Origin: Actinomadura luteofluorescens
GTDB lineage: Bacteria; Actinomycetota; Actinomycetes; Streptosporangiales; Streptosporangiaceae
Length of the DNA stretch: 64,000 bases
Direction: 5' to 3'
Assembly: GCF_013409365.1 (NCBI RefSeq)
Contig: NZ_JACCBA010000001.1
Location: forward strand, 8,494,001 to 8,558,000
The number at the start of each line of letters is the position of its first letter. Within the stretch, counting starts at the first letter, position 1. Both the position numbers and the translations under genes were made by a program. Under the pieces are notes generated by a model, which was not told the origin of the DNA, did no database searches, and saw nothing but the letters and a program-made list of their open reading frames with translations. Shown here piece by piece: positions 1 through 64,000 of the stretch.

Positions 1-1650
1 TACGACCCGGTCACCGGCCGCTTCCTCAGCGCCGACCCCGTCACCGGCGGCGGCGACCCCCTCACCGCCAACGGATACTCCTACGCGGGCAACAACCCGG
101 TCGACTACGCCGACCCGAGCGGCCAGTATCGCGACGGCGGCTTCCGGCCAGGGCCCAGCAGCTACGGCAACGATGGACCCCGCGAACGCTGGGACAACGC
201 CAACCAGCACCGCAACTCCTTCAGAAGAGGAGGAGGGGGCGGCGTCTATCTCGCGCCACCGCGCGCACCGAGCGGCGGCGGCTGCTGGGTCGGCTGCAAC
301 GGCACGGCGAGTCCGAACCCGGTACCGGTCAAGAAGCCCTGCGGCTGGAGTTGCAAGGTCGGCAAGGTCGGCGGCTTCCTGAAGAAACACCAGGCCACCA
401 TCGCCGGAATCGCAGCAGGCGGCCTATGCACCGCCATCAGCGGCGGCAGCGCAGTAGTCGGCTGCGCCGCCATCGGCGGATGGGTCTACGGCGTGGTCTC
501 CTACCACCAGAACACCCCAACCGACCAACAAACCCTGCTAGGCGGCTTCAAAGCGGGCCTGACCGGCGCAGCGATAGACGCAGGCCTCGCGGTAAGCGGC
601 CTGCTGGCGGCCAAGGCCGCGGCACCCGTCCTCCGAAGAGTCGCCCCGAAGATCGTCCAGAAGGTAGTTGGTAGGGCGAAGGGCGGCGCCCCAGGCCACG
701 CCGGCAGCGCGGCGAAGACAGTACCGGCCGCCGCAAAGAAGGCCGGAAAAGCAGCAGCCGATGCTCCCGTCGCAGGCGGCGGAGGAGGGGGCTGTCTCCG
801 GCGCAACAGCTTCGTAGCAGGAACTTCCGTCCTCATGGCCGACGGATCCGCCAAGCTGATCGACAAGGTTAAAGTTGGAGATAAGGTACTGGCCACCGAC
901 CTGACCAGTGGCAGGAGGTCGGCGCAAACGGTGCAGGCGACGATTGCCGGTACCGGAATGAAGCGTTTGGTCCAGATCACTGTCGATACCGATGGAAACC
1001 GTGGCGATCAGACTGCGGAACTGATCGCCACCGACGGCCACCCTCTTTGGGTGCCCACCGCCGACAAATGGATCGATGCTGGCAAACTCCGGCCGGGAAT
1101 GTCACTCCGCACCCCTGCTGCCACACGCGCCCAGATTATCGCCGTCAAGCCTCATGTTGCATATCAACGAGTACATAATCTTACGGTCGAGATCGACCAT
1201 ACCTACTACGTTCTAGCTGGAAAGCTACCCCTCCTCGTCCACAACTGCGGCCCCGACAGTCCCATCGATCTCGGGGAACACGTACGTAATGACGTCCGCA
1301 ACAGCGCGCCAAATTCGAATCAAAGTGCCGCGGTGGCGCGCGATGGTTATACTGGCGAGACCGCGTATGGAGAGAGCGGTAGCGGGGTTCCGGAGAACGT
1401 CAATCATCTCCTGCTTCCACGTCTGCAGGAGGCTCTAGGGCTAGTGGGAACGCGTGAGGCTCCTGAGGCTGGTTGGGGACCTGGCGTGTGTGCGGAATTT
1501 CATGCGTGCAATGCCGTTTTGAATGAGAATCCGGGGACGCGTTTGGAGGACCTCGAATACTTCACGGTGAACAAAGTGGATCTTACTCCGAAGCCATCGT
1601 GTGGGTGGTGCCAGATGCTTCTGGCGGATGCGCGTGAGGCAACCAACTGA
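1..1650 (+). CDS. Rhs-family polymorphic toxin, C-terminal part (HINT + deaminase), 5' end outside window
   Basis: Frame 1 is open from the first base to the TGA at 1648-1650, giving 549 visible residues and no start. It opens with the Rhs core signature YDPVTGRFLSADPV (residues 1-14). A hydrophobic glycine/alanine-rich stretch follows at about residues 130-168. A HINT (intein-like self-processing) domain runs from Cys265 to the HNC ending at Cys416. The last 130 residues carry CAE (Cys497-Glu499) and SCGWC (Cys534, Cys537), the zinc and catalytic motif pattern of YwqJ-like nucleic-acid deaminase toxins. I infer that the HINT domain releases a deaminase into competitor cells. The next gene overlaps the stop by one base and encodes a SUKH-3-type immunity protein, which supports this reading. 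The exact deaminase subfamily is my judgement from the motifs. Confidence 0.85.
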   Translation, partial: YDPVTGRFLSADPVTGGGDPLTANGYSYAGNNPVDYADPSGQYRDGGFRPGPSSYGNDGPRERWDNANQHRNSFRRGGGGGVYLAPPRAPSGGGCWVGCNGTASPNPVPVKKPCGWSCKVGKVGGFLKKHQATIAGIAAGGLCTAISGGSAVVGCAAIGGWVYGVVSYHQNTPTDQQTLLGGFKAGLTGAAIDAGLAVSGLLAAKAAAPVLRRVAPKIVQKVVGRAKGGAPGHAGSAAKTVPAAAKKAGKAAADAPVAGGGGGGCLRRNSFVAGTSVLMADGSAKLIDKVKVGDKVLATDLTSGRRSAQTVQATIAGTGMKRLVQITVDTDGNRGDQTAELIATDGHPLWVPTADKWIDAGKLRPGMSLRTPAATRAQIIAVKPHVAYQRVHNLTVEIDHTYYVLAGKLPLLVHNCGPDSPIDLGEHVRNDVRNSAPNSNQSAAVARDGYTGETAYGESGSGVPENVNHLLLPRLQEALGLVGTREAPEAGWGPGVCAEFHACNAVLNENPGTRLEDLEYFTVNKVDLTPKPSCGWCQMLLADAREATN

Positions 1651-2108
1651 TGGAGGATAAAGTCAGCGAAGAGCAGTTGAAAATGCTCCTGGGAGCGTCT
1701 GGCTGGTTTCTCGGCAGAAAAGTGGAGGTTGCTCCAGCCGTAGAGGCTTGGAATGAAATTGGATGCCCTCCTTCGAGGGCCGCCCTGGAATTTGTATCCG
1801 AGTTTGATGGGCTGTCCCTTCGGTATCCGCGTAGAATTGCGGCGCAGGGGTTTCATGATCTACTACTCAACGCAACGGCGGCTGCGCATGCAGTTCATAG
1901 GGACCGAGTGCGCGAGTACGAGCAGCGAACGGGGCTGTCGTTGTGTCCCGTAGGGATTGCGGCATCCAATCACTGGTTCTTGTTGATGTCCCCGTCAGGG
2001 TCAGTTTTCGGTGGAATGGATCAGTTTTTGTCTCTCTGTGGAGAAAGTGGACGCGAAGCGATTTGGAACATTTGCCAGCATCTTGCGCCTATTAAATTTA
2101 TCGAATAA
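1650..2108 (+). CDS. SUKH-3-type immunity protein for the upstream deaminase toxin
   Basis: A 152-residue protein that starts in the TGATG overlap with the toxin gene, so the two are translationally coupled. It matches the SUKH-3 (SMI1/KNR4 superfamily) layout: a GWFLGRKV motif near residue 17, a PPSRAALEFVSEFDGL segment near residue 40, PVG near residue 99 and FGGMDQFLSLCG near residue 120. SUKH proteins are cytoplasmic antitoxins of polymorphic toxin systems that bind and neutralise the cognate C-terminal toxin domain. Codon use is lower in GC than in the catabolic operons, as is usual for horizontally moving toxin-immunity cassettes. The family call rests on motif recognition. Confidence 0.8.
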   Translation: MEDKVSEEQLKMLLGASGWFLGRKVEVAPAVEAWNEIGCPPSRAALEFVSEFDGLSLRYPRRIAAQGFHDLLLNATAAAHAVHRDRVREYEQRTGLSLCPVGIAASNHWFLLMSPSGSVFGGMDQFLSLCGESGREAIWNICQHLAPIKFIE

Positions 2109-2478
2109 GTGGACAGGCCCCCTGTGTGGCGAGGTGGTCAGCCTCGCCGTCGCGGTCAGCGCCTGGGGCTGGAGGTGGACCGGCGGTCAGGAAGGCCAGG
2201 TGGGCGTGGGCGACCATGGCCAAGGTGATGTGCCGGTACCAGGCGGCGGTGTGCTGGCGGACCTGGTAGTGGTCCAGGCCGACCTCGTTCTTGGACGCTT
2301 GGAAGCATTCCTCGACGCTCCAGCGGGATCCGGCCACCCGCACCAGTTCGGGCAGGCCTTCTACCGGTTGGCTGCGCACCGGTAGAAGGCCAGGTCGGTG
2401 GGGTCGCTAATCGACCGGCGGGCCAGCACCCACTGGTGTTCGCCCTGGCGTTCGCCCAGGCGTACCAGCGGCGGCCCT
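2098..2478 (-). pseudogene. IS701-family transposase, C-terminal fragment, frameshifted
   Basis: The minus strand encodes the typical C-terminal part of IS701-type DDE transposases (SRWSVEECFQASKNEVGLD and the segment after it). The preceding part, with VLARRSISDPTDLAFYRC, lies in another frame that hits a stop near 2385. Only about 120 codons of a roughly 400-codon gene are left. Its 5' side is cut by the IS5-family element beginning at 2481, and its 3' end touches the immunity gene. Confidence 0.75.
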
Positions 2479-2480
2479 TA

Positions 2481-3374
2481 GAGGCCGTAACAGAATCAGC
2501 GGACGAGGCGTCGCCAGCAGAGGATGGCTGCGGCCAGGGTCATGAATGCCTCGTGGATGTCGTCGCGGATTTCCCAGCGGATGCGTAAGCGGCGGAACCA
2601 GTGCAGCAGGGCGATGGTGCGCTCGACGACGTAGCGGTGGACGCCCAGTCCGGACCCGTGCGGGGTGCCGCGGCGGGCGATGACCGGTTTGATGCCCTTG
2701 GCCCACACCAGCCGGCGGTACTTGTCGTGGTCGTAGCCGCGGTCGGCCAGCAGCCGCCCAGGTCTTCGGCGGGGACGGCCGACCCGGCCCCCGGACGGGC
2801 GGCACCTTGTCCAGCAGCGGCATCAGCTGGGTGACGTCGCCCGCGGTTGCTGCCGGTCAACGACAGGGCGAGCGGGGTGCCGTGCCCGTCGGTCAGCACG
2901 TGGTGCTTGGAGCCCGGCCGGCCGCGGTCGCCCGGGCTCGGCCCGGTTTTGGGCCGCCCTTCAAAGCCCGGACATGCGAGCTGTCGATCACCGCCCTGGA
3001 CCAATCCAGCTGCCCGGCGGCATGCAGCTCCTCCAGCAGAAGACGGTGCAGCCGCTCCCACACGCCCGCCTGATGCCACTCGGCCAGCCGCCGCCAGCAC
3101 GTCATCCCCGACCCGAACCCCAGCTCCTGGGGCAGGAACTCCCACCGGATCCCGGTGTGGAGGACGAACAGGATCCCGCACAGCACCTTGCGGTCGCCCA
3201 GCCGTTTGCGGCCGGCATGGCGCTTGCGGCGTTCCACCTTCGGCAGCAGCGGCTCAACCCGCTCCCACAGGCTGTCGGCCACAATCCATGGAGGTTGCTC
3301 ACCCTTACGCACCCGCCCACACCACACCCGACACCACGCGATGTCACTTCACATACACATTTTGTTATGACCTC
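2481..3374 (-). mobile_element. IS5-family insertion sequence (about 894 bp) with TTA target duplication
   Basis: The left end (GAGGCCGTAACAGAATC, from 2481) and the right end (reverse complement GAGGTCATAACAAAATG, ending at 3374) form imperfect terminal inverted repeats. The trinucleotide TTA flanks both ends (2478-2480 and 3375-3377), as expected for IS5-group elements that duplicate a 3-bp TNA target. The element cuts the IS701 remnant on its left. Its transposase is broken by frameshifts, so it is probably immobile. A related 5' fragment occurs at 42840-43052. Confidence 0.75.
2493..3327 (-). pseudogene. IS5-family transposase, multiply frameshifted
   Basis: Reading leftward from the start at 3327, the first frame gives a normal N-terminus (WERVEPLLPKVERRK, then VLCGILFVLHTGIRWEFLP) and the first catalytic region (DSSHVRALKGGPKPG). 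Translation must then move to a second frame for GRPGSKHHVLTDGHGTPLAL, to a third for MPLLDKVPPVRG, and to a last for KGIKPVIARRGTPHGSG and VVERTIALLHWFRRLRIRWE. All conserved blocks are present in order, so this is a full-length transposase inactivated by about three small indels. Confidence 0.75.
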
Positions 3375-3377
3375 TTA

Positions 3378-3654
3378 CTGCTTGAGAAGCTCGTTGGCTC
3401 GCTCGGGGTCTGGGTTCTCAGCCCGGATCGCTTCCGCTGTTTTCGCTTGATCGAGTAGTACCCACGGCATTGCCGCTGACCCTACGACTGTCCGAGCCGC
3501 TCGACTGGCCTGGCTGGGCTGATGTGGAGACATGTCCGCGCTCGCTGTACCAGGAAGACGGTTGACCTGGAGTCGAGGAGGGCCCGCAGTGGGGTTGATC
3601 AAGCCGAGCGAACCGGTACCGAACGGTGAACGCGCGGAGCGCCGGCCCCGACTG
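3378..3654. other. No recognisable gene between two transposase remnants
   Basis: Short open frames exist on both strands here, but none shows a domain, a start with a ribosome site, or consistent codon bias. A minus-strand stretch near 3380-3480 (ALLDQAKTAEAI-like region) may be the tail of an old gene. I cannot assign it. Confidence 0.4.
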
Positions 3655-3952
3655 CGCCTGGGTTGGCGCCGGCGCCATTCGTTGATGGCGGTGATCTCGA
3701 GGACGGCCTGGTAGCGGATGGAGAAGGTGGGCACGGATTGCCCGGGACGAGCAGGCCTAGTCGCTCCGGACCAGGTCCGGGCGGGTCCGGGGGCGACCGC
3801 GCCCTGGCCGGGCGACGTGGATACCGGCCATCACCGCCTCGAACTGCGGGGCGTCTCCGCGCTGCCCGGCCGTCACCACCAGCGACAACGGTTTCTGGCC
3901 CTGCTCGCAGGCCAGATGCACCTCGGTCGACAGCCCGCCGCGCGAACGTCCT
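3655..3952 (-). pseudogene. Second IS5-type transposase remnant (internal and C-terminal scraps)
   Basis: From about 3952 leftward the minus strand reads LGRSRGGLSTEVHLACEQGQ and then VVTAGQRGDAPQFEAVMAGI, the DDE core of an IS5-type transposase. It continues with GRPRTRPD and, after an in-frame stop, SSRAIRAHL. A separate frame ends in RYQAVLEITAINEW, which resembles the usual C-terminus of such enzymes. The middle is deleted. The IS5-family element at 3954-4903 sits directly against the GRSRGG codons. Confidence 0.65.
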
Positions 3953-3953
3953 A

Positions 3954-4903
3954 GGCCGTGTCCGGTAGATCTTGGTGTTTGGCTGAGGTCGATCTTTGGG
4001 TGTGGGTTGATGCTGTGTCATGGTGCGACGGCATGAGTTGACCGATGCGGCGTGGCGGCGGATCGAGCCGCTTTTGCCCGCGCAGCCCGCTCGGGGCGGG
4101 CGGTGGGCCGATCACCGCACGGTGTTGAACGGGATCTTGTGGAAGCTGGCCACCGGTGCTCCGTGGCGGGACCTGCCGGAGCGGTACGGCAACTGGAAGA
4201 CCGTCTATGAGCGGTACCGGCGGTGGGCCGCCGACGGCACCTTCGATGCGATCTTGACCCACGTGCAGGTCCACGACGACTCGGTCGGGCGGATCGACTG
4301 GACCGTCAGCTTCGACTCCACCATCGTGCGCGCCCATCAGCACGCCGCTGGAGCCCGCAAAAAGGGGAACCGGGCGGGACGAACCCGACATCGAGGAGCA
4401 GTCAGGCGCTCGGGCGGTCCCGGGGCGGGTTGACCACCAAGGTCCACCTGGCCGTCGACGGGCGCGGAATGCCGCTGTCGATCGTGGTCACCGCCGGCAA
4501 CGTCAACGACTGCACCGCCTTCCCCGACGTCCTCGCCGGGATCTGGGTGCCGCGACCTGCGTGGGGGCGGCCGCGGTGCCGGCCGGACCGGGTGATCGCC
4601 GACAAGGCCTACAGTTCGGCGGCGATCCGCCGGACCCAGCGCCAGCGGGGCATCGCCGCCACCATTCCCGAACGCGTCGACCAGCAGGCCGGGCGCGTAC
4701 GCCGCGGCCCACGAGGCGGGCGGCCGCCAAGGTTCGACCCAGCCCTCTACAAGCGCCGCAACGTGGTCGAACGCTGCATCGGCCGCCTCAAGCAATGGCG
4801 CGGCATCGCCACCCGGTTCGACGAACTCGCCCGCAACTACCGCGCAGCGATCGTCCTGGTCACAGCCCTGCTCTGGATCAACACATGATCCACCGGACAC
4901 GCC
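3954..4903 (+). mobile_element. IS5-family insertion sequence with CTA target duplication, apparently intact
   Basis: The left end GGCCGTGTCCGGTAGATC and the right end, whose reverse complement is GGGCGTGTCCGGTGGATC, form near-perfect inverted repeats. CTA flanks both ends (3951-3953 and 4904-4906), fitting the TNA target rule of the family. The element holds one transposase made from two overlapping frames. It has inserted next to a related transposase fragment on the left. On the right, the flanking CTA supplies the stop codon (TAG on the minus strand) of the 189-residue gene. Confidence 0.8.
4020..4888 (+). CDS. IS5-family transposase, two frames joined by -1 frameshifting
   Basis: The first frame starts with ATG at 4020 (RRHELTDAAWRRIEPLLP) and includes the first catalytic Asp region (FDSTIVRAHQHAAGARKKG). 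The second frame, -1 relative to it, supplies LGRSRGGLTTKVHLAVDGRG, VVTAGNVND, the DKAYSSAAIR segment and the C-terminal RRNVVERCIGRLKQW. The frames meet at CAAAAAGGGG (4358-4367), a normal slippery site for -1 frameshifting. I therefore read this as programmed expression, not a mutation. The product is a DDE transposase acting on its own inverted repeats. Confidence 0.8.
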
Positions 4904-5473
4904 CTAGCGGTGAAGGCCGGTCGGGTCTTCTGCGGTGTTTCTGATGGGAGGCATGGTGCTCGGGTCTGGTTGTGCGGCGCGCAGTCCGATGCCGGCTTGG
5001 TCGCGTGTCTGGAGCAGGGTTTCGGGGTCGCCGTCTCCGGGCCAGCAGACGATCAGGAATTCCTCGACGATCTCGCTGACCTCGGTGACTGTTTCGATGC
5101 CGTGGCCGGCGTCTCGTCCTCGGGCGTGGACGCGCACGCGGTAAGGACCGGGGCCGGCGGTGGCCAGGTTCCCCAAGGGCGGCCCGTCAGCAACGCCGTT
5201 GATGCTGAATCTGCCGCTGGGCGAGTAGAACCTAACTTCGACGGCTTCATCCCACTCGCCCGACGGCGCGGGAGGAGGTTCCTGGGTGGCCTGAACCGTC
5301 AGGCGGACGAGGCCTTCAAGTATGCCGGTGCACACGCAGGCCGCTCCGTCGCCCAGGACTCCGACCAGTCCGTTGCGTCCGCCGGAGTACAGCAGCGCCG
5401 CCTGTGTTGCGGTGTCGACCAGGTAGAACTGGCCGTCACTGACTTTGAGAGCCACGGTCCTTGATTCGGCCAC
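4904..5473 (-). CDS. Hypothetical actinobacterial protein, 189 aa
   Basis: An ATG at 5473 opens a 189-residue frame with good actinomycete codon use. The protein is soluble and beta-rich, with no signal peptide or membrane segment. Recognisable features are the N-terminal block RTVALKVSDGQFYLVDT and, near residue 135, ARGRDAGHGIETVTE followed by EEFLIVCWPG. I do not recognise a family with a known function. The stop codon TAG lies exactly in the CTA target duplication of the neighbouring IS, so the natural C-terminus may have been altered by the insertion. Confidence 0.65.
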   Translation of the reverse strand: MAESRTVALKVSDGQFYLVDTATQAALLYSGGRNGLVGVLGDGAACVCTGILEGLVRLTVQATQEPPPAPSGEWDEAVEVRFYSPSGRFSINGVADGPPLGNLATAGPGPYRVRVHARGRDAGHGIETVTEVSEIVEEFLIVCWPGDGDPETLLQTRDQAGIGLRAAQPDPSTMPPIRNTAEDPTGLHR

Positions 5474-5516
5474 GCCAGGAGCCTCCCGGATTACTGTTCG
5501 GCTGGGGGTACTGCGA

Positions 5517-6818
5517 TCACGGAACGATCTTCACCCAGAATGGGTCTTCGTCGATCACCCGGTTCTCGAGGTACCACTGCTTACGGTACGCACCTTCTGC
5601 ACGGTTGTCGCTTCGGTCGATCAGCTCCCAGTGGAAGTCTCCCTTGCCTTCCAGCGCAGCGCCCTGGTAGGTGGCGGCGAAGGGGTATTCATCGCAGTCC
5701 ATGCCGGTCGGCCGCGGGCTCGGCGCGGCCGCGCAGGCGGCTGTGCGGTTCTTTTCGGCAAGTGTTTCGTCGACGAGGCGGGTGAGCGGCTTGTCGGTCG
5801 CTGCGCCGGTGTAGCGGCCCCAGTGGTTGAGGGTGGCCGCTTGGGCGCGTTCGATGTGGGCGGCGGTTTTGGTCGCCGTGCCGGTGGTCTTGGACAGGGT
5901 GTAGGTGGGGGCCAGGTCGGGGAAGACGCAGCCTCCCGCATCGTTGGGCGTGTCAGGGTCTGGGCTGGGCGGCCGCTTGTCGCACCGGACCAATTCAGAC
6001 TCGTGTGATTCCTCAAGGGGATTGGGTTCGTCCACGTTGACGTGCCGGATGCTGATCGTGGTCCTCATGTAGTGCGCCAGCGCAGCCGTCGGGTCGCTGC
6101 TGGCGGGTGGTGAGGAGTGGAACTGCGCGAAGCCGTCCAGCGGCACGGCCGGCGCCAGGTCTTTCACGGCACCAGTTGATACGTAGTCCAGTGTGCAGCC
6201 GGAGCCGAAGCATTTCACGTCGGCCCCGATCTTGATTCCGGACAGGGCGCGTCCGGTCGCTGCCACCATCTTGACCTTGACGGTGCGGTTGAAGTTCGGG
6301 GCCTTCCACCCGAGTTTGTCCACACTGTCCACCATGATCGTGGCGGTCCCTACGAGCTTGGGAACCTCCGGCGGCTTGGGCTTGGTCCACAGCTCGTAGA
6401 GGATCGCGCCCCGCTGACAGTCGATGCCCCGCTCGACGATCTTGGAGCCGATGGCCTGGCCGCACCCCGCAGGGAGCGGGTCGTCGCCGGTGTCGGGGTC
6501 GAGGCCGATATCGGCGTTGGTTGACATGGTGACGAAGTCGGCGCAGCTGATGAGAGAGTCGGAGCTCTTGCTGCGGCCGGCGGCAGCGGCGCGCTGTTTG
6601 ACCGTGGCGCAGCTGCGCGACTCATCAGGCTGGGGCTGCTCACGCCAATGCCGCTGCACGCCTTCGGCGGGGGCGGTGGACAGGCGCGGCGGCGAAGGGG
6701 CGACCGATGGGGGCTTCGGCGGTGAAGCGGATGCGCCGGTGCCCATGGAAAGGACTGTGCTGAGCGCGGCTGCTCCTGCGAGCGTTACTCGCAAGAAACC
6801 GACGGACCTGGGTTTCAT
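5517..6818 (-). CDS. Secreted protein with C-terminal NucA/NucB-type deoxyribonuclease domain
   Basis: 433 residues starting with ATG at 6818, preceded by AGGAGCAGG at good spacing. A much longer upstream frame is out-of-frame shadow over the next gene. An N-terminal signal peptide (KPRSVG, a hydrophobic core, ASA around residue 30) predicts export. The long middle has several cysteines (CADF, CQRG, CFGSGC) and no domain I recognise. The last 62 residues (from about 372) carry GMDCDEYPFAATYQGA and end in ENRVIDEDPFWVKI, the conserved core of NucA/NucB nucleases, including the Asp-Glu-Tyr-Pro motif. Likely role: extracellular DNA degradation. An I36-type inhibitor gene lies 46 bp upstream on the same strand. 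Alternative: the exported effector of a toxin system. Confidence 0.75.
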   Translation of the reverse strand: MKPRSVGFLRVTLAGAAALSTVLSMGTGASASPPKPPSVAPSPPRLSTAPAEGVQRHWREQPQPDESRSCATVKQRAAAAGRSKSSDSLISCADFVTMSTNADIGLDPDTGDDPLPAGCGQAIGSKIVERGIDCQRGAILYELWTKPKPPEVPKLVGTATIMVDSVDKLGWKAPNFNRTVKVKMVAATGRALSGIKIGADVKCFGSGCTLDYVSTGAVKDLAPAVPLDGFAQFHSSPPASSDPTAALAHYMRTTISIRHVNVDEPNPLEESHESELVRCDKRPPSPDPDTPNDAGGCVFPDLAPTYTLSKTTGTATKTAAHIERAQAATLNHWGRYTGAATDKPLTRLVDETLAEKNRTAACAAAPSPRPTGMDCDEYPFAATYQGAALEGKGDFHWELIDRSDNRAEGAYRKQWYLENRVIDEDPFWVKIVP

Positions 6819-6864
6819 GACCTGCTCCTGTGGGGGGTGCCTGGGGGCTGCGGGGTGCAGGTTC

Positions 6865-7374
6865 TTAGGGGCAGTAGGTGAGGAACGAGTCGGCCTTGTT
6901 GTAGGGGGCCGAGCCGACGTTGGCGGAAGCGGTGCTGGGGTTCTCGGTCCACAGCAGGGCGCGGGGGGAGACGTCCTCGTCGTAGACCTTGACGGTGTTC
7001 GACGTGGCGTTGGTCCAGGACGAGGTCTTGTTGCCGAAGCCGTAGTCGGTGAGGTACTGCCAGCCTCCGCAGTCGCGGAAGGTGAGCTTGCGTCCGGTGA
7101 AGTCCGGTCCGTCGTAGAAGCAGTAGGCACCGGTCGCGCACGGGTCGACGGCGGCCCCGGTCCCGGCGGGGATGGTCAGAGTCACCCTCCCGCCCTTGTA
7201 GGAGATCTCGTTCGGGCTGGTCTGAACCCCGCCGGGGTACTGGCGCAGTTGCGTGTTGATCTGCTCCTGAGCGGTGGAACCGTCCGCGGATGCGGCGCCG
7301 GCATTACAGGCGACTACAGCGCCGACCGCAACAGTGATCACGAGGGCACGGGCGGGCGTCCAGGGGAGGACCAT
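6865..7374 (-). CDS. Secreted peptidase inhibitor family I36 / crystallin-fold-like protein
   Basis: I place the start at ATG 7374 because AAGGAG lies 5 bases upstream. A longer frame from 7413 lacks such a site. The 169-residue product has a signal peptide (residues 1 to about 31, ending ASADG). Its later part has the I36/SMPI-like pattern: CATGAYCFYDGPDFTG, FRDCGGWQYLTDYG, then NKTSSWTN and a terminal YCP. The family includes Streptomyces metalloproteinase inhibitors. Many actinomycete members are uncharacterised secreted Cys-rich proteins. It is probably co-transcribed with the NucB-like gene 46 bp downstream. Confidence 0.7.
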   Translation of the reverse strand: MVLPWTPARALVITVAVGAVVACNAGAASADGSTAQEQINTQLRQYPGGVQTSPNEISYKGGRVTLTIPAGTGAAVDPCATGAYCFYDGPDFTGRKLTFRDCGGWQYLTDYGFGNKTSSWTNATSNTVKVYDEDVSPRALLWTENPSTASANVGSAPYNKADSFLTYCP

Positions 7375-8030
7375 GTGTCTCCTTGCCGTGAGAGTGAGCA
7401 TCGCGTCCGCCATCGAACACAGTGACGAACCCGGGTGGCAGGAAGGACGCTACGGGGACCCCGTTTTCATGATCAATGTTGTGTCCGGTAAAGGATCTTT
7501 TAATAGATCCATGTCAACCTGTCGGATCGCTAGTCAGGAGCAGCGAGACCGCCTTTTGGACACCCGCTGAACCGGGACCTGGAGGGGCGAAAAGATCTTC
7601 GTGAGAGCGCACCTGGGACGTATGAACTGGCTGTTGCCGTCGAGCCAGCCGTTCGGCCTCTTCGGCGCAGAGCATGTTCGGAGAGGGGGCTGAAGAAGGG
7701 GCGAGGCCCTCCATCCGTGTGAACCTGCAGCTCGATGGCGTCCTCGGGGGAGTAGCTGGAGGTGGGGCTGAAGCCGCTGCGGTTGGCGAGGTCGGCCACC
7801 TCGTGGCCGTGGCGCTCGCTCCAGTCCACGCCTGCCCACCAGCGCGGTTTGGGTGCCGGGAGCCCCTGTCTGATCGGGGGGCTGGGCCGCCGTTCTCGCG
7901 GGAGGGCCGTCTGCCTGGGTTTGCAAAAGGCGTGCCCGGCCTGGTCGGCGGCCGAGCCGCCATAAGTGGACCATATATGGTCCGCAGGGTACCGAATCCC
8001 GCCGCCGGCCGAGAAGATGGGAAGTCGTTG
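7375..8030. other. Intergenic region between divergent genes
   Basis: The region holds the promoters of the minus-strand I36/nuclease pair and the plus-strand XRE gene. A perfect 6-bp inverted repeat, GGATCT-TTTAAT-AGATCC (7493-7510), lies about 120 bp upstream of the I36 start and could be an operator or hairpin. The rest shows only overlapping non-coding frames. One minus frame near 7850 contains AGVDWSERH, faintly like an IS110 start, but nothing follows that supports it. Confidence 0.45.
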
Positions 8031-8384
8031 ATGCATGAAACATGGGACGGGGAGGACTTGAGGAAAGACGCGGTCCCTAACACCTTCCTGGTCTCAGGAA
8101 TTTGGCCGGACGGGGAACTTTCGATCGACGCGCCGCTCGCGGCGCACTACGGCCGGCACGTCGCCCAGACCCTCAAGCGACTGAAGAACGAACGCGGGCT
8201 CGGCCAGCGCGGACTGGCCGAGCTGTCGGGCGTCCATCACAACACCGTCGGCCGTGTCCTGCGCGGCGAGGTCTATCCGGATCTGGCGACGTTGGCCCGC
8301 CTGGAGCAGGCTCTGGACGTCAGCCTCTACCCGACCGGTCTGCATCGCCGGATCCACCGGCCTCGAACTTCAGGCTCGGGCTGA
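8031..8384 (+). CDS. XRE-family helix-turn-helix regulator, 117 aa
   Basis: ATG at 8031 follows GGGAAG (8019-8024). A longer frame extends upstream but has no better start. Residues 44-98 form a cro/C1-type HTH: LKNERGLGQRGLAELSGVHH, then TVGRVLRGEVYPDLATLARL. The N-terminal 40 residues (SGIWPDGELSIDAPLAAHYG) are not a known domain. It probably represses its own promoter or a neighbour. It stands alone, with broken genes downstream, so the target is unknown. Confidence 0.75.
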   Translation: MHETWDGEDLRKDAVPNTFLVSGIWPDGELSIDAPLAAHYGRHVAQTLKRLKNERGLGQRGLAELSGVHHNTVGRVLRGEVYPDLATLARLEQALDVSLYPTGLHRRIHRPRTSGSG

Positions 8385-8526
8385 CAGGACGGTTCCCGGG
8401 TGCTCGCGCTGGCGGCGTTGTCCTTCGACGTCCGCCGCCGCTTGCAGGTAGCAGCACTCCGGACCGGGGGGCGGGCACGGAGTCCTCTTCGCTGGTGAGG
8501 CGCAACGCTGCGCGAGAGCGGGCCGG

Positions 8527-8853
8527 TCACCACAACTGTTCCCATCTCCACCGGGCGGCAGGGCTTCCGTCCGGCTCCCGCTCGTACCGATACCGTCCCG
8601 TGTGATCAGCGGCCGCCAAGAACGAGTCGAACATGCCTCCACCCGGGAACCGGTCGACAAGCGACGTTGCATGATCGTCCGCCCCCGTTGCCCGCAACAC
8701 CTCCAGCAGCGATGCGGCACCGAACGCGTCATCGCGGGCGGCGTGTGCGGCGGGATCGCGTGCCAGCAGCGCGGCCACCTGCGCGTCCGCTCCCACATTC
8801 CGCAGCGCGGTCAAGAGGGAGGAAACGGCGCGCCCTCGTGAGGTGCTGCGCAC
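8527..8853 (-). pseudogene. C-terminal fragment of a large actinomycete repeat protein
   Basis: The frame carries VAALLARDPAAHAARDDAFG, LLEVLRATGADDHATSLVDR and RYEREPDGSPAARWRWEQL. These are the recurring units and C-terminal signature of large repeat proteins common in streptomycetes, often annotated as hypothetical or TPR/ankyrin-like. No start with a ribosome site and no N-terminal repeats are present, so only the tail survives. Confidence 0.55.
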
Positions 8854-8987
8854 GTTCGTCGATGAGCCAAGCCCGGACGTGCGCTACCTCGCCCTGCAAG
8901 ACCTGGAACTACCCCTGTCATGCCTTCAGCAGCTCGCCGTCGCTGCCGAGCCCTTCCTGCGCCGCGGGGTCGCTCGTCACCCCAACC
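8838..8987 (+). pseudogene. LRV (leucine-rich variant) repeat protein fragment
   Basis: About 48 codons encode LRTFVDEPSPDVRYLALQDL followed by LQQLAVAAEPFLRRGVARHP, matching LRV/HEAT-like repeats in which VR and HP recur. The frame runs directly into the tRNA-like repeat at 8985 and is lost there, so the gene was probably cut by recombination at that site. Confidence 0.5.
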
Positions 8988-9030
8988 GAAGAGGCCACTG
9001 GTTCGAACCCAGTATCGCCCACCCCAAGTT
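8985..9030 (+). repeat. tRNA-Val 3'-end direct repeat, copy 1 (attachment-site scar)
   Basis: The segment contains a complete T arm (ACTGG TTCGAAC CCAGT), the acceptor 3' strand ATCGCCC and the end ACC, preceded by CCGAAGAGGCC. No 5' half of a tRNA is present. The same sequence recurs at 31082 and 40351 in the same orientation. The roughly 150 bp after this copy also resemble the bases after copy 3. Confidence 0.75.
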
Positions 9031-9225
9031 CCCGCAGGTCAGAGCGTCGTCAACGGCGCGATCTCGTGTGTTCCAATGAGCGCTTCGTAGTCTGGGGAGC
9101 CAGTTTCGGGAGCCACCGAGCGCTTCGCAGATTCCCGAAGCGCTCACCCAGACCGTCGATCATCGTGACTGTGTCGCCCTGGTCGGCCGAGTTCGGCGGC
9201 GAAAGCTGCACTGGCCTCCTTGAGA

Positions 9226-9360
9226 ACCTCGTCCGGAGTCGGTGGAGACGGTCCTGCTCAAGCGGCTGTATGTGCTGGTGTTCAACGAGCACGGCCGCCG
9301 GCAGGCTGCGTTTGGCCGGAGGGACCGCGCACCCGACCGGAGCCTGGGGCGGGTGTAGCA
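9226..9360 (+). pseudogene. Integrase-core transposase fragment, frameshifted
   Basis: One frame reads VETVLLKRLYVLVFNEHGRR and the next continues LRLAGGTAHPTGAWGG. Together these match the conserved integrase-core block of rve-type transposases (LYVLF..E, then HLAGVTAHPTGAW). Only about 45 codons remain. It lies just downstream of the copy 1 attachment scar. Confidence 0.55.
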
Positions 9361-9466
9361 GGCCCCGATCGCATCGGGGAGCCACCGTTGCCAGCCGTAG
9401 GCGCTTCGCTGTCATCGGGCGGTATCGAGTGCGCGGGTCGGTGGCGTGGTCTGGTCGGTTGCCGCG

Positions 9467-11003
9467 TCAGGGCGTGAGCAGGGCGGTGGGCTGGCCCATC
9501 AGGCCGACAACGGCCTCGCCGATCGCCGCGGCGAGTTGCGGGGCGTGCTCTGTGGGAAGTGCGCCCGCGTTGATCCGCAGGTGGCGCTGGTGGCCGGGGG
9601 ACAGGAAGAAGGGCTGCCCGGCTGCCAGCAAGAACCCTCGTTGCGCCGTGGCTTCTACCACCCGATCGGCATCACAACCACCGGGGAGCGTGACCCAGAC
9701 GTGCAGACCGTCGGTGTCGTACTCGGGGACGAACAGGCCGGTCTGCTGGGAGGCGCTGGCCTGCCGGAGGGCCTCGCGGACGGCGGCCCCGGCGGTGCGC
9801 GTACTCGGTGCGCGCCTCCGTGAGAAGTTCGTCGAGGCGGGGGTCGGTGAGCGTCGCCGCAAGGACGCGCTGGGACGTCCGGGACGTCCATCCGTCGGCG
9901 AAGGACTTGGCCAGCGTGAGCGGATGGCGGATCGGCTGCTTGGCGAGGGCCACCGCCAGTCGCATGTCAGGGGCGATGGACTTGGAGAATGAGCGGAGGT
10001 ACACGACGCGGTCCCGTAGCCGGGGCTCGCTGTACAGCGAGCCTGGTCGCAGGGTCGCGGCCTCGGCGAACTGGTCGTCCTCGATGATCCAGACGTCGGG
10101 ATGGGGCGCGAGGGCGTCTGCCAGCGCGCGTCGGCGTTGCGCCGTCCAGCAGCAGCCGGTCGGGCTGTGGGCGCGCGGGGTGAACAGCACGGCCGAGACA
10201 CCCGCGTCGACGGCAGCGAGCAGCCCCTCGACGGTGACCCCCGCCTCGTCCAGCGGCATCGGGACGAGCCCCAGTCCGTGGAATTCGAGGGTGTCCATGG
10301 CGGTCTGGTAACCGGGCTCCTCGACGCCCACAAGGACGGTCTCGCCAGGGGAGCGACGTTGCAGCAGCATGGCGAGCAGCGCCAGGAACTGCTGCGTGGA
10401 ACTGGCGACGAGCATGTCGTCGGCATCGGTCTCGATCCCGTCGTGGGCAAGCCGTTTGGCGAGGGCATCAGCCAGTTCCGGCTCGGTGCTCAGCGTCGCC
10501 GGATACTCCAGGTCCTGCGCCTGCAACCGGGCGGCGACGTCCCGGTAGGCGCGCTTGACGACGGCCAAGGGAAGCAGCCGAGGGTCCGGGCCGCCGCGTG
10601 TGAGGTCGCGCGCGGTGGGATGGCTGTGCTTCAGGCGCGCCTCGGTCTGGGCGAGGACCTGGCGCCGCCAGGCGCTTCCCCCGCGAACGGGGCCCACGGC
10701 CTCACCGCCGCTGGAGGGCGGTGCCGTCTGCGGAAGGTCGGGAGCCTCGCTGACGAACGTGCCGCGGCCGGCCTCCCCGTGGACCAGACCGAGGTCGCCG
10801 AGCCGGGCGTAGACGCTCATGACGGTCGTGACACTGAGGCCCAGGTCGGTGGCCAGTTGCCGGACGGACGGCAACCGCTCACCGGGGCGCAACTCGCCTG
10901 ACCGGATCGCTTGGGACATCTCATGCGCCACTCGCTCGTAGAGCGGACGCCCGTTGCCCGATGAGTCTCGCAGGGTCGCCATCCGCCGTTGCACCTCAAG
11001 CAT
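9467..11003 (-). pseudogene. MocR-type (GntR + aminotransferase) regulator, frameshifted
   Basis: From ATG 11003 (or GTG 11006) an N-terminal GntR winged helix (RPLYERVAHEMSQAIRSGEL, then RLPSVRQLATDLGLSVTTVM) is followed by a class I aminotransferase-like domain. PLP-site landmarks are present: PRAHSPTGCC, IIEDDQFAE and the Lys region YLRSFSKSIAPDMRL. Near 9800 the frame breaks. The remaining C-terminus (GLFVPEYDTDGLHVWVTLPG to the stop at 9467) lies in another frame, so a single-base indel or sequencing error separates them. MocR proteins usually control divergent genes, and here the CapA-like gene and the 12.6 kb operon lie opposite. Confidence 0.8.
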
Positions 11004-11006
11004 CAC

Positions 11007-11335
11007 GCATACACTTTACCAGTACGCCTAACTGATGGCGGGCGAACCAGGATGTACCAGCGCCCGATGCCTGCTGAAAGCTCCCTTGCGCCAAGGCCTT
11101 TCGCGGCCTCGGGTCTTCCCTGGGGTGTGCGGTGTCCGGCCGGGGACTGTGGACGGCAAGAGGTCGACATCCCCGCCGATTGTACTCCTAACGTATTGAC
11201 TGTGTTAGGTGAGCGTGACACCGTGACGTCCGTTCTCACCGCCGTACCGTCTGGTCCGGCATGGCCGGACATGACCGCCGTTTCGACGGTGCGCGCCGGT
11301 ACGGCGACCATCCGCAGTGCAGGAAGGCGCCGCCC
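11007..11335. promoter_or_regulatory. Divergent intergenic region with hexamer palindrome
   Basis: The region separates the MocR-type gene from the CapA-like gene. At 11187-11209 a perfect inverted hexamer pair, CCTAAC-N11-GTTAGG, flanks a TTGACT that could be a -35 element. This is a plausible operator and promoter for the plus strand. A GCATACA motif just upstream of the MocR start also occurs at 12491-12497 ahead of the transporter operon. No gene is seen. Confidence 0.45.
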
Positions 11336-12394
11336 GTGATCTCCCATCTGACCGCCACCGGTGACATCGTTCTCACCAAGTCCCTGGCCGAGGTCCCCAC
11401 CGACCCCGGGTTCTCCGCGCTCCAGGAGGTGCTCGGAGCATCGTCCTGCGTGCTGTCGAGCGTTGAGCTGCCCTTCTCCGACCGGGGTCACCCCTCCGAC
11501 CGGATCCTCAACTTCCGAGCGCGTCCGGAACTCGTCCATGAGCTGGCCGCCTTCAACCTGAAGGTGGCGACGCTCGCCAACAACCACAGTTCCGACTACG
11601 GCTGGGACGCCCTGGACGACACCGTGCGGAGACTGCGCTCGGCGGGAGTGACGGCGATCGGCGCGGGAGAGGATCTCGCGGCCGCCGAGGAGGCCGTCGT
11701 CCTGGAGATCGCCGGCCGTCGCGTGGGGATCCTCGCCTGGTCCTGCCTGCTGCCGCTGGGGGCCGCGGCCGGTCCGTCCAAGCCGGGCATCTCTCCCGTG
11801 CACGTGGAGACCGAGTGGGTGGTGAACGGGGAGTTCCAGTTGGAGGAACCGGGCGTGCCCCCGGTCATCCGCACTCGGGTACGCGCGGCCGACCACGAGC
11901 GGGTCATCGGCCGCGTGCGGGAAGTTCGGGAGCGCGTCGACGTCGTGGTGGTGACCGTGCACTGGGGATTCGGGTTCGGCAGTGCGCGCGCCGAGTACCA
12001 GCGGGTGTTCGGACACGCGCTCGTGGACGCGGGGGCCGACCTCGTCCTCGGCCACCACGTGCACGCCCCGCAGGGGGTGGAGGTGTACCGGGACCGGGTC
12101 ATCGTGTACAGCCCGGGCAACTTCGTCGCCCAGCAGCCGAGGGAGAACATCACCCCGGAGATCGAGGAGATCTACGACGCGTTCAGCCGGGACGCCTTCA
12201 TCACGGTCGTCGACCTGGCCGGCGGAGACGTCCCGCAGGTGTCACTGGTGCCGATCATGACGGCCGACCACGGGCTCCCCGTCCTGGCGGATCCGGAGAA
12301 CGCCCGCCGTATCGCGGACCGGCTGGCCGTCGAATCGGCGGATCTCGACACCGTCGTCGCGTTCGACGGCGCTCGCGTGACCGTCACCGGTTGA
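11336..12394 (+). CDS. CapA-family metallophosphatase-like protein
   Basis: GTG 11336 follows AGGAAGG at about 8 bases. The longer upstream frame has no ribosome site. The 352-residue protein has no signal peptide and shows the CapA (PGA_cap) fold motifs: an N-terminal TATGDIVLTKSL, LANNHSSDYGWD near residue 80, VTVHWGFGFG near residue 205 and LGHHVHAPQ near residue 240, the metal-binding positions of the calcineurin-like fold. CapA/PgsA proteins are tied to poly-gamma-glutamate synthesis, but cytosolic actinomycete members next to catabolic genes have no proven role. A 12-bp stem terminator follows, so it is a separate unit from the operon at 12.6 kb. Confidence 0.8.
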   Translation: MISHLTATGDIVLTKSLAEVPTDPGFSALQEVLGASSCVLSSVELPFSDRGHPSDRILNFRARPELVHELAAFNLKVATLANNHSSDYGWDALDDTVRRLRSAGVTAIGAGEDLAAAEEAVVLEIAGRRVGILAWSCLLPLGAAAGPSKPGISPVHVETEWVVNGEFQLEEPGVPPVIRTRVRAADHERVIGRVREVRERVDVVVVTVHWGFGFGSARAEYQRVFGHALVDAGADLVLGHHVHAPQGVEVYRDRVIVYSPGNFVAQQPRENITPEIEEIYDAFSRDAFITVVDLAGGDVPQVSLVPIMTADHGLPVLADPENARRIADRLAVESADLDTVVAFDGARVTVTG

Positions 12395-12402
12395 ATCCCG
12401 CC

Positions 12403-12440
12403 GGCCGTGCCCGCCGGTGCAACGCCCCGCGGGCACGGCC
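12403..12440 (+). terminator. Hairpin terminator after the CapA-like gene
   Basis: GGCCGTGCCCGC (12403-12414) and GCGGGCACGGCC (12429-12440) form a perfect 12-bp stem with a 14-base loop, starting 9 bases after the stop codon. There is no long T run, as is usual for actinomycete terminators. Confidence 0.75.
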
Positions 12441-12606
12441 TCTCCGTCTGCCACAGCCAGGTGTTCCGGAGCAAGCGTACTGAGTGTTATGCATACATCC
12501 TCTAGACACCAAGATGACAGCCGTGTACCTTCGCAGAACCGCCGGGCGCAGGACCCGGCGGACGGAGGACCGTGTCGGTGAACGGGCCGACAGAACGGAG
12601 CCTGTT

Positions 12607-13638
12607 ATGCGTCTCGGAACAGGGCCGCTGAACCGCCGTCGTTTCCTCGTCGCCGCGAGCCTGGCATCGGCTCTCGCGCTCACCGGATGCGGGACCGGAG
12701 ACCAGCGGAAAGGCGGAGACGAGAAGTCGGTGGCGCTCGTCACCCCGCAGAAGGCCGGGGACGGAGGGCCGACCGACAACCTGATCGCCGGGCTGAACAC
12801 GCTGAAGGCGGCCGGCTACACCACCCGCCACGTGGCCGCACCCGACCCCTCATCGCACGAGTCGACGCTGCGCAGCCTCGCCCAGTCGGGGACGCCGGTG
12901 ATCGTCGTGTCGTTCTCGGACTTCACGCAGGTACTCAAGACCGTGGCGCCCGACTTCCCCAAGACCAGGTTCGTGCACATCTACTCCGACCCGTACAAGC
13001 CCGAGCTGCCGAACGTCCAGACGGTCTCGTTCGACACGCAGGGCCCCTCGTACCTGGCCGGCGTGCTGGCCGCCACCGTGTCGAAGACGGGAGTCGTGGG
13101 CTTCATCGGCGGAACCGCGATCCCCTCGCTGAACGCCGACTATCACGCCTTCGAGGCGGGGGCGAAGGCCACCCGCGCCGGCATCGCCGTCAAGAGCGCG
13201 TTCGTCGGGTCGTTCGGCGACCCGGTGAAGGGCCAGCAGATCGCCCAGACCATGTTCAACAACAAGGTCGACGTGGTCCTCGCCTACGCGGGCGGCTCCT
13301 CGGTCGGCGTCGTGAAGGCCGCCGACCAGGCCAAGGCCTTCGTCATCTACGACAACGCGGAAAGCGCCCAGACCGCCACCAGCGTGATCGCGGTCGCGTC
13401 GCAGCACTACGGCGCCACCATGGCCAAGCGGGTGCTCACCATCGCCGACGGGACCTGGAAGCCCGGTGGCAGCGAGGCGGGTCTCGCCGACGACGGCACC
13501 TTCCTGGAACGCGCCAAGATGTTCCGGCCCGGCGCCGGGGCGCCGGACCTGGACTCGGCGTTCCAGAAGGTCGGCGAGACCAAGCAGAAGATCATCGACG
13601 GTTCCGTCGATGTGCCCGTCAACACCGGCAACGTGTGA
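12607..13638 (+). CDS. BMP-family ABC transporter substrate-binding lipoprotein
   Basis: ATG 12607 has GGAG 6 bases upstream. The 343-residue product has a twin-arginine-like N-terminus (NRRRFLVAA) and a lipobox ending LALTGC, with lipidated Cys28. The mature part has the BMP/Med (PnrA-like) fold: SLAQSGTPVIVVSFSDF, GVVGFIGGTAIPSLNADYHA and VVLAYAGGSSVG. Family members bind purine nucleosides or related ligands. The ATPase and two permeases follow directly, completing an importer. It is the first gene of the operon that runs to 30163. The ligand may not be a nucleoside, since the downstream enzymes include no nucleoside hydrolase or phosphorylase. Confidence 0.85.
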   Translation: MRLGTGPLNRRRFLVAASLASALALTGCGTGDQRKGGDEKSVALVTPQKAGDGGPTDNLIAGLNTLKAAGYTTRHVAAPDPSSHESTLRSLAQSGTPVIVVSFSDFTQVLKTVAPDFPKTRFVHIYSDPYKPELPNVQTVSFDTQGPSYLAGVLAATVSKTGVVGFIGGTAIPSLNADYHAFEAGAKATRAGIAVKSAFVGSFGDPVKGQQIAQTMFNNKVDVVLAYAGGSSVGVVKAADQAKAFVIYDNAESAQTATSVIAVASQHYGATMAKRVLTIADGTWKPGGSEAGLADDGTFLERAKMFRPGAGAPDLDSAFQKVGETKQKIIDGSVDVPVNTGNV

Positions 13639-13645
13639 GCGAGCC

Positions 13646-15211
13646 ATGCCAGCCCGACCACACGAGAGAACCGGACCCGCCGCGGCGGGCGGTCCGCAAC
13701 GCGCCGGAGCACCCGTCACCTGCCAGGACGTCTCGGTACTTTTCGGTGACTTCCGTGCCCTCGACGGAGTCAGCGGGACCTTCACACCGGGCAAGGTGCA
13801 CGCCATCGTCGGCCAGAACGGCGCCGGCAAGACCACCTTCGCGCGGGTGCTGGCCGGGCTGGTCGAACCCTCCGGTGGCACCGTCCAGGTGGGAGAGCAC
13901 CTGCTCGCCGGAGGGAACGTCGCCGAGTCACGCAGACAGGGCGTGGAGCTGGTCCATCAGCACTTCGCGCTGCCCTCGGACTTCACCGTCGCCCAGGCAC
14001 TGGAACTGTTCAACGACGAGCACCGCCCCCTCGGCGGCTTCTCCAGGGCAGGGTTGCACCGCAGGGCGCGGACACTCCTGGAGGACGGGGGAGCCGCCGT
14101 CGCCCCGGACGCACTGATCGGCAGGCTGCCGATCGAGACGATGCAGGCGGTCGAGATCGCCCGCGCCCTCGCCTCCGCCCCCCGCGTGCTCGTCCTGGAC
14201 GAACCCACGGCGGTTCTGCCGCCGCCCGCGATGCGCGGGCTGTTCGACCGGCTGCGCGACCTGGCCGTCGCGGGCCTGTGCGTGATCGTGGTGCTGCACA
14301 AGCTGGACGAGGTGTTCGCGGTCGCCGACACCGTCACCGCGCTGCGGGCCGGCAGGCTCGTCCTGGAGCCGACGCCCATCGGTGACCTGGAGCCGGCTGA
14401 CGTCTCGCGGGCCATCATCGGCGACGCATCGGTCAAGGAGGTGCCGGCGGTCGCGAAGCCCGCGCCGGATGCTCCGGTGGTGCTGAGCACGACCCGGCTG
14501 ACCTCGCGGTCCGGGTCGCACGACGCGGCCGCGACCGACGTGTCGCTGGAGGTACGCGCGGGCGAGATCGTGGGGATCGCCGGCGTCGAGGGCAACGGGC
14601 AGCGCAGCCTCGTCGAGGCGCTCGTCGGGATGGCGCCGCTGCGCGGCGGGACGGTGTCCCTGGCCGGCTCCGACATCTCGGGGGCCTCGGTACGGCGGCG
14701 CCGCGACCGCGGCCTGCGCATCATCCCTTTCGAACGCAACGTGGAAGGGGTCAGCCTCAGCAGCGCCCTGTGGGAGAACCACGCCGCCCCGCGGCACGCC
14801 GGGGACGGGTTGATGCTCGATCCGAGAGCCCTGCGGGAACGGTGCCGGGAGGCGCTGGACCGCTGGCGGGTCGCCTACCGGACCGAGACCCAGCGGGCCG
14901 GAGACCTGTCCGGCGGCAACGTCCAGAAGACCGTCCTGGCGCGCGAGATCACCGGTGACGTGCGGGTTCTCATCGCCGCGCACCCGACACGCGGGCTGGA
15001 CATCGCCGCGGCCGGTGACGTGCGGGCGGCGCTGGTGGACGCCGCGGCGTCCGGCGCCGCCGTCCTCATCGTCAGCGCGGACCTGGAGGAGATGTTCGAG
15101 GTGTGTCACCGCGTACTGGTGATGTTCGCCGGGCGCGTGGTGGCCGAGTTCGACCGGCCGTTCGATCTGGATCGAGTGGGCGGCGCCATGGTGAGGGGTG
15201 AGGCCGCGTGA
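13646..15211 (+). CDS. ABC transporter ATP-binding protein (double ATPase, nucleoside/sugar type)
   Basis: 521 residues with two ATPase domains in tandem. The first (about 30-250) has a full Walker A GQNGAGKTT and Walker B VLVLDEPTAVLPP. The second (about 275-510) has GVEGNGQRSL in place of Walker A and DLSGGNVQKTVLAREI as its signature. Loss of the second P-loop lysine is normal for CUT2/BMP-type importers. ATG 13646 lies 8 bases after the lipoprotein gene stop, and the end overlaps the permease start by 4 bases. It powers import of the BMP-bound ligand. Confidence 0.9.
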   Translation: MPARPHERTGPAAAGGPQRAGAPVTCQDVSVLFGDFRALDGVSGTFTPGKVHAIVGQNGAGKTTFARVLAGLVEPSGGTVQVGEHLLAGGNVAESRRQGVELVHQHFALPSDFTVAQALELFNDEHRPLGGFSRAGLHRRARTLLEDGGAAVAPDALIGRLPIETMQAVEIARALASAPRVLVLDEPTAVLPPPAMRGLFDRLRDLAVAGLCVIVVLHKLDEVFAVADTVTALRAGRLVLEPTPIGDLEPADVSRAIIGDASVKEVPAVAKPAPDAPVVLSTTRLTSRSGSHDAAATDVSLEVRAGEIVGIAGVEGNGQRSLVEALVGMAPLRGGTVSLAGSDISGASVRRRRDRGLRIIPFERNVEGVSLSSALWENHAAPRHAGDGLMLDPRALRERCREALDRWRVAYRTETQRAGDLSGGNVQKTVLAREITGDVRVLIAAHPTRGLDIAAAGDVRAALVDAAASGAAVLIVSADLEEMFEVCHRVLVMFAGRVVAEFDRPFDLDRVGGAMVRGEAA

Positions 15212-16311
15212 GGTTTCGGCCAAGGCCGGCCGCGGCCCGGCCCGTCGCGGTCATCGGTGTGTCCCTGCTGCTGGTCCTCGGCATCTTCGCCGTGTCCGGC
15301 TATGACGTGGAGGCGATCATCGCGGGAACGGTCGACGGCAGCGTCGGCTCGCCGGCCGCATGGACGCAGACGATCCGCTGGGCCATTCCCCTGCTCATCA
15401 TCGCGCTCGGAGTCGGGCTCGCCTTCCAGGCCGGCTACTTCAACATCGGCGCCCAGGGACAGATGTACGTCGGGGCGATCGGCTCGCTGGCCCTCGGCCT
15501 GGTGTGGCGGGACGGTCCCGCGCTCGTGGTGCTCCCGTGCGCCTTCGCGGTCGGGATCGCGCTCGGGGCGCTGTGGTCGCTGTTGCCCGGGCTGCTGCGG
15601 ACGCGGCTCGGCGCCGACGAGGTCGTCACCAGCCTGATGATGAACTTCATCGCCGTGCTGGTCCTGGAGTGGGTCTGCACCGGCCCGCTGAAGAGCCGCG
15701 ACGGCACGGGCCAGGCGGCCACGACCGATCGGCTGCCGGAGGCCTTCCGGCTCAGCGACGGCAGCGGAGTCTCGCCCGCCCTGCTGATCCTGTGCGCCCT
15801 CCTCGTGGCGGGCGCCGTGGTCCTGACCGGCCGCACGCGGCTGGGCCTGGAGATCCGCCTCGTGGGACGCAACCCGGTGATGGCGCAGTGGATGGGAATC
15901 CGTGCCTCCCGGGTCGGCCTGGTGGTCTTCGCACTGAGCGGTGCGGCGGCCGGGCTCGCGGGCGCCGTCGAGGCCTACGGCCCGTCGGGCAGCCTGCGGG
16001 TCGGGTTCTCGCCGATGGTCGGCTTCATGGCGGTCATCGTGGCGCTGGTCGGCACGTTCGGTCCGCTCCGCACGCTGCTGGCCGCGGTGTTCTTCGGTGC
16101 GCTGCGCGCCGCCACGATCTACCTGCCGGTCGTGAGCGACCTGCCGCAGGCGGGTCTCGACATGCTCAACGGGATGGTCGCCTTGTGGATCACGGTCTCC
16201 ACGGTGCCCGCCCTGCTGAGACGCCGGCGAACGCGGGCCGCGGCCCGGGCCGGCGATCCGCCGGGTGGGCCCGCCCACCGCGATCAGGAGGTGGTGAACT
16301 CCCGTGGTTGA
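15208..16311 (+). CDS. ABC transporter permease (BMP-type, first subunit)
   Basis: GTG 15208 overlaps the ATPase stop (GTGA). The 367-residue membrane protein has about 8-10 hydrophobic segments. It carries family blocks such as GLAFQAGYFNIGAQGQMYVG near residue 70, LGADEVVTSLMMNFIAVLVL near residue 135, and GRNPVMAQWMGI. This is the BPD_transp_2 permease of BmpC/YufP/NupP type. It overlaps the second permease by 8 bases and forms the heteromeric channel with it. Confidence 0.88.
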   Translation: MRFRPRPAAARPVAVIGVSLLLVLGIFAVSGYDVEAIIAGTVDGSVGSPAAWTQTIRWAIPLLIIALGVGLAFQAGYFNIGAQGQMYVGAIGSLALGLVWRDGPALVVLPCAFAVGIALGALWSLLPGLLRTRLGADEVVTSLMMNFIAVLVLEWVCTGPLKSRDGTGQAATTDRLPEAFRLSDGSGVSPALLILCALLVAGAVVLTGRTRLGLEIRLVGRNPVMAQWMGIRASRVGLVVFALSGAAAGLAGAVEAYGPSGSLRVGFSPMVGFMAVIVALVGTFGPLRTLLAAVFFGALRAATIYLPVVSDLPQAGLDMLNGMVALWITVSTVPALLRRRRTRAAARAGDPPGGPAHRDQEVVNSRG

Positions 16312-17200
16312 CTTCCTGGTGACCTGCCTGCAGGCCGCCACGCCCATCTGGCTGGCGGCGCTCGCCGGACTGTTCGCCCAGCGCAGCGGCATCCTGCACC
16401 TCGGGTTGGAGGGGCTGATGCTCAGCGGCGCGTTCGTCGCGACCGCCACTGCCATCCGCACCGGGTCGGTTCTCGTGGCCGTGGGCGCCGCCATCGCCGT
16501 GAACCTGCTGCTGTCGCTGCTGTTCTGGGTGCTGGTCACGCATTTCAAGGCGAACGTGCTCATCGTCGGGCTCGGCCTGTCGATGACCGCCGCCGGTGCG
16601 ACCGGTTACGCCCTGGTGGCCTTCTTCGACACCGAGGCTGCCATCGAGTCGCCTGTCGGGCTGCCGCGGCCGCTCGGCGCGGTCGGCGGGCCGCTCGGCG
16701 GCCTGTCGGTGCTGACCTTCGCGGCGTTCGGGCTGACCTGGCTGTCGTGGTGGACGATCCGGCGGACCCGGGCCGGGCTGAAGCTCAGCGCCTGCGGCAG
16801 CGACCCGTTCGCGGCGCGCAGCGCCGGCGTCCCGGTGGACCTCTACCGGATGGCGGCGCTGCAGGTCGCCGGGTTGCTGTGCGCGCTGGCCGGTACTGAG
16901 TTGTCGCTGGCCCAGGTGCGGTCCTTCTCCGACAACATCGCGCAGGGCCGCGGTTACCTCGCCTTCGCGGCGGTCCTGCTCGGCGGGGTGGCCCCGGTCG
17001 GGGTGTCGGTGGCGTCAGTGTTCTTCGGGTCCGCGCTGGCCTTCGGCATCCAGTCGCAGCTGGATTTCAACGGGGTCCTGCCGCCGCAGTTCGTGCTCAT
17101 GCTGCCCTACGCGGCGACCATCGCCGCCATCTCGGCCACGGTCGTGATCAAGCGGCGCCGGGGAGAGCAGCCGGAAGTGATCATGGAGCGAACGCTGTGA
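16304..17200 (+). CDS. ABC transporter permease (BMP-type, second subunit)
   Basis: GTG 16304 overlaps the previous gene. The product has 298 residues with about 8 membrane segments and the blocks AALAGLFAQRSGILHLGLEG (residues 15-34), LKLSACGSDPFAARSAGVPV and GRGYLAFAAVLLGG. It is a YufQ/NupQ-type BPD_transp_2 permease. The stop overlaps the start of the Tm-1-like gene by 4 bases, linking transport and metabolism in one transcript. Confidence 0.88.
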   Translation: MVDFLVTCLQAATPIWLAALAGLFAQRSGILHLGLEGLMLSGAFVATATAIRTGSVLVAVGAAIAVNLLLSLLFWVLVTHFKANVLIVGLGLSMTAAGATGYALVAFFDTEAAIESPVGLPRPLGAVGGPLGGLSVLTFAAFGLTWLSWWTIRRTRAGLKLSACGSDPFAARSAGVPVDLYRMAALQVAGLLCALAGTELSLAQVRSFSDNIAQGRGYLAFAAVLLGGVAPVGVSVASVFFGSALAFGIQSQLDFNGVLPPQFVLMLPYAATIAAISATVVIKRRRGEQPEVIMERTL

Positions 17201-18438
17201 GCCGGGTCGTCCTTGCCGGGGCGCTCGACACCAAGGGCGTCGAGTACGCCTACGTCCGGGACCTGCTGGCTGGCGCGGGCCTGCGGCCGTTGCTGGTCGA
17301 CGCGGGTGTCCGCGGGGAGCCGCAGATCCGGCCCGACGTCAGCCGTTCTGAGGTGGTGCGGGCCGCGGGCCGTGAACCCCGCGGGATCGCCGCGCTCGCC
17401 ACCCGGGCGGAGGCCCTGGCCGCCATGGCCGAGGGGGTGGCCGCCCTGCTGGGGTCCCTGCGAGACGCCGGCGAGGTGGACGCCGCCTTCGGCATGGGCG
17501 GTTCGGGAGCGCTGAGCGTGCTGGCGCCGGGCTTCCGGTCCCTGCCGCTGGGCGTGCCCAAGATGATCGTCACCACGATGGCCTCCGGTGACACCCGTCC
17601 CCACGTGGGGGCCAGCGATCTGCTGCTGGTCCCTTCCATCGTGGACATCGCCGGGCTCAACACGGTGAGCCGCTTCGTCCTCGAACGGTCGGTGGCGATG
17701 CTGGCGGCCCAGTTGGGACGGCCGGTGCCGTCAGCGACGGGCGGCGACGGAAAGCCGATGGTGGCCGCCAGCATGTTCGGGGTGACGACCGCCGGCGTGT
17801 CGCGCGCCTGCCGGGTGCTGGAGTCACGAGGCCTGGACGTTCTGGTCTTCCACGCCAACGGGCTCGGCGGAAGGACGCTGGAGTCGTTGGCCGAGGACGG
17901 ATGGCTGTCGGGGGTGCTCGATCTGACGACGACGGAGCTGGCCGACGACCTCGCCGGCGGCGTGGCGAGTGCGGGGCCCGGCCGTCTGGTCGCCGCCGGC
18001 CGGCGGGGGACCCCGCAGGTCGTGTCGACCGGAGCGCTGGACGTCGTCAACTTCGGGGCGCCCGAGACCGTGCCGGAAGCGTATCGGGGGCGGCGGCTCT
18101 ACTCGCACAACGCGACGGCGACGCTGATGCGCACCGATCCGCGGGAGGCCGCCGTCCTCGGCGAGCGCCTCGGCGCGAAGCTGTCGGCTGCGCGCGGACC
18201 GGTCGCGCTGCTGCTGCCCACCGGCGGGACGTCCGCCCTGTCGGAGCCGGGAGGCCCGTTCCACTGGCCTGAGGCGGACGCCGCCCTCGAACGTGCGCTG
18301 CTGGAGTCGTTGGCGTCCCACGTCACCGTGGAGCGTTCCCTGGTGGCACTGAACACCCCGGCGTTCGGCGAGCAGGCGGCGCAACTGCTGCTGTCCCGGC
18401 TCGCCGGGAAGCCGGCGGCAGGTAGCCGCGAACCGTGA
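17197..18438 (+). CDS. Tm-1-like ATP-binding (UPF0261) protein
   Basis: 413 residues from GTG 17197, which overlaps the permease stop. It shows the UPF0261/Tm-1-like fold: VVLAGALDTKGVEYAYVRDL at the N-terminus, DAAFGMGGSGALSVLAPGFR near residue 90, PKMIVTTMASGDTRPHVG and the C-terminal LLPTGGTSALSEPGGPF. In plants and many bacteria this domain is fused to a TIM-barrel PEP-hydrolase-family domain. Here that domain is a separate gene at 20622 in the same operon. The bacterial function is unsettled, and it may act as an ATP-dependent enzyme on the pathway intermediate. Confidence 0.85.
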   Translation: MSRVVLAGALDTKGVEYAYVRDLLAGAGLRPLLVDAGVRGEPQIRPDVSRSEVVRAAGREPRGIAALATRAEALAAMAEGVAALLGSLRDAGEVDAAFGMGGSGALSVLAPGFRSLPLGVPKMIVTTMASGDTRPHVGASDLLLVPSIVDIAGLNTVSRFVLERSVAMLAAQLGRPVPSATGGDGKPMVAASMFGVTTAGVSRACRVLESRGLDVLVFHANGLGGRTLESLAEDGWLSGVLDLTTTELADDLAGGVASAGPGRLVAAGRRGTPQVVSTGALDVVNFGAPETVPEAYRGRRLYSHNATATLMRTDPREAAVLGERLGAKLSAARGPVALLLPTGGTSALSEPGGPFHWPEADAALERALLESLASHVTVERSLVALNTPAFGEQAAQLLLSRLAGKPAAGSREP

Positions 18439-18505
18439 TGGACATCTCGCCCGGACGACGCGGTGCGGGCGGCCCGTGGAGAAGATCGAAGGAAAGGACG
18501 GGGAT

Positions 18506-20104
18506 GTGCGCGAAGACTGCGACGTCCTGATCGTCGGCGCCGGCCCCTCGGGCGCGGTCGCCGCCCAGGAGTTCGCCCGCGCGGGGATGCGGGTCACGTG
18601 CCTGGAACAGGGGGACTGGCCCGACTACGAGAAGGCGCGCGCGGGCTATGCCGACTTCGAACTCGTGTCCCGCAAGCACTGGAACTGGGATCCGAACCAG
18701 CGCCGCGCCGGCGGCGACTATCCCATCGACGACGCCGAGTCGGACGTCACCGCCCTCATGTACAACGGTGTCGGCGGCAGCACCGTCCTGTACGCGGCGC
18801 ACTGGGAGCGCTTTCTGCCCTCGGACTTCCGCACCCGCACCATGGACGGTGTCGGCGACGACTGGCCGATCGGGTACTGGGATCTGGAGCCCTACTACGA
18901 CGAGGTCGAGCGGCAGTTCGCCGTCAGCGGCCTCGAGGGTGATCCGGCGCTTCCCCCGAGCACGCCGCCGCCGCTGCCGCCCGTGCCGCTCAACAAGCTC
19001 GGCCGGCGGGGCGCGGAGGCGCTGAACAAGCTCGGCTGGCACTGGTGGCCCGGCAGCAACGCCATCGCCACCGCCGAGTACGGCCCCCTGCACGCGTGCG
19101 CGCAGCGGACCGCCTGTCCCTTCGGCTGCCCCACCGGAGCCAAGGCGTCCGCGGACCGCACCCACTGGCAGTCCCTTGCCAAGGACCAGGTGCGCCTGAC
19201 GGTCCGGGCGACTGTCGAGCAAGTGCTCCTGGACGACCGGGGCCGCGCCACCGGCGTCACCTACCTCGACGCCGACGGAGTCCGCCACGAGGTTCGCGCC
19301 GGGGTCGTGGTGCTGTGCGCCAACGCGATCGGCACGCCCCGCATCATGCTCGCGTCGGCCGACGGGTCCGGGGTCGCCAACTCCAGCGGCCTGGTCGGCA
19401 GGCGCCTCATGATGCACCCGTTCGGCAACGCGATCGGAATCTTCGACGAGGACCTGGAGTCCTGGCGCGGGCCGCTCGGCCAGTACCTGCACTCCCTGGA
19501 GTTCTACGAGACCGACCGGTCCCGCGGCTTCGTGCGCGGCGCGAAGTGGAACCTGATCCCCTCCGGCGCGCCGCTGTCGTTCATGCTCCCGGGTACCTGG
19601 GGGGACGAACCGGTGTGGGGCCCGAACTTCACCCGGCTGCTGCGTGAGCGCCTCGGCCACTCGGCGATCTGGGGCGTCATCTGCGAGGACCTGCCCGACC
19701 CGGCGAACCGGGTGCTGCTGGACGACGGCGCCGCCGCGGGCGGCGTGCCCGGCGTGCGGATCCAGTACCGCACGTCCGACAACACGCGGGCCATGATGGC
19801 CTGGCACCTGGAGCGCCTCTCCGAGGTGCTCGACGCCATGGGTGCCACCAAGAAGATCCTCAACTCGGGTCTGCGCGGCACCGGATGGCACCTGATGGGG
19901 ACGACCGTGATGGGCGATGACCCGGGCTCTTCCGTGGTCGACCCGCACGGCCGGTGCCATGACGTGCCCAACCTCTACGTCTTCGACGGCTCGGTCTTCC
20001 CGACGTCCTCCGGCGTCAACCCCACCGCGACCATCGCGGCCAACGCGCTGCGCTGCGCCCGGTCCCTGGTAGCTCGCCGCCGCGATGTGGAGGTGACCTC
20101 GTGA
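18506..20104 (+). CDS. GMC-family FAD-dependent oxidoreductase with Cys cluster
   Basis: I choose GTG 18506 because GGAAAGGA ends 7 bases before it. GTG 18476 is an in-frame alternative. The 532-residue protein starts with the FAD-binding GAGPSGAVAA (residues 11-20) and ends with the GMC_oxred_C pattern: GWHLMGTTVMGDDPGSS (likely catalytic His), then FPTSSGVNPTATIAANALR (Asn). A cysteine-rich CAQRTACPFGCPTGAK near residue 200 resembles the 3Fe-4S loop of FAD glucose and gluconate dehydrogenase large subunits. It has no signal peptide, so it should act in the cytoplasm. It probably oxidises an alcohol on the imported substrate, with the next gene as partner. Confidence 0.85.
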   Translation: MREDCDVLIVGAGPSGAVAAQEFARAGMRVTCLEQGDWPDYEKARAGYADFELVSRKHWNWDPNQRRAGGDYPIDDAESDVTALMYNGVGGSTVLYAAHWERFLPSDFRTRTMDGVGDDWPIGYWDLEPYYDEVERQFAVSGLEGDPALPPSTPPPLPPVPLNKLGRRGAEALNKLGWHWWPGSNAIATAEYGPLHACAQRTACPFGCPTGAKASADRTHWQSLAKDQVRLTVRATVEQVLLDDRGRATGVTYLDADGVRHEVRAGVVVLCANAIGTPRIMLASADGSGVANSSGLVGRRLMMHPFGNAIGIFDEDLESWRGPLGQYLHSLEFYETDRSRGFVRGAKWNLIPSGAPLSFMLPGTWGDEPVWGPNFTRLLRERLGHSAIWGVICEDLPDPANRVLLDDGAAAGGVPGVRIQYRTSDNTRAMMAWHLERLSEVLDAMGATKKILNSGLRGTGWHLMGTTVMGDDPGSSVVDPHGRCHDVPNLYVFDGSVFPTSSGVNPTATIAANALRCARSLVARRRDVEVTS

Positions 20105-20574
20105 CCGCCGCGGAGACCGGGGAGATGCGGGACACGACCGTGCCGCCGGAGGCCCGCCGGCGGCTCGGGCAGGTCGCGGACGCGCTGATCGAGGCTGGCG
20201 CCGGGCTCCCGTCCGGGACGCAGGCCGGTGTGCACACCGACCTGCTCGACCAGGTGGTCAAGGCGCGTCCCGACCTCGTCCCGCCGCTGCTGCGGGCGCT
20301 GGACGAGCTGGGACCCGCCCTCGACCTCGCGGCGGTCGAGCGACTGGCCGAACGGCGACCGGAACTGCACGAGGTGCTCACGCTGGTCGTCGCCGGCGGC
20401 TACCTGATGTCGCCGCGCGTCGCCGCGCTGCTGAAGTACCCCTTCCAGGAAGCCAAGATCGTCGATCCGCGGGAGATCACGGTCGTCGTCGGGGAGGGCC
20501 TTCTCGACCTGGTCGCCGAACGCGCGCCCCTCTACCGGCTGCCCCCGGACTCACCGTCGGAGCGCCGCCCGTGA
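20101..20574 (+). CDS. Small partner subunit of the GMC dehydrogenase (gluconate 2-dehydrogenase subunit 3-like)
   Basis: 157 residues from GTG 20101, overlapping the GMC stop by 4 bases. It is helical and has no signal peptide. The block TLVVAGGYLMSPRVAALLKY PFQ, near residue 100, resembles the C-terminal part of gluconate 2-dehydrogenase subunit 3 and FAD-GDH gamma subunits, which accompany GMC catalytic subunits. Known gamma subunits carry Tat signals that export the complex, and this one does not. The family call rests on position and weak similarity. Confidence 0.6.
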   Translation: MTAAETGEMRDTTVPPEARRRLGQVADALIEAGAGLPSGTQAGVHTDLLDQVVKARPDLVPPLLRALDELGPALDLAAVERLAERRPELHEVLTLVVAGGYLMSPRVAALLKYPFQEAKIVDPREITVVVGEGLLDLVAERAPLYRLPPDSPSERRP

Positions 20575-20621
20575 CCGGGCGGGGAGGCAGCCCGTCCCAC
20601 ACCCACTTGGAGGTAACGGCA

Positions 20622-21485
20622 ATGAGCCGCCAGCAGCACGTTCCCCTGTTCCACGAGCGGGTCAGGTCGGGCCGCGCCCTGATCGGCGCGGGCGCCGGCA
20701 CCGGCCTGTCCGCGAAATGCGCGGAGGAGGCCGGCGTCGACTTCATCGTGATCTACAACGCGGGCAGGTTCCGTATGGCCGGGCGCGGCTCGATGGCCGG
20801 GATGATGCCCTACGGCAACGCCAACGACATCGTCGTGGAGATGTCCGCAGAGGTCCTCCCGGTGGTGCGCAGGACACCGGTGCTCGCCGGCGTCTGCGCC
20901 ACGGACCCGTTCAAGAACATCCCGTTGTTCCTGGGACAGCTCAAGGAACTCGGATTCGCCGGGGTGCAGAACTTCCCGTCGGTCTGCCTCCTGGACGGCA
21001 GCGTGCGGGCGGACCTGGAGGCCACGGGCTACGGCTTCGACAAGGAGGTCGAGATGGTCCGCACCGCCCGCGAGATGGACCTGATCACGGCCGCCTACGT
21101 GCGCACCGAGCAGGAGGCGTATGACATGGCCGCCGCGGGCGCCGACATTGTCGTGGCGCACGTCGGGCTGACGACCGCCGGGATGATCGGCGCCAGGTCC
21201 CCCATGTCGCTCGCCGACGCGGCGGCGCGCACGCGGGAGATCCGCGACGAGGCCAAGTCCGCGCGCGAGGACGTGCTGGTCGTGTGCCACGGAGGACCGA
21301 TCGCCACGCCCGACGACGCCCAGGAAGTGCTGCGCCTGGTCCCGGGCGCGGCCGGTTTCCTGGGGGCGTCCAGCATGGAGCGGCTGCCCGCGGAGACCGC
21401 CCTCGTCGACACCATGCGGCGCTTCACCGAGGTCTCCGTCGAACCCCTCGCCGACGGCCCGCACGAGAAGGAGGTCATGGCGTGA
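20622..21485 (+). CDS. Phosphoenolpyruvate hydrolase family TIM-barrel protein
   Basis: ATG 20622 has GGAGG 8 bases upstream. A longer frame from 20571 lacks such a site. The 287-residue product matches the PEP_hydrolase family (PF09370): RSGRALIGAGAGTGLSAKCA, VIYNAGRFRMAGRGSMAG, MPYGNAN, GVQNFPSVCLLDGSVRADLE, VAHVGLTTAGMIGA and LVVCHGGPIATPDDA. This TIM barrel is the usual fusion partner of Tm-1-like domains, encoded here at 17197. The true reaction of the family is uncertain, possibly C-C bond or phosphate chemistry on a small acid. Confidence 0.85.
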   Translation: MSRQQHVPLFHERVRSGRALIGAGAGTGLSAKCAEEAGVDFIVIYNAGRFRMAGRGSMAGMMPYGNANDIVVEMSAEVLPVVRRTPVLAGVCATDPFKNIPLFLGQLKELGFAGVQNFPSVCLLDGSVRADLEATGYGFDKEVEMVRTAREMDLITAAYVRTEQEAYDMAAAGADIVVAHVGLTTAGMIGARSPMSLADAAARTREIRDEAKSAREDVLVVCHGGPIATPDDAQEVLRLVPGAAGFLGASSMERLPAETALVDTMRRFTEVSVEPLADGPHEKEVMA

Positions 21486-21850
21486 AGCTCTTCCGTACCG
21501 CGGACCTGCTGAAGGACCCCACACCGGTCCCCGAACCGGAACGCTTCACCGGCGCCGCGTTCAGCTCCCCGGTCCAGGGGTGTCCCACCAGCAAGGCGAC
21601 CACCGCACTGATCCGACTGGACCCGGGCGTGCGCGGCCACTGGCACAGCCACGCCGACGGCCAGGTGATCCACATCGTGGCGGGTTCCGGCTTCGTCGGG
21701 CGCCGCGGCCGTGACCCGCTGGAAGTGACCGGGGGCGACATCGTGTGGATCGAGCCGGGAGAGGAGCACTGGCACGGCGCCTCCGATGCCGGGCTGGCCC
21801 AGCTGGCCTTCTCCTTCGGCGCCATCACCTGGCTGGAGCCGAGCACATGA
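21482..21850 (+). CDS. Small cupin-domain protein
   Basis: 122 residues from GTG 21482, overlapping the previous stop. It is a single-domain cupin: motif 1 GHWHSHADGQVIHIVAGSG near residue 45 keeps the HxH metal ligands, and motif 2 PGEEHWHGA near residue 87 keeps the distal His. This fits a metal-dependent small-molecule enzyme, such as a dioxygenase, isomerase or carboxymuconolactone-decarboxylase-associated cupin. It sits between the PEP-hydrolase-family and PrpD genes with 4-base overlaps on both sides. Confidence 0.8.
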   Translation: MKLFRTADLLKDPTPVPEPERFTGAAFSSPVQGCPTSKATTALIRLDPGVRGHWHSHADGQVIHIVAGSGFVGRRGRDPLEVTGGDIVWIEPGEEHWHGASDAGLAQLAFSFGAITWLEPST

Positions 21851-23205
21851 CCACCGGTGACGCACCCTCCTACGAGGAACTCGCCGAGGTGGTGCTCGAT
21901 GCGGCCTCCCAGCGGCTCCCCGCGGAGGTGGAGAAGGCCGCGTGCCGGACGCTCTTCAACGTCCTCGCGGTGGCCGTGGGCGCGTCCGGTTCCCCCGAGG
22001 TCACCAGGCTCTCCGCCGCCCTCGCCGCACCCATTGGCGTGCCCGCGGCCCCCGGGGTGGACGGGAACGCGAGCCCGGTCGGCGCGGCGCTGCTCACCGG
22101 CTTCGCCGCCCACCTGGACGATTTCGACGACACCCACCTGGAGACGGTCATCCACCCCGGAGCGAGCGTCCTCGGTGCGGCGTGGGCGGCAGGATGGCCC
22201 GCCGGCGCATCCGGACGGGACCTGCTGGCGGCCTTCGCCCTCGGCTGCGAGGTGCAGCTGCGGCTCGGCCTGGCGGTCAGTCCGGAGCATTACGACCGGG
22301 GCTGGCACATCACCGGTACCTGCGGGGTCGTCGGAGCCGCGGTCACCGCCGGACTGCTCGGCGCGCCCGGTCGTGACCGGCTTGCGGCGGCGCTTCGGCT
22401 GGCGTCGCTTCAGACGCTCGGGCACCGGGAGGCGTTCGGTACCGAGGTCAAGCCCTTCCACGCTGGGAAGGCGGCCGCGGGCGGGGTACTGGCCGCCGCG
22501 GAGGCCGCCCGCGGCCGGTTCACCGCGGGCGCCGCGGACGTCCTCCCGGACACCGGCGGGCTGCTGCGCGCCCTCGCGCCCGGGGGGCGGTCCCCTGGCC
22601 GACTTCTCGACGGGTTCGGGACGCGTTGGGAACTCGCCGACAACACCTTCAAGCCCTATCCCTGCGGCATCGTCGCGCACCCCGGCATCGACGCGGCTGT
22701 CGGAGCCCACGACCGCGGTGTAGCCCCGGCGGACGTCGTCCGTATCCGCTACCGCTGCCATCCACTGGTTCCGGAGCTGATGGGGCGGCTCGACCCGCAG
22801 ACCGGTCTGCAGGCACGCTTCTCGGCGGTGCACGGGGTGGCCGCCGGCCTGGCCCGCGGCACCGGCGGGCTCGCCGAGTTCGGCGACGCGGCGGCGGCAG
22901 ACCCGGTGCTGGCCCGCCTGCGGGCGCGCGTCGACCTGTGCCCGGAACCCCGCATGCCGCGGGACTCGGCCGTACTGGAGATCCACACCGGCGACGGGGG
23001 AACCGTCGTGTCGGCCGTCGAGCACGCGCGGGGAAGCCTGCTGCGCCCGCTGACCGACGACGAGCTCATCGGCAAGGCCGAGACACTGGCGCCCGGCCGG
23101 GCACAGGCGATCTGGGACGCGGTCGCGCGCCTGGGGGAGGGTTCCGGACCGGGGACCGTCCAGGCGTTGCTGGAGGAGACCCGGAGGGAAGTGGTGGCCC
23201 GATGA
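21847..23205 (+). CDS. MmgE/PrpD family protein (full length)
   Basis: 452 residues from ATG 21847 (ATGA overlap). It shows the MmgE/PrpD pattern: LFNVLAVAVGASGSPEVTRL near residue 38, GFAAHLDDFDDTH near residue 80, GCEVQLRLGLAVSP, LGHREAFGTEVKPFHAGKA near residue 200, and DNTFKPYPCGIVAHP near residue 265. Relatives include 2-methylcitrate dehydratase, cis-aconitate decarboxylase and related lyases acting on small polycarboxylates. The substrate here is unknown. A half-length paralogue follows directly. Confidence 0.88.
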   Translation: MTTGDAPSYEELAEVVLDAASQRLPAEVEKAACRTLFNVLAVAVGASGSPEVTRLSAALAAPIGVPAAPGVDGNASPVGAALLTGFAAHLDDFDDTHLETVIHPGASVLGAAWAAGWPAGASGRDLLAAFALGCEVQLRLGLAVSPEHYDRGWHITGTCGVVGAAVTAGLLGAPGRDRLAAALRLASLQTLGHREAFGTEVKPFHAGKAAAGGVLAAAEAARGRFTAGAADVLPDTGGLLRALAPGGRSPGRLLDGFGTRWELADNTFKPYPCGIVAHPGIDAAVGAHDRGVAPADVVRIRYRCHPLVPELMGRLDPQTGLQARFSAVHGVAAGLARGTGGLAEFGDAAAADPVLARLRARVDLCPEPRMPRDSAVLEIHTGDGGTVVSAVEHARGSLLRPLTDDELIGKAETLAPGRAQAIWDAVARLGEGSGPGTVQALLEETRREVVAR

Positions 23206-23903
23206 CCGTTACCGAGGGGACCACCGCGAGCGTCGCCGGCTTCGTCGCCGAGACGCCCGTCCCGCCGGACGCGGCCGCCGCCGCGACGGCACTGTGCGAG
23301 AACCTGTCCGGGCTGGAGACAGCGTCCGTCCGCGACCAGCGGGCGGCGGTCGCCTACTGGGTCGCCTGCGCCCTCCTGCATCACGCCGGCAGCGCCGACG
23401 ACCTCGCGACGGAAAGTCTGGCCGCCGGGCTGGAACCCGCTCTGCGGGTGCGCGACTCGCTGGACGGCCACGTCGTGGGCGGGTGGGATCCGGTGTGCGC
23501 GGCCGTGCTCGTGGGCTCCGCCTGCGCCGCCGCCCGCCACGGCGGCCTGGACGGGGAGGCGACGGCCCGCGCGGTCGGCATCGCCGTCACCCAGGCGTCC
23601 GGACTGGAGATCCTTTCGGACACCCCGCTCGGAACGTTCCAGCGACGCATGGCCGCCCGCAACGGACTGGAGGCCGCCCGGCTGGCCGGTGCGGGCATGA
23701 CCGCTCCCGTCACCGGCCTGGAAGGAAGGCGCGGCCTGTACGCGCTGATGGCACCCACCGCGGACCCGGCCGCCGCCGCAGACCGGCTCGGCCGGCGGTG
23801 GCTCGTCACCGCGCTCCCGACCGCGGAAGGCCGAACCCCGTCGCCCGGCCGGGAGGAGCGGCGGCCGAACCCGATCGAGCGGGCCGCGGAGGCACTGTCA
23901 TGA
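23202..23903 (+). CDS. Half-length MmgE/PrpD-like paralogue, 233 aa
   Basis: ATG 23202 overlaps the previous stop by 4 bases. The product has only the first domain region of a PrpD-like protein: DQRAAVAYWVACALLHHAGS near residue 45, VVGGWDPVCAAVLVGSACAA near residue 88, and RRMAARNGLEAARLAGAGMT. It then ends with a low-complexity charged tail at residue 233, about half the usual length. The frame is intact and its overlaps with both neighbours are kept. It may therefore work as a small subunit of the preceding enzyme. The alternative is a decayed duplicate. Confidence 0.65.
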   Translation: MTVTEGTTASVAGFVAETPVPPDAAAAATALCENLSGLETASVRDQRAAVAYWVACALLHHAGSADDLATESLAAGLEPALRVRDSLDGHVVGGWDPVCAAVLVGSACAAARHGGLDGEATARAVGIAVTQASGLEILSDTPLGTFQRRMAARNGLEAARLAGAGMTAPVTGLEGRRGLYALMAPTADPAAAADRLGRRWLVTALPTAEGRTPSPGREERRPNPIERAAEALS

Positions 23904-24535
23904 CGGCGACCGCCACGTTGGCCGACCGGCTGCGGCCGGACCGGACGGCGCTGATCCTCATCGACCTGTCCAACGACTTCGTCCATCCACGCGGCAAGAC
24001 CGCCACCGTGGGCGCCCGGGATGTCAGCCATGCCCAGCGGATCCTGCTCGTGGCCGCCGAGCTCGCGGAGGCAGCCCGCGACGCCGGGGTGGCCGTGATT
24101 CACAGCCAGCACACCACGCTGCCGGGCGGCGCCTCCGACTCACCGGTGTGGCGGGACGCGCGCTCACGCGCAGCGTACTCCGCCCCCGACATCTGCCTCG
24201 ACGGATCCTGGGGACAGGAGATCGCCGAGGAGGTCGCGCCCCGGCCCGGAGACCAAGTCGTCAAGAAATACCGCTACGGCGGCTTCACCGGGACCAACCT
24301 GGAACTGATCCTGCGGAGCCTGGGACGCGACAGCGTCGTCTGCTGCGGCGTCTCCACCAACGTCTGCGTGGACACCACCGCCCGTGAGGCGTTCGCCCGC
24401 GACTTCTACGTCACGATCGCCGCCGACGCCTGCGCGTCGTGGGACATGGGTCTGCACGCCGCGGCGCTCCGCACCGCCGAGAGCCGGTTCGCCGTGGTGG
24501 CGGCGACCGGGGACGTCCTTGGCGCCTGGACCTGA
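23900..24535 (+). CDS. Isochorismatase-like cysteine hydrolase
   Basis: 211 residues from ATG 23900, overlapping the previous stop. It has the isochorismatase-fold triad: Asp in LILIDLSNDFVHPRGK (near residue 22), Lys in VVKKYRYGGFTGTNLE (near residue 118) and Cys in CCGVSTNVCVDTTAREA (near residue 150). Family members hydrolyse amides or vinyl ethers (N-carbamoylsarcosine, nicotinamide, ureidoacrylate). In this operon an amidase or carbamoyl hydrolase role fits best, giving a carboxylate for the later oxidation steps. Confidence 0.85.
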   Translation: MTATATLADRLRPDRTALILIDLSNDFVHPRGKTATVGARDVSHAQRILLVAAELAEAARDAGVAVIHSQHTTLPGGASDSPVWRDARSRAAYSAPDICLDGSWGQEIAEEVAPRPGDQVVKKYRYGGFTGTNLELILRSLGRDSVVCCGVSTNVCVDTTAREAFARDFYVTIAADACASWDMGLHAAALRTAESRFAVVAATGDVLGAWT

Positions 24536-24557
24536 CCGAATCCGACGAGGAGGCCAC

Positions 24558-24860
24558 ATGATCGCAGAACTGCGCTACTACACCATCACGCCCGGCCACA
24601 CCGAGGCGCTGCTCGACCAGTTCGTCGGCACCAGCCTGCCCCTGTTCGCCAAGCACGGAATCACCGCGCACGGCCCCTGGCTGCGGCGGCTGACCAAGGG
24701 GGAGCAGCTCGTCTACGTCCTGGAGTTCGCCGACGAGCACGACCGGGAGACCCGATGGACGGCGTTCCGCGAGGATCCCGAATGGCAGGCGGTCGTCGGG
24801 GCCGGCCGGGGCCAGGTCCCGCACATCGCGGGCAGCGAGATCGTGGAGCTGAGCCGATGA
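24558..24860 (+). CDS. NIPSNAP-family protein
   Basis: 100 residues from ATG 24558, with GAGGAGG 5-10 bases upstream. The ferredoxin-like NIPSNAP pattern is clear: IAELRYYTITPGHTEALLDQ at the start, LFAKHGI near residue 31, and YVLEFADEHDRETRW near residue 55. Biochemical function is not established for bacterial members, which often sit in catabolic operons as small dimeric alpha/beta-barrel proteins. The stop overlaps the aldehyde dehydrogenase start. Confidence 0.85.
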   Translation: MIAELRYYTITPGHTEALLDQFVGTSLPLFAKHGITAHGPWLRRLTKGEQLVYVLEFADEHDRETRWTAFREDPEWQAVVGAGRGQVPHIAGSEIVELSR

Positions 24861-26356
24861 GCTCCCGTGACACCGCCGTCCGCGTCCACGGCCACCACAT
24901 CGCCGGAGAGCGGGTCGACGGCCCGCTCCTGGAGCGACGCGCCCCGGCCTCGAACAGGGTGGTGGCCCACTACGCTGCCGGCACGGCGGACGACGTGGAC
25001 GCCGCCGCCTGCGCCGCCGCCCGGGCGTTCGCGTCCGAGCAGTGGCGACGCACCCCCGCTATGGCCCGGGCCGGGCTCCTGGAGAACCTGGCCGCCCTCC
25101 TGGCACACGACGCCGACCGGCTCGCCGCTCTCGACTCCGAGGAGGTCGGAAAGCCGCTGGCGTTCGCGCGCGGCGACATCGATCTCGGCATCGCGCACGT
25201 CCGGCAGGCCGCGGCGCTCGCCCGCACGTCCAAGGGCGAGGCCTACACCGGCCTGGCACCCGCGTACACCGCGCTCGCGACCCGGGAACCGGTGGGGGTC
25301 GCCGCGTTGATCATCCCGTGGAACTTCCCGGCACTCGTGCTCCTGCAGAAGCTTCCCTACGCCCTCGCCGCCGGATGCACCCTGGTGGTCAAGCCGTCGG
25401 AGTTCACCTCCGGCAGCGCGCTGGAGATCGCCGCCCGCTGCGAGGACGCGGGCTTCCCGCCCGGCGTGGTGAACGTGGTCACCGGCACCGGGCCCGGCGC
25501 CGGGCTCCCCATGGTGACCCACCCCCTGGTCTCCTACGTCTCGTTCACCGGGTCAACGCGGGTCGGCCGGGAGGTGATGCGCGCGGCCGCCGACTCCCTC
25601 ACGCGGGTCGGGCTGGAGCTGGGCGGCAAGACCGGCAACGTGGTCTTCGCCGACGCCGACCTGGAAGCGGCGGCCGACGGCATCGTCTTCGCCGCCTTCG
25701 CCAACCAGGGGGAGTCGTGCGTCGCCAGCTCGCGGCTGCTCGTGGACGAGACCGTGGCCGACGACTTCACCGCCGCCGTCGCCGCCCGCGCGTCCGCGCT
25801 GCGGGTGGGGATGCCGGACGACCCTCGGGCCGACATCGGGGCACTCATCCACCACGAGCACCGGGACCGGGTCCACGCGGCCGTGCTCGCCGGGGTCGAG
25901 GCCGGCGGGAAGGTCCTGACCGGCGGGAGTGCACCCGACGATCCCGAACTGGCGGAGGGCGCCTTCTACCAGCCGACCGTGCTCGCCTCCGTGGACCGCG
26001 AGTCCCCGGTGTTCCAGAAGGAGATCTTCGGGCCGGTCCTGTCGGTGACGACGTTCGGCACCGACCGGGAGGCCGTCGAGCTGGCGAACGCCAGTGAGTA
26101 CGGCCTCGCCCAGTCCCTGTGGACCAGGGACCTCGACCGTGCTTTCGCGGTCAGCGGCGAGTTGCAGGCCGGCACCGTCTGGGTGAACACCGCCAGCGAC
26201 GGGTCACCGGCGCTGGCGTTCGGCGGCGTGAAGGCGTCCGGCTTCGGACGCGAGGGCGGCGAGGAGGGGATGCGGGAGTTCACCGAGTACAAGACGGTGC
26301 AGTTCCGCGGAGAACCCCGCGTGAGCCCGTTCACCAGAGCGGAGCCGGCCCGATGA
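24857..26356 (+). CDS. NAD(P)-dependent aldehyde dehydrogenase
   Basis: 499 residues from ATG 24857 (4-base overlap). The ALDH signatures are intact: the nucleotide-site block IIPWNFPALVLLQKLPYALA with Asn, KPSEFTSGSALE, the catalytic Glu region RVGLELGGKTGNVVF and the catalytic Cys in NQGESCVASSRLLVD (near residue 290), then EIFGPVLSV. It oxidises an aldehyde to an acid. In this operon the aldehyde could come from the GMC dehydrogenase or from hydrolysis of the imported compound. Confidence 0.92.
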   Translation: MSSRDTAVRVHGHHIAGERVDGPLLERRAPASNRVVAHYAAGTADDVDAAACAAARAFASEQWRRTPAMARAGLLENLAALLAHDADRLAALDSEEVGKPLAFARGDIDLGIAHVRQAAALARTSKGEAYTGLAPAYTALATREPVGVAALIIPWNFPALVLLQKLPYALAAGCTLVVKPSEFTSGSALEIAARCEDAGFPPGVVNVVTGTGPGAGLPMVTHPLVSYVSFTGSTRVGREVMRAAADSLTRVGLELGGKTGNVVFADADLEAAADGIVFAAFANQGESCVASSRLLVDETVADDFTAAVAARASALRVGMPDDPRADIGALIHHEHRDRVHAAVLAGVEAGGKVLTGGSAPDDPELAEGAFYQPTVLASVDRESPVFQKEIFGPVLSVTTFGTDREAVELANASEYGLAQSLWTRDLDRAFAVSGELQAGTVWVNTASDGSPALAFGGVKASGFGREGGEEGMREFTEYKTVQFRGEPRVSPFTRAEPAR

Positions 26357-26685
26357 GCCTCGTGCACATTGTGCTCGTCAGGCCCCGGGACGGACAGGAG
26401 TCACGGGCAGACGCCCTCACCTCCCGGCTCGCCGCGCTCGCCGCCGAACTGGGCGCCGGCGACGTCTACGCCGGCCCCGACGTGAGCATCGAGCCGTTCG
26501 GCGGCGGCTACACGACCGGGCTCGCCGTCGCCTTCCCCGGCGAGCGCGCCCGCGACGCCTACCTTCGAAACCCCCGGCACGCCGAGTTGGCCCGCGAACT
26601 GCCCGCGGCGGCCGATTCGGTGCTGGTCGTCGACCTGCCGGCGGCCGCCACCGGCCTCGCACCCCAGGGAGCGCAGCGGACATGA
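26353..26685 (+). CDS. Dabb-family (stress-responsive alpha/beta barrel) protein
   Basis: 110 residues from ATG 26353, overlapping both neighbours by 4 bases. The N-terminal LVHIVLVRPRDGQE, the middle GPDVSIEPFGGGYTTGLAVA and YLRNPRHAELARELP match the small ferredoxin-like Dabb fold. Members include olivetolic acid cyclase-like enzymes and proteins of unknown role. This is the second small alpha/beta-barrel protein in the operon, after the NIPSNAP gene. Confidence 0.75.
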   Translation: MSLVHIVLVRPRDGQESRADALTSRLAALAAELGAGDVYAGPDVSIEPFGGGYTTGLAVAFPGERARDAYLRNPRHAELARELPAAADSVLVVDLPAAATGLAPQGAQRT

Positions 26686-27548
26686 CGGAAAGCATCGGCT
26701 TCATCGGCCTCGGCGCGATGGGGCTCGGAATGGCCGGCAACCTCGTCAAGGGCGGCCACGAAGTACACGGATACGATCCCTCACCGGAACGCCGCGAGAA
26801 GGCCGTCGAGGCGGGCGTCCGGCTGGTCGACTCCCCCCGGGAGGCGGCCAGGGCGTCCTCTGGCGTGATCCTGTCCGTGGTCCGGGACGCCGCGCAGACC
26901 CGCGAGGTCCTGCTCGGCGAGCATGGTGTCGTCCGGGAGGGCCGCCCGCTCACCGTCGTCGTGGCAAGCACCCTCGACCCGTCCACGATGCGTGCGCTGG
27001 CGGCCGAACTCGGCGGACACGGCGTGACCGCCGTCGACGCGACCATGTCCGGGGGACCCTGGGGCGCCGAGGCGGGCGCACTGACGCTGATGGTGTCGGC
27101 CGCACCCGAGGTGTTCGGGCGGCTTCGCCCCCTCCTGGACCTCATGGGCCGCAACATCTTCCATGTCGGCGAGGAGGTGGGCACCGCTCAGGCGGCCAAG
27201 CTCGCCGTGCAGCTCACCTTTGGCGTCAACATGATGGGCGTGTACGAGGCGATCCGGCTGGCCGACGAGTTCGGCGTCGGTGAAGACCAGTTGATGGAGA
27301 TGCTCTCGGTCAGCGTGGGCGGCAGCTGGGTCGTGGACAACTGGCGGCGCGTCAAGCCCTGGTGGGAGCATTACGTGCCCGGCGAGGACCTCGACATCCT
27401 CCTGAAGGACATGCGGTCGGTGCAGCGCGAAGCGGACGGCGGCGACTTCCCCATGCCCGTCACCGCGCTGGCGTTCCAGCTCATGCGGCATGTGTGGCCG
27501 GCATGGGCCGCGCTCAAGGGCACCCGGGCCGGGGAGGCGCCGGAATGA
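26682..27548 (+). CDS. 3-hydroxyisobutyrate dehydrogenase-family oxidoreductase
   Basis: 288 residues from ATG 26682. The N-terminal Rossmann motif GFIGLGAMGLGMAGNLVKGG (residues 6-25), the substrate-site DATMSGGPWGAEAGALTLMV near residue 118 and GTAQAAKLAVQLTFGVNM with the catalytic Lys near residue 172 are all present. The family includes beta-hydroxyacid dehydrogenases, tartronate semialdehyde reductases and related NAD(P) enzymes. It is likely to act on a beta-hydroxy acid or semialdehyde in the same pathway as the aldehyde dehydrogenase. Confidence 0.88.
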   Translation: MTESIGFIGLGAMGLGMAGNLVKGGHEVHGYDPSPERREKAVEAGVRLVDSPREAARASSGVILSVVRDAAQTREVLLGEHGVVREGRPLTVVVASTLDPSTMRALAAELGGHGVTAVDATMSGGPWGAEAGALTLMVSAAPEVFGRLRPLLDLMGRNIFHVGEEVGTAQAAKLAVQLTFGVNMMGVYEAIRLADEFGVGEDQLMEMLSVSVGGSWVVDNWRRVKPWWEHYVPGEDLDILLKDMRSVQREADGGDFPMPVTALAFQLMRHVWPAWAALKGTRAGEAPE

Positions 27549-28453
27549 CCACCGTGACGACCCCTGACGGCACTCGCCTGGCGGTCGAGGTGGAAGGGGC
27601 CGGCCCGCCCCTGCTCTTCCTGCACGAGGTGGCCGGTGACCTGCACGACTGGCGCGCGCAGGTGGCGCATTTCGCCGACCGGTACACCTGCGTCCGTTAC
27701 AACGCGCGCGGCTACCCGCCGTCTGACGTCCCAGCCGCCCCGGACAGCTACGGGCAGCACATCGCCGTCCAGGACGCGATCGCCGTCCTGGACGGGCTCG
27801 GCTTCGACGCCGCCCACGTCGTAGGTCTCTCGATGGGTGGCTTCTGTGCCGTCCACCTGATGCTGCAGCGCCCGGAACGCTGCCTCAGCGCGACGGTGGC
27901 CGGGGCAGGCTACGGCTCGGCGCCGCACCAGCGGACCGGGTTCACCGAAGAGGCGCGCACGGCCGCCCGAATGTTCCGAGAGGACGTGCGGGCCGCCGCG
28001 GACGCCTACCAGAACGGCCCCACGCGTGTGCAGTACCGGCTCAAGGACCCCGACGGATGGCGTTCGTTCGGCGAACGGCTCGCCGGACGCGACCCGGTCG
28101 GTATGTCGCTGACGTTCTCCCAGGTTCTTGCCGAACGTCCCTCGCTGTACGACCTGCGCGATCGCCTGGCGGCGGTGCGGACCCCCGTCCTGCTGGTCGT
28201 CGGCGACGAGGACGACGGTTGCCTCGACGTCAAGGTCATGCTCAAGCGGACCATCCCCAGGGCCGCCCTCGCGGTGCTGCCGCGTACCGGCCACACCCTC
28301 AACCTGGAAGAGCCCGCGGCGTTCAACGCGGTGCTCGACGACTTCCTGGACAAGGTCACCCACGGCCGGTGGGCGCCCAGGGACCCCGCCACCCTGGGCC
28401 GAGGCCTTGTCGGCATGACGTCCGCACACCCCGAAGCAGAGGAGTTGCCATGA
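27545..28453 (+). CDS. Alpha/beta hydrolase
   Basis: 302 residues from ATG 27545, overlapping the previous stop. Oxyanion block LLFLHEVAGDLHDWRAQ is near residue 20, the nucleophile elbow GLSMGGFCAVHL (Ser) is near residue 96, the acidic residue is in VVGDEDDGCLDV and the catalytic His is in RTGHTLNLEEP near residue 250. The closest described relatives are 3-oxoadipate enol-lactonase-like and carboxylesterase enzymes, so a lactonase or esterase step is plausible. The substrate cannot be read from the sequence. Confidence 0.88.
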   Translation: MTTVTTPDGTRLAVEVEGAGPPLLFLHEVAGDLHDWRAQVAHFADRYTCVRYNARGYPPSDVPAAPDSYGQHIAVQDAIAVLDGLGFDAAHVVGLSMGGFCAVHLMLQRPERCLSATVAGAGYGSAPHQRTGFTEEARTAARMFREDVRAAADAYQNGPTRVQYRLKDPDGWRSFGERLAGRDPVGMSLTFSQVLAERPSLYDLRDRLAAVRTPVLLVVGDEDDGCLDVKVMLKRTIPRAALAVLPRTGHTLNLEEPAAFNAVLDDFLDKVTHGRWAPRDPATLGRGLVGMTSAHPEAEELP

Positions 28454-28935
28454 CCGCCGATGGAGACGACGCCCTCACCGTCCGCCAACTGCGTCTCGTG
28501 ATCGAGGCGGAGGACTACGAGGCCGCCGTCGCCTTCTTCCGCGACGCGCTCGGCCTCCCCGAGCAGGCCGCCTTCTCCGGCGAGGGCGACGCCCAGGTCG
28601 TGATCCTGGACGCCGGCCGGGCCACGCTCGAGATCGCCAACCCGGCGCAGAAGCGGCTCATCGACGAAGTGGAGGTCGGCCGGCAGGTGGCGCCGAAGTT
28701 CAGGGTCGCGTTCGAGGTCGGCGACACCCGCTCGGTCAACGACCGGCTGCTGGACGCGGGCGCCGAACCCGTCGCTCCACCCACCGTCACGCCCTGGCAG
28801 TCGCTCAACGCCCGCCTGGACGCGCCCGGCGGCGTGCAGATCACACTGTTCGAGGAGCTGACGACCCTGGAGGAGCGCAGCGCTCTGGACGGGTTCGGCA
28901 CCGGGCAGGAACAGTCCGATGCGACCGGAACCTGA
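28450..28935 (+). CDS. VOC (glyoxalase/bleomycin-resistance) superfamily protein
   Basis: 161 residues from ATG 28450 (4-base overlap). The N-terminal QLRLVIEAEDYEAAVAFFRD and ALGLPEQAAFSGEGDAQVVI, with the C-terminal APGGVQITLFEELTT, match a single VOC module. A metal-binding Glu is present near the C-terminus, but a clear N-terminal His ligand is not, so metal binding is uncertain. It overlaps the following amidohydrolase gene by 17 bases. Confidence 0.8.
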   Translation: MTADGDDALTVRQLRLVIEAEDYEAAVAFFRDALGLPEQAAFSGEGDAQVVILDAGRATLEIANPAQKRLIDEVEVGRQVAPKFRVAFEVGDTRSVNDRLLDAGAEPVAPPTVTPWQSLNARLDAPGGVQITLFEELTTLEERSALDGFGTGQEQSDATGT

Positions 28936-30163
28936 ACCGCTGCTGATCCGCGGCGCCCGCCTGCTCGACTCGACCGCCCCGGTCGACGTCCACCTGGCCG
29001 GCGGGCGGATCGCCGCGGTCGGCGACCTCCCGGCCCCGCCGACCGTGGAGATCATCGACGCGGAGGGCGGGCTTCTGACGCCCGCCTTCGTCGAACCCCA
29101 TTTCCACATGGACAAGGCGCTCACACACCCGAACCTGCCCCCGAGCGATCATGACCATCCACTGGACGCCGCGCTTGAGCGCACCCGTCACGTCAAAGCC
29201 CGCTACACCCCCGAGAGGCTGAGGGACCGCGCGACCACCGCGATCCGGCTCGCCGTCGGCCACGGGGTGGGAACGTTGCGCGCCCATGTCGACGTCGACC
29301 CGGTGGGGGGACTGTCGGCCCTCGGCGTCATGGCCGACCTTCGGGACCGCCACCGCGACCTGATCGACATCCAGCTCGTGGCGTTCCCCCAGGAGAGCAT
29401 CGTCCGCGACCCCGGAGCACTACGGCTCCTCCGCGAAGCCCTGACCTCAGGCGCCGACGTGCTCGGCGGGGCGCCCGACGTTGAAGAGCCCCAAGACCGG
29501 CTCCGGCACCTCGACCTGCTCGTCGAACTGGCCGCGGAGACCGGCGCGGACCTCGACGTCCACTGCGACTACAGCTACGACCCCGCCCAGCGCGACCTGG
29601 AGGAACTCGCGCGCAGAACCATCGACGCCAGCCTCGCCGGCCGCGTCCGAGCCGGCCACTGCTGCGCCCTGGACGCCTACGACGAAACGACCGCCACCGA
29701 GGTCGTCGAAGCAGTGCTCGCCGCCGGGATCGCCGTCTGCGTCTGCCCGATGGGCAACCTGCTGCTGGTGGGGGACTCCCCCCGCCCGCCAGGCAGGGGA
29801 GTGGCCCGTCTCAGGTCGCTGCTCGCCCATGGCGTCACCGTCGCCGCCGGAGGCGACAACATGAACGACATGTGGTTCCCGTTCGGCCGCCTTGATCCGG
29901 CGGAGGTCGCCATGGTGACCGCCATCGCCGCCCGCATGTGGTCGGACCGGCAACTCAGGCAGGTCTTCGACATGGTGACGGTGAACGCGGCCCACTATGT
30001 CGGCGCACCGGCCGAAGGCATGCAGGTGGGGGCCGTCGCGGACCTGGTGCTGTTCTCGGCCACCCGCCTCAGCGACGTGCTCCGGAACGCCCCCGGCCGC
30101 CGAACCACCATCAAACGAGGCCGCATAGTCGGCGGCGGTACTTCGACTGTCTGGACGACCTGA
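28919..30163 (+). CDS. Cytosine deaminase-like amidohydrolase
   Basis: 414 residues from ATG 28919, inside the VOC gene tail. Metal-site motifs of the cytosine-deaminase/ammelide-hydrolase group are present: EPHFHMDKALTHPN near residue 59, DLDVHCDYSYDP near residue 210, AGHCCALDAY near residue 240 and AAGGDNMNDMWFP near residue 308. Such enzymes remove ammonia from, or open, N-heterocycles. It is the last gene of the operon that starts at 12607 and the strongest hint that the substrate is an N-heterocyclic or ureide-like compound. Confidence 0.88.
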   Translation: MRPEPEPLLIRGARLLDSTAPVDVHLAGGRIAAVGDLPAPPTVEIIDAEGGLLTPAFVEPHFHMDKALTHPNLPPSDHDHPLDAALERTRHVKARYTPERLRDRATTAIRLAVGHGVGTLRAHVDVDPVGGLSALGVMADLRDRHRDLIDIQLVAFPQESIVRDPGALRLLREALTSGADVLGGAPDVEEPQDRLRHLDLLVELAAETGADLDVHCDYSYDPAQRDLEELARRTIDASLAGRVRAGHCCALDAYDETTATEVVEAVLAAGIAVCVCPMGNLLLVGDSPRPPGRGVARLRSLLAHGVTVAAGGDNMNDMWFPFGRLDPAEVAMVTAIAARMWSDRQLRQVFDMVTVNAAHYVGAPAEGMQVGAVADLVLFSATRLSDVLRNAPGRRTTIKRGRIVGGGTSTVWTT

Positions 30164-31081
30164 AGCCGAAACCAGCCACCGTGCGGGCGTTAGTCTGGGG
30201 CTTTCATCGGCTAGCGATGTGGAGTGTGACCGTTCAGGCAGGAAAAGTGGTTCTGTGCTGGGAGGGTAAGACTCGTCGAAGGTCCTGTTCCTGGCAGTTC
30301 AGATGACGGTTTTACGCGGAGCCTGCAAATCGCCCTGCCAAGATCGTGGCGCCTTCGTACGCGGCGAGGATCGTCGGTCAGGCCTGGCGGGCAAGCGTGC
30401 ATTCGAGTATAAGGCTGTGTGTCATGTCGACCAGGTTGGCTAGTTTCAGGTGGGAGCGATAAAAGCAATCAGGAGAGGGCGGCGTGCGCTTTGCGTCTAC
30501 CCGTACCGTACTCGGCAAGTTGCTTTTGTAGTCGGCGTAAAATTGGCCGCCTTTACCGTTGGTAGATCCTCAAGAAGTATGGCATCGACACCGGCACCCG
30601 AGCGCTTTGCCGCGACCTGGACCGGTTCCCGTGGTAGATCGGTTCTGGCGCACGACCCTCGTGTCTCTGGCTAAACGGGCCACGCGAACCTGAACCCTGG
30701 CTTGCATGACCTCGTCCGGCGGCTGGGCACCGACCGTTTCGTGCCCGGCGGGCACGCGCCCGCAACGACCATGCCCCTCACCCGTCTTCGAGGCGCAGGA
30801 CAAGCACCGGCATCGGTCAAACCGATCGGGCGTGTCGACAACGTGCTTATAAGTTGACCTTGGCTGTCGGACACGGAACGGGTGCCCACCCAGTCGGAGC
30901 TGCGGCAACGCGAACTCAGCGCCATAAGCCTTCTCGCTCAGCTAGGAAAACATGGGAGCCAGTTTCGGGAGCCACCGCAGTCAGGCTCCGATGGACCCAG
31001 CGTGACTTAGTCAGGGCATTCGTGCAGGTGAGAGGCTCCCCGCTCGACTCGGATCGACCTAGATCGACTTGCCTGCTTTGC
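30164..31081. other. 918-bp region without a supported gene
   Basis: No frame shows a start with a ribosome site and consistent codon use. A short plus-strand stretch near 30565-30636 reads ILKKYGIDTGTRALCRDLDR before a stop and may be the end of an unrelated gene. At 30954-30977 a 24-base motif beginning GGGAGCCAGTTTCGGG is identical to one at 9095-9118 and resembles one at 40466-40489. All three lie near the tRNA-like repeats. Confidence 0.4.
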
Positions 31082-31124
31082 TTCACACCGAAGAGGCCAC
31101 TGGTTCGAACCCAGTATCGCCCAC
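31082..31124 (+). repeat. tRNA-Val 3'-end direct repeat, copy 2 (attachment-site scar)
   Basis: TTCACAC (an anticodon loop with CAC, valine) leads into CGAAG, the T arm ACTGG-TTCGAAC-CCAGT, acceptor strand ATCGCCC and AC. The bases before TTCACAC cannot form a D arm or pair as tRNA 5' sequence, so this is only the 3' half. It is identical over 43 bases to copy 3 at 40351. The typical tRNA-like hairpin terminator follows at 31138. Confidence 0.78.
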
Positions 31125-31137
31125 GTTTTGCCAGGTC

Positions 31138-31170
31138 AGAGGCTTGCTCGGACGATGAGCAGGCCTCTTT
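31138..31170 (+). terminator. Hairpin terminator downstream of tRNA-like copy 2
   Basis: AGAGGCTTGCTC (31138-31149) pairs with GAGCAGGCCTCT (31157-31168) with one mismatch and a 7-base loop, followed by a short T run. Its position 13 bases after the tRNA 3' end is what a native tRNA gene would have. Confidence 0.65.
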
Positions 31171-32169
31171 GGCGTTGTCGCAGCTCCGAAGAGGTCACGG
31201 GTTTCGGTCCAGCAGTGCGCGGCCTCGCTCCCGCAGGGCGGCTTCTTGGACTCCGGGGGCGGCCACTGGTGGCCCGGTGGGAGGAATTTGGGAGATCATC
31301 CTTCTCCCACCGCGAACGAGGCCACAAGAAGACCGTGCTACCAGTCACCCTGCGCAGTCGAAGTCGGGCTCAGTGCCCGCCGCATGTCCGCTCAGGAACC
31401 ACAAGCCGGGGTGGGCCGGAGTCTGCCTCGCGGCATGCCCAACGGGCCGGTGTGCAGGGGGCCCTGCGTGGTAGCAGGTCACCTGGATCGTCTGGAGGCG
31501 TCGCTGCTGCAATGTCGAACCGTCTGACCCGTCCCGGGGAAGGCCCTGCTGGTACGGCGCGGCCTTCACCGGCTCCGGCTTTGCGGGCATGCGCGCATGC
31601 CCGGACGTCCTGCTGGGTGCAGACCCGCCGGTCGCCGTGCTCGAACGGGCGTCCGCTGCCTCGCCAAGACCCGCGAGGCCGTCACCACCACCGTGCATCC
31701 CGGCGGCACCGTCGTCACCTGCGACGGCGGCGATGTCCGCTGGTGGAACCGGCCGGCCATCGGGCCAATGCTGTCCTCACCGCCCCCGCTCCGGCATGAC
31801 CGACGAGAAGCAGCGCTGGATACCAGCGGCCTTTGCCTACGCTCCCGCTCTTCTCGCGGAGAGCAGTACAGAGCAGAGAGCGCCAATGTAGTGATCTACA
31901 ATGTAAAGGTATTGCCCGTTCATGGCCCAGATGCTCGGGCATCTCCGCTTCCGGCGCGCGGCTGCAGCACCGTCTTGATGGCACTAGGGCAACAGTCCGT
32001 CCGGGCCTACCGGCGACATCCCTGGGCCAGGCCTGCTCGATCATCTCGGCGGCGGGCCGGACATCCAGCCCGCCCGACCGCTCGTCGTCGCTCGCAGATG
32101 ATCTCCCCGGGTGGGGGCAACGGCCTGAGCCTTCAGGGTCACCACCCCACCCACACGATCTTCAGGACG
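31171..32169. other. About 1 kb without a supported gene; contains a 20-bp palindrome
   Basis: A degraded fourth tRNA-like stretch (CCGAAGAGGTCACGGGTTTCG, around 31186-31206) lies just after copy 2. A perfect 20-base palindrome, CGGGCATGC-GC-GCATGCCCG, sits at 31584-31603. Several short frames occur on both strands with arginine-rich shadow composition and no domain. Confidence 0.4.
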
Positions 32170-32285
32170 ATCCCTACGGCTTCAGTGCGTGCGGCACCGC
32201 TGCCAGCCCGCGCCGGGCAAGGTGGAGCCGATCGCCTCGACCAGGCCGGCGTGGACGTCGGAGATCACCAGTTGGACGTAGGAAT
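32170..32285 (-). pseudogene. IS256-family transposase fragment
   Basis: On the minus strand a frame reads VQLVISDVHAGLVEAIGSTL followed by PGAGWQRCRTH, the conserved DDE-region block of IS256 Mutator-type transposases. Only about 38 codons remain. It joins directly to the broken EamA-type transporter frame, so an IS256 element once inserted there. Confidence 0.65.
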
Positions 32286-32706
32286 TCTTGCCAAAGTCAT
32301 GCAGGCGGTGATCTCGCTTCTCTTGATACTGGACATCATTTTCATTACGACCAGGAAGTTCGTCGCCAAAACCGCGACGACAACGAATCCCCAGTAGTTG
32401 ATCTCGCCTTCCCAGGAGGGCGTGAGCACGATCACACCGCTGAAACCCGCCGCCGGCCACGCCAGGTCCCGCCATCGGCGGGACCTCAGGATCTCGATGG
32501 TGACGAGCAGCATCGGGCCTCCGACATAGAATGCCGTCAGCACGAGCCCGAAGGGCAGCATGCGAATGGCATACTGGAAGGAGATGAATCCCACGGTAAG
32601 GCCGAGTCCCAGAATCAGCGCCGATCGCCAGACCGGCCAACCCGCCCGCAAGGGGCGGCCTGTACTGTACTTGATCAACAATGGTGCGAAGCCGACTGAG
32701 CGCTGG
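32286..32706 (-). pseudogene. EamA/DMT-type transporter fragment
   Basis: The minus strand encodes about 140 residues with four hydrophobic segments: GLGLTVGFISFQYAIRMLPF, LVLTAFYVGGPMLLVTIEIL, GVIVLTPSWEG and WGFVVVAVLATNFLVVMKM. This is the RhtA-like EamA pattern. The start and the rest of the protein are missing, and the frame ends in the IS256 scrap. No function is expected. Confidence 0.6.
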
Positions 32707-32710
32707 GTAC

Positions 32711-33686
32711 TCAAGGCTTGATGCTGAACGGGCCGAGTGAGTTGTAGTCGAGCCGCAGTGACTCGGCCATCGCCCACGCGTTGGGCAGCGTGAACACGTC
32801 CGCGCCGCCCAGGCGGTCCAGCCACCGGGGGACGATGTCGTCGGCCGCCTGTGCCGACACCGCGTCCAGGTAGGCGCGGAAGACGGCCCAGGCGTTCTCG
32901 GGGTCGACCGGCGCCATGACCGCTTCGAGGTCCACGCTCGAGAGCGCCGCCTCGGTGGTGGCGCGCAGGTCGTTCATGTACTCGATCTGGGTGCGCACGT
33001 CCTCCGGCGTCCCCGGGCGGTTGACATGGCCGCCGACGAGCTGGTCGAAGTCGTATCCGAGGACCTTGTCGTACAGGGCGAACACCCCGGGCAGGTCGGC
33101 CGACAGCGCCAGGTTCGAGAACGGCACCCAGCCGGGGAAGATGACGTCGACCAGCATCACGACCCGCTGGTTCGGGAGATAGACCAGACTGTTCCCCTCG
33201 GTGTGGTTGGGGCCGGGGTAGTCCAGATGGATGACATGGGCCCCGGCCCTCGATGGTGAGGGTGTGGTCGAAGACCTCGGTGGGGAGGGGCCGATCCGGG
33301 TCGGCCAGAGCCTCCAGCCGCTGAGCGACGATGCGCTGGGCGTAGCGCGGGACGGAGTCGGGGTAGATCGACATGCCGCCCACATGGTCGCCGTGCTCGT
33401 GGCTGTAGATCACGTGTGTCATGGGCTTGTCGGTCACCCGCTTGATGGCGCGCAGGATGTCGTGCCCAAGCGTCGGGGGCGAGTCGACCACGATGACCCC
33501 TTCGTCATGGACGACGAACATGTTCCCGTACTGGCCGTCGCTGAGCCAGAAGACGCCGTCGGCGATCTCCTCCATGACATATCCGGCGTCCGGGATATCA
33601 GGGCCCCTCGCGTTCCGGGGTAGGGGGGCGGTCGGCCGCTCCCTCCTCCGCTGAGCCGATTCAGAGAAGCGGGACATCGTCTTCAT
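32711..33686 (-). pseudogene. Metallo-beta-lactamase-fold hydrolase with one frameshift
   Basis: From ATG 33686 (AGGA upstream) the first frame gives GVFWLSDGQYGNMFVVHDEG, VVDSPPTLGHDIL and the zinc motif THVIYSHEHGDHVGGM (HxHxDH). It loses sense near 33240 at a GGGG run. The second frame resumes with AHVIHLDYPGPNHTEGNSLV (next His ligand), VVMLVDVIFPGWVPF and VGGHVNRPGTPEDV, ending at 32711. Removing one G would restore a protein of about 325 residues. It is therefore either a recent pseudogene or a sequencing error in a homopolymer. The start overlaps the VOC gene by 26 bases. Confidence 0.75.
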
Positions 33687-34152
33687 CGTCAGTCCTCCGT
33701 CGTCGTCCGGTTCTTGTCGCACCACCCTTTCCGGTGACCGCGTAGGAACTGAACCAAAAATCCTCGTCCGGATCGTCGAAGGAGGCGAACGAGCCGTAGC
33801 TCGCGCGCTCGGGGTCCGGCCCGGCCACCCGGGCCCGGGTCCCGGCGTGGTGGAAGACGCCGCCGGCGTCGTGGAATACCTCGCTGACTTTCACGCCGCG
33901 CCGGACCATTTCGGCTCGCGCGGCCTCGATGTCGTCCACCACCAGGTGCAGGCCGTGCGCCGAGCCCGGTGCATCCGAGGTGACGCCGGTTCCGAAGATG
34001 ATGGAGCACGGGGACCCCGGCGGCGTCATCTGCACCACCCGGAAGTCCTCGCCGGTGGTGACGTCGGCGTCCTCCCGCCAGCCGAGCCCCTTGTAGAAGT
34101 CCTTCGCGCGGTCGGCGTCGGCGACGGGCACCACGACGACCTCCAGTTTCAT
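33661..34152 (-). CDS. VOC superfamily protein, 163 aa, unusual C-terminus
   Basis: ATG 34152 follows GGGAGG. The N-terminal VVVVPVADADRAKDFYKGLG and PPGSPCSIIFGTG, then GLHLVVDDIEAARAEMVRRG, are typical of VOC lyases of the lactoylglutathione-lyase-like group. After FASFDDPDEDFW the sequence departs from the usual GNSW-LQE ending and runs into a basic and acidic tail (TRTGRRRRTDDEDD). A small indel near the 3' end has probably changed the C-terminus, so activity is doubtful. Confidence 0.7.
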   Translation of the reverse strand: MKLEVVVVPVADADRAKDFYKGLGWREDADVTTGEDFRVVQMTPPGSPCSIIFGTGVTSDAPGSAHGLHLVVDDIEAARAEMVRRGVKVSEVFHDAGGVFHHAGTRARVAGPDPERASYGSFASFDDPDEDFWFSSYAVTGKGGATRTGRRRRTDDEDDVPLL

Positions 34153-34354
34153 GTCCACGCTGCCTCCCCTCTCGCCGGGGCACCGGGCCCTGATACCCAC
34201 ACTCGCCCTGCAAGCCGCTAGAAACCGTTAATTCACGTTAAAGAACCGCAAAGCCTCGACTATAGAGATTTAGTCGGCTCGCACCCTCGATACACGCGCG
34301 AGTTGTGTGACTGGCGCCTGGTGGGAACTTTCGGGACCGGCATGATCGGCGTGA

Positions 34355-35116
34355 TCAGGTTCGGTGGATGAGCTGCTGGCCGCCGTCGATGTCGTACGTG
34401 GCGCCGGTGAGCGCGGTGTTGGCCATGAGATGCACGGCGAGGGCGGCGACGTCGGCGGGTCCGACCACGCGTTCGATCGGGAGCGTCGCGCGGAGCTGGT
34501 CGCGGCGCGCTTCGAGGTCGTCGCCGAGCAGTTCGGCCGATAGCGGGGTGTCGACGAAACCGGCCGCGATGAGGTTGACCCTGATCGGTGCGACCTCGAC
34601 CGCCAGGTTGGCGATCAGGGCGGGCAGTGCGGCGGTGCCCGCCGCGATGAGCGACAGGCCGGGCCCTCGGCTTCGGCCGCCGGTGCCGCCCATGAACAGC
34701 AGGGTGCCGCCGGGGCGCACCCGGCCGACGGCATGCTGGGCGACGGCGACGGCCAGCCACACGTGTCCGTCGAAATCGCGATGCGCCCGCTCGCGGTCGA
34801 GGTCGGCCAGGGGCGCGTAGTAGGGGCCACCGGCCGTGACCATCACGTGGTCGATCGTCTCGGGCAGGGTTCCGAAGAACCGCGCGAGGGCGTCCGGATC
34901 GGTCGCGTCGAAGGCCGCGCTGTCCAGCGCGCCCACGTCGGCCGCCGCCCGCTCGAGGCGGTCGGGGTCGCGGCCGGTCATGATGACGGCCGCGCCCTCG
35001 GCACGGGCGCGGCGGGCGGTCTCGAGCCCGATGCCGCCGCTGCCTCCGATCACGACGACGGTCTGCCCGGTGAGCTCGGGCGGACGCTGGGCGGCGTCGG
35101 ACGATGCGATGGTCAT
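34355..35116 (-). CDS. SDR-family oxidoreductase lacking the usual YxxxK
   Basis: 253 residues from ATG 35116. Cofactor motif VVVIGGSGGIGLETARRA (TGxxxGxG-like) near residue 20, GRDPDRLERAAADV and VTAGGPYYAPLADLD are clear, as is the C-terminal GATYDIDGGQQLIHR. Where classical SDRs have YxxxK the protein reads PGLSLIAAGTAALPALIANL, so the catalytic Tyr and Lys are missing. Members of this divergent group are common in actinomycetes and may be non-classical or non-catalytic. It stands alone on the minus strand, with a short leader overlapping no gene. Confidence 0.78.
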   Translation of the reverse strand: MTIASSDAAQRPPELTGQTVVVIGGSGGIGLETARRARAEGAAVIMTGRDPDRLERAAADVGALDSAAFDATDPDALARFFGTLPETIDHVMVTAGGPYYAPLADLDRERAHRDFDGHVWLAVAVAQHAVGRVRPGGTLLFMGGTGGRSRGPGLSLIAAGTAALPALIANLAVEVAPIRVNLIAAGFVDTPLSAELLGDDLEARRDQLRATLPIERVVGPADVAALAVHLMANTALTGATYDIDGGQQLIHRT

Positions 35117-35333
35117 GATTCCTCCCGTATGCAGATCACGCGGTCAGTTCTCGGTCCGGCCGGACCACGCAGCGTTCCTTCTCTCCTTCCCGATTTCGGC
35201 GGGTCGTGCAGCATGCCCACAGCCCTTCGACCGCCGCTGCGCGGCGAGTTGCTTTTGCTCGACGGCGAGAGGACGAGCGTGTCGCTGATGGCGGACCCGC
35301 CGACGAGTCGTCCAAGCCGGTAGCCGGAGATCG

Positions 35334-35543
35334 ATGCAGGCGGGGCGACGGGAGGTTCATGCGCTTAACACCCACACGGCCGCTCAGCTCACCGTCTGGA
35401 CCACTGGCGAGACGGAACTCGACATCGCCGACCTCACCACAGGAGCCAGCACCAGTACCCACTATGAGTTCACCGACCTACAAGGCCTCGAAGCCTGCCT
35501 CGACGACCTCACCGAACATTTCAACACCCCTCCCTGCCCTTGA
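35334..35543 (+). CDS. Small hypothetical protein or fragment, 69 aa
   Basis: The frame has moderate codon bias and a balanced composition in its second half (LTVWTTGETELDIADLTTGA, then YEFTDLQGLEACLDDLTEHF), unlike the arginine-rich shadow frames around it. There is no clear ribosome site before ATG 35334. It may be a small real gene or the tail of an immunity-like protein. I do not recognise it. Confidence 0.35.
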   Translation: MQAGRREVHALNTHTAAQLTVWTTGETELDIADLTTGASTSTHYEFTDLQGLEACLDDLTEHFNTPPCP

Positions 35544-36156
35544 CGAATCTCGTACGGGTTCACATGGCCGTTCATCGTCTTCCTTGCTCTCCTCGCCATC
35601 GCGTTGGCCCTGGTGTGGGTGTCACCGCCGAGGTTGGCGCTGTTCCTGGTCGCGGGCACTGGCGTCCGCGACCAGGCTGCGCTGCAGCCTGACCATCGTG
35701 ATCTCCACCTCCGACCCGGACGATCGAGCCGGTGCTCTGGCGACATCACCGCCTGCCACACCGGCGTCTCGCTGCCGATGGTCGGTGCGAGGCTGGTGGT
35801 GCAGCACCTCAGACCCCAGGACAGGCTTCTCGTCTTCGCTCTGGCCGCGGCCTGAAAATCCTGGCGGCGGCTCCCGTCCTCGTCCGCCCGATCAAGCAAC
35901 CGGCGGCCAGGCCTGCGACGGACGAGAACCCGATGATGCCGGTGTTTCGGCGTCGACACCGAGGGCATCTCCGGCGAACCTTCCGACCGGCCGGAGTACG
36001 GGGCGCCGGCGAACGGTCTCAGGCGATCCGCAGACGACCATGCCGCAGACCGGTCGAGGCCAGGATGCCCAGCGCCTTACCGACCGTTCTCGCGCCTCAT
36101 TCGGCGATCCGGACGCCGACCGACCGCCGCTGCGGGAAATCGACAAGGAGCGTTTC
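35544..36156. other. Upstream region of the enoyl-CoA hydratase gene, with a membrane-protein scrap
   Basis: At about 35562-35672 the plus strand encodes WPFIVFLALLAIALALVWVS and more hydrophobic residues before losing sense, so a membrane-protein fragment is likely. The remainder has no coherent frame. AAGGAG at 36145-36150 serves the following gene. Confidence 0.4.
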
Positions 36157-36999
36157 ATGAGTACCGCAGAACAGTTCCACGTAAGTAAGGTGACCCGATC
36201 CTACTGGCGGGTGACTTTCGACAATGGTCCGGTGAACCTGATGGATCCGGACACCATCGAGCAGCTTGGCGAGCTCATCGGGCGTATCGAGGATGAGCCG
36301 GAACTCACGGTCGTGGTCTTCCGCAGTGACAAGCCGGGTTACTTCATCGCGCACTGGGACTTCCTGTCCGACTCCGCCCGTGTGGCCGGGATGCCGCCTG
36401 GACCAACGGGCCTCCACCCGTACCTGGACAACTTCGTCCGGTTGAGCAAGCTGCCCGTGGCCACGATCTCGGAGATCCGCGGACGCACCCGCGGCGCGGG
36501 CAGCGAATTCGTGCTCTCAACGGACATCCGCTTCGCCTCCGAAAGCGCTGTCCTGGGCCAGTTCGAAGTCGGCGTGGGCAGCGTTCCGGGAGGTGGCGCC
36601 ATGTCGCGGCTGGGGCGCCTGGTCGGTCGCGGGCGCGCACTGGAGATCCTGCTCGGCGGCGATGACATGCCGGCCGGCCTGGCAGCCGAGTACGGCTACG
36701 TGAATCGAGTTGTCCCGGACGCCGAGATCGAGGCTTTCACCGACGCGTTCGCACGCCGTATCGCGGGCTTCGACAGGGTGGCCGTCGCCGGCATCAAGGG
36801 ACTTGTCGATGCGGCCACCCTGCCGGCGAACGAGGAGTTCGCGCCTGGCCTGCAGGCGTACTTCGCCACCGCGGGCCGCCCGGAGAACCGGCCGTTCGTC
36901 CAGCTACTGTTCGACAACGGGCTCCAACAACCCGACGGCATCGAGACCGACCTCGGTAAGGCGATTGGGACGCTCCGCCAGAACTTCGAACGACCATGA
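36157..36999 (+). CDS. Enoyl-CoA hydratase/isomerase family protein
   Basis: ATG 36157 has AAGGAG 6 bases upstream. A much longer upstream frame is not coding. The 280-residue protein shows crotonase features: VTFDNGPVNLMDPDTIEQLG near residue 20, IRGRTRGAGSEFVLSTDIRF near residue 107 (oxyanion-hole region), and GVGSVPGGGAMSRLGRLVGR near residue 136. The usual catalytic Glu pair is not obvious, so it may be an isomerase or hydrolase variant. It is a single gene. The adjoining muconolactone-isomerase-like gene converges on it. Confidence 0.85.
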   Translation: MSTAEQFHVSKVTRSYWRVTFDNGPVNLMDPDTIEQLGELIGRIEDEPELTVVVFRSDKPGYFIAHWDFLSDSARVAGMPPGPTGLHPYLDNFVRLSKLPVATISEIRGRTRGAGSEFVLSTDIRFASESAVLGQFEVGVGSVPGGGAMSRLGRLVGRGRALEILLGGDDMPAGLAAEYGYVNRVVPDAEIEAFTDAFARRIAGFDRVAVAGIKGLVDAATLPANEEFAPGLQAYFATAGRPENRPFVQLLFDNGLQQPDGIETDLGKAIGTLRQNFERP

Positions 37000-37354
37000 C
37001 GCCGGAGCGCGAACGCCCAGCGCAGCGTCCCCGAAGGGCGTATGAACCATCGGCTGCTGTCCTGATCGTCGAATCCGCGCGCATTACGGCTGGCTCCATC
37101 ATCGCGGTCCCGGCCTTAGGCATGTCTCACGGACGAGATCGGCCGCAGACGGGGGGCCGGGTACGACAGCCCGATTCGGTGGGGCGCCCGAGTGCGGCGT
37201 GGGCGCCGCCCCCCGGGCGCCTCTGGCGCCTCGCTGCACCGCGCTCCTCGGTCGCGGCCGCCGGCGTTGAATCGCCGAATAGGGAGTGCCATCAGCCAAG
37301 ATCGGTAAATGGCGGGAAGGCCGGCGTTTCTGGGAAGGCCCTGGCCCGGGGTGC
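37000..37354. other. Convergent intergenic region, no gene seen
   Basis: It lies between the stops of two convergent genes. GC-rich partial inverted repeats (around 37195-37235) could act as a bidirectional terminator, but no perfect stem stands out. Confidence 0.35.
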
Positions 37355-37951
37355 TCACGGGTCGCTGGGGTGGCGCGTCAGGGGCACCGTCTCTGTGGTG
37401 AACCAGGCGGCCAGCGGGAGCGAGCGCAGAATTTCCTGCATCAGCTTGGCGTCGGCGGCCTGAAAGAGGCCGAGGTTGCGGCCCTCGCCGGGCAGGCTCC
37501 ACAGACGGAGGAGGCGGCCTTCGGCGGCCAGTTCACGCGCGCGGGCGGCCTCGCGGGCGAACATCTCGTCGCGGGCCTGCGGGGTCGTCGCGTCCGGCAC
37601 CTCGACGGTGAACGTGACCAGGTACTCGCCCCCAGCCGCTGCGAGCGGGACCTTGCCGCGCCCCGGGTCGTTGGGGTGGGGGTCCAGCGCGGTGATCTGG
37701 TCGGTGCGCCAGACGCGCAGCGGCATCGCGGCGAGCGTCCGCTCGAGGTCGTCTGGGCCGTCGGCGGTGAACAGCCCGATCGTGCGCCACTCTCCCGGCC
37801 CCAGCGGCGGCCGCCACAGGCGCAGCACCCGCCCCTGGGCGGCCAGGACGCTGGTGTTGGCGGCTTCGCGCGCCCGGATGTCGTCCACCTCGCGCGCCGG
37901 GGTTCCGTCCGGGACACGGGTGGTCATGGTGACCAGGTACTCGTGCTTCAC
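37355..37951 (-). CDS. Tandem muconolactone delta-isomerase-like protein
   Basis: GTG 37951 follows AAGGAGG. The 198-residue protein is two homologous halves of about 95 residues. The first is EYLVTMTTRVPDG, REAANTSVLAAQGRVLRLWR, then GLFTADGPDDLERTLAAMPL. The second is EYLVTFTVEVPDA, REAARARELAAEGRLLRLWS, then GLFQAADAKLMQEILRSLPL. Each half matches the muconolactone isomerase (MIase) fold, normally a 90-95 residue subunit of a homodecamer. The fusion probably makes a pseudo-dimer. The substrate is unknown and no other beta-ketoadipate genes are near. Confidence 0.8.
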   Translation of the reverse strand: MKHEYLVTMTTRVPDGTPAREVDDIRAREAANTSVLAAQGRVLRLWRPPLGPGEWRTIGLFTADGPDDLERTLAAMPLRVWRTDQITALDPHPNDPGRGKVPLAAAGGEYLVTFTVEVPDATTPQARDEMFAREAARARELAAEGRLLRLWSLPGEGRNLGLFQAADAKLMQEILRSLPLAAWFTTETVPLTRHPSDP

Positions 37952-38040
37952 GATCTGCCTCCTTGGACATCGGCGTATTCAGCATCATGCCCGCGGGCGC
38001 GTCCGCTGGCGCCTACGGACGAGCACAGGAGCCGCAGGTC

Positions 38041-38121
38041 ATGGACATGAAGCTCGATTTCGTCGTGGTGCCGGTCGCGGACGTCGACAAGGCTAAGGAC
38101 TTCTACACGGCACCGCGGCGA
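38041..38121 (+). pseudogene. VOC gene, N-terminal fragment
   Basis: ATG 38041 or 38047 begins MKLDFVVVPVADVDKAKDFY, nearly the same as the N-terminus of the VOC protein at 34152, and is then lost after about 26 codons. The IS110-like region starts about 70 bp later, so its insertion or a linked deletion removed the rest. Confidence 0.65.
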
Positions 38122-38188
38122 CGCTCACAGCGGTAGCCGTCTCACCCCGGCTGGCGACCGAGCCCGAGATACGGGTCTGTCCAGTCAA

Positions 38189-38231
38189 CGGCACCTCTCT
38201 GTGTCAAGCGGCGGCGAGCAGAGAGGTATCC
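38189..38231 (+). repeat. 43-bp inverted repeat, left copy, hairpin-forming
   Basis: The 43 bases are the exact reverse complement of 39365-39407. Each copy can itself fold, because ACCTCTCTG and CAGAGAGGT pair across a 17-base loop. The left copy includes the last codons and stop of the IS110-type transposase (DTDTSLLAAA). Confidence 0.75.
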
Positions 38232-39110
38232 GTGTCTCGGATCATGGTCCGGTAGACGACGTCGCAGAGCCGTCGTTTCAGGCCGCGCAGGGCTTCTTTG
38301 TGACTCTTCCCCTCGGCGCCTTTGCGCTGGTAGAAGTCCTGACCGGCGGTCTGGCGACGGATCTGGGTGATGGCCATCAACGCCTGCGGTGCGCGCCAGG
38401 ATTCTGGCCGCCAGCAAGTCGCCGATGCCGTGCAGCTCGGTGAGTGTGGTGCCGGAATCACCTACCGCCGCGGAGATCTGGTCGGCGACCCCGGTGATCC
38501 GCCGGTCCAGCCTCCGGATCTCGGCGACCAGGCCCACCGCCAGGGCGCGCAGCGTGCAGCCCAGGACGGTCTGAGGACGCACTCCGCGCAAGGCCTTGGC
38601 GGCGATGTCGGCGGTCAGCTTGCGCGGCAGGCCGGCCGGGAGGAGCTTGGTGAGCAGGGCGTGCAGCCGGTTGATGGTCTGGGTGCGGGCGCGCACCAGG
38701 TCCTCGCGGTGCTCGATCAGAGCGCGCAGCGCGGTGATGGCCTCGTCCAGGCGGGCCACGTGCAGTCCGGTGGCGGTCTGTGCGGCGATGCCGACCGACA
38801 GGGGCGTCGGCTTCGTCGGTCTTGCGGCCGTGGCCGGTGGACAGCAGCCGGACGCGTCGGGCGAGCTTGGCCGGCACGTCGAGCACGGCGATGCCGTCGT
38901 CTGCCAACCGTGCCGTGAGCGGTGCGCCGAGACCGCGGGCGCCTTCAACGGCCCAGCGGGCCCGCGGCCAGGCACAGGCGAATCGCTGCAAGCTGCCGGT
39001 AGCCGGCCTTGCTGACCGGCACCCGCACAGCGCCCAAAGATTGCAGCCGGGCGTCGACCGCCACCGCGGTCCAGGAGGCCTTGTGCGGATCGACCGCGAT
39101 AACGACCTGG
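38206..39110 (-). pseudogene. IS110-family transposase, multiply frameshifted
   Basis: Conserved blocks occur in order on the minus strand but in three frames: the DEDD start VVIAVDPHKASWTAVAVDAR, VEGARGLGAPLTARLADDGI, LDVPAKLARRVRLLSTGHGR KTDE, HREDLVRARTQTINRLHALL, LHGIGDLLAARILARTAG and the tail CDVVYRTMIRDTDTSLLAAA. This gives about 300 codons of an IS110-type (Piv/DEDD) transposase with several indels and an internal deletion, so it is inactive. The element is bounded by the 43-bp inverted repeats, unusual for a family that normally lacks terminal repeats. Confidence 0.75.
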
Positions 39111-39364
39111 ATGTCGGCGAGTTGGAGAGACGACGGCGTGGCGCTCCTCGGCGGTCCGGGGCAGGGGGGTGACAGGCGAGGAGGGCAAACCAACTTGGGG
39201 CGGTGCAGACCTCTCTTGAGCCACTCTCGCCGGCGGCTGTGGCCGGCACGCACGCCGTTAAATGAGCCAGCCTGAGGGGCGGCAGGTGTAACTAGAGCGA
39301 CCCCGGCCAAAGCCTTGTTGATCTTGGCTGCAGACCGCGATCAACGCCACTGATCCAACAAGTT

Positions 39365-39407
39365 GGATACCTCTCTGCTCGCCGCCGCTTGACACAGAGA
39401 GGTGCCG
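39365..39407 (-). repeat. 43-bp inverted repeat, right copy, hairpin-forming
   Basis: Exact reverse complement of 38189-38231. It lies about 250 bp upstream of the transposase start, so the tail of a second, oppositely oriented copy of the same element may be present here. Confidence 0.75.
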
Positions 39408-40350
39408 ATAACCTTACAGTCCCCGAGATACCACAGCAGCAGCGCCATCAGCGCGGTGAGCCGACCATAGGTGCTGCCTCGCCCGGGCGGCCTGCCGGGT
39501 GCAGGTTGGGCGTCTGGATATCCGAAGGAGCACAGAAGGCGCAGGTGGTGGACATGAACCATGCCATGGCATGTCCATCCCCTATTCACCGGAGTTGCGC
39601 AAGCGTGCAGTCCGCATGGTGACCGAGGTCCCCGACCTATCCCAGCGAGTGGTCGGCGATGAGGGTCGTTGCAGCCAGGCTGGGGTGCCTCGACCGAGAC
39701 GGTTCGCAGGGCGTCGAGCCGAGGCCGATGCCGGCGCCCGGCCGAGAAACGACGTGATGGCCATCCCGTCCAGGTTGAGACGGCGCGCCGTGACCGGGCA
39801 GCGCCTCGGCTCCTTCCAGAAGCCTGTGGGACCGTCCTGCCCCTCTCAAGAGATGTCCTTGGGCATACAGACGTTGACGAACTGCCGAAGGTGGTGTGCC
39901 GGCCGGTGTAGAACGTCAGGCAGAGGAACAGTTCCAAAGTGTCAAGGTGACCGGCAGCGGAATTATTTGACCGAATTTCGGAGAGGATGGTCGTTGCAAG
40001 GTGCTGGCCGCCTCGGCGGTGTCATAAGTGGCTGATCATCTACCTCCGACGTGAGCGTCGTGATCGAGCCATTATTGGCTCGCATTGATCCTCCGCCGCG
40101 CCGACGGAGAACGTTGGTCTACCTGACACCGCTGGGTGGCCATCGAGCAAGTCGGCTCGGTGGGCTGTCGCGTGAGCCATCTGGGCGGTCGGCCGCGGTG
40201 GGTCACGTACACTCGCTGGAAGCAGCGCGCTAATTACGGGAGAGCGCAACGGACCTGATCTTCCCTGAGTTGCGCTGTGGTGTGCCGAAGGACGTAACTT
40301 GACCTGCGGTGATGCCGAGAAGTCGCTTGGGTTGGGCTTGCTAGATCGTG
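39408..40350. other. Decayed mobile DNA; includes an IS3-type OrfA scrap
   Basis: At about 39566-39660 the plus strand reads IPYSPELRKRAVRMVTEVPD, the N-terminus of IS3-family OrfA proteins, and is then lost. Minus-strand pieces near 39420-39470 (LTALMALLLWYLGD) and 39740-39790 may be further transposase scraps. No intact gene is present. Confidence 0.5.
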
Positions 40351-40401
40351 TTCACACCGAAGAGGCCACTGGTTCGAACCCAGTATCGCCCACCCCAAGT
40401 T
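40351..40401 (+). repeat. tRNA-Val 3'-end direct repeat, copy 3 (attachment-site scar)
   Basis: It has the same TTCACAC anticodon loop, CGAAG, T arm and ATCGCCC acceptor strand as copy 2. After the tRNA end it shares CACCCCAAGTT with copy 1. Similarity to copy 1 continues, with gaps, for about 150 bp (for example CGCTTCGTAGTCT and TTCGCAGATTCCCGAAG). No 5' tRNA half precedes it. Confidence 0.78.
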
Positions 40402-40405
40402 CTCG

Positions 40406-40431
40406 CAGGTCAGGGCGTCGTCCCTGACCTG
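40406..40431 (+). terminator. Hairpin terminator downstream of tRNA-like copy 3
   Basis: CAGGTCAGGG (40406-40415) and CCCTGACCTG (40422-40431) form a perfect 10-bp stem with loop CGTCGT, placed about 14 bases after the tRNA 3' end as for copy 2. Confidence 0.65.
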
Positions 40432-40672
40432 ATGTCGTGCGTCCCGATGACCGCTTCGTAGTCTCGGGAGCCAGCGCGGGGAGCCACCGTGCGTTTCGCA
40501 GATTCCCGAAGCTCATCCAGACGGTCGATCAACGTGACTGCGTCGTCCGGGGGCGGTCGAGGGGCCGGCAGTGTGCGGGCTGGGGAGGTCAACGCTTGCG
40601 CTTGACTCTGGGGGAGTCAGATGCCTGCGCGTGTGCCTGAAAACTGTGAGTGGTACCGGTCGGCCATCCACG

Positions 40673-41550
40673 ATGATGAACCTCGTGTCCTTGGCTCAGA
40701 CTCTGCTGCACAGTGCCCCTTCCCAGGTGACGATCGATCAGATTCGTCGCCTGGTGGCGATGGTCGGCCCCGAGAGCCCCATGCTTGAGTACAAGGCCGA
40801 CATGAGCACCAGCATCGCCAAGGCCGTGGCCGCGTTGGCCAACACCTATGGCGGTCTGGTCCTGGTCGGTGTCACCGATGACCGCCGCGTCACCGGTGTC
40901 AAAGAGAAGACGCTCGAACGTGTGTCCGAGCACTGCCACGGCGCCATTGAGCCCCCTTGGGTGCCCGAGATCGTTCCGGTTCTGATGGACGACGGCTCAG
41001 GCAGGTACGTCCTGGTCATTCGTGTGGTTCCCGGCGTCGGGCCGCGGCCGCTGCTCATCGAGGGGGCGGCGCCCGTCCGGCACCACAACACCACTCACCC
41101 GGCCAGCTGGCAGAAACTCGCCGCGTTGTTCGCAGAAGGCGACACGCGAGTGCAGTCCGACCCGTGGGCCATCCATCGCCCCGACGCACCACGTGATTCA
41201 TCCGGCAACGCCGACGAGCATGTGGATCTCATCATCCGCTCCGGTCTCAACATCGCCATCGACCCCCGGGCCGCGTGGCGGCCCCTGCGCGAGCAAGACG
41301 TCAACCAGTTGGCCGACGCGCTGAACCGTTCGGCCCTGGTCGGCCAGCTCACCGACTTGATTTTCAGGTGGTGGCGGCTGCAGCATTCGCAAGTCCACCG
41401 CCGCGGACACAACCGGTCCTGCACAATCAGGCTCCAGGGGCAGGGCCTACCCCCGGGCCGGTGCTGGTGCACGGTCCGAACCGCTTTGGGGAGTATGGAT
41501 ACACGGACCCGAAAGTCGAGTACCAGAAGATCACCGTTGTTACCTGTTGA
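40673..41550 (+). pseudogene. AlbA_2 (Schlafen-type) domain protein, frameshifted
   Basis: From ATG 40673 or 40676 the protein reads IRRLVAMVGPESPMLEYKAD, IAKAVAALANTYGGLVLVGV, TDDRRVTGVKEKTLERV and LVIRVVPGVGPRPLLIEGA. This is the Schlafen AlbA_2 putative DNA-binding domain (residues 30-150) found in regulators and defence-linked proteins. Near 41365 the sense moves to the next frame (VVAAAAFASPPPRTQPVL to the stop at 41548). The original frame continues to 41620 only as shadow. It is therefore probably disrupted by one indel. The barstar-like gene follows 33 bp later. Confidence 0.65.
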
Positions 41551-41582
41551 TTCGACGTGTTCCCAGTGGAGGTTGGGCGACG

Positions 41583-42377
41583 TTGTCAGTGAAGTATTCT
41601 GTCCGGTTCGAGGAAAGTGACACATTCGTATCCGCCTGCGAACTGGAAGGGTTTTTTGTCGGGCGCTACAGCGACGACGACTTCGGTGCGTTGCTCGACG
41701 CCGAGAATGCCCGAGTCACCTTCAGGCTTGTGCGGCCGACCCTAGACGCGCCGATCGAGACGCTTAGGGGGGACATTGAGGTTCTTGTCCTCGACACCGA
41801 AGGTCGGCCCATGGGGCGCTACGTGCTGTGGGCCGCCAAGCTAGTAGCCGGGGATACGCCGGAATATCTAGTCGTCACGGCACGAACGGGTTTGGCTCCG
41901 CATGCCGAGGCCCGCAGGTTGTGGGACAGGTTCCGCGTTTCCCGGCCGCAGCGCGGTGAATGGTGCACGCTTCAGGTCGGAGCCCGTGAAGCGTGGCTAG
42001 AAGTAGCCGGTCTCAGGTACGCCGAATCCCCTTCTAAGGGGGAGCGTTCGGTTCCCCCTCGAGAGTTCGTTATGGAGGGTGATGAAATCAAGGATGTCGC
42101 GAGTTTCTTCTGTGCGATTGGCGAGGCTTTCCGTGGCCCAGGAGGGTATATCGGGTGTAGTTTTACCGAATTGGACGAGTCCCTTGAGGATTATCTTCAA
42201 GGCACCCTGGTTCGGCTGATTTGGCGGAACATTTCCGTTGCGCGCTCGTCCCTGTCTGCAGTGGTAGATATTGCTGGCGGGCCGATTTCCAAATTCGACT
42301 TGCTTCTTAGTATTCTGTCGCAGAATAATGTTGAAGTCATTCCTGGCAGATCATCGTCTGAATGTTCGAAGTGCTGA
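41583..42377 (+). CDS. Barstar-family immunity protein with actinomycete N-terminal domain
   Basis: About 264 residues. TTG 41583 is chosen for GGAGG (41568-41572), with GTG 41589 as the alternative. The C-terminal 90 residues match barstar: REFVMEGDEIKDVASFFCAI, GEAFRGPGGYIGCSFTELDE, then VRLIWRNISVARSSL and FDLLLSILSQNNVEVIP. The first 170 residues (FVSACELEGFFVGRYSD and PHAEARRLWDRFRVSRPQRG EW) are the N-terminal extension usual in actinomycete barstar-like immunity proteins. Such proteins bind barnase-type RNase toxins. No barnase-like toxin is visible, but an Rhs core scrap lies 160 bp downstream, so this is probably an orphan immunity gene. Codon use is lower in GC. Confidence 0.75.
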   Translation: MSVKYSVRFEESDTFVSACELEGFFVGRYSDDDFGALLDAENARVTFRLVRPTLDAPIETLRGDIEVLVLDTEGRPMGRYVLWAAKLVAGDTPEYLVVTARTGLAPHAEARRLWDRFRVSRPQRGEWCTLQVGAREAWLEVAGLRYAESPSKGERSVPPREFVMEGDEIKDVASFFCAIGEAFRGPGGYIGCSFTELDESLEDYLQGTLVRLIWRNISVARSSLSAVVDIAGGPISKFDLLLSILSQNNVEVIPGRSSSECSKC

Positions 42378-42539
42378 ATCTGAGGCGACAGCTCGAATTC
42401 AGCATGATGGTGTAAATGTGTGGTCATGCCGAGAAGGCATCGGCACCATGAGAGCCTTCCGATCCAAGGAGCTCTAGCCTCAGGATTTTCGATGGCCCGC
42501 AGGTCCGCGGGTACGTTCTGTCGGCGGGAAGCAAGAACG

Positions 42540-42835
42540 TCAACGTCGGCTACGACTACGACTACGACTCGGCGACGCTCCGCATGACCCTATCCCTGGC
42601 GACGCCCAAGGCGCGTCCCAAGTCGCTGTCAACGCCGCGACCCAGGAAGCCACCGTCCGCCGTTTCACTCCCTTCGGTTCCGTCCGCGGCTTCGATGACG
42701 ACGCCACCTGGCCAAACGACAAGGGTTTTCTCGGTGGCACCCAAGCCCCCGGCAGGCCTCACCCATCTCGGCGCCCGCGAGTACGACCCAGACACAGGCC
42801 GCTTCATCTCCGTCGATCCCGGTGTGGATGTGGTG
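42540..42835 (+). pseudogene. Rhs core fragment, frameshifted
   Basis: One frame reads QVAVNAATQEATVRRFTPFG and DDATWPNDKGFLGGTQ. The next continues PAGLTHLGAREYDPDTGRFI SVDP. Together they are the conserved Rhs repeat-associated core that precedes the variable toxin tip. The core is cut right after SVDPGVD by an IS5-type fragment, so the toxin tip is gone. A TACGAC microrepeat lies at its left edge. Confidence 0.7.
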
Positions 42836-42839
42836 CGAC

Positions 42840-43052
42840 ATGGCGTGATGTGGGGGTGTGGCGTGGGCGGGTGCCCAAGGGCGAGCAACCTTCATGGATC
42901 GGGGCCGACAGCCTGTGGGAGCGGATCGAACCGCTGCTGCCGAAGGTCGAGCGCCGCAAGCACCATCCGGGGCGTAGGCGGTTGGACGATCGCAAGGTGC
43001 TGTGCGGAATCTTGTTCGTGTTGCACACCGGGGTTCGGTGGGAGTTCCTCCA
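42840..43052 (+). pseudogene. IS5-family transposase, N-terminal fragment
   Basis: It encodes GRVPKGEQPSWIGADSLWER, IEPLLPKVERRKHHPGRRRL, then VLCGILFVLHTGVRWEF. It is closely related, in DNA and protein, to the start of the element at 2481-3374, on the opposite strand. It stops abruptly after VRWEFL, so at least two thirds of the transposase is deleted. Confidence 0.7.
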
Positions 43053-43074
43053 AGGCTGCCGACGACGATTCCTG

Positions 43075-43110
43075 ACGGCCGCGGGCTCCCTCACGCGAGC
43101 CCGCGGCCGT
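43075..43110 (-). terminator. Strong hairpin terminator for the IadA-like gene
   Basis: ACGGCCGCGGGCTC (43075-43088) and GAGCCCGCGGCCGT (43097-43110) form a perfect 14-bp stem with an 8-base loop, starting 14 bases beyond the minus-strand stop at 43124. Confidence 0.8.
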
Positions 43111-43123
43111 GGCGGTCGTCCTA

Positions 43124-44314
43124 TCAGCCGATTGCCACAGAGTGCCGACCGGGCTCGTAGAGGGACATGATCGCCGGGCGGCCGCCGTCGACCAGATGTC
43201 TGCCGCGGGCGATCACATGCTCGATTGCCATGTCGGATCCGATGACCACGAGGTCAGCGTCCGCGCCGACGCGGATGTGCCCCTTCCGGGATTCCAGCCC
43301 CAGGGCCCGGGCGGGGTTGACGGTCACGAACGACAGCGCTCGCGGCAGCGCGACGCCCTCCCGCACGAGATCCACCACGGCGCGCCACAACCAGTTGAGA
43401 CTCTTCTCGTAGGCGCCGCGCGTCCCGTCCGCGAGGAGCATTGGGACGCTGGCGTTCCCGTCAGTTGTCATGGTCACCAGCCGGTCGTCGATTCCGGCGG
43501 CCAGGCTCCGCAGGATGGCCGGGACGACGGACACGGCCCAGGGATGCCCGAACTCCGGGGTCAGGATCGGGTTGAAGTCGACGTAACCGCCGTGCCGCGC
43601 CACCTCCTCGGCCGCCTGCATCGTGTCGGGCGTGAAGTTGCAGTGGGTCGCCTGGAAACGGTGGGGCGGGACGCCCGACGTGCGCATCGTGTGGACGAGC
43701 TGGGCCGCGGGGTGCTCGGCCTCGCCCAGGTGGGCGTGCAGCAGGCAGGCTTTGCCGGTGAACCCCGACAGCCAGTGAAGCCGGGCGGCCAGCTCGACGA
43801 GCTCGCGCTTGCGGAAGCGCGAGGCGCGGGTCTCGCCCAGGGCTATCTTGACCCCGATGATCTTTTTGATGGTGTAGATGTCGCGGCGCAAGGATCCGGT
43901 GACGGTGCGAAAAGGCCGCTGGAATCCTCCCACCATCATGTAGGCGCTCAGCCCTTCGTTCTCCAGGGCGTAGGTTTTGGCGAGAAGCCCTTCGAGATTT
44001 TTTGTCACCATGTCGAGCCCCGGTGGAGCCACAACGGTTGTGATCCCTGCGGCCGCGAGTTCTCCCGCCCATAGTTCGGGAATTCGGGAGTCATATCCTT
44101 CGCCGCCGCCGCCTCCGATGATATGCACGTGTCCGTCGACCATGCCCGGGACGACGCGCCTTCCGTCGGCGTCGAGCGCGGGCACCGTCAGAGTGCCGAC
44201 GTCAAGCTCCGGCTCCAGCGCGACGATCCGACCGCCGGCGCAGAGGATGTCACGGACGCCCAGGTCCTCTGGGGCGAAGACGTGCGCGTTCCGCACGACG
44301 AAGAGTTCACTCAC
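43124..44314 (-). CDS. Isoaspartyl dipeptidase-like (IadA/M38) amidohydrolase
   Basis: 396 residues from GTG 44314 (GGAGA upstream). Metal and catalytic motifs of beta-aspartyl dipeptidase are present: DGHVHIIGGGGGEGYDSRIP near residue 60, the carbamylated-lysine region KKIIGVKIALGE near residue 150, LLHAHLGEAEH, FQATHCNFTP and TTDGNAS (catalytic Asp). E. coli IadA cleaves isoaspartyl dipeptides. Here the gene is divergent from an amidohydrolase operon, and the palindrome TGTAAT-N3-ATTACA between them suggests shared control. Its real substrate may be a beta-linked or N-acyl aspartate-like intermediate. Confidence 0.82.
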   Translation of the reverse strand: MSELFVVRNAHVFAPEDLGVRDILCAGGRIVALEPELDVGTLTVPALDADGRRVVPGMVDGHVHIIGGGGGEGYDSRIPELWAGELAAAGITTVVAPPGLDMVTKNLEGLLAKTYALENEGLSAYMMVGGFQRPFRTVTGSLRRDIYTIKKIIGVKIALGETRASRFRKRELVELAARLHWLSGFTGKACLLHAHLGEAEHPAAQLVHTMRTSGVPPHRFQATHCNFTPDTMQAAEEVARHGGYVDFNPILTPEFGHPWAVSVVPAILRSLAAGIDDRLVTMTTDGNASVPMLLADGTRGAYEKSLNWLWRAVVDLVREGVALPRALSFVTVNPARALGLESRKGHIRVGADADLVVIGSDMAIEHVIARGRHLVDGGRPAIMSLYEPGRHSVAIG

Positions 44315-44355
44315 GGCGGTCTCCGATGCTGTGGCGCGGGCCTGGATCCGTGGGG

Positions 44356-44383
44356 TTGACGTGGGCGGCCCGGTGAGTATGGT
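44356..44383 (+). promoter_or_regulatory. Promoter for the 44.4 kb amidohydrolase operon
   Basis: TTGACG (44356-44361) and TATGGT (44378-44383), with a 16-base spacer, make a good sigma70-type promoter. Predicted transcription would start near 44390, inside the palindromic operator. Confidence 0.55.
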
Positions 44384-44386
44384 TCA

Positions 44387-44403
44387 ATGTAATACGATTA
44401 CAT
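44387..44403. promoter_or_regulatory. Palindromic operator, copy 1
   Basis: ATGTAAT-ACG-ATTACAT is a perfect palindrome in the 99-bp gap between divergent genes. It overlaps the predicted +1 site of the plus-strand operon, as expected for a repressor site. The core TGTAAT-N3-ATTACA recurs at 50594-50608. Confidence 0.75.
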
Positions 44404-44413
44404 CTCGCTTGCA

Positions 44414-45829
44414 ATGGGGTCCGCGATGCCTTCTCCCGTCACCGCCGTGAGTGCCCGCTGGACCCTCCTTCCAGGGTCGGCGGGAGCCTTCGAGATCGTC
44501 GAGAACGCGACCGTCGTCCTCCAGGGATCGCGGATCATCGACGTCCTTCGCGACCGTCCCCCTGAGATCATCCGGCATATCGAGGCGCCCCAGGGAATCT
44601 TGTTTCCCGGTTTCGTCAACCTGCATAATCACTCCCTCAACGGGCCGATCTTCCGTGGGATCGTCGATGACTTGGGGCCGGAGACGGAGGCCGACGGCCT
44701 CGTCCACGGCCTGCTCCTTCCTCTCGGCGATCTGGCCGGCAGGATGCTGGCGGAGGACGAGATCAGGGCCGTCTACCAGCTGGCCGTCGTGGAGCTCCTG
44801 CGGAGCGGGACGACCGCGGTCCTGGACATGCCGCGCGCCGTGCACAGCGCGTTCTTCGCCGTGGCCAAGCAGATGGGTCTCCGCGTCTTCGGCGCGCCGT
44901 ACATCTTCTCCACGCCCACCCGGGGAGTGGACGCCCTCGGCGATCCGATCTACGAGGCGATCGACGAGGACCGGTCGCTGCGGGACGCGCTGAAGGTCGC
45001 GGACGAGTACGACGACGGTCCGGGAGGCCTGGTGCGGATCGGGTTCGGACCGCACGCCACCGACACCTGCTCACCCGGGCTGCTGCGGCGGATCGCGCAC
45101 GAAGTGCGGGAACGCTCCACGTTCGCGAGCATCCACGTCGCGCAGAGCCGCATGGAGGTCGACGTGGTCGGGCGGCGCCACGGGGTGACACCCGTGGAGC
45201 TGCTGCACCGGGCCGGGCTGCTCGGCCCCAGTCTCATCGCCGCGCACTGCGTCTACGCGAAGGCGGGAGATCTGGACCTGCTCCGCGAGAGCGGGACCAC
45301 CGTCGCCAACTGCCCCCTGACCTTCGCCCGCAGCGGGGTGACGGTGTCGTTCGACCGGTTCCACCGCCATGGCGTCCGCACCGGTATAGGCACGGACGCG
45401 TACAGCTTCGACCACTTCGCCGAGATGCGGGCCGCGGGCTTCGTCTCCAAACTGTCCAGGGGCGACCCGGGTGCCGGGGACGCCGCCACCCTGCTGCGCG
45501 CGGCGACCGAGACGGGCGCCGCCGCGCTCTCGCGGCCCGACCTCGGGCGGATCGAACCGGGCGCCACCGCCGACCTGGTGGTGGTCGACCTGGACGCCGC
45601 GCCGCTGCAACCGGTGCGCGACCCGCTCCGGAACCTGGTGTGGAACGCGACTCCCGCCGACGTCTCCCTCGTGATCGTCAACGGGGACGTCGTCGTCCGG
45701 GACGGCCGCCCGGTGAGGTGCGACGAGGCCGGGGTGATCCGCTCGGCGGCGGCCGCGGTCGAGAAGCTCTGGGAGGTCGCCGAGCGCGAGGGCATCCTGC
45801 CCGGGCGCGAGCGGGGCGGCCGGTCATGA
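44414..45829 (+). CDS. ATZ/TRZ-type metal-dependent amidohydrolase
   Basis: 471 residues from ATG 44414. ATG 44426, with GGGG before it, is a good alternative start. Metal-site motifs are present: GFVNLHNHSLNGP near residue 75, IHVAQSRMEVD near residue 240, LIAAHCVYAKAGDL near residue 275 and TGIGTDAYSFDHFAEM near residue 325. The nearest described enzymes are guanine deaminase, S-adenosylhomocysteine deaminase and triazine hydrolases, which deaminate or dechlorinate N-heterocycles. It is the first gene of a five-gene unit with 4-base overlaps, directly behind the operator. Confidence 0.87.
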   Translation: MGSAMPSPVTAVSARWTLLPGSAGAFEIVENATVVLQGSRIIDVLRDRPPEIIRHIEAPQGILFPGFVNLHNHSLNGPIFRGIVDDLGPETEADGLVHGLLLPLGDLAGRMLAEDEIRAVYQLAVVELLRSGTTAVLDMPRAVHSAFFAVAKQMGLRVFGAPYIFSTPTRGVDALGDPIYEAIDEDRSLRDALKVADEYDDGPGGLVRIGFGPHATDTCSPGLLRRIAHEVRERSTFASIHVAQSRMEVDVVGRRHGVTPVELLHRAGLLGPSLIAAHCVYAKAGDLDLLRESGTTVANCPLTFARSGVTVSFDRFHRHGVRTGIGTDAYSFDHFAEMRAAGFVSKLSRGDPGAGDAATLLRAATETGAAALSRPDLGRIEPGATADLVVVDLDAAPLQPVRDPLRNLVWNATPADVSLVIVNGDVVVRDGRPVRCDEAGVIRSAAAAVEKLWEVAEREGILPGRERGGRS

Positions 45830-46467
45830 GCGCCCGGGGGAGCGGCGACGGCGACTTCCTGGACGCGCTGGCGCGCGGCGGCCCGCGGGCCTTCCAGACC
45901 GATCGTGTCCGCCGAGCCGAACTGATCGCGGACGTCGTGGCCGCGGCCTGGGGCGCCCACGGTCGGTTCGTCGACGCCGACCAGTTCCTGACCAAGCCGA
46001 CGGTCCTGCGCCGCCTGGTGTGCTTCCTCGCGGACATGGTGCCGCCGGACGTGGACCGTCTGGTCGCCAGGGAGACCCACTCGCTCGTGCTGGGCGCAGC
46101 GCTGGCACTGGAGACGGGCATCCCCCTGGTCATCGCCCGCCGGACGCAGACGCCCGGTGGACGGGAGCTCCGCTGCCACGGCGAGCTGCATCCGGGCGAG
46201 CGAGTGCTCGTGGTCGAGGGGGTGGCGGGGACCGGCGCGTCCGCCGAGCTGGCGGTCCGGGCGGCGCGGCGGCGCGGCGCGGCGGTGGCGGGCGTGCTCG
46301 CCGCCGTCGACCGGAACGCGGGAGCGGCCGAAAGGCTCGCCCGTGCGGGGGCGACGCTCGACCGGCTGTTCGATGACGCCGAGTTGCTGGCCGCCGCGAT
46401 CCGCGGTCCGGCCGCGGCCGACGCCGGCAAGGACATCGCAGCCTCTGGAGAGGAGATCGTGGCATGA
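45826..46467 (+). CDS. Phosphoribosyltransferase-like protein with altered PRPP motif
   Basis: 213 residues from ATG 45826 (ATGA overlap). The fold resembles orotate phosphoribosyltransferase: DADQFLTKPTVLRRL, VARETHSLVLGAALALETGI, VIARRTQT, then VLVVEGVAGTGASAELAVRA. In true PRTases the last block reads VxDDVxTTG. Here both acidic residues are replaced by Glu-Gly and TTG by GTG, so PRPP binding is uncertain. It may act as a regulator or as an enzyme with changed specificity. Its place between an amidohydrolase and an N-carbamoyl hydrolase suggests a pyrimidine- or ureide-like ligand. Confidence 0.7.
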   Translation: MSARGSGDGDFLDALARGGPRAFQTDRVRRAELIADVVAAAWGAHGRFVDADQFLTKPTVLRRLVCFLADMVPPDVDRLVARETHSLVLGAALALETGIPLVIARRTQTPGGRELRCHGELHPGERVLVVEGVAGTGASAELAVRAARRRGAAVAGVLAAVDRNAGAAERLARAGATLDRLFDDAELLAAAIRGPAAADAGKDIAASGEEIVA

Positions 46468-47780
46468 CGCGCCCCGTCCCCGTCACGGCGGACGCCGACC
46501 GGCTCTGGTCCACCCTCGAGGCCATGGCGGCGCTGAGCGAGGGAGGCCCGGGCGTCACCCGGCTCGCCTACACCAGGCTCGAACGGCGAGCCCACGAACT
46601 CTTCGCCGAATGGATGGAGGACGCCGGCTGCGCGGTCCGCACCGACTGCGCCGGGAACACCATCGCGAGCCGGCCGGGCCGGAACGAGGGCCCGGCGGTC
46701 GGCACCGGAAGCCACCTGGACTCGGTCTACGCCGGGGGCCGGTTCGACGGCATCGCGGGCGTTGCGGCGGCGGTGGAGGTGGCACGCATGCTGCACCAGG
46801 CCGGAGTGGAGACCGACCTGCCGCTGCGGTTCGTGGCCTTCGCGGCGGAGGAGGGCGCCAGGTTCGGGCAGGCGTGCTGCGGCTCCAAACTCGCGGCCGG
46901 CCTTTCGAGCCGTGCCGAGCTCGACGATCGGCGGGATCGGGACGGCATCTCGCTCGCGGAGGCGATGGCCGCCGTGGGCCTCGACCCGGACGCGGCGGCC
47001 TCGGCGCCGTGGCGCCCGGCGGACTGGTCGGCGTTCGTGGAACTGCACATAGAGCAGGGATCGGTCCTGGACGACTCCGGTGTCGACGTCGGCGTCGTCG
47101 ACCTCATCTCCGGCTCCACCCGCCTGGAGCTGGTGGCCGACGGGCGCGCCTCCCACACCGGTGGCACGCCGATGCGGGGACGGGCGGACGCGCTGGCCGC
47201 CGCCGCGGAGGCCGTGCTCGCCGCCGAGCGGCTCGCCCTGGACGCGCGCTACCGGGGCGCCCGCGCGACGGTCGGCCGCCTCCTCGTCGAGCCGGGGTCG
47301 ATCACCACCATCCCGGGCAGGGTGACCTTCTCCCTGGACGTCCGCGACGTCGACGCCGACCGCCAGCGCCGCGCGGTCGCGGAGATCATGGGACGAGTGC
47401 GGGCGATCTGCCTGCGCCGGGGCGTCGGCCTGTCGGCCAGGCCGCTGGCCGACACCTCGGCCGTGGTGCTCCCGGACTGGGTGCGCGCCGAGGTCACGGG
47501 CGCCGCGGGCGAGATCGGCGTCCGCTACCGGGTGCTGACCTCCGGGGCCAGCCACGACGCCCAGATGATCAACAGGGTCACGCCGACCGCGATGATCTTC
47601 GTGCCGAGCCGGGCGGGGCTGTCCCACGTCCCGGAGGAATGGACCGATCCGGCGAAGCTGGCCGTCGGCACCACCCTGCTGTTCGCCTCGATGCTGCGTC
47701 TCGACGCCCGCGCCGCCTCCGTCGCGCCGGACGCCCGCCTTCCGCCAGTCCTTGCCGAGCCTGTGGGAGAGCCTTCATGA
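46464..47780 (+). CDS. N-carbamoyl-L-amino-acid hydrolase / allantoate amidohydrolase family (M20)
   Basis: 438 residues from ATG 46464 (overlap). The M20-type metal motifs of HyuC/AllC-like enzymes are clear: GTGSHLDSVYAGGRFDG near residue 75, the catalytic-base block FAAEEGARFGQACCGSK near residue 128, FVELHIEQGSVLDDSG near residue 190, and TSGASHDAQMINRVTP with the distal His near residue 355. These hydrolases remove the carbamoyl group from N-carbamoyl amino acids or open ureides, giving CO2 and ammonia. The next gene is a hydantoinase-like enzyme, the usual partner step. Confidence 0.9.
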   Translation: MTRPVPVTADADRLWSTLEAMAALSEGGPGVTRLAYTRLERRAHELFAEWMEDAGCAVRTDCAGNTIASRPGRNEGPAVGTGSHLDSVYAGGRFDGIAGVAAAVEVARMLHQAGVETDLPLRFVAFAAEEGARFGQACCGSKLAAGLSSRAELDDRRDRDGISLAEAMAAVGLDPDAAASAPWRPADWSAFVELHIEQGSVLDDSGVDVGVVDLISGSTRLELVADGRASHTGGTPMRGRADALAAAAEAVLAAERLALDARYRGARATVGRLLVEPGSITTIPGRVTFSLDVRDVDADRQRRAVAEIMGRVRAICLRRGVGLSARPLADTSAVVLPDWVRAEVTGAAGEIGVRYRVLTSGASHDAQMINRVTPTAMIFVPSRAGLSHVPEEWTDPAKLAVGTTLLFASMLRLDARAASVAPDARLPPVLAEPVGEPS

Positions 47781-49180
47781 GACTGCTGGTGCGCAACGGA
47801 ACCCTGGTCACCGAGCAGGGCCTGATGGCGGCGGACGTCCTGTGCGCACAGGGCCGGATCCAGGCGCTGGTGGACCGGGACGAGACTCCGCCCGCCGACG
47901 AGCACCTCGACGCGTCCGGGCAGCTGGTCTTCCCCGGCTTCATCGACCCGCACGTGCACTCCCGTGACCCCGGCGCCACGCACAAGGAGACCTTCCACCA
48001 CTCGACGCTGGGCGCGCTCTGCGGCGGCACCACGACCGTCCTGGAGATGCCGAACGCGGTCCCGGCCGTCACCGACGTCGCCACCTTCGAGCGCCGCCGC
48101 GCCGAGCACGGGGAGAAGGCCTGGGTCGACTTCGGCCTGTGGGGGATGGCCCTCGGGCCGGCCAACCTGAACGAGATCATCGGACTCCACCGGGCGGGGG
48201 CGGTGGCGGTGAAGTTCTTCTGGGGCTACGCGCTGGACAGGCGCACCAAGGGCCTGGTGTACGACTTCTCGGCCGCGCCGCCGGACTCCCTGCTGCTGCC
48301 CCCGGAGAACGGCGAGGTCCTGGAGATGTTCCGGGAGGTCGCCTCGTACGGCGGAGTGCTGGCCGCCCACTGCGAGGACCGGCACATCCTCGCGCGGTCA
48401 GCCGAACTGCTCGGGCACCCGATCAGCACCTACGACGACCTGCTCGCCGCGCGTCCCGCCGCGGCCGAGGCCACCTCGATCGCGGTGGGGGCGCAGTTCG
48501 CCCGTCTCACCGGGTGCCGTTTCCACGTCGTGCACATGGCGTCGGCCGAGGGTACGCGCGTGGTCAGGGAGGCGAGGGCGGCCGGCGTGCCGATCACCGC
48601 CGAGACCTGCCCGCACTACCTCACGCTGACCGACCGGGACGCCGCGCGGCTCGGACCGGCGATCAAGGTCTACCCGCCGGTGCGGACCGGGGCCGACCAG
48701 GAGGCGCTGTGGGCCGCGATCGGCGACGGGGTGATCTCCTCGATCGGGTCCGACCACGCGCCGCACCTGGTCGAGGAGAAGATGCTCGGCTTCGGGCAGG
48801 CCCCGGCCGGCGGGCTGGGCGTCGAGACGCTCGCCCCCCTCATGGTGGACGCGATGGTCCGCGGCAGGCTCTCGCCGGTCCGGCTGGCCCAGGTGCTGTC
48901 CTCCTCGACCGCCGCGCTCTACGGGCTGTGGCCGCGCAAGGGCGCCGTCCGGCCCGGCGCCGACGCCGATCTGACCCTGGTCGACCCGTCCGGCGGCCAC
49001 AGCATTTCCCACGACCGCATGCACGCCCTCAACCCCGTCACCGCGTGGGACGGCTGGACCCTGCGGGGCCGCGTCACCACCGCCGTCCTCGGCGGCGAGG
49101 TCGCCATGCGGGACGGCGAGCCGGTGGGCGGCCGCCGCGGGCGGTTCGTCGCCGCCGATCATGCCCGGAGCCGGGGGTGA
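47777..49180 (+). CDS. Dihydroorotase/hydantoinase/allantoinase-family cyclic amidohydrolase
   Basis: 467 residues from ATG 47777 (overlap). Signature sites are FPGFIDPHVHSRDPGATHKE near residue 55, the carbamylated-lysine region AVAVKFFWGYALD near residue 140, AAHCEDRHIL near residue 195, FHVVHMASAEGTRVVREA near residue 250, AETCPHYLTLT and SIGSDHAPHL with the catalytic Asp near residue 325. It should open a cyclic amide (hydantoin, allantoin or dihydropyrimidine-like ring) to an N-carbamoyl acid. The M20 hydrolase encoded just upstream can then cleave that product. Confidence 0.9.
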   Translation: MRLLVRNGTLVTEQGLMAADVLCAQGRIQALVDRDETPPADEHLDASGQLVFPGFIDPHVHSRDPGATHKETFHHSTLGALCGGTTTVLEMPNAVPAVTDVATFERRRAEHGEKAWVDFGLWGMALGPANLNEIIGLHRAGAVAVKFFWGYALDRRTKGLVYDFSAAPPDSLLLPPENGEVLEMFREVASYGGVLAAHCEDRHILARSAELLGHPISTYDDLLAARPAAAEATSIAVGAQFARLTGCRFHVVHMASAEGTRVVREARAAGVPITAETCPHYLTLTDRDAARLGPAIKVYPPVRTGADQEALWAAIGDGVISSIGSDHAPHLVEEKMLGFGQAPAGGLGVETLAPLMVDAMVRGRLSPVRLAQVLSSSTAALYGLWPRKGAVRPGADADLTLVDPSGGHSISHDRMHALNPVTAWDGWTLRGRVTTAVLGGEVAMRDGEPVGGRRGRFVAADHARSRG

Positions 49181-50547
49181 CCGCGTCCCTCGCCGAACAG
49201 GTCGAGGACCTGGTGACGCGTGCCGCCGCGCTGACACCGGCCGGAATGCCCGATGACGTCCTGGACCACGTCGGCCTGGTCCTCGCCGACAGCGTCGGCG
49301 TCATGGCCGCCGGAGCCCGCACGGCGGAGGTCGTCGCGCTGGCGGCCGACCCGTCCCTCGGACTGGGGCGCGACCCGGCACCGAGCACCGCGCGAACGCT
49401 CGTTCCCGGAGACGGCCATGGCCCACCGGCGACGGTGGCGTGGCTCAACGGCACGGCCGGGACTTTTCTCGAACTCGACGAGGGGTTCCGGCCGACCGGT
49501 CACCCGGCGATCCACGTGGTGCCCGCCGCGCTGGCGGTGGCCGAGGCGACCGGGGCGGGCGGGGCGGAGCTGGCCACCGCGATCGCGGCGGGCTACGAGG
49601 TGGCCGCCCGCCTCTTCGAGTGCTTCTCGCTGCCCCGCTCCATGCACCCGCACGGCCACTTCGGTGCCATCGGGGCCGCGACCGCCGTGGCCATGCTGAC
49701 CTGGCTCGACCCCGTCGCCCTGGTGCGGATCGCGGGAACGCAGCCGTTGCTGACGGGGTGGGAGGCCTGCTATGAGGGGGCGACCGCCAGGAACACCTGG
49801 AGCGGCCACGCCAACCGGGCGGGCGTGCTGGCCGGAGTCCTGCACCGGGCCGGCTTCACCGGCTCTCTGAGGGCCCACATGTCGGTGGTGGAGCAGTACG
49901 CGGCTTCCCCGGGCGTTTTCGCCGAACCGGTCGACGCCGAGACATTGCGCATCCGGCGCAACTACTTCAAGTTCCACTCCGCCTGCGCCCTGAACCACAG
50001 CGTGCTCGACGCGCTGCTAGCGGCCTGGGCCGAGTTCCCCGTCAAGGATCCGTGGGCGGTCAGGCGGATCGAAGTGACCACCGTCACGGCGAACCTGCGG
50101 ATCGACCGCCTTCCCGAGCCCAACGCGCTGTCCACCCGGTTCTCGCTCCCCTACGCCGTGGCCGCGGCCCTGATCACCGGGTCGACGCGGCCGGCGTCCT
50201 TCGAATGGGACGGGCGCGTCGCGGAGTTCGCGAGAAGGGTCACGGTCGCCGCCGACCCCGTGATGGACGCGCTGTGGCCGGCCCGCGCGCCCGCACGGGT
50301 GGTGATCCAAACCGCGGGCGAGTCCCGCGAGGCGACGGTGTCCAACCCGCGCGGACACCACTCCCGTCCCGTGACCCGGGAGGATCTGAGGGACAAGTTC
50401 GTCACTTTGCTCGCGGACGCCCCCGGCCCCGTGCCCGGCGGCTCCGCGGGACGCCGGGGAGAACTGACCCGGTGTTTCGACGCCCTGGCCGCGGTCGCCG
50501 ACTGCGCCGACTGTGCCGCCCTGCCGCTGCCGAGCCCGGAGCGTTGA
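49177..50547 (+). CDS. MmgE/PrpD family protein
   Basis: 456 residues from GTG 49177 (overlap). A longer upstream frame is shadow of the previous gene. Family blocks are VGLVLADSVGVMAAGARTAE near residue 28, WLNGTAGTFLELDEGFRPTG near residue 88, HPHGHFGAIGAATAVAMLTW near residue 157, and RNYFKFHSACALNHSVLDAL near residue 265. It is likely a lyase, dehydratase or decarboxylase on a small carboxylic acid. It is the third PrpD-type gene in the window and the last of this five-gene unit. The second operator follows 47 bp downstream. Confidence 0.85.
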   Translation: MTASLAEQVEDLVTRAAALTPAGMPDDVLDHVGLVLADSVGVMAAGARTAEVVALAADPSLGLGRDPAPSTARTLVPGDGHGPPATVAWLNGTAGTFLELDEGFRPTGHPAIHVVPAALAVAEATGAGGAELATAIAAGYEVAARLFECFSLPRSMHPHGHFGAIGAATAVAMLTWLDPVALVRIAGTQPLLTGWEACYEGATARNTWSGHANRAGVLAGVLHRAGFTGSLRAHMSVVEQYAASPGVFAEPVDAETLRIRRNYFKFHSACALNHSVLDALLAAWAEFPVKDPWAVRRIEVTTVTANLRIDRLPEPNALSTRFSLPYAVAAALITGSTRPASFEWDGRVAEFARRVTVAADPVMDALWPARAPARVVIQTAGESREATVSNPRGHHSRPVTREDLRDKFVTLLADAPGPVPGGSAGRRGELTRCFDALAAVADCADCAALPLPSPER

Positions 50548-50593
50548 TCACCGAACGTTTCGGGACCGGCCCTAGCCATGCCGCATCCGGGCA

Positions 50594-50608
50594 TGTAATC
50601 TAATTACA
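50594..50608. promoter_or_regulatory. Palindromic operator, copy 2
   Basis: TGTAAT-CTA-ATTACA has the same half-sites and spacer length as the site at 44388-44402. It lies upstream of the 50.8-60.9 kb gene set, so one regulator probably controls both units. I see no clear -10/-35 pair here. Confidence 0.72.
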
Positions 50609-50807
50609 GTCGCAGGACGGTAAAGCCGAGTGGACCCTCGGAGGCCGGGCCCGCGACGAAAGACGGACCGGCGTGAAGTCGCCGGACGGGGCTCGGTGGG
50701 GCAGTCGCCGGCCGACTCCCCGGCCAGCATCCGTGCCATATCTGAGGCATTTCGCGAAATCCAGAGAAGTCGGCCGTGGAAACCGGCTCTTGGAAGGTGA
50801 AAACGCG

Positions 50808-51245
50808 ATGACTTTCTTGATCGTTGGGCCCGGGGGAAAGCCCGGGCGGCGCCAGGCCCCGGGTGGCGGGCGGAAGACCGGCCCGGACGGCGGCGCCGCG
50901 GACGCGAGCGCCCGCCGGCTCGGATCCATCCCGGCCCGTGATGATCACATGAGGTCGGAGTGCGGACCGGCACCGTCCGGCGATCCTCCCGGAGGGATCC
51001 TCGATCTCTGGGAGTCGGTGGCGGTGGACGAGCTCACCGACGAGCACACGGTCTGCATCCTCGGGGTGGAGTTGAGAGTGCGGGCATGCCGTCCCGCCGC
51101 GCGCGGAGGCGACTTCTATGTCCTGGAGGCCGCCCGGTGCGAAAGCCTCGCGTCGGACGGCGACGCCGTGGGAATGGTGCTCATCGAGGTGGACCGCAAT
51201 CGGCTGGTTCCCGCCCGCCGGGCGGACGGCGGCGCCGACCGGTGA
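50808..51245 (+). CDS. Hypothetical protein, 145 aa
   Basis: ATG 50808 follows GGAAGG at about 11 bases. The first 45 residues are glycine- and arginine-rich (PGGKPGRRQAPGGGRK). Residues 60-140 form a compact, acidic domain (ILDLWESVAVDELTDEHTVC, LGVELRVRACRP, GMVLIEVDRNRLVPARR). An internal ATG at 50949 could be the true start of just this domain. I do not recognise a family. Being first after operator copy 2, it should be co-regulated with the following genes. Confidence 0.5.
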   Translation: MTFLIVGPGGKPGRRQAPGGGRKTGPDGGAADASARRLGSIPARDDHMRSECGPAPSGDPPGGILDLWESVAVDELTDEHTVCILGVELRVRACRPAARGGDFYVLEAARCESLASDGDAVGMVLIEVDRNRLVPARRADGGADR

Positions 51246-51305
51246 CCGGAAATCTTCCAACCATGTGAATCGACTACGTCAGTACGGAGAGCGGAGCGCG
51301 GTCAG

Positions 51306-51869
51306 ATGGCGAACCAGGTGTCCGACGAGGAAAAGATTCTGCGGCTTCATCGCGACTGGTACTACTCGAACTTCAATATCAATATTCCGCTGATGCGGAC
51401 TGTATTCCCCGCGGGGGAGCGCGACTTTCTGATGCTCAACCTCAACGACCACCCGTATTTCGGGGTGGACGACCTGGCGAACCTGTGGTCCTTCTACGCG
51501 AGGACCGGCCGCTGGGGGCTCTGCGAGGACCACGTCATGCGGCTGGAGGTGTCGGGTGACATGGCCTACGTGGTCTCCGAAGGAGTCTTCCCCGCCTGGG
51601 AAGTCAGGGACGACGAGGGCAACCCGCTTCCGGAGGACCAGATCCTCGATCGAACGGCGTACTACCGGTCGACCGAGGTCTACAAGCGCGACGACGGGGA
51701 GGGGCGGCCCGAGTGGAAGATGTGGCACTTCCACTGCTCGACCCGCCCCGCCGACGACGAGGTCCCCGCGGCCAAGACCGAGAAGGACACCGCCGCGGCC
51801 CGCGGACTGGGCAACACGCCCTACAGCAGCGGAACACGCACCGACTACTCCGAGTACCTGGAGGCCTAG
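51306..51869 (+). CDS. NTF2/SnoaL-like protein, 187 aa
   Basis: ATG 51306 starts a 187-residue protein with many aromatic residues. KILRLHRDWYYSNFNINIPL, DLANLWSFYARTGRWG and MAYVVSEGVFPAWEVRDDEG, then EWKMWHFHCSTRPAD, fit the cone-shaped NTF2/SnoaL fold that often forms small-molecule isomerases, cyclases or hydratases. The last 40 residues are a charged tail. The exact family is not certain. Confidence 0.6.
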   Translation: MANQVSDEEKILRLHRDWYYSNFNINIPLMRTVFPAGERDFLMLNLNDHPYFGVDDLANLWSFYARTGRWGLCEDHVMRLEVSGDMAYVVSEGVFPAWEVRDDEGNPLPEDQILDRTAYYRSTEVYKRDDGEGRPEWKMWHFHCSTRPADDEVPAAKTEKDTAAARGLGNTPYSSGTRTDYSEYLEA

Positions 51870-51906
51870 ATGCACCCGGCCTGGTCACGCTGAAAGCAGG
51901 TACGCC

Positions 51907-52818
51907 ATGACCTTCTCAATCGCGGCGCGGGACGAGAGGACCGGGCAGCTCGGAGTGGCGAGCGCCTCCCACGCCTACGGGGTGGGCGTCGCCGACCACG
52001 CCCGGGCCGGTTGCGGTGCCGTCGTGACGCAGGCGTTCGTCGAGGTGTCCTACGGCCCACGCGGCCTGGACCTGCTGGGCATGGGGATAGCTCCGCAGGA
52101 GGCCCTGACCGCCCTGCTGTCGGCCGACCCCGATCGGGAGATCCGCCAGGTGGCCCTCGTCGGCGCCTCGGGCGAGATCGCTCACCACACCGGAGCGCGC
52201 TGCGTGTCGTCCTGTGGGGCGGTGGTCGCCGGCACCTCGATCGCCATCGGCAACATGCTCGACGGTGAACGGGTCCTGCACGCCGTGTCGGACGCCTTCA
52301 ACGGAGGCGAGGGCGATCTGGCGGACCGGTTGCTGGCGGGACTCCGGGCCGGGGAGGAGGCCGGCGGCGACGTCCGCGGCCGCATGTCGGCGGCGCTGCG
52401 GGTCGTGTCCGCCGAGCCCGCCGCGAACCTGTGGGAGGGCGACCTGCGCGTGGACTTCGACGCCGATCCGCTGGAGGCGCTCGGTACGCATCTGCGGATG
52501 AGCCGGGCCTACGACGTCTTCTTCAGGTCCGTCTTCGCGCCCGGCCTGGTCACCGGCACCGAGCCGGTCACCGGAGAGGAGTTGGAGACCGCCCTCGCCG
52601 GGCTGCGTGCGACGCAGGAGGTCCTCGGCGGGGACATGGAGCCGACCGTCTGGCAGGGCGTGCTCCTCCTGCGCGCGGGCGAGGAGCGACGCGGCTGCGA
52701 GCTGATCGTGCGGGCGATCGACGCGCGCCCGGGCTTCGCCCGGTTCGTCGACGGGCTCGCCCGGGCCGGGCTCGTCCCCCTGACCTCCGAGCAGATCCTG
52801 GAGAGGAGCGCGAGATGA
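51907..52818 (+). CDS. DUF1028 family protein
   Basis: 303 residues from ATG 51907. It begins FSIAARDERTGQLGVASASH and has GCGAVVTQAFVEVSYGPRGL and VALVGASGEIAHHTG, then GTSIAIGNMLDGERVL, the DUF1028 pattern (Ntn-hydrolase-like fold). Members are often found beside oligopeptide importers and amidohydrolases, but no reaction has been established that I know of. The C-terminal 80 residues are an extension seen in some members. It overlaps the LLM oxidoreductase start by 4 bases. Confidence 0.82.
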   Translation: MTFSIAARDERTGQLGVASASHAYGVGVADHARAGCGAVVTQAFVEVSYGPRGLDLLGMGIAPQEALTALLSADPDREIRQVALVGASGEIAHHTGARCVSSCGAVVAGTSIAIGNMLDGERVLHAVSDAFNGGEGDLADRLLAGLRAGEEAGGDVRGRMSAALRVVSAEPAANLWEGDLRVDFDADPLEALGTHLRMSRAYDVFFRSVFAPGLVTGTEPVTGEELETALAGLRATQEVLGGDMEPTVWQGVLLLRAGEERRGCELIVRAIDARPGFARFVDGLARAGLVPLTSEQILERSAR

Positions 52819-53828
52819 ACGGCGGCACGGTCGAGCCCATGGGCGCCCGGGAGGAAGCGAAGGTCGGCTTCGTCCTGGGAAGCGGCTTCCACCCGTCCCA
52901 GCTGATCGATGTGGCGCGGACGGTCGAGGCCTGCGGCTTCTCCAGCATCTGGTCGACGGAGGACTATTTCGCCACCGGCGGTGTCGCGGGTGCGGCGACG
53001 ATCCTGGCCGCGACCCGGCGGGTCACGGTCGGTACGGGGCTGCTCTCGGTCTTCGCCCGGCATCCGGCACTGACGGCCATGGAGGCCGCCACCCTGGCCT
53101 CCGCCCATCCGGGCCGCTTCCGGCTCGGTGTCGGGTCCGGCGGTCTGGGCTGGCTCGACCAGCAGGGCATCCCCCATGCCAGGCCGCTGTCGGCGGTGCG
53201 CGCGGCCGTCGCCGCGATCCGCTCGCTGCTCGACGGGGACGAGGTCACCGGCGAGCACGGCGGCTTCGTCTTCGACGGCGTCGCCCTCGAGTTCCCGCCC
53301 GAGCGGCCGCCGCCGATCTGGATCGGCGCCACCGGCCCGAAGATGACCGCCCTGACCGGCGAGATCGCTGACGGGCTGCTGCTGTCGGTGTTCACCTCCC
53401 CGGAGTTCGTGCGCGTCGAACGCGAGATCCTCGCCGCCTCCCCGCCCCCGTCCGCGGGCGCCGGCACACCCATCTCGACCTTCGCCTTCTTCGTCCTGGA
53501 CAACGACGCGGCGAGTGCCCGGGCGAAGATACGTCCCGTTCTCGCCTCCTACCTCGCCGACGGCGAAGGCTCGGCGATGACCGACGCCATCGGCATCACC
53601 GTGGAACTGCGGGCACTCGCAGACGAGGGCGGCGCCGCCCGGCTCGCGGCGGACATGCCGGACGCCTGGATCGACCGGCTCGCCGTCTGCGGTGACCTCG
53701 GCACCTGCGTGGAGAGGATCCATGCCCTGCATGAGGCCGGCTCCCAGGAAGTGGCGCTCGCGCCACTGTTCATCGACTCCCTCCGGGGAGACATCGCGCA
53801 GCTCGGCGCGGCGCTGGCGGCCGGCTGA
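52815..53828 (+). CDS. LLM-class flavin-dependent oxidoreductase
   Basis: 337 residues from ATG 52815 (overlap). It has the luciferase-like TIM-barrel pattern: KVGFVLGSGFHPSQLIDVAR near residue 17, GFSSIWSTEDYFATGG, VTVGTGLLSVFARHPALTAM, GRFRLGVGSGGLGWLDQQG and PPPIWIGATGPKMTALTGEI. The family contains FMNH2-dependent monooxygenases (such as RutA-type ring-opening enzymes) and F420-dependent reductases. The FMN reductase at 61565 could supply reduced flavin if it is a monooxygenase. Confidence 0.85.
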   Translation: MNGGTVEPMGAREEAKVGFVLGSGFHPSQLIDVARTVEACGFSSIWSTEDYFATGGVAGAATILAATRRVTVGTGLLSVFARHPALTAMEAATLASAHPGRFRLGVGSGGLGWLDQQGIPHARPLSAVRAAVAAIRSLLDGDEVTGEHGGFVFDGVALEFPPERPPPIWIGATGPKMTALTGEIADGLLLSVFTSPEFVRVEREILAASPPPSAGAGTPISTFAFFVLDNDAASARAKIRPVLASYLADGEGSAMTDAIGITVELRALADEGGAARLAADMPDAWIDRLAVCGDLGTCVERIHALHEAGSQEVALAPLFIDSLRGDIAQLGAALAAG

Positions 53829-53851
53829 AACCGGCAGAAGGAGAACCTGGC

Positions 53852-55462
53852 ATGAGGCGCGGAACACGAAGGCTGGCCGCGACGGCGACCGCCCTGGCAC
53901 TGTCCATCGGCATGGCGGGCTGCGGAGGCTCGCCGTCCAAGCAGAACACCGGCGAAGTCATCATCGCCTTCCCCTCGGACGTCGACACCATCGATCCTCA
54001 CCAGTTCCGTTCGGTGGCGGCATACGGCGTCGTCGGAAACATCTACGGCACGCTCCTTCAGGAGGACTACGCCGCCCCGGCCGACGGGACGCACGAACCC
54101 ACCGGCCGCAACACCCCCTACCTCGCCAAGTCCGCCACATGGAACGGCGACCGCACCGTCCTGACCTTCGAACTGCGCGCGGACGCCGTTTTCGCTGACG
54201 GCAGCCCCCTGAAGTCCGAGGACGTCGTCTACTCGCTGCAAAGGGCCCTCTCCGACGTCGGCTACGCCTCCGCAGTGGGCTCGTGGCTCAATGTCAAGGA
54301 TCCGGAGAAGGACATCGTCGCCAAAAGCGACTCCGTGGTCGAACTGCACGTGACGCATTACTCGGCGCTCATCGAGCAGTTCCTGACCTTCCAGATCTTC
54401 CCGATCCTGGACAAGTCCGCGGGCAAGGCCGCGGCGACCAAGGATGACCCGTGGTCCGCGAAGTTCTTCGCCAAGCAGTCCACCGGCTCGGGCCCGTACA
54501 CCGTCCAGTCCATGACGCAGGACGAGGGCGTCGTCCTGAAGAAGAACAAGCGCTTCACGGCGTCGGACCTGTCCGGCGCGGCCGACACGATCCAGATCAA
54601 GAGCATGCCGGACCCGCAGCAGGCCTACCTCGCCCTGCAGAAGGGCGCCGTCGACCTGGTGACCGGGCTGACGCCCGACATCGCCCAGGCGGTCTCGAAG
54701 GACGCCGGCCTCGAACTCTACGACCTCGCCTACAGCGACATCGTGTACATCGGCATGAACAACAAGGACCCCCTGCTCAAGGACGCGAGGGTCCGCCGGG
54801 CCATCTCGTACCTCATGCCCTACGACGCGCTCCGCAAGGACGTGATGAAGGGCTATGCCGGTGCCGCCTACGGGGCCGTCCCCCATCCCATGAAGGACGC
54901 GCTCGACGGCACGGGCCGGCGAGTGGCCTACGGAACCGATCCCGAAGCGGCCAGGAAGCTGCTGGCCGAGGCCGGTGTGAGCCCGGGCGAGCTGACCCTG
55001 AAGCTGTCGGTTCCGACGACGGAGGTGTCACTCCGCCAGTCCGCGGTCTTCATCCAGAGCGCGCTGGCGAAGTCCGGCATCAAGGTCGAACTCAACGAGA
55101 TGAGCGAGGCCGACTTCAATTCCAACCTGGGGAAGATGCAGATGTACATCGACTCCTGGTACTCCTGGGGCCAGGACTCGGTCTACCAGATGTTCTTCCT
55201 GCTGAAATCCGGGCTGTTCACCAACTACACGAACTTCTCCAACAAGAAGGTCGACGAGCTCCTCGAGAAAGCAATGGCGACGACCGACGCCGCCGAGCGG
55301 CGCTCGCTCTCCCACCAGGCCCAGCAGATCATCATCGACGAGGCGCCATGGGCGTTCCTGTTCACCCGCAACACACTGATCGGCGCCCGGCGAGGGGTCT
55401 CCGGGATCACCCACTCCAACGACGCCAACCTGCGGTTCGACAAGTTGCGGGTCACGCAGTAG
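53852..55462 (+). CDS. Peptide/nickel-type ABC transporter substrate-binding lipoprotein
   Basis: 536 residues from ATG 53852 (GAAGGAG upstream). A signal peptide ends in a lipobox GMAGC, with Cys24 as the lipidation site. The SBP_bac_5 pattern follows: VDTIDPHQFRSVAAYGVVGN, LRADAVFADGSPLKSEDVVY near residue 105, then AKQSTGSGPYTVQSMTQDEG, and NNKDPLLKDARVRRAISYLM near residue 310. It captures the extracellular substrate (peptide-like or other oligomer) for the Dpp-type importer encoded next. Confidence 0.9.
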   Translation: MRRGTRRLAATATALALSIGMAGCGGSPSKQNTGEVIIAFPSDVDTIDPHQFRSVAAYGVVGNIYGTLLQEDYAAPADGTHEPTGRNTPYLAKSATWNGDRTVLTFELRADAVFADGSPLKSEDVVYSLQRALSDVGYASAVGSWLNVKDPEKDIVAKSDSVVELHVTHYSALIEQFLTFQIFPILDKSAGKAAATKDDPWSAKFFAKQSTGSGPYTVQSMTQDEGVVLKKNKRFTASDLSGAADTIQIKSMPDPQQAYLALQKGAVDLVTGLTPDIAQAVSKDAGLELYDLAYSDIVYIGMNNKDPLLKDARVRRAISYLMPYDALRKDVMKGYAGAAYGAVPHPMKDALDGTGRRVAYGTDPEAARKLLAEAGVSPGELTLKLSVPTTEVSLRQSAVFIQSALAKSGIKVELNEMSEADFNSNLGKMQMYIDSWYSWGQDSVYQMFFLLKSGLFTNYTNFSNKKVDELLEKAMATTDAAERRSLSHQAQQIIIDEAPWAFLFTRNTLIGARRGVSGITHSNDANLRFDKLRVTQ

Positions 55463-55529
55463 GCGAGGCCGCCCGGACGGCGGTCCGCCGGCCGGGTCGT
55501 CGCCTTCCAGGTGCTACAAGGAGCCCATC

Positions 55530-56552
55530 ATGCTCAGGTCCCTCCGGACGCGTGCCGGGGTCGCGGTCATCAGCGTGGTCAGCGTGGCCGTGCTGGTCTT
55601 CTTCATCACCCAACTCCTCCCCGGCGATCCGGCGCGCATCGCCGCCGGCCAGTACGCGACCGAGGAGCAGGTGGCGGGGGTGCGCGCCCAGTACGGGCTC
55701 GACAAGCCCATCGCCGCGCAGTTCGCCGACTACATGTCCGCGCTGTTCCAGCTCGATCTGGGCACGTCGATCCGGACCGGCCGTCCGGTCCGGGGGGAAC
55801 TGCTGGACCGGCTCCCCGCGACGCTGGAACTCGGGCTGCTCTCCCTGCTGATCGCGGTCGTCGTGGGCGTCGGACTCGGCGTCGCCGCTGCCGTCCACCG
55901 CCGCCGCCCGCTGGACACGCTCGTCCAGCTGTACGTCGTCTTCGCGTCCGCGACGGCGATCTTCTGGGTCGCGCTGGTCGCGATCGCCCTGTTCGTCAAC
56001 GAGCTGGGCGTCTTCAACAGTCCGACCGGCCGGCTGCCCCGGGGATTTCCGGCGCCCGACCACGTCACCGGGTTCTCGGTCGTCGACGCGCTGCTGGCGG
56101 GCGACACGGCCACGGCCGGCGCCGCGCTGCGAACCCTGCTCCTGCCTGCGATCCTGCTCGGCGTCTTCGCCTCGCCGTCCATCATCAAGGTGGTCCGCTC
56201 GTCCACCATCCGGGCACTGGAGTCCGACTACGCGCGGACGTCGCGCTCCTTCGGCTACCCACGGTCCTCGATCCTCCTCCGGGACGGGTTGCGCAACTCG
56301 CTCCTGCCGGTGATCACCAATATCGGGCTGGTCGCCGGCTTCGTCCTGGCGGGCGGGAACGTGCTGATCGAGCAGCTGTTCGCCTGGCCGGGGATCGGTG
56401 GCTACGCCTACCGGTCCCTCCAGGAGAACGACCTGTTCGCGCTGCGCGGATACGTGATCTTCATCGGGGTGGCCTACGTCCTCATCAACACGGTCCTGGA
56501 GTTCGTCTACCGCCGGGTCGACCCCCGGGTCGAGATCACGGAAGGGAGGTGA
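55530..56552 (+). CDS. Dpp/Opp-type ABC permease, first subunit
   Basis: 340 residues from ATG 55530 (AAGGAG upstream). It has six predicted membrane segments, beginning with GVAVISVVSVAVLVFFITQL, and the extracytoplasmic block QYGLDKPIAAQFADYMSALF. The coupling-helix EAA-like region is SDYARTSRSFGYPRSSILLR near residue 235. This is the DppB-type subunit. The second permease starts 4 bases after its stop. Confidence 0.9.
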   Translation: MLRSLRTRAGVAVISVVSVAVLVFFITQLLPGDPARIAAGQYATEEQVAGVRAQYGLDKPIAAQFADYMSALFQLDLGTSIRTGRPVRGELLDRLPATLELGLLSLLIAVVVGVGLGVAAAVHRRRPLDTLVQLYVVFASATAIFWVALVAIALFVNELGVFNSPTGRLPRGFPAPDHVTGFSVVDALLAGDTATAGAALRTLLLPAILLGVFASPSIIKVVRSSTIRALESDYARTSRSFGYPRSSILLRDGLRNSLLPVITNIGLVAGFVLAGGNVLIEQLFAWPGIGGYAYRSLQENDLFALRGYVIFIGVAYVLINTVLEFVYRRVDPRVEITEGR

Positions 56553-56556
56553 CCCC

Positions 56557-57423
56557 GTGGCGGCGACCGGCACCGGGACCCCGACCGACGGCGCGGTGAC
56601 CCTGCGGGGCAACGCGGCGGGACGGATGAGGCTCGGCGACCCCGTGGCCTACGCGGCATTCGCCGTCCTCGGTCTCATCATCGCGGCAGCCGTCCTGGTG
56701 CCGCCCATTTTCGGCACCGGCGACGTCGCCCAGGACAGCGCGGGGCTCCTGCCGCCCTCCGTCGAGCATCCGTTCGGCACCGACCGCTACGGGCGCGACG
56801 TGTTCCTGCGCTGCGTCGCCGCCGCCCGCATCGACATCGTCCTCGGGCTGTCCGTCGCCCTGCTCGTCCTGATGATCGGTTCGGTTGTCGGCGCGCTCAG
56901 CGCGACGTTCGGACGGACGGTCGACGGGGTGGTGATGCGCGTCACCGACGTGCTGCTGGCGTTCCCCGGCGTGGTGCTCGCGCTGATCATCACCGCCTCG
57001 CTGGACAAGAACGCCTGGTTCGCCGCCACCGCGGTCGTGGTGGCCTTCGTCCCGCTGCTGGTCCGGCTCACGCGCGCCAAGGCCCTGGAGGTCCGGTCGG
57101 CGGACTACATCGCCGCCGCCCGGCTGACGGGGGCGTCCACGGCGCGCATCGCCGTCGCGCACGTCCTGCCCAATTCCTTCAAGTACCCGTTCGTGCAGTC
57201 CACACTCGTCGCGTCCTGGGCCATCCTCGACTTCGCCGCCCTGTCGTTCCTCGGCGTCGGCGTGCGGCCGCCGACGGCCGAGTGGGGCGCCATGATCGCC
57301 GAGGGGGTGGGGGACAACCTGGGCGGCTCCTGGTGGCCGTCGTTCTTCCCCGGCCTGATGATCCTGCTCTCCGCCGCCTCGTTCCAGATCATCGGCGACT
57401 GGCTGGACAGGAGGCTGCGATGA
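56557..57423 (+). CDS. Dpp/Opp-type ABC permease, second subunit
   Basis: 288 residues from GTG 56557 (GGGAGG upstream). It is DppC-type: first membrane helix AYAAFAVLGLIIAAAVLVPP, EHPFGTDRYGRDVFLRCVAA near residue 70, and the EAA-like loop ADYIAAARLTGASTARIAVA near residue 185. It has six predicted membrane segments. The stop overlaps the first ATPase gene by 4 bases. Confidence 0.9.
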   Translation: MAATGTGTPTDGAVTLRGNAAGRMRLGDPVAYAAFAVLGLIIAAAVLVPPIFGTGDVAQDSAGLLPPSVEHPFGTDRYGRDVFLRCVAAARIDIVLGLSVALLVLMIGSVVGALSATFGRTVDGVVMRVTDVLLAFPGVVLALIITASLDKNAWFAATAVVVAFVPLLVRLTRAKALEVRSADYIAAARLTGASTARIAVAHVLPNSFKYPFVQSTLVASWAILDFAALSFLGVGVRPPTAEWGAMIAEGVGDNLGGSWWPSFFPGLMILLSAASFQIIGDWLDRRLR

Positions 57424-58220
57424 CGCTGCTGACGGTGGAGGGGTTGTCGATCGAGGCCGCGGACGGCCGCGAACTCGTGCGCGGCGTCGCCCTGGACGTG
57501 GAACCGGGGGAGATCGTCGGCATCGTCGGGGAGTCCGGCTCCGGCAAGACGATGACCGCGCTCTCCCTGCTCGGACTGCTGCCCGACGGTGTCCGAGCCG
57601 TGCGCGGCAGCGCCGAACTCGGCGGCGAGCCGTTCCTACGGGACGGCCGCATGCTGGGCCGGCCCAACGCCACGATGATCTTCCAGAACCCGACCGCAGC
57701 GCTCAACCCCACGATGCGGATCGGCGCCCAACTGGCACGGTTGCTGGCGTTCCTGGACGCGCGGCGAGACGGCGGGCGCGAGGGACGGAGGAGCCGGTCC
57801 GCCCGCCGCGACCGCGCCGAGGCGCTGCTGGACTCGGTCGGTATCCGGGATCCGCGCGCGGTCATGGGCCGGTACCCGCACCAGTTGTCGGGCGGCATGA
57901 ACCAGCGGGTGATGATCGCCATGGCGGTCACCGCCGGACCACGGCTCCTGATCGCCGACGAGCCGACGACCGGCCTGGACGTGACCGTGCAGGCGCAGAT
58001 CCTCGAACTGATCCGCACCACGGTCGCCGACCGGGGGATCGGAGTGCTGCTGGTGTCCCACGACATGGGGGTCATCGCCCAGATGTGCCGGCGCATCGCC
58101 GTGATGTACGCCGGCCAGATCCGCGAGTTCGCCGGCGTGGACGACGTCTTCCACGACCCCGAGGACTCCTACACCAAGGAACTGCTGGCCTCGACGGCGC
58201 AGTGGTCCCGGGAGGAGTGA
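57420..58220 (+). CDS. Dpp/Opp-type ABC ATPase (DppD-like)
   Basis: 266 residues from ATG 57420 (overlap). Walker A is GESGSGKTMT near residue 39, the signature is HQLSGGMNQRVMIAMAVTAG near residue 160, Walker B is LLIADEPTTGLDVTVQAQIL and the switch His is in VSHDMG. It is shorter than E. coli DppD (about 330) because the C-terminal oligopeptide-binding extension with its Cys motif is absent. Confidence 0.9.
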   Translation: MTLLTVEGLSIEAADGRELVRGVALDVEPGEIVGIVGESGSGKTMTALSLLGLLPDGVRAVRGSAELGGEPFLRDGRMLGRPNATMIFQNPTAALNPTMRIGAQLARLLAFLDARRDGGREGRRSRSARRDRAEALLDSVGIRDPRAVMGRYPHQLSGGMNQRVMIAMAVTAGPRLLIADEPTTGLDVTVQAQILELIRTTVADRGIGVLLVSHDMGVIAQMCRRIAVMYAGQIREFAGVDDVFHDPEDSYTKELLASTAQWSREE

Positions 58221-58222
58221 AT

Positions 58223-59134
58223 ATGGACCTGGTCCTCGACGACATCAGGGTCGACTACCGCCGGCGCGGCACGACCACGCACGCCGTCCGCGGCGTCAGC
58301 GTCCGCGTCCGCCGGGGCGAGACGCTGGCGATCGTCGGCGAGTCCGGCAGCGGCAAGACGACGATCGCCAAGGTCGCGGCCGGGCTGCAGAAGGCGACGT
58401 CCGGCACCGTTGCGTGGCGCGGCGACCCGGAGGCCGACGGCTCCGCCGACAGCCGGCCGCCTGTGCGGCGCGTGCAGATGGTCTTCCAGCATCCGATGCA
58501 GTCGCTGGACCCGCTGTGGAAGGTCCGGCGCTCCGTTGCGGAGCCGCTGCGCCGTTCCGGCTTGCCGGAAGCCGAGGTCCGGGCCCGCGTCTCCGGGCTG
58601 ATCGAGCAGGTGGGGCTCGACCCGTCCGTCCTCGACGGCTATCCGCGCGAACTGTCGGGCGGTCAGGCGCAGCGGGTCGCGATCGCGCGGGCGCTGGTCT
58701 GCGACCCCGACATCGTCATCCTGGACGAGCCGACCGCGAGCCTGGACCAGACCGTCCGGTCCCGGATCCTTGCGCGGCTGGCGCAACTGCAGGCGGAGAC
58801 CGGCGTCGGCTACCTGATGATCACCCATGACATCTCCAGCGTGCGGCGGCTCGCGACGCGCATCGCGGTGATGTACGGGGGGCTGGTCGTGGAGTCCGGC
58901 CCCGCCCGGGAGGTCCTCGCGGACGCCCAGCACCCCTACACCCGCGCGTTGATCGACGCCGTCCCGGTTGCCGACCCGCGGGTGACGTGGAAGGCGGTCG
59001 CGCCGCTGCGGCGCGGCCCCGGCGGGACGTTCCCCGACGCCGCCTGCCCGGTCCCGGGCTCGCCCTGCTCCCGGCACGGAAGCGGACTGCACCAGATCGG
59101 CCCCGAGCGCCTCGTCGCATGCACCGTGCGATGA
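58223..59134 (+). CDS. Dpp/Opp-type ABC ATPase (DppF-like)
   Basis: 303 residues from ATG 58223 (GGGAGGAG upstream). Walker A is GESGSGKTTI near residue 38, the signature is RELSGGQAQRVAIARALVCD near residue 145, and Walker B is IVILDEPTASLDQTVRS. The C-terminal extension has two cysteines (ACPVPGSPCSRHG), as in OppF/DppF-type proteins. It completes the importer and overlaps the M20 hydrolase start by 4 bases. Confidence 0.9.
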   Translation: MDLVLDDIRVDYRRRGTTTHAVRGVSVRVRRGETLAIVGESGSGKTTIAKVAAGLQKATSGTVAWRGDPEADGSADSRPPVRRVQMVFQHPMQSLDPLWKVRRSVAEPLRRSGLPEAEVRARVSGLIEQVGLDPSVLDGYPRELSGGQAQRVAIARALVCDPDIVILDEPTASLDQTVRSRILARLAQLQAETGVGYLMITHDISSVRRLATRIAVMYGGLVVESGPAREVLADAQHPYTRALIDAVPVADPRVTWKAVAPLRRGPGGTFPDAACPVPGSPCSRHGSGLHQIGPERLVACTVR

Positions 59135-60342
59135 CGAACCCAGTGAGGAGCGGCAGTCAACCAGTGATCGACCTCATCGCACTCCGCCGTCGGCTGCACC
59201 AGCGGCCCGAGCTCGCCCTGCACCTCCCGGAGACCCGGCGGCTGGTCCTGGAGTCCCTCGCCCCCCTCGGCCTGCGTGTGGTGACGAGCGAGAAGTGCTC
59301 CTCCTTGGCGGTCGTCGTCTCGGGAGCCGCCGAGGGGCCGACCGTGCTCCTGCGCGCCGACATGGACGGCCTGCCCGTCGCGGAGAGAGCGGATCTCGGC
59401 TACGCCTCGTCGAACGGGAACATGCACGCCTGCGGCCACGACCTGCACATGGCGGCCCTGGCGGGGGCCGTCCACGAGCTGTACCGGCGCCGCGACGAGT
59501 TCGCGGGCGACGTGCTGGCGGTCTTCCAGCCCGGCGAGGAGGGAGCCGGCGGTGCCGCACTCATGATCGCCGAGGGCGTCCTCCGGACCACCGGGCGGCT
59601 GCCCGTCGCCTCCTACGGCGTGCATGTGTTGTCATTCGCCGAGTCGGGTATCTTCTACTGCCGTGAGGGCGCTGTGATGGGGGCGACCATCATCTTCGAT
59701 CTTGAGATCGTGGGTCGCGGTGGTCATGCCGCGCGACCGCACACCGCTCTCGACCCCATCTCGATTTCGGCCCTGGTCGTCCAGGCCGTCCAGACCTATG
59801 TGGCGCAGAACAGCTCGCCTGCCGATCCTGTCGTCGTCACGGTCGGATCGATGGTCGCGGGAACGGCGGCCAACGTGATCCCGAGCAGCGCTCTGCTGAA
59901 GGTGAGCCTGCGGGCGGCGAGCACGGAGAGGGCGCAGACCGCCTACGAGAAGATCATCGAGATCGGATCGGCCATCTGCTGCGCCTACGGCCTGCGCATG
60001 GACAGCGAGATCCAGGTCCGGGTGGGGCCGACCGTCAGCGACCGGGCCGGCGCCGAGCTGGTCCGCCGGACCGCCACCGAACTCTACGGCGCCGCATCCT
60101 ACGAGGACCTCGTCGTCCCGGAGATGATCTCCGAGGACTTCTCTCTCTTCCTCTCCGAGACCGGGGGAGCGTTCGCACTGGTGGGAGCGGCCGTCGGCGA
60201 CGCCTCGCAGCCGCTGGCGGCCAACCACTCCCCAGAGGCGCTGTTCGACGACGCCGTGGTGGACAAGATCGCGTCCTTCCTCGCCGAGCTGGCCATCAGG
60301 CGACTGCAGAACGTTTCGGCAACGAACGGGGTGACAGGCTGA
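59131..60342 (+). CDS. M20-family amidohydrolase (aminoacylase/hippurate hydrolase type)
   Basis: 403 residues from ATG 59131 (ATGA overlap with the ATPase). The M20D motifs are VLLRADMDGLPVAERADLG near residue 65, MHACGHDLHMAALAGAVHEL near residue 95, and FQPGEEGAGGAALMI (catalytic Glu) near residue 130. The lid domain includes IVGRGGHAARPHTALDPISI, and SEDFSLFLSETGGAFALVG closes the site. Such enzymes remove acyl groups from N-acyl amino acids. It probably processes what the Dpp-type importer brings in. Confidence 0.88.
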   Translation: MTNPVRSGSQPVIDLIALRRRLHQRPELALHLPETRRLVLESLAPLGLRVVTSEKCSSLAVVVSGAAEGPTVLLRADMDGLPVAERADLGYASSNGNMHACGHDLHMAALAGAVHELYRRRDEFAGDVLAVFQPGEEGAGGAALMIAEGVLRTTGRLPVASYGVHVLSFAESGIFYCREGAVMGATIIFDLEIVGRGGHAARPHTALDPISISALVVQAVQTYVAQNSSPADPVVVTVGSMVAGTAANVIPSSALLKVSLRAASTERAQTAYEKIIEIGSAICCAYGLRMDSEIQVRVGPTVSDRAGAELVRRTATELYGAASYEDLVVPEMISEDFSLFLSETGGAFALVGAAVGDASQPLAANHSPEALFDDAVVDKIASFLAELAIRRLQNVSATNGVTG

Positions 60343-60356
60343 AGACGCCGTCCGGA

Positions 60357-60929
60357 GTGAACAAGAAGCCCGCCAGGAAGGCGGACGAGCTGCTCGGCAG
60401 GATCATCGAGATCGTGCGGAGGACGGGGCTGGGTGGATTCTCCCTGGACAGCCTGGCCCCCGAGCTCGGCACCAGCAGCCGCATGCTCGTCTACCACTTC
60501 GGCAGCAAGGACGAACTGCTGGGCCGCATCGTCTACGAACTGCGCAACGACATCGTCGACGCGTTCGAGCGCCGCCCAACCGGGACGATCATCGAGGACA
60601 TCGACCTGTGGTGGAACCACTACCGGCAGAACCTCGTCGACATGCAGTTCTTCTTCCACCTGGCGACCCGTAGCTTCGAGGAACCCGACAAGTTCACCGA
60701 CTTCTCCAGCACCGCCGTCGACCTCTGGGTGTCCTACTTCTACCGGAGCCTGCAGGGCGTGCTGGAAACCGACGAGGAGGCGCACGCGCTCGCCCGGCTG
60801 GTACTCGCCACCGTCAGGGGCCTGATGGCCGACCTCCTGATCACCGGAGACGTCGCGCGGGTCGAAGGATCGCTGGAGGAGTTCAAGTCGCTGGTCCGCG
60901 AACGCTGCGGATACTCGGCCGAGGCCTGA
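60357..60929 (+). CDS. TetR-family transcriptional regulator
   Basis: 190 residues from GTG 60357, 14 bases after the M20 hydrolase stop. The N-terminal HTH is TetR-like: IIEIVRRTGLGGFSLDSLAP, then ELGTSSRMLVYHFGSKDELL (residues 18-58). The C-terminal two-thirds is a helical ligand-binding domain. It is the only complete regulator in the 43-61 kb cluster and the best candidate to bind the two TGTAAT-N3-ATTACA sites, whose 15-bp palindromic form suits a TetR dimer. That link is an inference. Confidence 0.85.
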   Translation: MNKKPARKADELLGRIIEIVRRTGLGGFSLDSLAPELGTSSRMLVYHFGSKDELLGRIVYELRNDIVDAFERRPTGTIIEDIDLWWNHYRQNLVDMQFFFHLATRSFEEPDKFTDFSSTAVDLWVSYFYRSLQGVLETDEEAHALARLVLATVRGLMADLLITGDVARVEGSLEEFKSLVRERCGYSAEA

Positions 60930-61564
60930 ACGGAGACAGCCGGACGCGCGCCCTGTGATGGCTGTCCGCGGTCGATGCGCCCATGCCGCTCATCGAGAAG
61001 CGTGCACCCTCACCTACGAGGTCCCCTTCCCCGAGCGCTTGGAGCGGCACCGGCAAAGGTGGCCGAGCAGACCGGGCTCAGCGTGCACGCTCTCCGCTTC
61101 TACGCGCGCGAGGGGCTGATGGTCGGACCAGTCCAGCGCACCATCGGCGGTCGGCGACGGTACACCTTTCGAATGTCGACTGGCTTCTGAGCTGAGTCAA
61201 GCTACGGGAATCCCAGATGCCGTTGGCTGATCTCGAGCGGTTCGGCGAGCTCGTGCGGCGCGGTCCGGGCATGGAACGTCCGCCCCGACGACCTGGACAA
61301 CGTCATCAACTTCTTGGCCGCAACAACTAGGTGTACGACCGGAAACGCCCGCATTCTGCCTGCCCCGTCAGGGGTCGGAGGCGGCCGCCGCTACCGCCGT
61401 AAGGCATCTACTGGCGAAAGATAAGGCACCTTCCGTACGACAGGCACGGCCCTCGGCGCGCATCTTCATTGTGCGGCCCCGGCCCGTCGGCGCGGACGTC
61501 AGGCGCGGTCGGGGCTTCAAGACATTGGACGGTCAGAGCGACCTGACTCGCAGGGAGCCCAGCA
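60930..61564. pseudogene. Region with a frameshifted MerR-family regulator remnant
   Basis: Between about 61040 and 61320 the plus strand reads VAEQTGLSVHALRFYAREGL and VGPVQRTIGGRRRYTFRM in one frame. After a break it resumes with MPLADLERFGELVRRGPG in another. These are the HTH and dimerisation parts of a MerR-type regulator, so the gene is dead or truncated. Flanking bases show no other coherent frame. MerR genes often neighbour flavin reductases such as the one that follows. Confidence 0.6.
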
Positions 61565-62179
61565 ATGATCAAGATCGCGATGTTGTCAGGAAGCCTTCGG
61601 AGGGGCTCTGCCAACAGTGCCGCGATCCGCACGGCGGCCCGCTTCGCTTCCGAAAGCCTGGGAGCAGCGGTTGAGGTGGAGACCGGCCGCCTCGGCGAGA
61701 TCCCTCACTACAGCGAAGACGCCGAGGAGTGCGGTTGGCCGGAGCCGGTCCGTGCCCAGCGGGCCCGGCTGGCCAGCGCCGACGCGCTCCTGATCTCGAC
61801 GCCTGAGTACAACGGAAGCGTGCCAGGGGTGTTGAAGAACGCGCTGGACTGGCTGTCCAGACCCGATGGACAGGGCGTGCTCGTAGGCAAACCCGTGGCG
61901 ACCATGAGTGCGTCACCCTCCGGTTTCGGGGCCTCTTGGGCGCAGGAGCATCTCCGGTTCGTCCTGACCCAGTGCGGTGCGGCGCTCATCAATGACGACC
62001 CCGTCGTCCTGCCCAACGCGTTCGACGCGCTCAACGGGGCGGGGGAACTCGTCGAGCCCGCCGCCCTCGACGCGGTCGAGGCCCTCACCGCGATGACAGT
62101 CGCCCACTGCGCCGCGATCGTCCGAGCTTTGCCCCACGAAGACGGCCCGAGGAGAAGGTATGCCGAGTCATATGAGTGA
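61565..62179 (+). CDS. NADPH-dependent FMN reductase family protein
   Basis: 204 residues from ATG 61565 (GGGAGCCC upstream). Flavodoxin-like FMN site: KIAMLSGSLRRGSANSAAIR at the N-terminus and LLISTPEYNGSVPGVLKNAL near residue 78, followed by KPVATMSASPSGFGASWAQE. This is the ChrR/YieF/ArsH-like quinone or FMN reductase group. It could provide reduced FMN to the LLM-class oxidoreductase at 52815. It overlaps the permease gene by 20 bases. Confidence 0.87.
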   Translation: MIKIAMLSGSLRRGSANSAAIRTAARFASESLGAAVEVETGRLGEIPHYSEDAEECGWPEPVRAQRARLASADALLISTPEYNGSVPGVLKNALDWLSRPDGQGVLVGKPVATMSASPSGFGASWAQEHLRFVLTQCGAALINDDPVVLPNAFDALNGAGELVEPAALDAVEALTAMTVAHCAAIVRALPHEDGPRRRYAESYE

Positions 62180-63653
62180 GGGCAACGACGCCGTGATCTC
62201 CGACGAGGGGCATCACGAGGCCGCCGGGCTCGCCACGCGAGCCCTCGGGGCATGGCAGATCGTTGCCCTGGCGCTCGCGTCGCAGACGCCGGCGGTCGCC
62301 CTGGTGACGGTGCCGTTCCTGCTGGTCGTGACGGCCGGGAACGGGAGTTGGCTCGGCGCCCTGATGGCCGCGGTCGCGACCGGCTGCGTGGGGATCGCGG
62401 TCATCACTTTCGCAAGGCGGTACGTCGTCACCGGCTCGCTCTACTCCTACGTGTCCTACGTCTTCGGTCCCTGGGCACGGCTGCTGGTGGGGGCCAGCCT
62501 CCTGCTCGGCTACGTCGCCCTCATCGCGGGGGTTCTCCTGCTCACCGGCATCTTCGCCGCGAGTTTCGTGGCGGCGATCGGCATGCACCTGGCGTTGGGA
62601 GACGGCGGCATCACGCTCTTCGCGGTCCTGGCGATGGTGGTGTCGGCGGCGCTCGCCTATCGCGGTCTGGACGCGAGCGTGCGGACGGCGGTCGTTCTGA
62701 CGGTGGCCACGCTCCCCGTCGTGCTGCTGATCACGGTCGCCACCGCCCTGCACACCGGGCTGGCCCTGGGGGACCAGTTCTCGCTCCACGGCGCCACGGC
62801 GGGCGGAGTCTTCCAGGGCGCCGCCGCGGGCGGTGTCTTCCTCGTAGCGTTCGAGAGTTCGGCCGCCTTGGCGGTCGAGACGCGCCATCCGAAGCGGAGT
62901 GTCCCGCTCGCCGTCATGTGCATCCCCATCGTGCTCGGCTCCGCCTACATGCTCGCCGCGGTCATGCAGGTTCCCGGTCTGACGGCCGCCTCGGACGCGC
63001 TTAACGGAGGCGGGTCGCCTGCCGCCGTGCTGGCAGAACAGGCCGGTCTCGGCACCGGGCTCGCGACGGCGACCGACCTGGTCCTGGCCGTCGCCAACAT
63101 CGCCTCGCTGATCGCCTTCGTGAACTACGGCTCACGTTTCGTCGCTACGCTCGCCACGGACGGCCTGCTGCCGTCGGCGATGGCGAAGGTCCACCCCCGC
63201 CACCGGAGTCCGCACGTCGCGATCATCGGGCTCTCGGCGCTCGCGTCGGTGCTGCTGCTGGTGCTCGTCGGGCTGTTCCCCGACGATCTGCTGACCCACG
63301 TCTTTCCCGCGATCTCCACCCTGACCGTCTACATGTGGATCATTCCCTGGGCCCTCGTCTGCATCGGATGCGTCGTGCTGGTGGTGCGGGAGCGGCGCGC
63401 CCGCCCGGCGCTCATCACCGCGGTGGTGGTCGGCGCCGCGGGAATGCTCTGGATCTATGTCAACGGGCTGGTGAACGCGCCGGCTCCGCCTGTGGACGCC
63501 ATGTCCTACGTCTGCCTCATCGCGGCGGGCGCGGTGTTCAGCGTGTTCTTCGTGCTCGATAAGCGCCGCCGTAGGCGGAGTACCGAAGGAGAGCAGGCCG
63601 ACTCGTCGATTGCCGGAACGGCGGGCGCCCGAGCGCACTCTGACGGCGTGTGA
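62160..63653 (+). CDS. APC-family amino-acid/amine permease
   Basis: 497 residues from ATG 62160 (GGAGAAGG upstream). ATG 62172 is a second possible start. Twelve hydrophobic segments are predicted. The first carries the APC signature region ALGAWQIVALALASQTPAVA, and FARRYVVTGSLYSYVSYVFG and GVFLVAFESSAALAVETRHP follow. It is likely a proton-coupled importer for amino acids or amines. It shares a transcript with the FMN reductase. A charged C-terminal tail of about 35 residues is cytoplasmic. Confidence 0.87.
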   Translation: MPSHMSEGNDAVISDEGHHEAAGLATRALGAWQIVALALASQTPAVALVTVPFLLVVTAGNGSWLGALMAAVATGCVGIAVITFARRYVVTGSLYSYVSYVFGPWARLLVGASLLLGYVALIAGVLLLTGIFAASFVAAIGMHLALGDGGITLFAVLAMVVSAALAYRGLDASVRTAVVLTVATLPVVLLITVATALHTGLALGDQFSLHGATAGGVFQGAAAGGVFLVAFESSAALAVETRHPKRSVPLAVMCIPIVLGSAYMLAAVMQVPGLTAASDALNGGGSPAAVLAEQAGLGTGLATATDLVLAVANIASLIAFVNYGSRFVATLATDGLLPSAMAKVHPRHRSPHVAIIGLSALASVLLLVLVGLFPDDLLTHVFPAISTLTVYMWIIPWALVCIGCVVLVVRERRARPALITAVVVGAAGMLWIYVNGLVNAPAPPVDAMSYVCLIAAGAVFSVFFVLDKRRRRRSTEGEQADSSIAGTAGARAHSDGV

Positions 63654-63734
63654 AACCAGGACGGGTGCGGGGGCCGGCTCCGACCGATGACCCGGGCCCG
63701 GGCAGCCGACGCAACGTGAAGAACGGAGATGACC

Positions 63735-64000
63735 ATGCCCAGCAGCGTGGAATCCAGAACGGAACTGAGCACGGCCGAGGTGACGGAGTTCGCCGAGGGC
63801 GGCTACCGGTATCTCCCGGCGGTCTTTCAGTACTCGGGCGGTGTGGCCGCATCGCCGGGATTCGCGATCGAGCGCGTCCGCTTTCGGCGGCCCCTTCCCC
63901 TCGCGCAGGGACTCACGGTGGTCGAGACCTATCTGGAGGGGATCGGCCGCCCCACGACGGCGTTCTGCGCGTGCCAACTCCGGTCGCCGTCCCAGTTCAG
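63735..64000 (+). CDS. Hypothetical protein, 3' end outside window
   Basis: ATG 63735 follows GGAG at about 7 bases, and the frame stays open to the window end (88 codons). The visible part reads TEFAEGGYRYLPAVFQYSGG, FAIERVRFRRPLPLAQGLTV and ETYLEGIGRPTTAFCACQLR. The last block resembles N-terminal parts of uncharacterised Rid-like (YjgF-type) proteins of actinomycetes and proteobacteria. That call is tentative. Confidence 0.55.
   Translation, partial: MPSSVESRTELSTAEVTEFAEGGYRYLPAVFQYSGGVAASPGFAIERVRFRRPLPLAQGLTVVETYLEGIGRPTTAFCACQLRSPSQF

Follow-up and report, generated by a model that had tools for sequence, protein, structure and literature searches.

The three repeats in the window are very probably att-core scars in a tandem array of genomic islands integrated at a tRNA-Val(CAC) gene (probability about 0.92). 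The window is the whole 64,000-nucleotide stretch analysed, positions 8,494,001 to 8,558,000 of contig NZ_JACCBA010000001.1 of the soil actinomycete Actinomadura luteofluorescens. It carries the 3' half of the tRNA gene three times on the plus strand: at 8985..9025 (c4, 41 bp), 31082..31124 (c5, 43 bp) and 40351..40396 (c6, 46 bp), the first, second and third copies of the preliminary description. As claimed there, all three share one orientation and lack a 5' half, and no tRNA was found in the window by ARAGORN. Each matches its counterpart in the intact tRNA-Val(CAC) gene with 100% identity. The first five repeat bases are missing from c4, hence its anticodon loop is incomplete, as had been noted; its left flank is broken, with neither of the end modules L1 and L2 present.

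Copies c4 and c6 have ~105 bp in common at 88%, well past the repeat, while c5 is of a different type. A stable hairpin follows each of the three copies (z of -3.9, -2.9 and -4.0, respectively). The hairpins described earlier after c5 and c6 are thus present, but their designation as terminators is unconfirmed, because no T-tract terminator was found on the plus strand at any copy; the scan gave one weak match on the minus strand (31346-31331). The stretch at 31186, suspected to be a degraded fourth copy, is no scar of its own and belongs to an end module that is conserved right of the core in relatives.

In the 9.62-Mb genome (G000), seven same-strand core copies are spread over ~350 kb, the window's three among them: the repeats proposed as three scars are real as scars, but their number was too low. 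A 39-base pattern with up to two mismatches matched seven times on the plus strand and never on the minus strand, and the reversed-pattern control gave no match, which excludes a chance origin. As the copies were found with this pattern, identity inside the stretch is given by construction, and only the limits of the stretch are informative. Junctions that have lost the core also exist in the array. The intact gene, predicted to lie left of the window, was found ~310 kb to its left (G000 8183879-8183952). An integrase was also looked for beside it, and a tyrosine integrase gene, IntA, was identified on the minus strand (8184053-8185234; PF00589, 64.3 bits over the cut-off). The locus is therefore organized as a tRNA-gene genomic island, with the intact target adjoined by a tyrosine integrase gene at one end and a displaced 3' fragment at the other. 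The FtsK_SpoIIIE profile (PF01580) has no match between the intact tRNA (t) and c6; one match, at 8625896, lies outside this interval.

Among 69 copies in the genus (53 scars and 16 tRNA copies), the shared block begins at the anticodon loop and stops with the 3' end of the tRNA; on either side the flank switches abruptly, the mark of site-specific insertion. At least two core copies occur in 29 of 65 genomes; in one of them, G038, both look like whole tRNA genes. The comparison of relatives for empty sites revealed uninterrupted, pre-insertion sites in two of them. For t-c5, the intact tRNA of G041 continues directly into the sequence right of window position 31,082, so that the D-type end module (31125..31324) immediately follows the tRNA. 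For t-c3, the intact tRNA of G056 leads into the island that enters the window from the left and from there to the 31,082 junction. The 9-31 kb block is absent from G056, as are ~7.9 kb to its left, and no match to window 16800-19800 was found there. In A. mexicana (G055), the array is ordered differently: the 9-31 kb block lies elsewhere in it, starting at the repeat. One and the same island is found 0, ~110 and ~207 kb from the tRNA in G059, G055 and G063, respectively.

The islands are thus stacked in one orientation, with an order and content that differ in relatives, and parts of the array are missing from related species or placed otherwise. Neither an intact 5' half adjoining any copy nor a set of relatives keeping all three copies with the same genes between them and no empty site was encountered. 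Of the two blocks proposed to be separate cargo, the 9-31 kb one behaves as such, being absent in G056 and placed elsewhere in G055; the 31-40 kb one (c5-c6) is decayed, and the relatives showed no site that is exactly empty of it. In the search for the right border of the island region, comparison of G000 with the downstream sequence of the apparently empty relative G043 gave weak matches only, and in G055, G056 and G059 synteny with G000 did not resume before 8.81 Mb at the thresholds applied. Successive insertion at one tRNA-Val gene, as originally interpreted, is supported by the intact gene and integrase to the left, the pre-insertion junctions and the reordered array.

At either end of the 9-31 kb block lies a conserved end module containing tandem GGGAGCCA repeats: a C-type module (9023..9164, plus strand; arm repeats at 9095 and 9108) and an L1-type module (30954..31081, plus strand; arm repeats at 30954 and 30967). 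The cargo of the block, a catabolic gene cluster (9453..30169), is also found in other genomes without these modules. According to our own gene-calling script, it begins with a GntR-family regulator with an aminotransferase-like stretch (9672..10982, minus strand) and a PGA_cap-family protein (11336..12394, plus strand), followed by 19 called genes on the plus strand (12607..30163). These include a BMP-type ABC transporter, UPF0261, a GMC oxidoreductase, a PEP_hydrolase-like protein, a cupin, two MmgE/PrpD proteins, an isochorismatase-type protein, NIPSNAP, an aldehyde dehydrogenase, Dabb, a hydroxyisobutyrate-type dehydrogenase, an alpha/beta hydrolase, a glyoxalase-type protein and an amidohydrolase; no family was matched at 20101-20574. 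The substrate of the cluster is left unnamed, since NCBIfam, searched with ten catabolic proteins, listed one hit above the cut-off, to a family named hypothetical protein. Pfam analysis of all 21 called genes of the block identified no recombinase and no PF00589 or PF01580 match. Cargo that lies between att sites and has genes for neither integration nor transfer is termed a CIME (PMC5704250). The 9-31 kb block corresponds to this, with att sequences at both ends (C and the truncated core on the left, L1 and the core on the right) and no such genes among those called in it; from their sequence, C/L1-ended islands of this kind would be CIME-like cargo units.

The rest of the window belongs to neighboring blocks. 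Its first part (1..8984) is the right part of the c3 island, with the end of an RHS/PT-HINT protein (to 1650) and NucA/NucB-type and I36-inhibitor-type genes. The plus-strand D-type module right of c5 contains the hairpin and the short core-like stretch from 31186. Decayed cargo with SDR, glyoxalase-type, enoyl-CoA hydratase and muconolactone-isomerase-type genes (31325..40231) separates it from an L2-type module (40232..40350, plus strand). At c6, the C-type module of the next island begins (40394..40531, plus strand; GGGAGCCA arm repeats at 40466 and 40479). Scanning 11 of the called genes in the cargo right of c6 (43124..60342) identified amidohydrolases, M20 peptidases, MmgE/PrpD and parts of a peptide-type ABC transporter; the right end of this island was not found.

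A small set of conserved end modules accounts for the flanks of most core copies. Of the 33 plus-strand copies of GGGAGCCA in 654 kb, 15 lie within 150 bp of the seven cores. This arm repeat adjoins 21 of 23 IntA-like integrases and none of seven IntB-like ones, so an integrase from another element probably moves islands like the 9-31 kb block. The pairing of the ends is incomplete (C-L1 9, C-L2 4, D-L2 6, D-L1 0 in a hand tally; Fisher p 0.011). In 18 sequences examined for the C-module dyad TGAGCGCTTCG/CGAAGCGCTCA, eight match over all 11 bases and two over 10, the other eight being unscorable by the script. A strict C-end pattern gave ten stretches, in species of five Actinomadura records, in one genome-contig scan from which near relatives were possibly left out. 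When end modules were examined for recombination apart from their cargo, module identities separated clearly neither by genome nor by orthologue. None of 17 C-type sites has an IntA or IntB homologue within 1.9 kb. In G055, G056, G059 and G041, the search for IntA homologues showed no full-length match above ~55%, and hence no present helper. No close IntA was identified in the plasmid and phage collections either, the best place of each of the 80 and 831 records being below 60% identity.

In the proposed mechanism, a tyrosine recombinase would place the crossover within the anticodon loop of the intact tRNA gene. The arriving element would bring a 3' half that completes the tRNA again, and the half it displaces would be left as a mark at the distal junction. 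With every further insertion there, older islands would move farther out, hence distance from the gene would reflect age roughly, with deletions obscuring the order. C/L1-ended islands like the 9-31 kb one would lack an integrase of their own and would move, or once have moved, via an IntA-clade integrase from another element that binds the GGGAGCCA arm repeats at both ends. Several points speak against this scheme: the 247-kb t-to-c1 interval, which contains IntA, ends in an L2 module and not L1, C-L1 pairing is imperfect, the left flank of c4 is broken, the four relatives named above showed no present helper, and the cluster also occurs without end modules.

An origin of the copies as tRNA pseudogenes by gene duplication, or as chance repeats, has a negligible probability. 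Whole-gene duplication does occur at the locus, in G038, but the window copies lack the 5' half, and the integrase, the fixed-offset arm sites, the pre-insertion junctions and the empty reversed control all argue against it; this origin was rejected, as the G041 and G056 junctions contradict it. It is also very unlikely that ordinary homologous recombination among the repeated junction modules, and not a recombinase, was responsible for the exchange of the blocks. Modules of 130-210 bp recurring at many junctions would offer the homology, and some junctions are plainly rearranged fossils. However, unrelated left flanks (the tRNA 5' half, L1, L2 and others) switch at the same anticodon-loop base, whereas homologous exchange would scatter the switch points, and an integrase sits at the intact gene.

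Two further explanations concern the later history of the islands. There is nearly an even chance that once-complete elements, inserted site-specifically, lost their integrases and have long been immobile. This shares a common origin with successive site-specific insertion, present mobility being the sole difference. The low coding share of c5-c6 (37%) and c2-c3 (47%), the core-less junctions, an IntA fragment with a stop codon in the island of G059 and the lack of an FtsK/TraB-like gene between t and c6 agree with it; the 89% coding share of c4-c5, the many exact cores and arm pairs and the different island order in close species do not. Somewhat less probable, yet a serious candidate, is that an unrelated event brought the catabolic cluster into a remnant with att boundaries, in which case the 9-31 kb block would not be one mobile unit by origin. 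In G063, G041, G047 and G045, homology starts at 9453-9471, with the left end modules absent and unrelated flanks, and in three of them it ends at 30137-30169. In G055, on the contrary, the homology includes the C module and begins at the core, so the unit either predates the split of G000 and G055 or was exchanged whole. Capture does not conflict with subsequent movement of the block as a unit.

Arrays of this kind are already known: tandem accretion with CIME-like members is found in the Dehalococcoides ssrA islands. There, multiple islands follow a single RNA gene in tandem, with repeats of its 3' end as boundaries and a catabolic operon and CRISPR modules as cargo; 16 islands have an integration module and 15 do not, the latter suggested to be cis-mobilizable, the recombinase is a serine recombinase, the repeat measures 20 bp, and ssrA is no more than 100 kb away (PMC3146451). 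The present array resembles them in its tandem layout, RNA-3'-end repeats, catabolic and CRISPR cargo, and islands with and without an integration module. In contrast, its recombinases are tyrosine recombinases, its repeat is a 43-46 bp tRNA-Val half with copies spread across ~350 kb, and its end modules carry arm repeats that are shared with one integrase clade. CIMEs and tandem accretion were reportedly described by Pavlovic in 2004 for the ICESt1 family of Streptococcus thermophilus, where att-bounded cargo lacking genes for integration or transfer is likewise stacked at one site by site-specific accretion. Unlike in that family, a single core here seems to serve several integrase arm specificities. 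Island accretion in an actinomycete, to which this array has been likened, is also said to have been published before. Like the AICEs of actinobacteria, whose integrase is located at a tRNA gene (PMC3218068), the array has an actinobacterial host and an integrase at a tRNA gene; unlike them, it has no match to the FtsK/TraB-type transfer protein profile (PF01580) between the tRNA and c6.

One tRNA gene thus carries stacked islands in many species of the genus, the arrival of islands can be read from the scars, though not sharply, and the association with arm repeats predicts concretely which integrase moves which integrase-less island. A bolder and rather doubtful reading is that the tRNA-Val array may be a giant cassette platform, in which integrase-less C...L1 units are inserted and reshuffled in trans by arm-reading integrases, at least three arm codes sharing one core; equally doubtful as part of it, the codes would be GGGAGCCA for the IntA clade, AGTCA for the IntB clade and TGGGAG(A/G) for D...L2 units. 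Integrons are ordered cargo arrays filled from one end, with an IntI integrase and attC cassettes. The likeness is an analogy only, an ordered cargo array inserted at one end, as the units here are ~9-36 kb long and bounded by tRNA fragments, not attC cassettes. The islands of the genome carry type III CRISPR and CBASS genes, RHS/HINT toxin-like proteins and catabolic clusters. Defence, toxin and nutrient-breakdown genes hence lie side by side, in islands mostly without an integration enzyme of their own.

The genome of Actinomadura luteofluorescens, a single contig of 9.62 Mb in which the window spans 8494001-8558000, carries seven copies of a 41-46 bp repeat corresponding to the 3' half of tRNA-Val(CAC), all on one strand. 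The leftmost (t, 8183909) lies inside the intact tRNA-Val(CAC) gene (8183879-8183952), and the other six are scars: c1 (8431511, 95.7%), c2 (8467569), c3 (8479040), c4 (8502985, window 8985), c5 (8525082, window 31082) and c6 (8534351, window 40351). No further copy appeared in this genome in a pattern scan allowing up to two mismatches, and no additional core or end module was detected in the single 247 kb t-c1 interval (8183954-8431510). We consider the copies to delimit a tandem array of islands, with a probability of about 0.92.

In total, 118 core copies were counted in 63 of 65 genomes of the genus. Flanks were compared for 71, two of them duplicates, leaving 16 tRNA copies and 53 scars. 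The script's pattern overlooked at least one divergent copy (G014:C69:34226) whose sequence had been retrieved. Copies were selected with a 39-base pattern ending at the final C of CGCCCAC, so identity within it is by construction. The informative limits are that identity reaches four bases further left, then ends, and does not extend rightward. The share of the majority base among scars jumps from 0.47 to 0.98 where TTCACAC, the anticodon loop, begins, and drops from 0.98 to 0.68 immediately past CGCCCAC. The crossover would probably fall within the anticodon loop.

The island ends are conserved as well. Right of the core, four module types are found: A (adjacent to IntA, the integrase beside the intact tRNA), B (adjacent to IntB, beside c2), C and D; left of it, L1 and L2 are common and others are also present. 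The islands read A to L2 (t-c1), C to L1 (c1-c2), B to another type (c2-c3), C to a broken left module (c3-c4), C to L1 (c4-c5) and D to L2 (c5-c6), and c6 has C on its right. Core-less junctions occur at 8453882-8454009 and 8588524-8588675. In C modules (e.g., window 9055-9146), an anticodon-stem-like inverted repeat, TGAGCGCTTCG/CGAAGCGCTCA, flanks the arm repeats.

Relatives present both pre-insertion and reordered sites. In Actinomadura sp. K4S16 (G041), the intact tRNA runs directly into sequence that matches the right flank of c5 over 857 bp (90.8%), and the upstream flank matches as far as the tRNA (92.7%); the 341 kb from t to c5 are therefore missing at that place. In G056, what follows the intact tRNA matches 8479040-8490215 (96.7%) and 8491130-8495113 (92.2%); next comes the c5 junction, L1 module included (8524953-8525702, 87.1%). 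Missing there is 8495114-8524952, a stretch holding c4, ~7.9 kb to the left of it and the 9-31 kb block; window 16800-19800 has no match anywhere in that genome at E 1e-50, and one 389 bp piece of the missing stretch matches elsewhere in its array. In A. mexicana DSM 44485 (G055), the c4 block (21,550 bp, 94.0%) begins at its core, has lost its right end module and sits right of a D-type, c5-like junction, not left of one. The island that G059 carries at its intact tRNA recurs ~110 kb out in G055 (98%) and ~207 kb out in G063 (93%), and in G028 the second core lies 44.5 kb from the tRNA, beyond which the sequence matches the apparently empty G043. For c5-c6, no exact empty site was found among the relatives. 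Serial insertion would displace older islands outward. In G038 (C118:24852-25230), two Val(CAC) matches of tRNA length, separated by 306 bp, look like a whole-gene duplication.

Genome-wide, A. luteofluorescens has 23 PF00589 matches. The stretch from t to c6 contains IntA, IntB (51% identical to each other) and three fragments at 8309092-8315023, within t-c1; none of the 23 lies from c4 to c6. Nor does any of 17 C-type sites have an IntA or IntB homologue inside 1.9 kb. Such integrase-less islands may be served in trans, by an integrase reading arm repeats that they share.

The repeat GGGAGCCA forms a tandem pair at -132/-119 in L1, counted from the start of CACCGAAG, at +111/+124 in C (+112/+125 at c1) and at +108/+120 in A. 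Over 654 kb of this genome, 15 of its 33 plus-strand occurrences lie within 150 bp of the seven cores; the minus strand has two, neither near a core. Among the 65 genus genomes, 17 matched the core-plus-right-arm pattern and 5 the left-pair pattern, with 0 matches for the control; across 298 family genomes, 19 matched the right-arm pattern, in 5 of 68 genera. A tandem TGGGAG is found in most D modules, and a single TGGGAG(A/G) at -118 in many L2 modules.

The 160 bp past the integrase C-terminus were examined at 30 integrase loci among the matches listed. GGGAGCCA was present at 21 of the 23 loci closer to IntA and at none of the 7 closer to IntB (Fisher 1.8e-5), and tandem AGTCA at 4 of 7 IntB-closer vs. 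0 of 23 IntA-closer loci (p 0.0013), both p values being optimistic because the loci share kinship. A tRNA scan of 22 IntA-like loci gave tRNA-Pro at six, tRNA-Val(CAC) at three, one Asn call and none at 12; GGGAGCCA thus tracks the integrase, not one target. Seven loci (L188, L190, L192-L196) combine an IntA-like gene with GGGAGCCA, and six of them adjoin tRNA-Pro genes.

Against the trans step, end pairing is incomplete (C-L1 9, C-L2 4, D-L2 6, D-L1 0 in a hand tally; Fisher p 0.011), IntA's own interval terminates in L2, and the IntA homologue search showed no full-length match above ~55% in G055, G056, G059 and G041. We give this step roughly even odds. PMC3146451 and PMC5704250 already describe tandem islands with integrase-less members. 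The present array belongs with these and adds its depth and a testable arm code. Among the matches listed for Actinomadura literature, in a search that left subscription papers mostly outside, no title concerned this locus.

As for the cargo, all 21 script-called genes of c4-c5 were scanned; the hits point to a catabolic cluster that includes a BMP-type ABC transporter, and none is to a recombinase. A 157 aa gene of the operon (window 20101-20574) matched neither Pfam nor NCBIfam. A 3 kb stretch of the cluster is matched full-length at ≥83% in 6 of 65 genomes, this one included. In G063, G041, G047 and G045, homology starts at window 9453-9471 and, in three of them, stops at 30137-30169 (the G047 contig runs out earlier); the flanks are unrelated, so the cluster also occurs where these ends are lacking. 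On the right, the G063 copy is fused to a C-module tail. Left of the window, the c1-c2 island (10 of 25 genes scanned) carries CBASS genes (cyclase, TRIP13-type ATPase and SAVED effector), a GmrSD-type nuclease and a type III CRISPR-like set, all within 8434499-8465791, as well as genes for a transposase and a pentapeptide protein. RHS/PT-HINT and ricin-lectin proteins, a sigma factor, an HD domain and a transposase are found in c3-c4, decayed catabolic genes in c5-c6, and amidohydrolases, M20 peptidases and a peptide-type transporter right of c6. The RHS/PT-HINT proteins map, along with a ricin-lectin protein of 1680 aa, to window 1-1650 and 8482421-8487463; RHS/HINT proteins recur in relatives' islands, e.g., G055 e1 (L097:1802-7891). 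Near-identical gene pairs are repeated in the array region (8204908, 8253792, 8304886, 8326629, 8428721, 8451796, 8453280, 8498122 and others), at least some of which are likely transposase copies.
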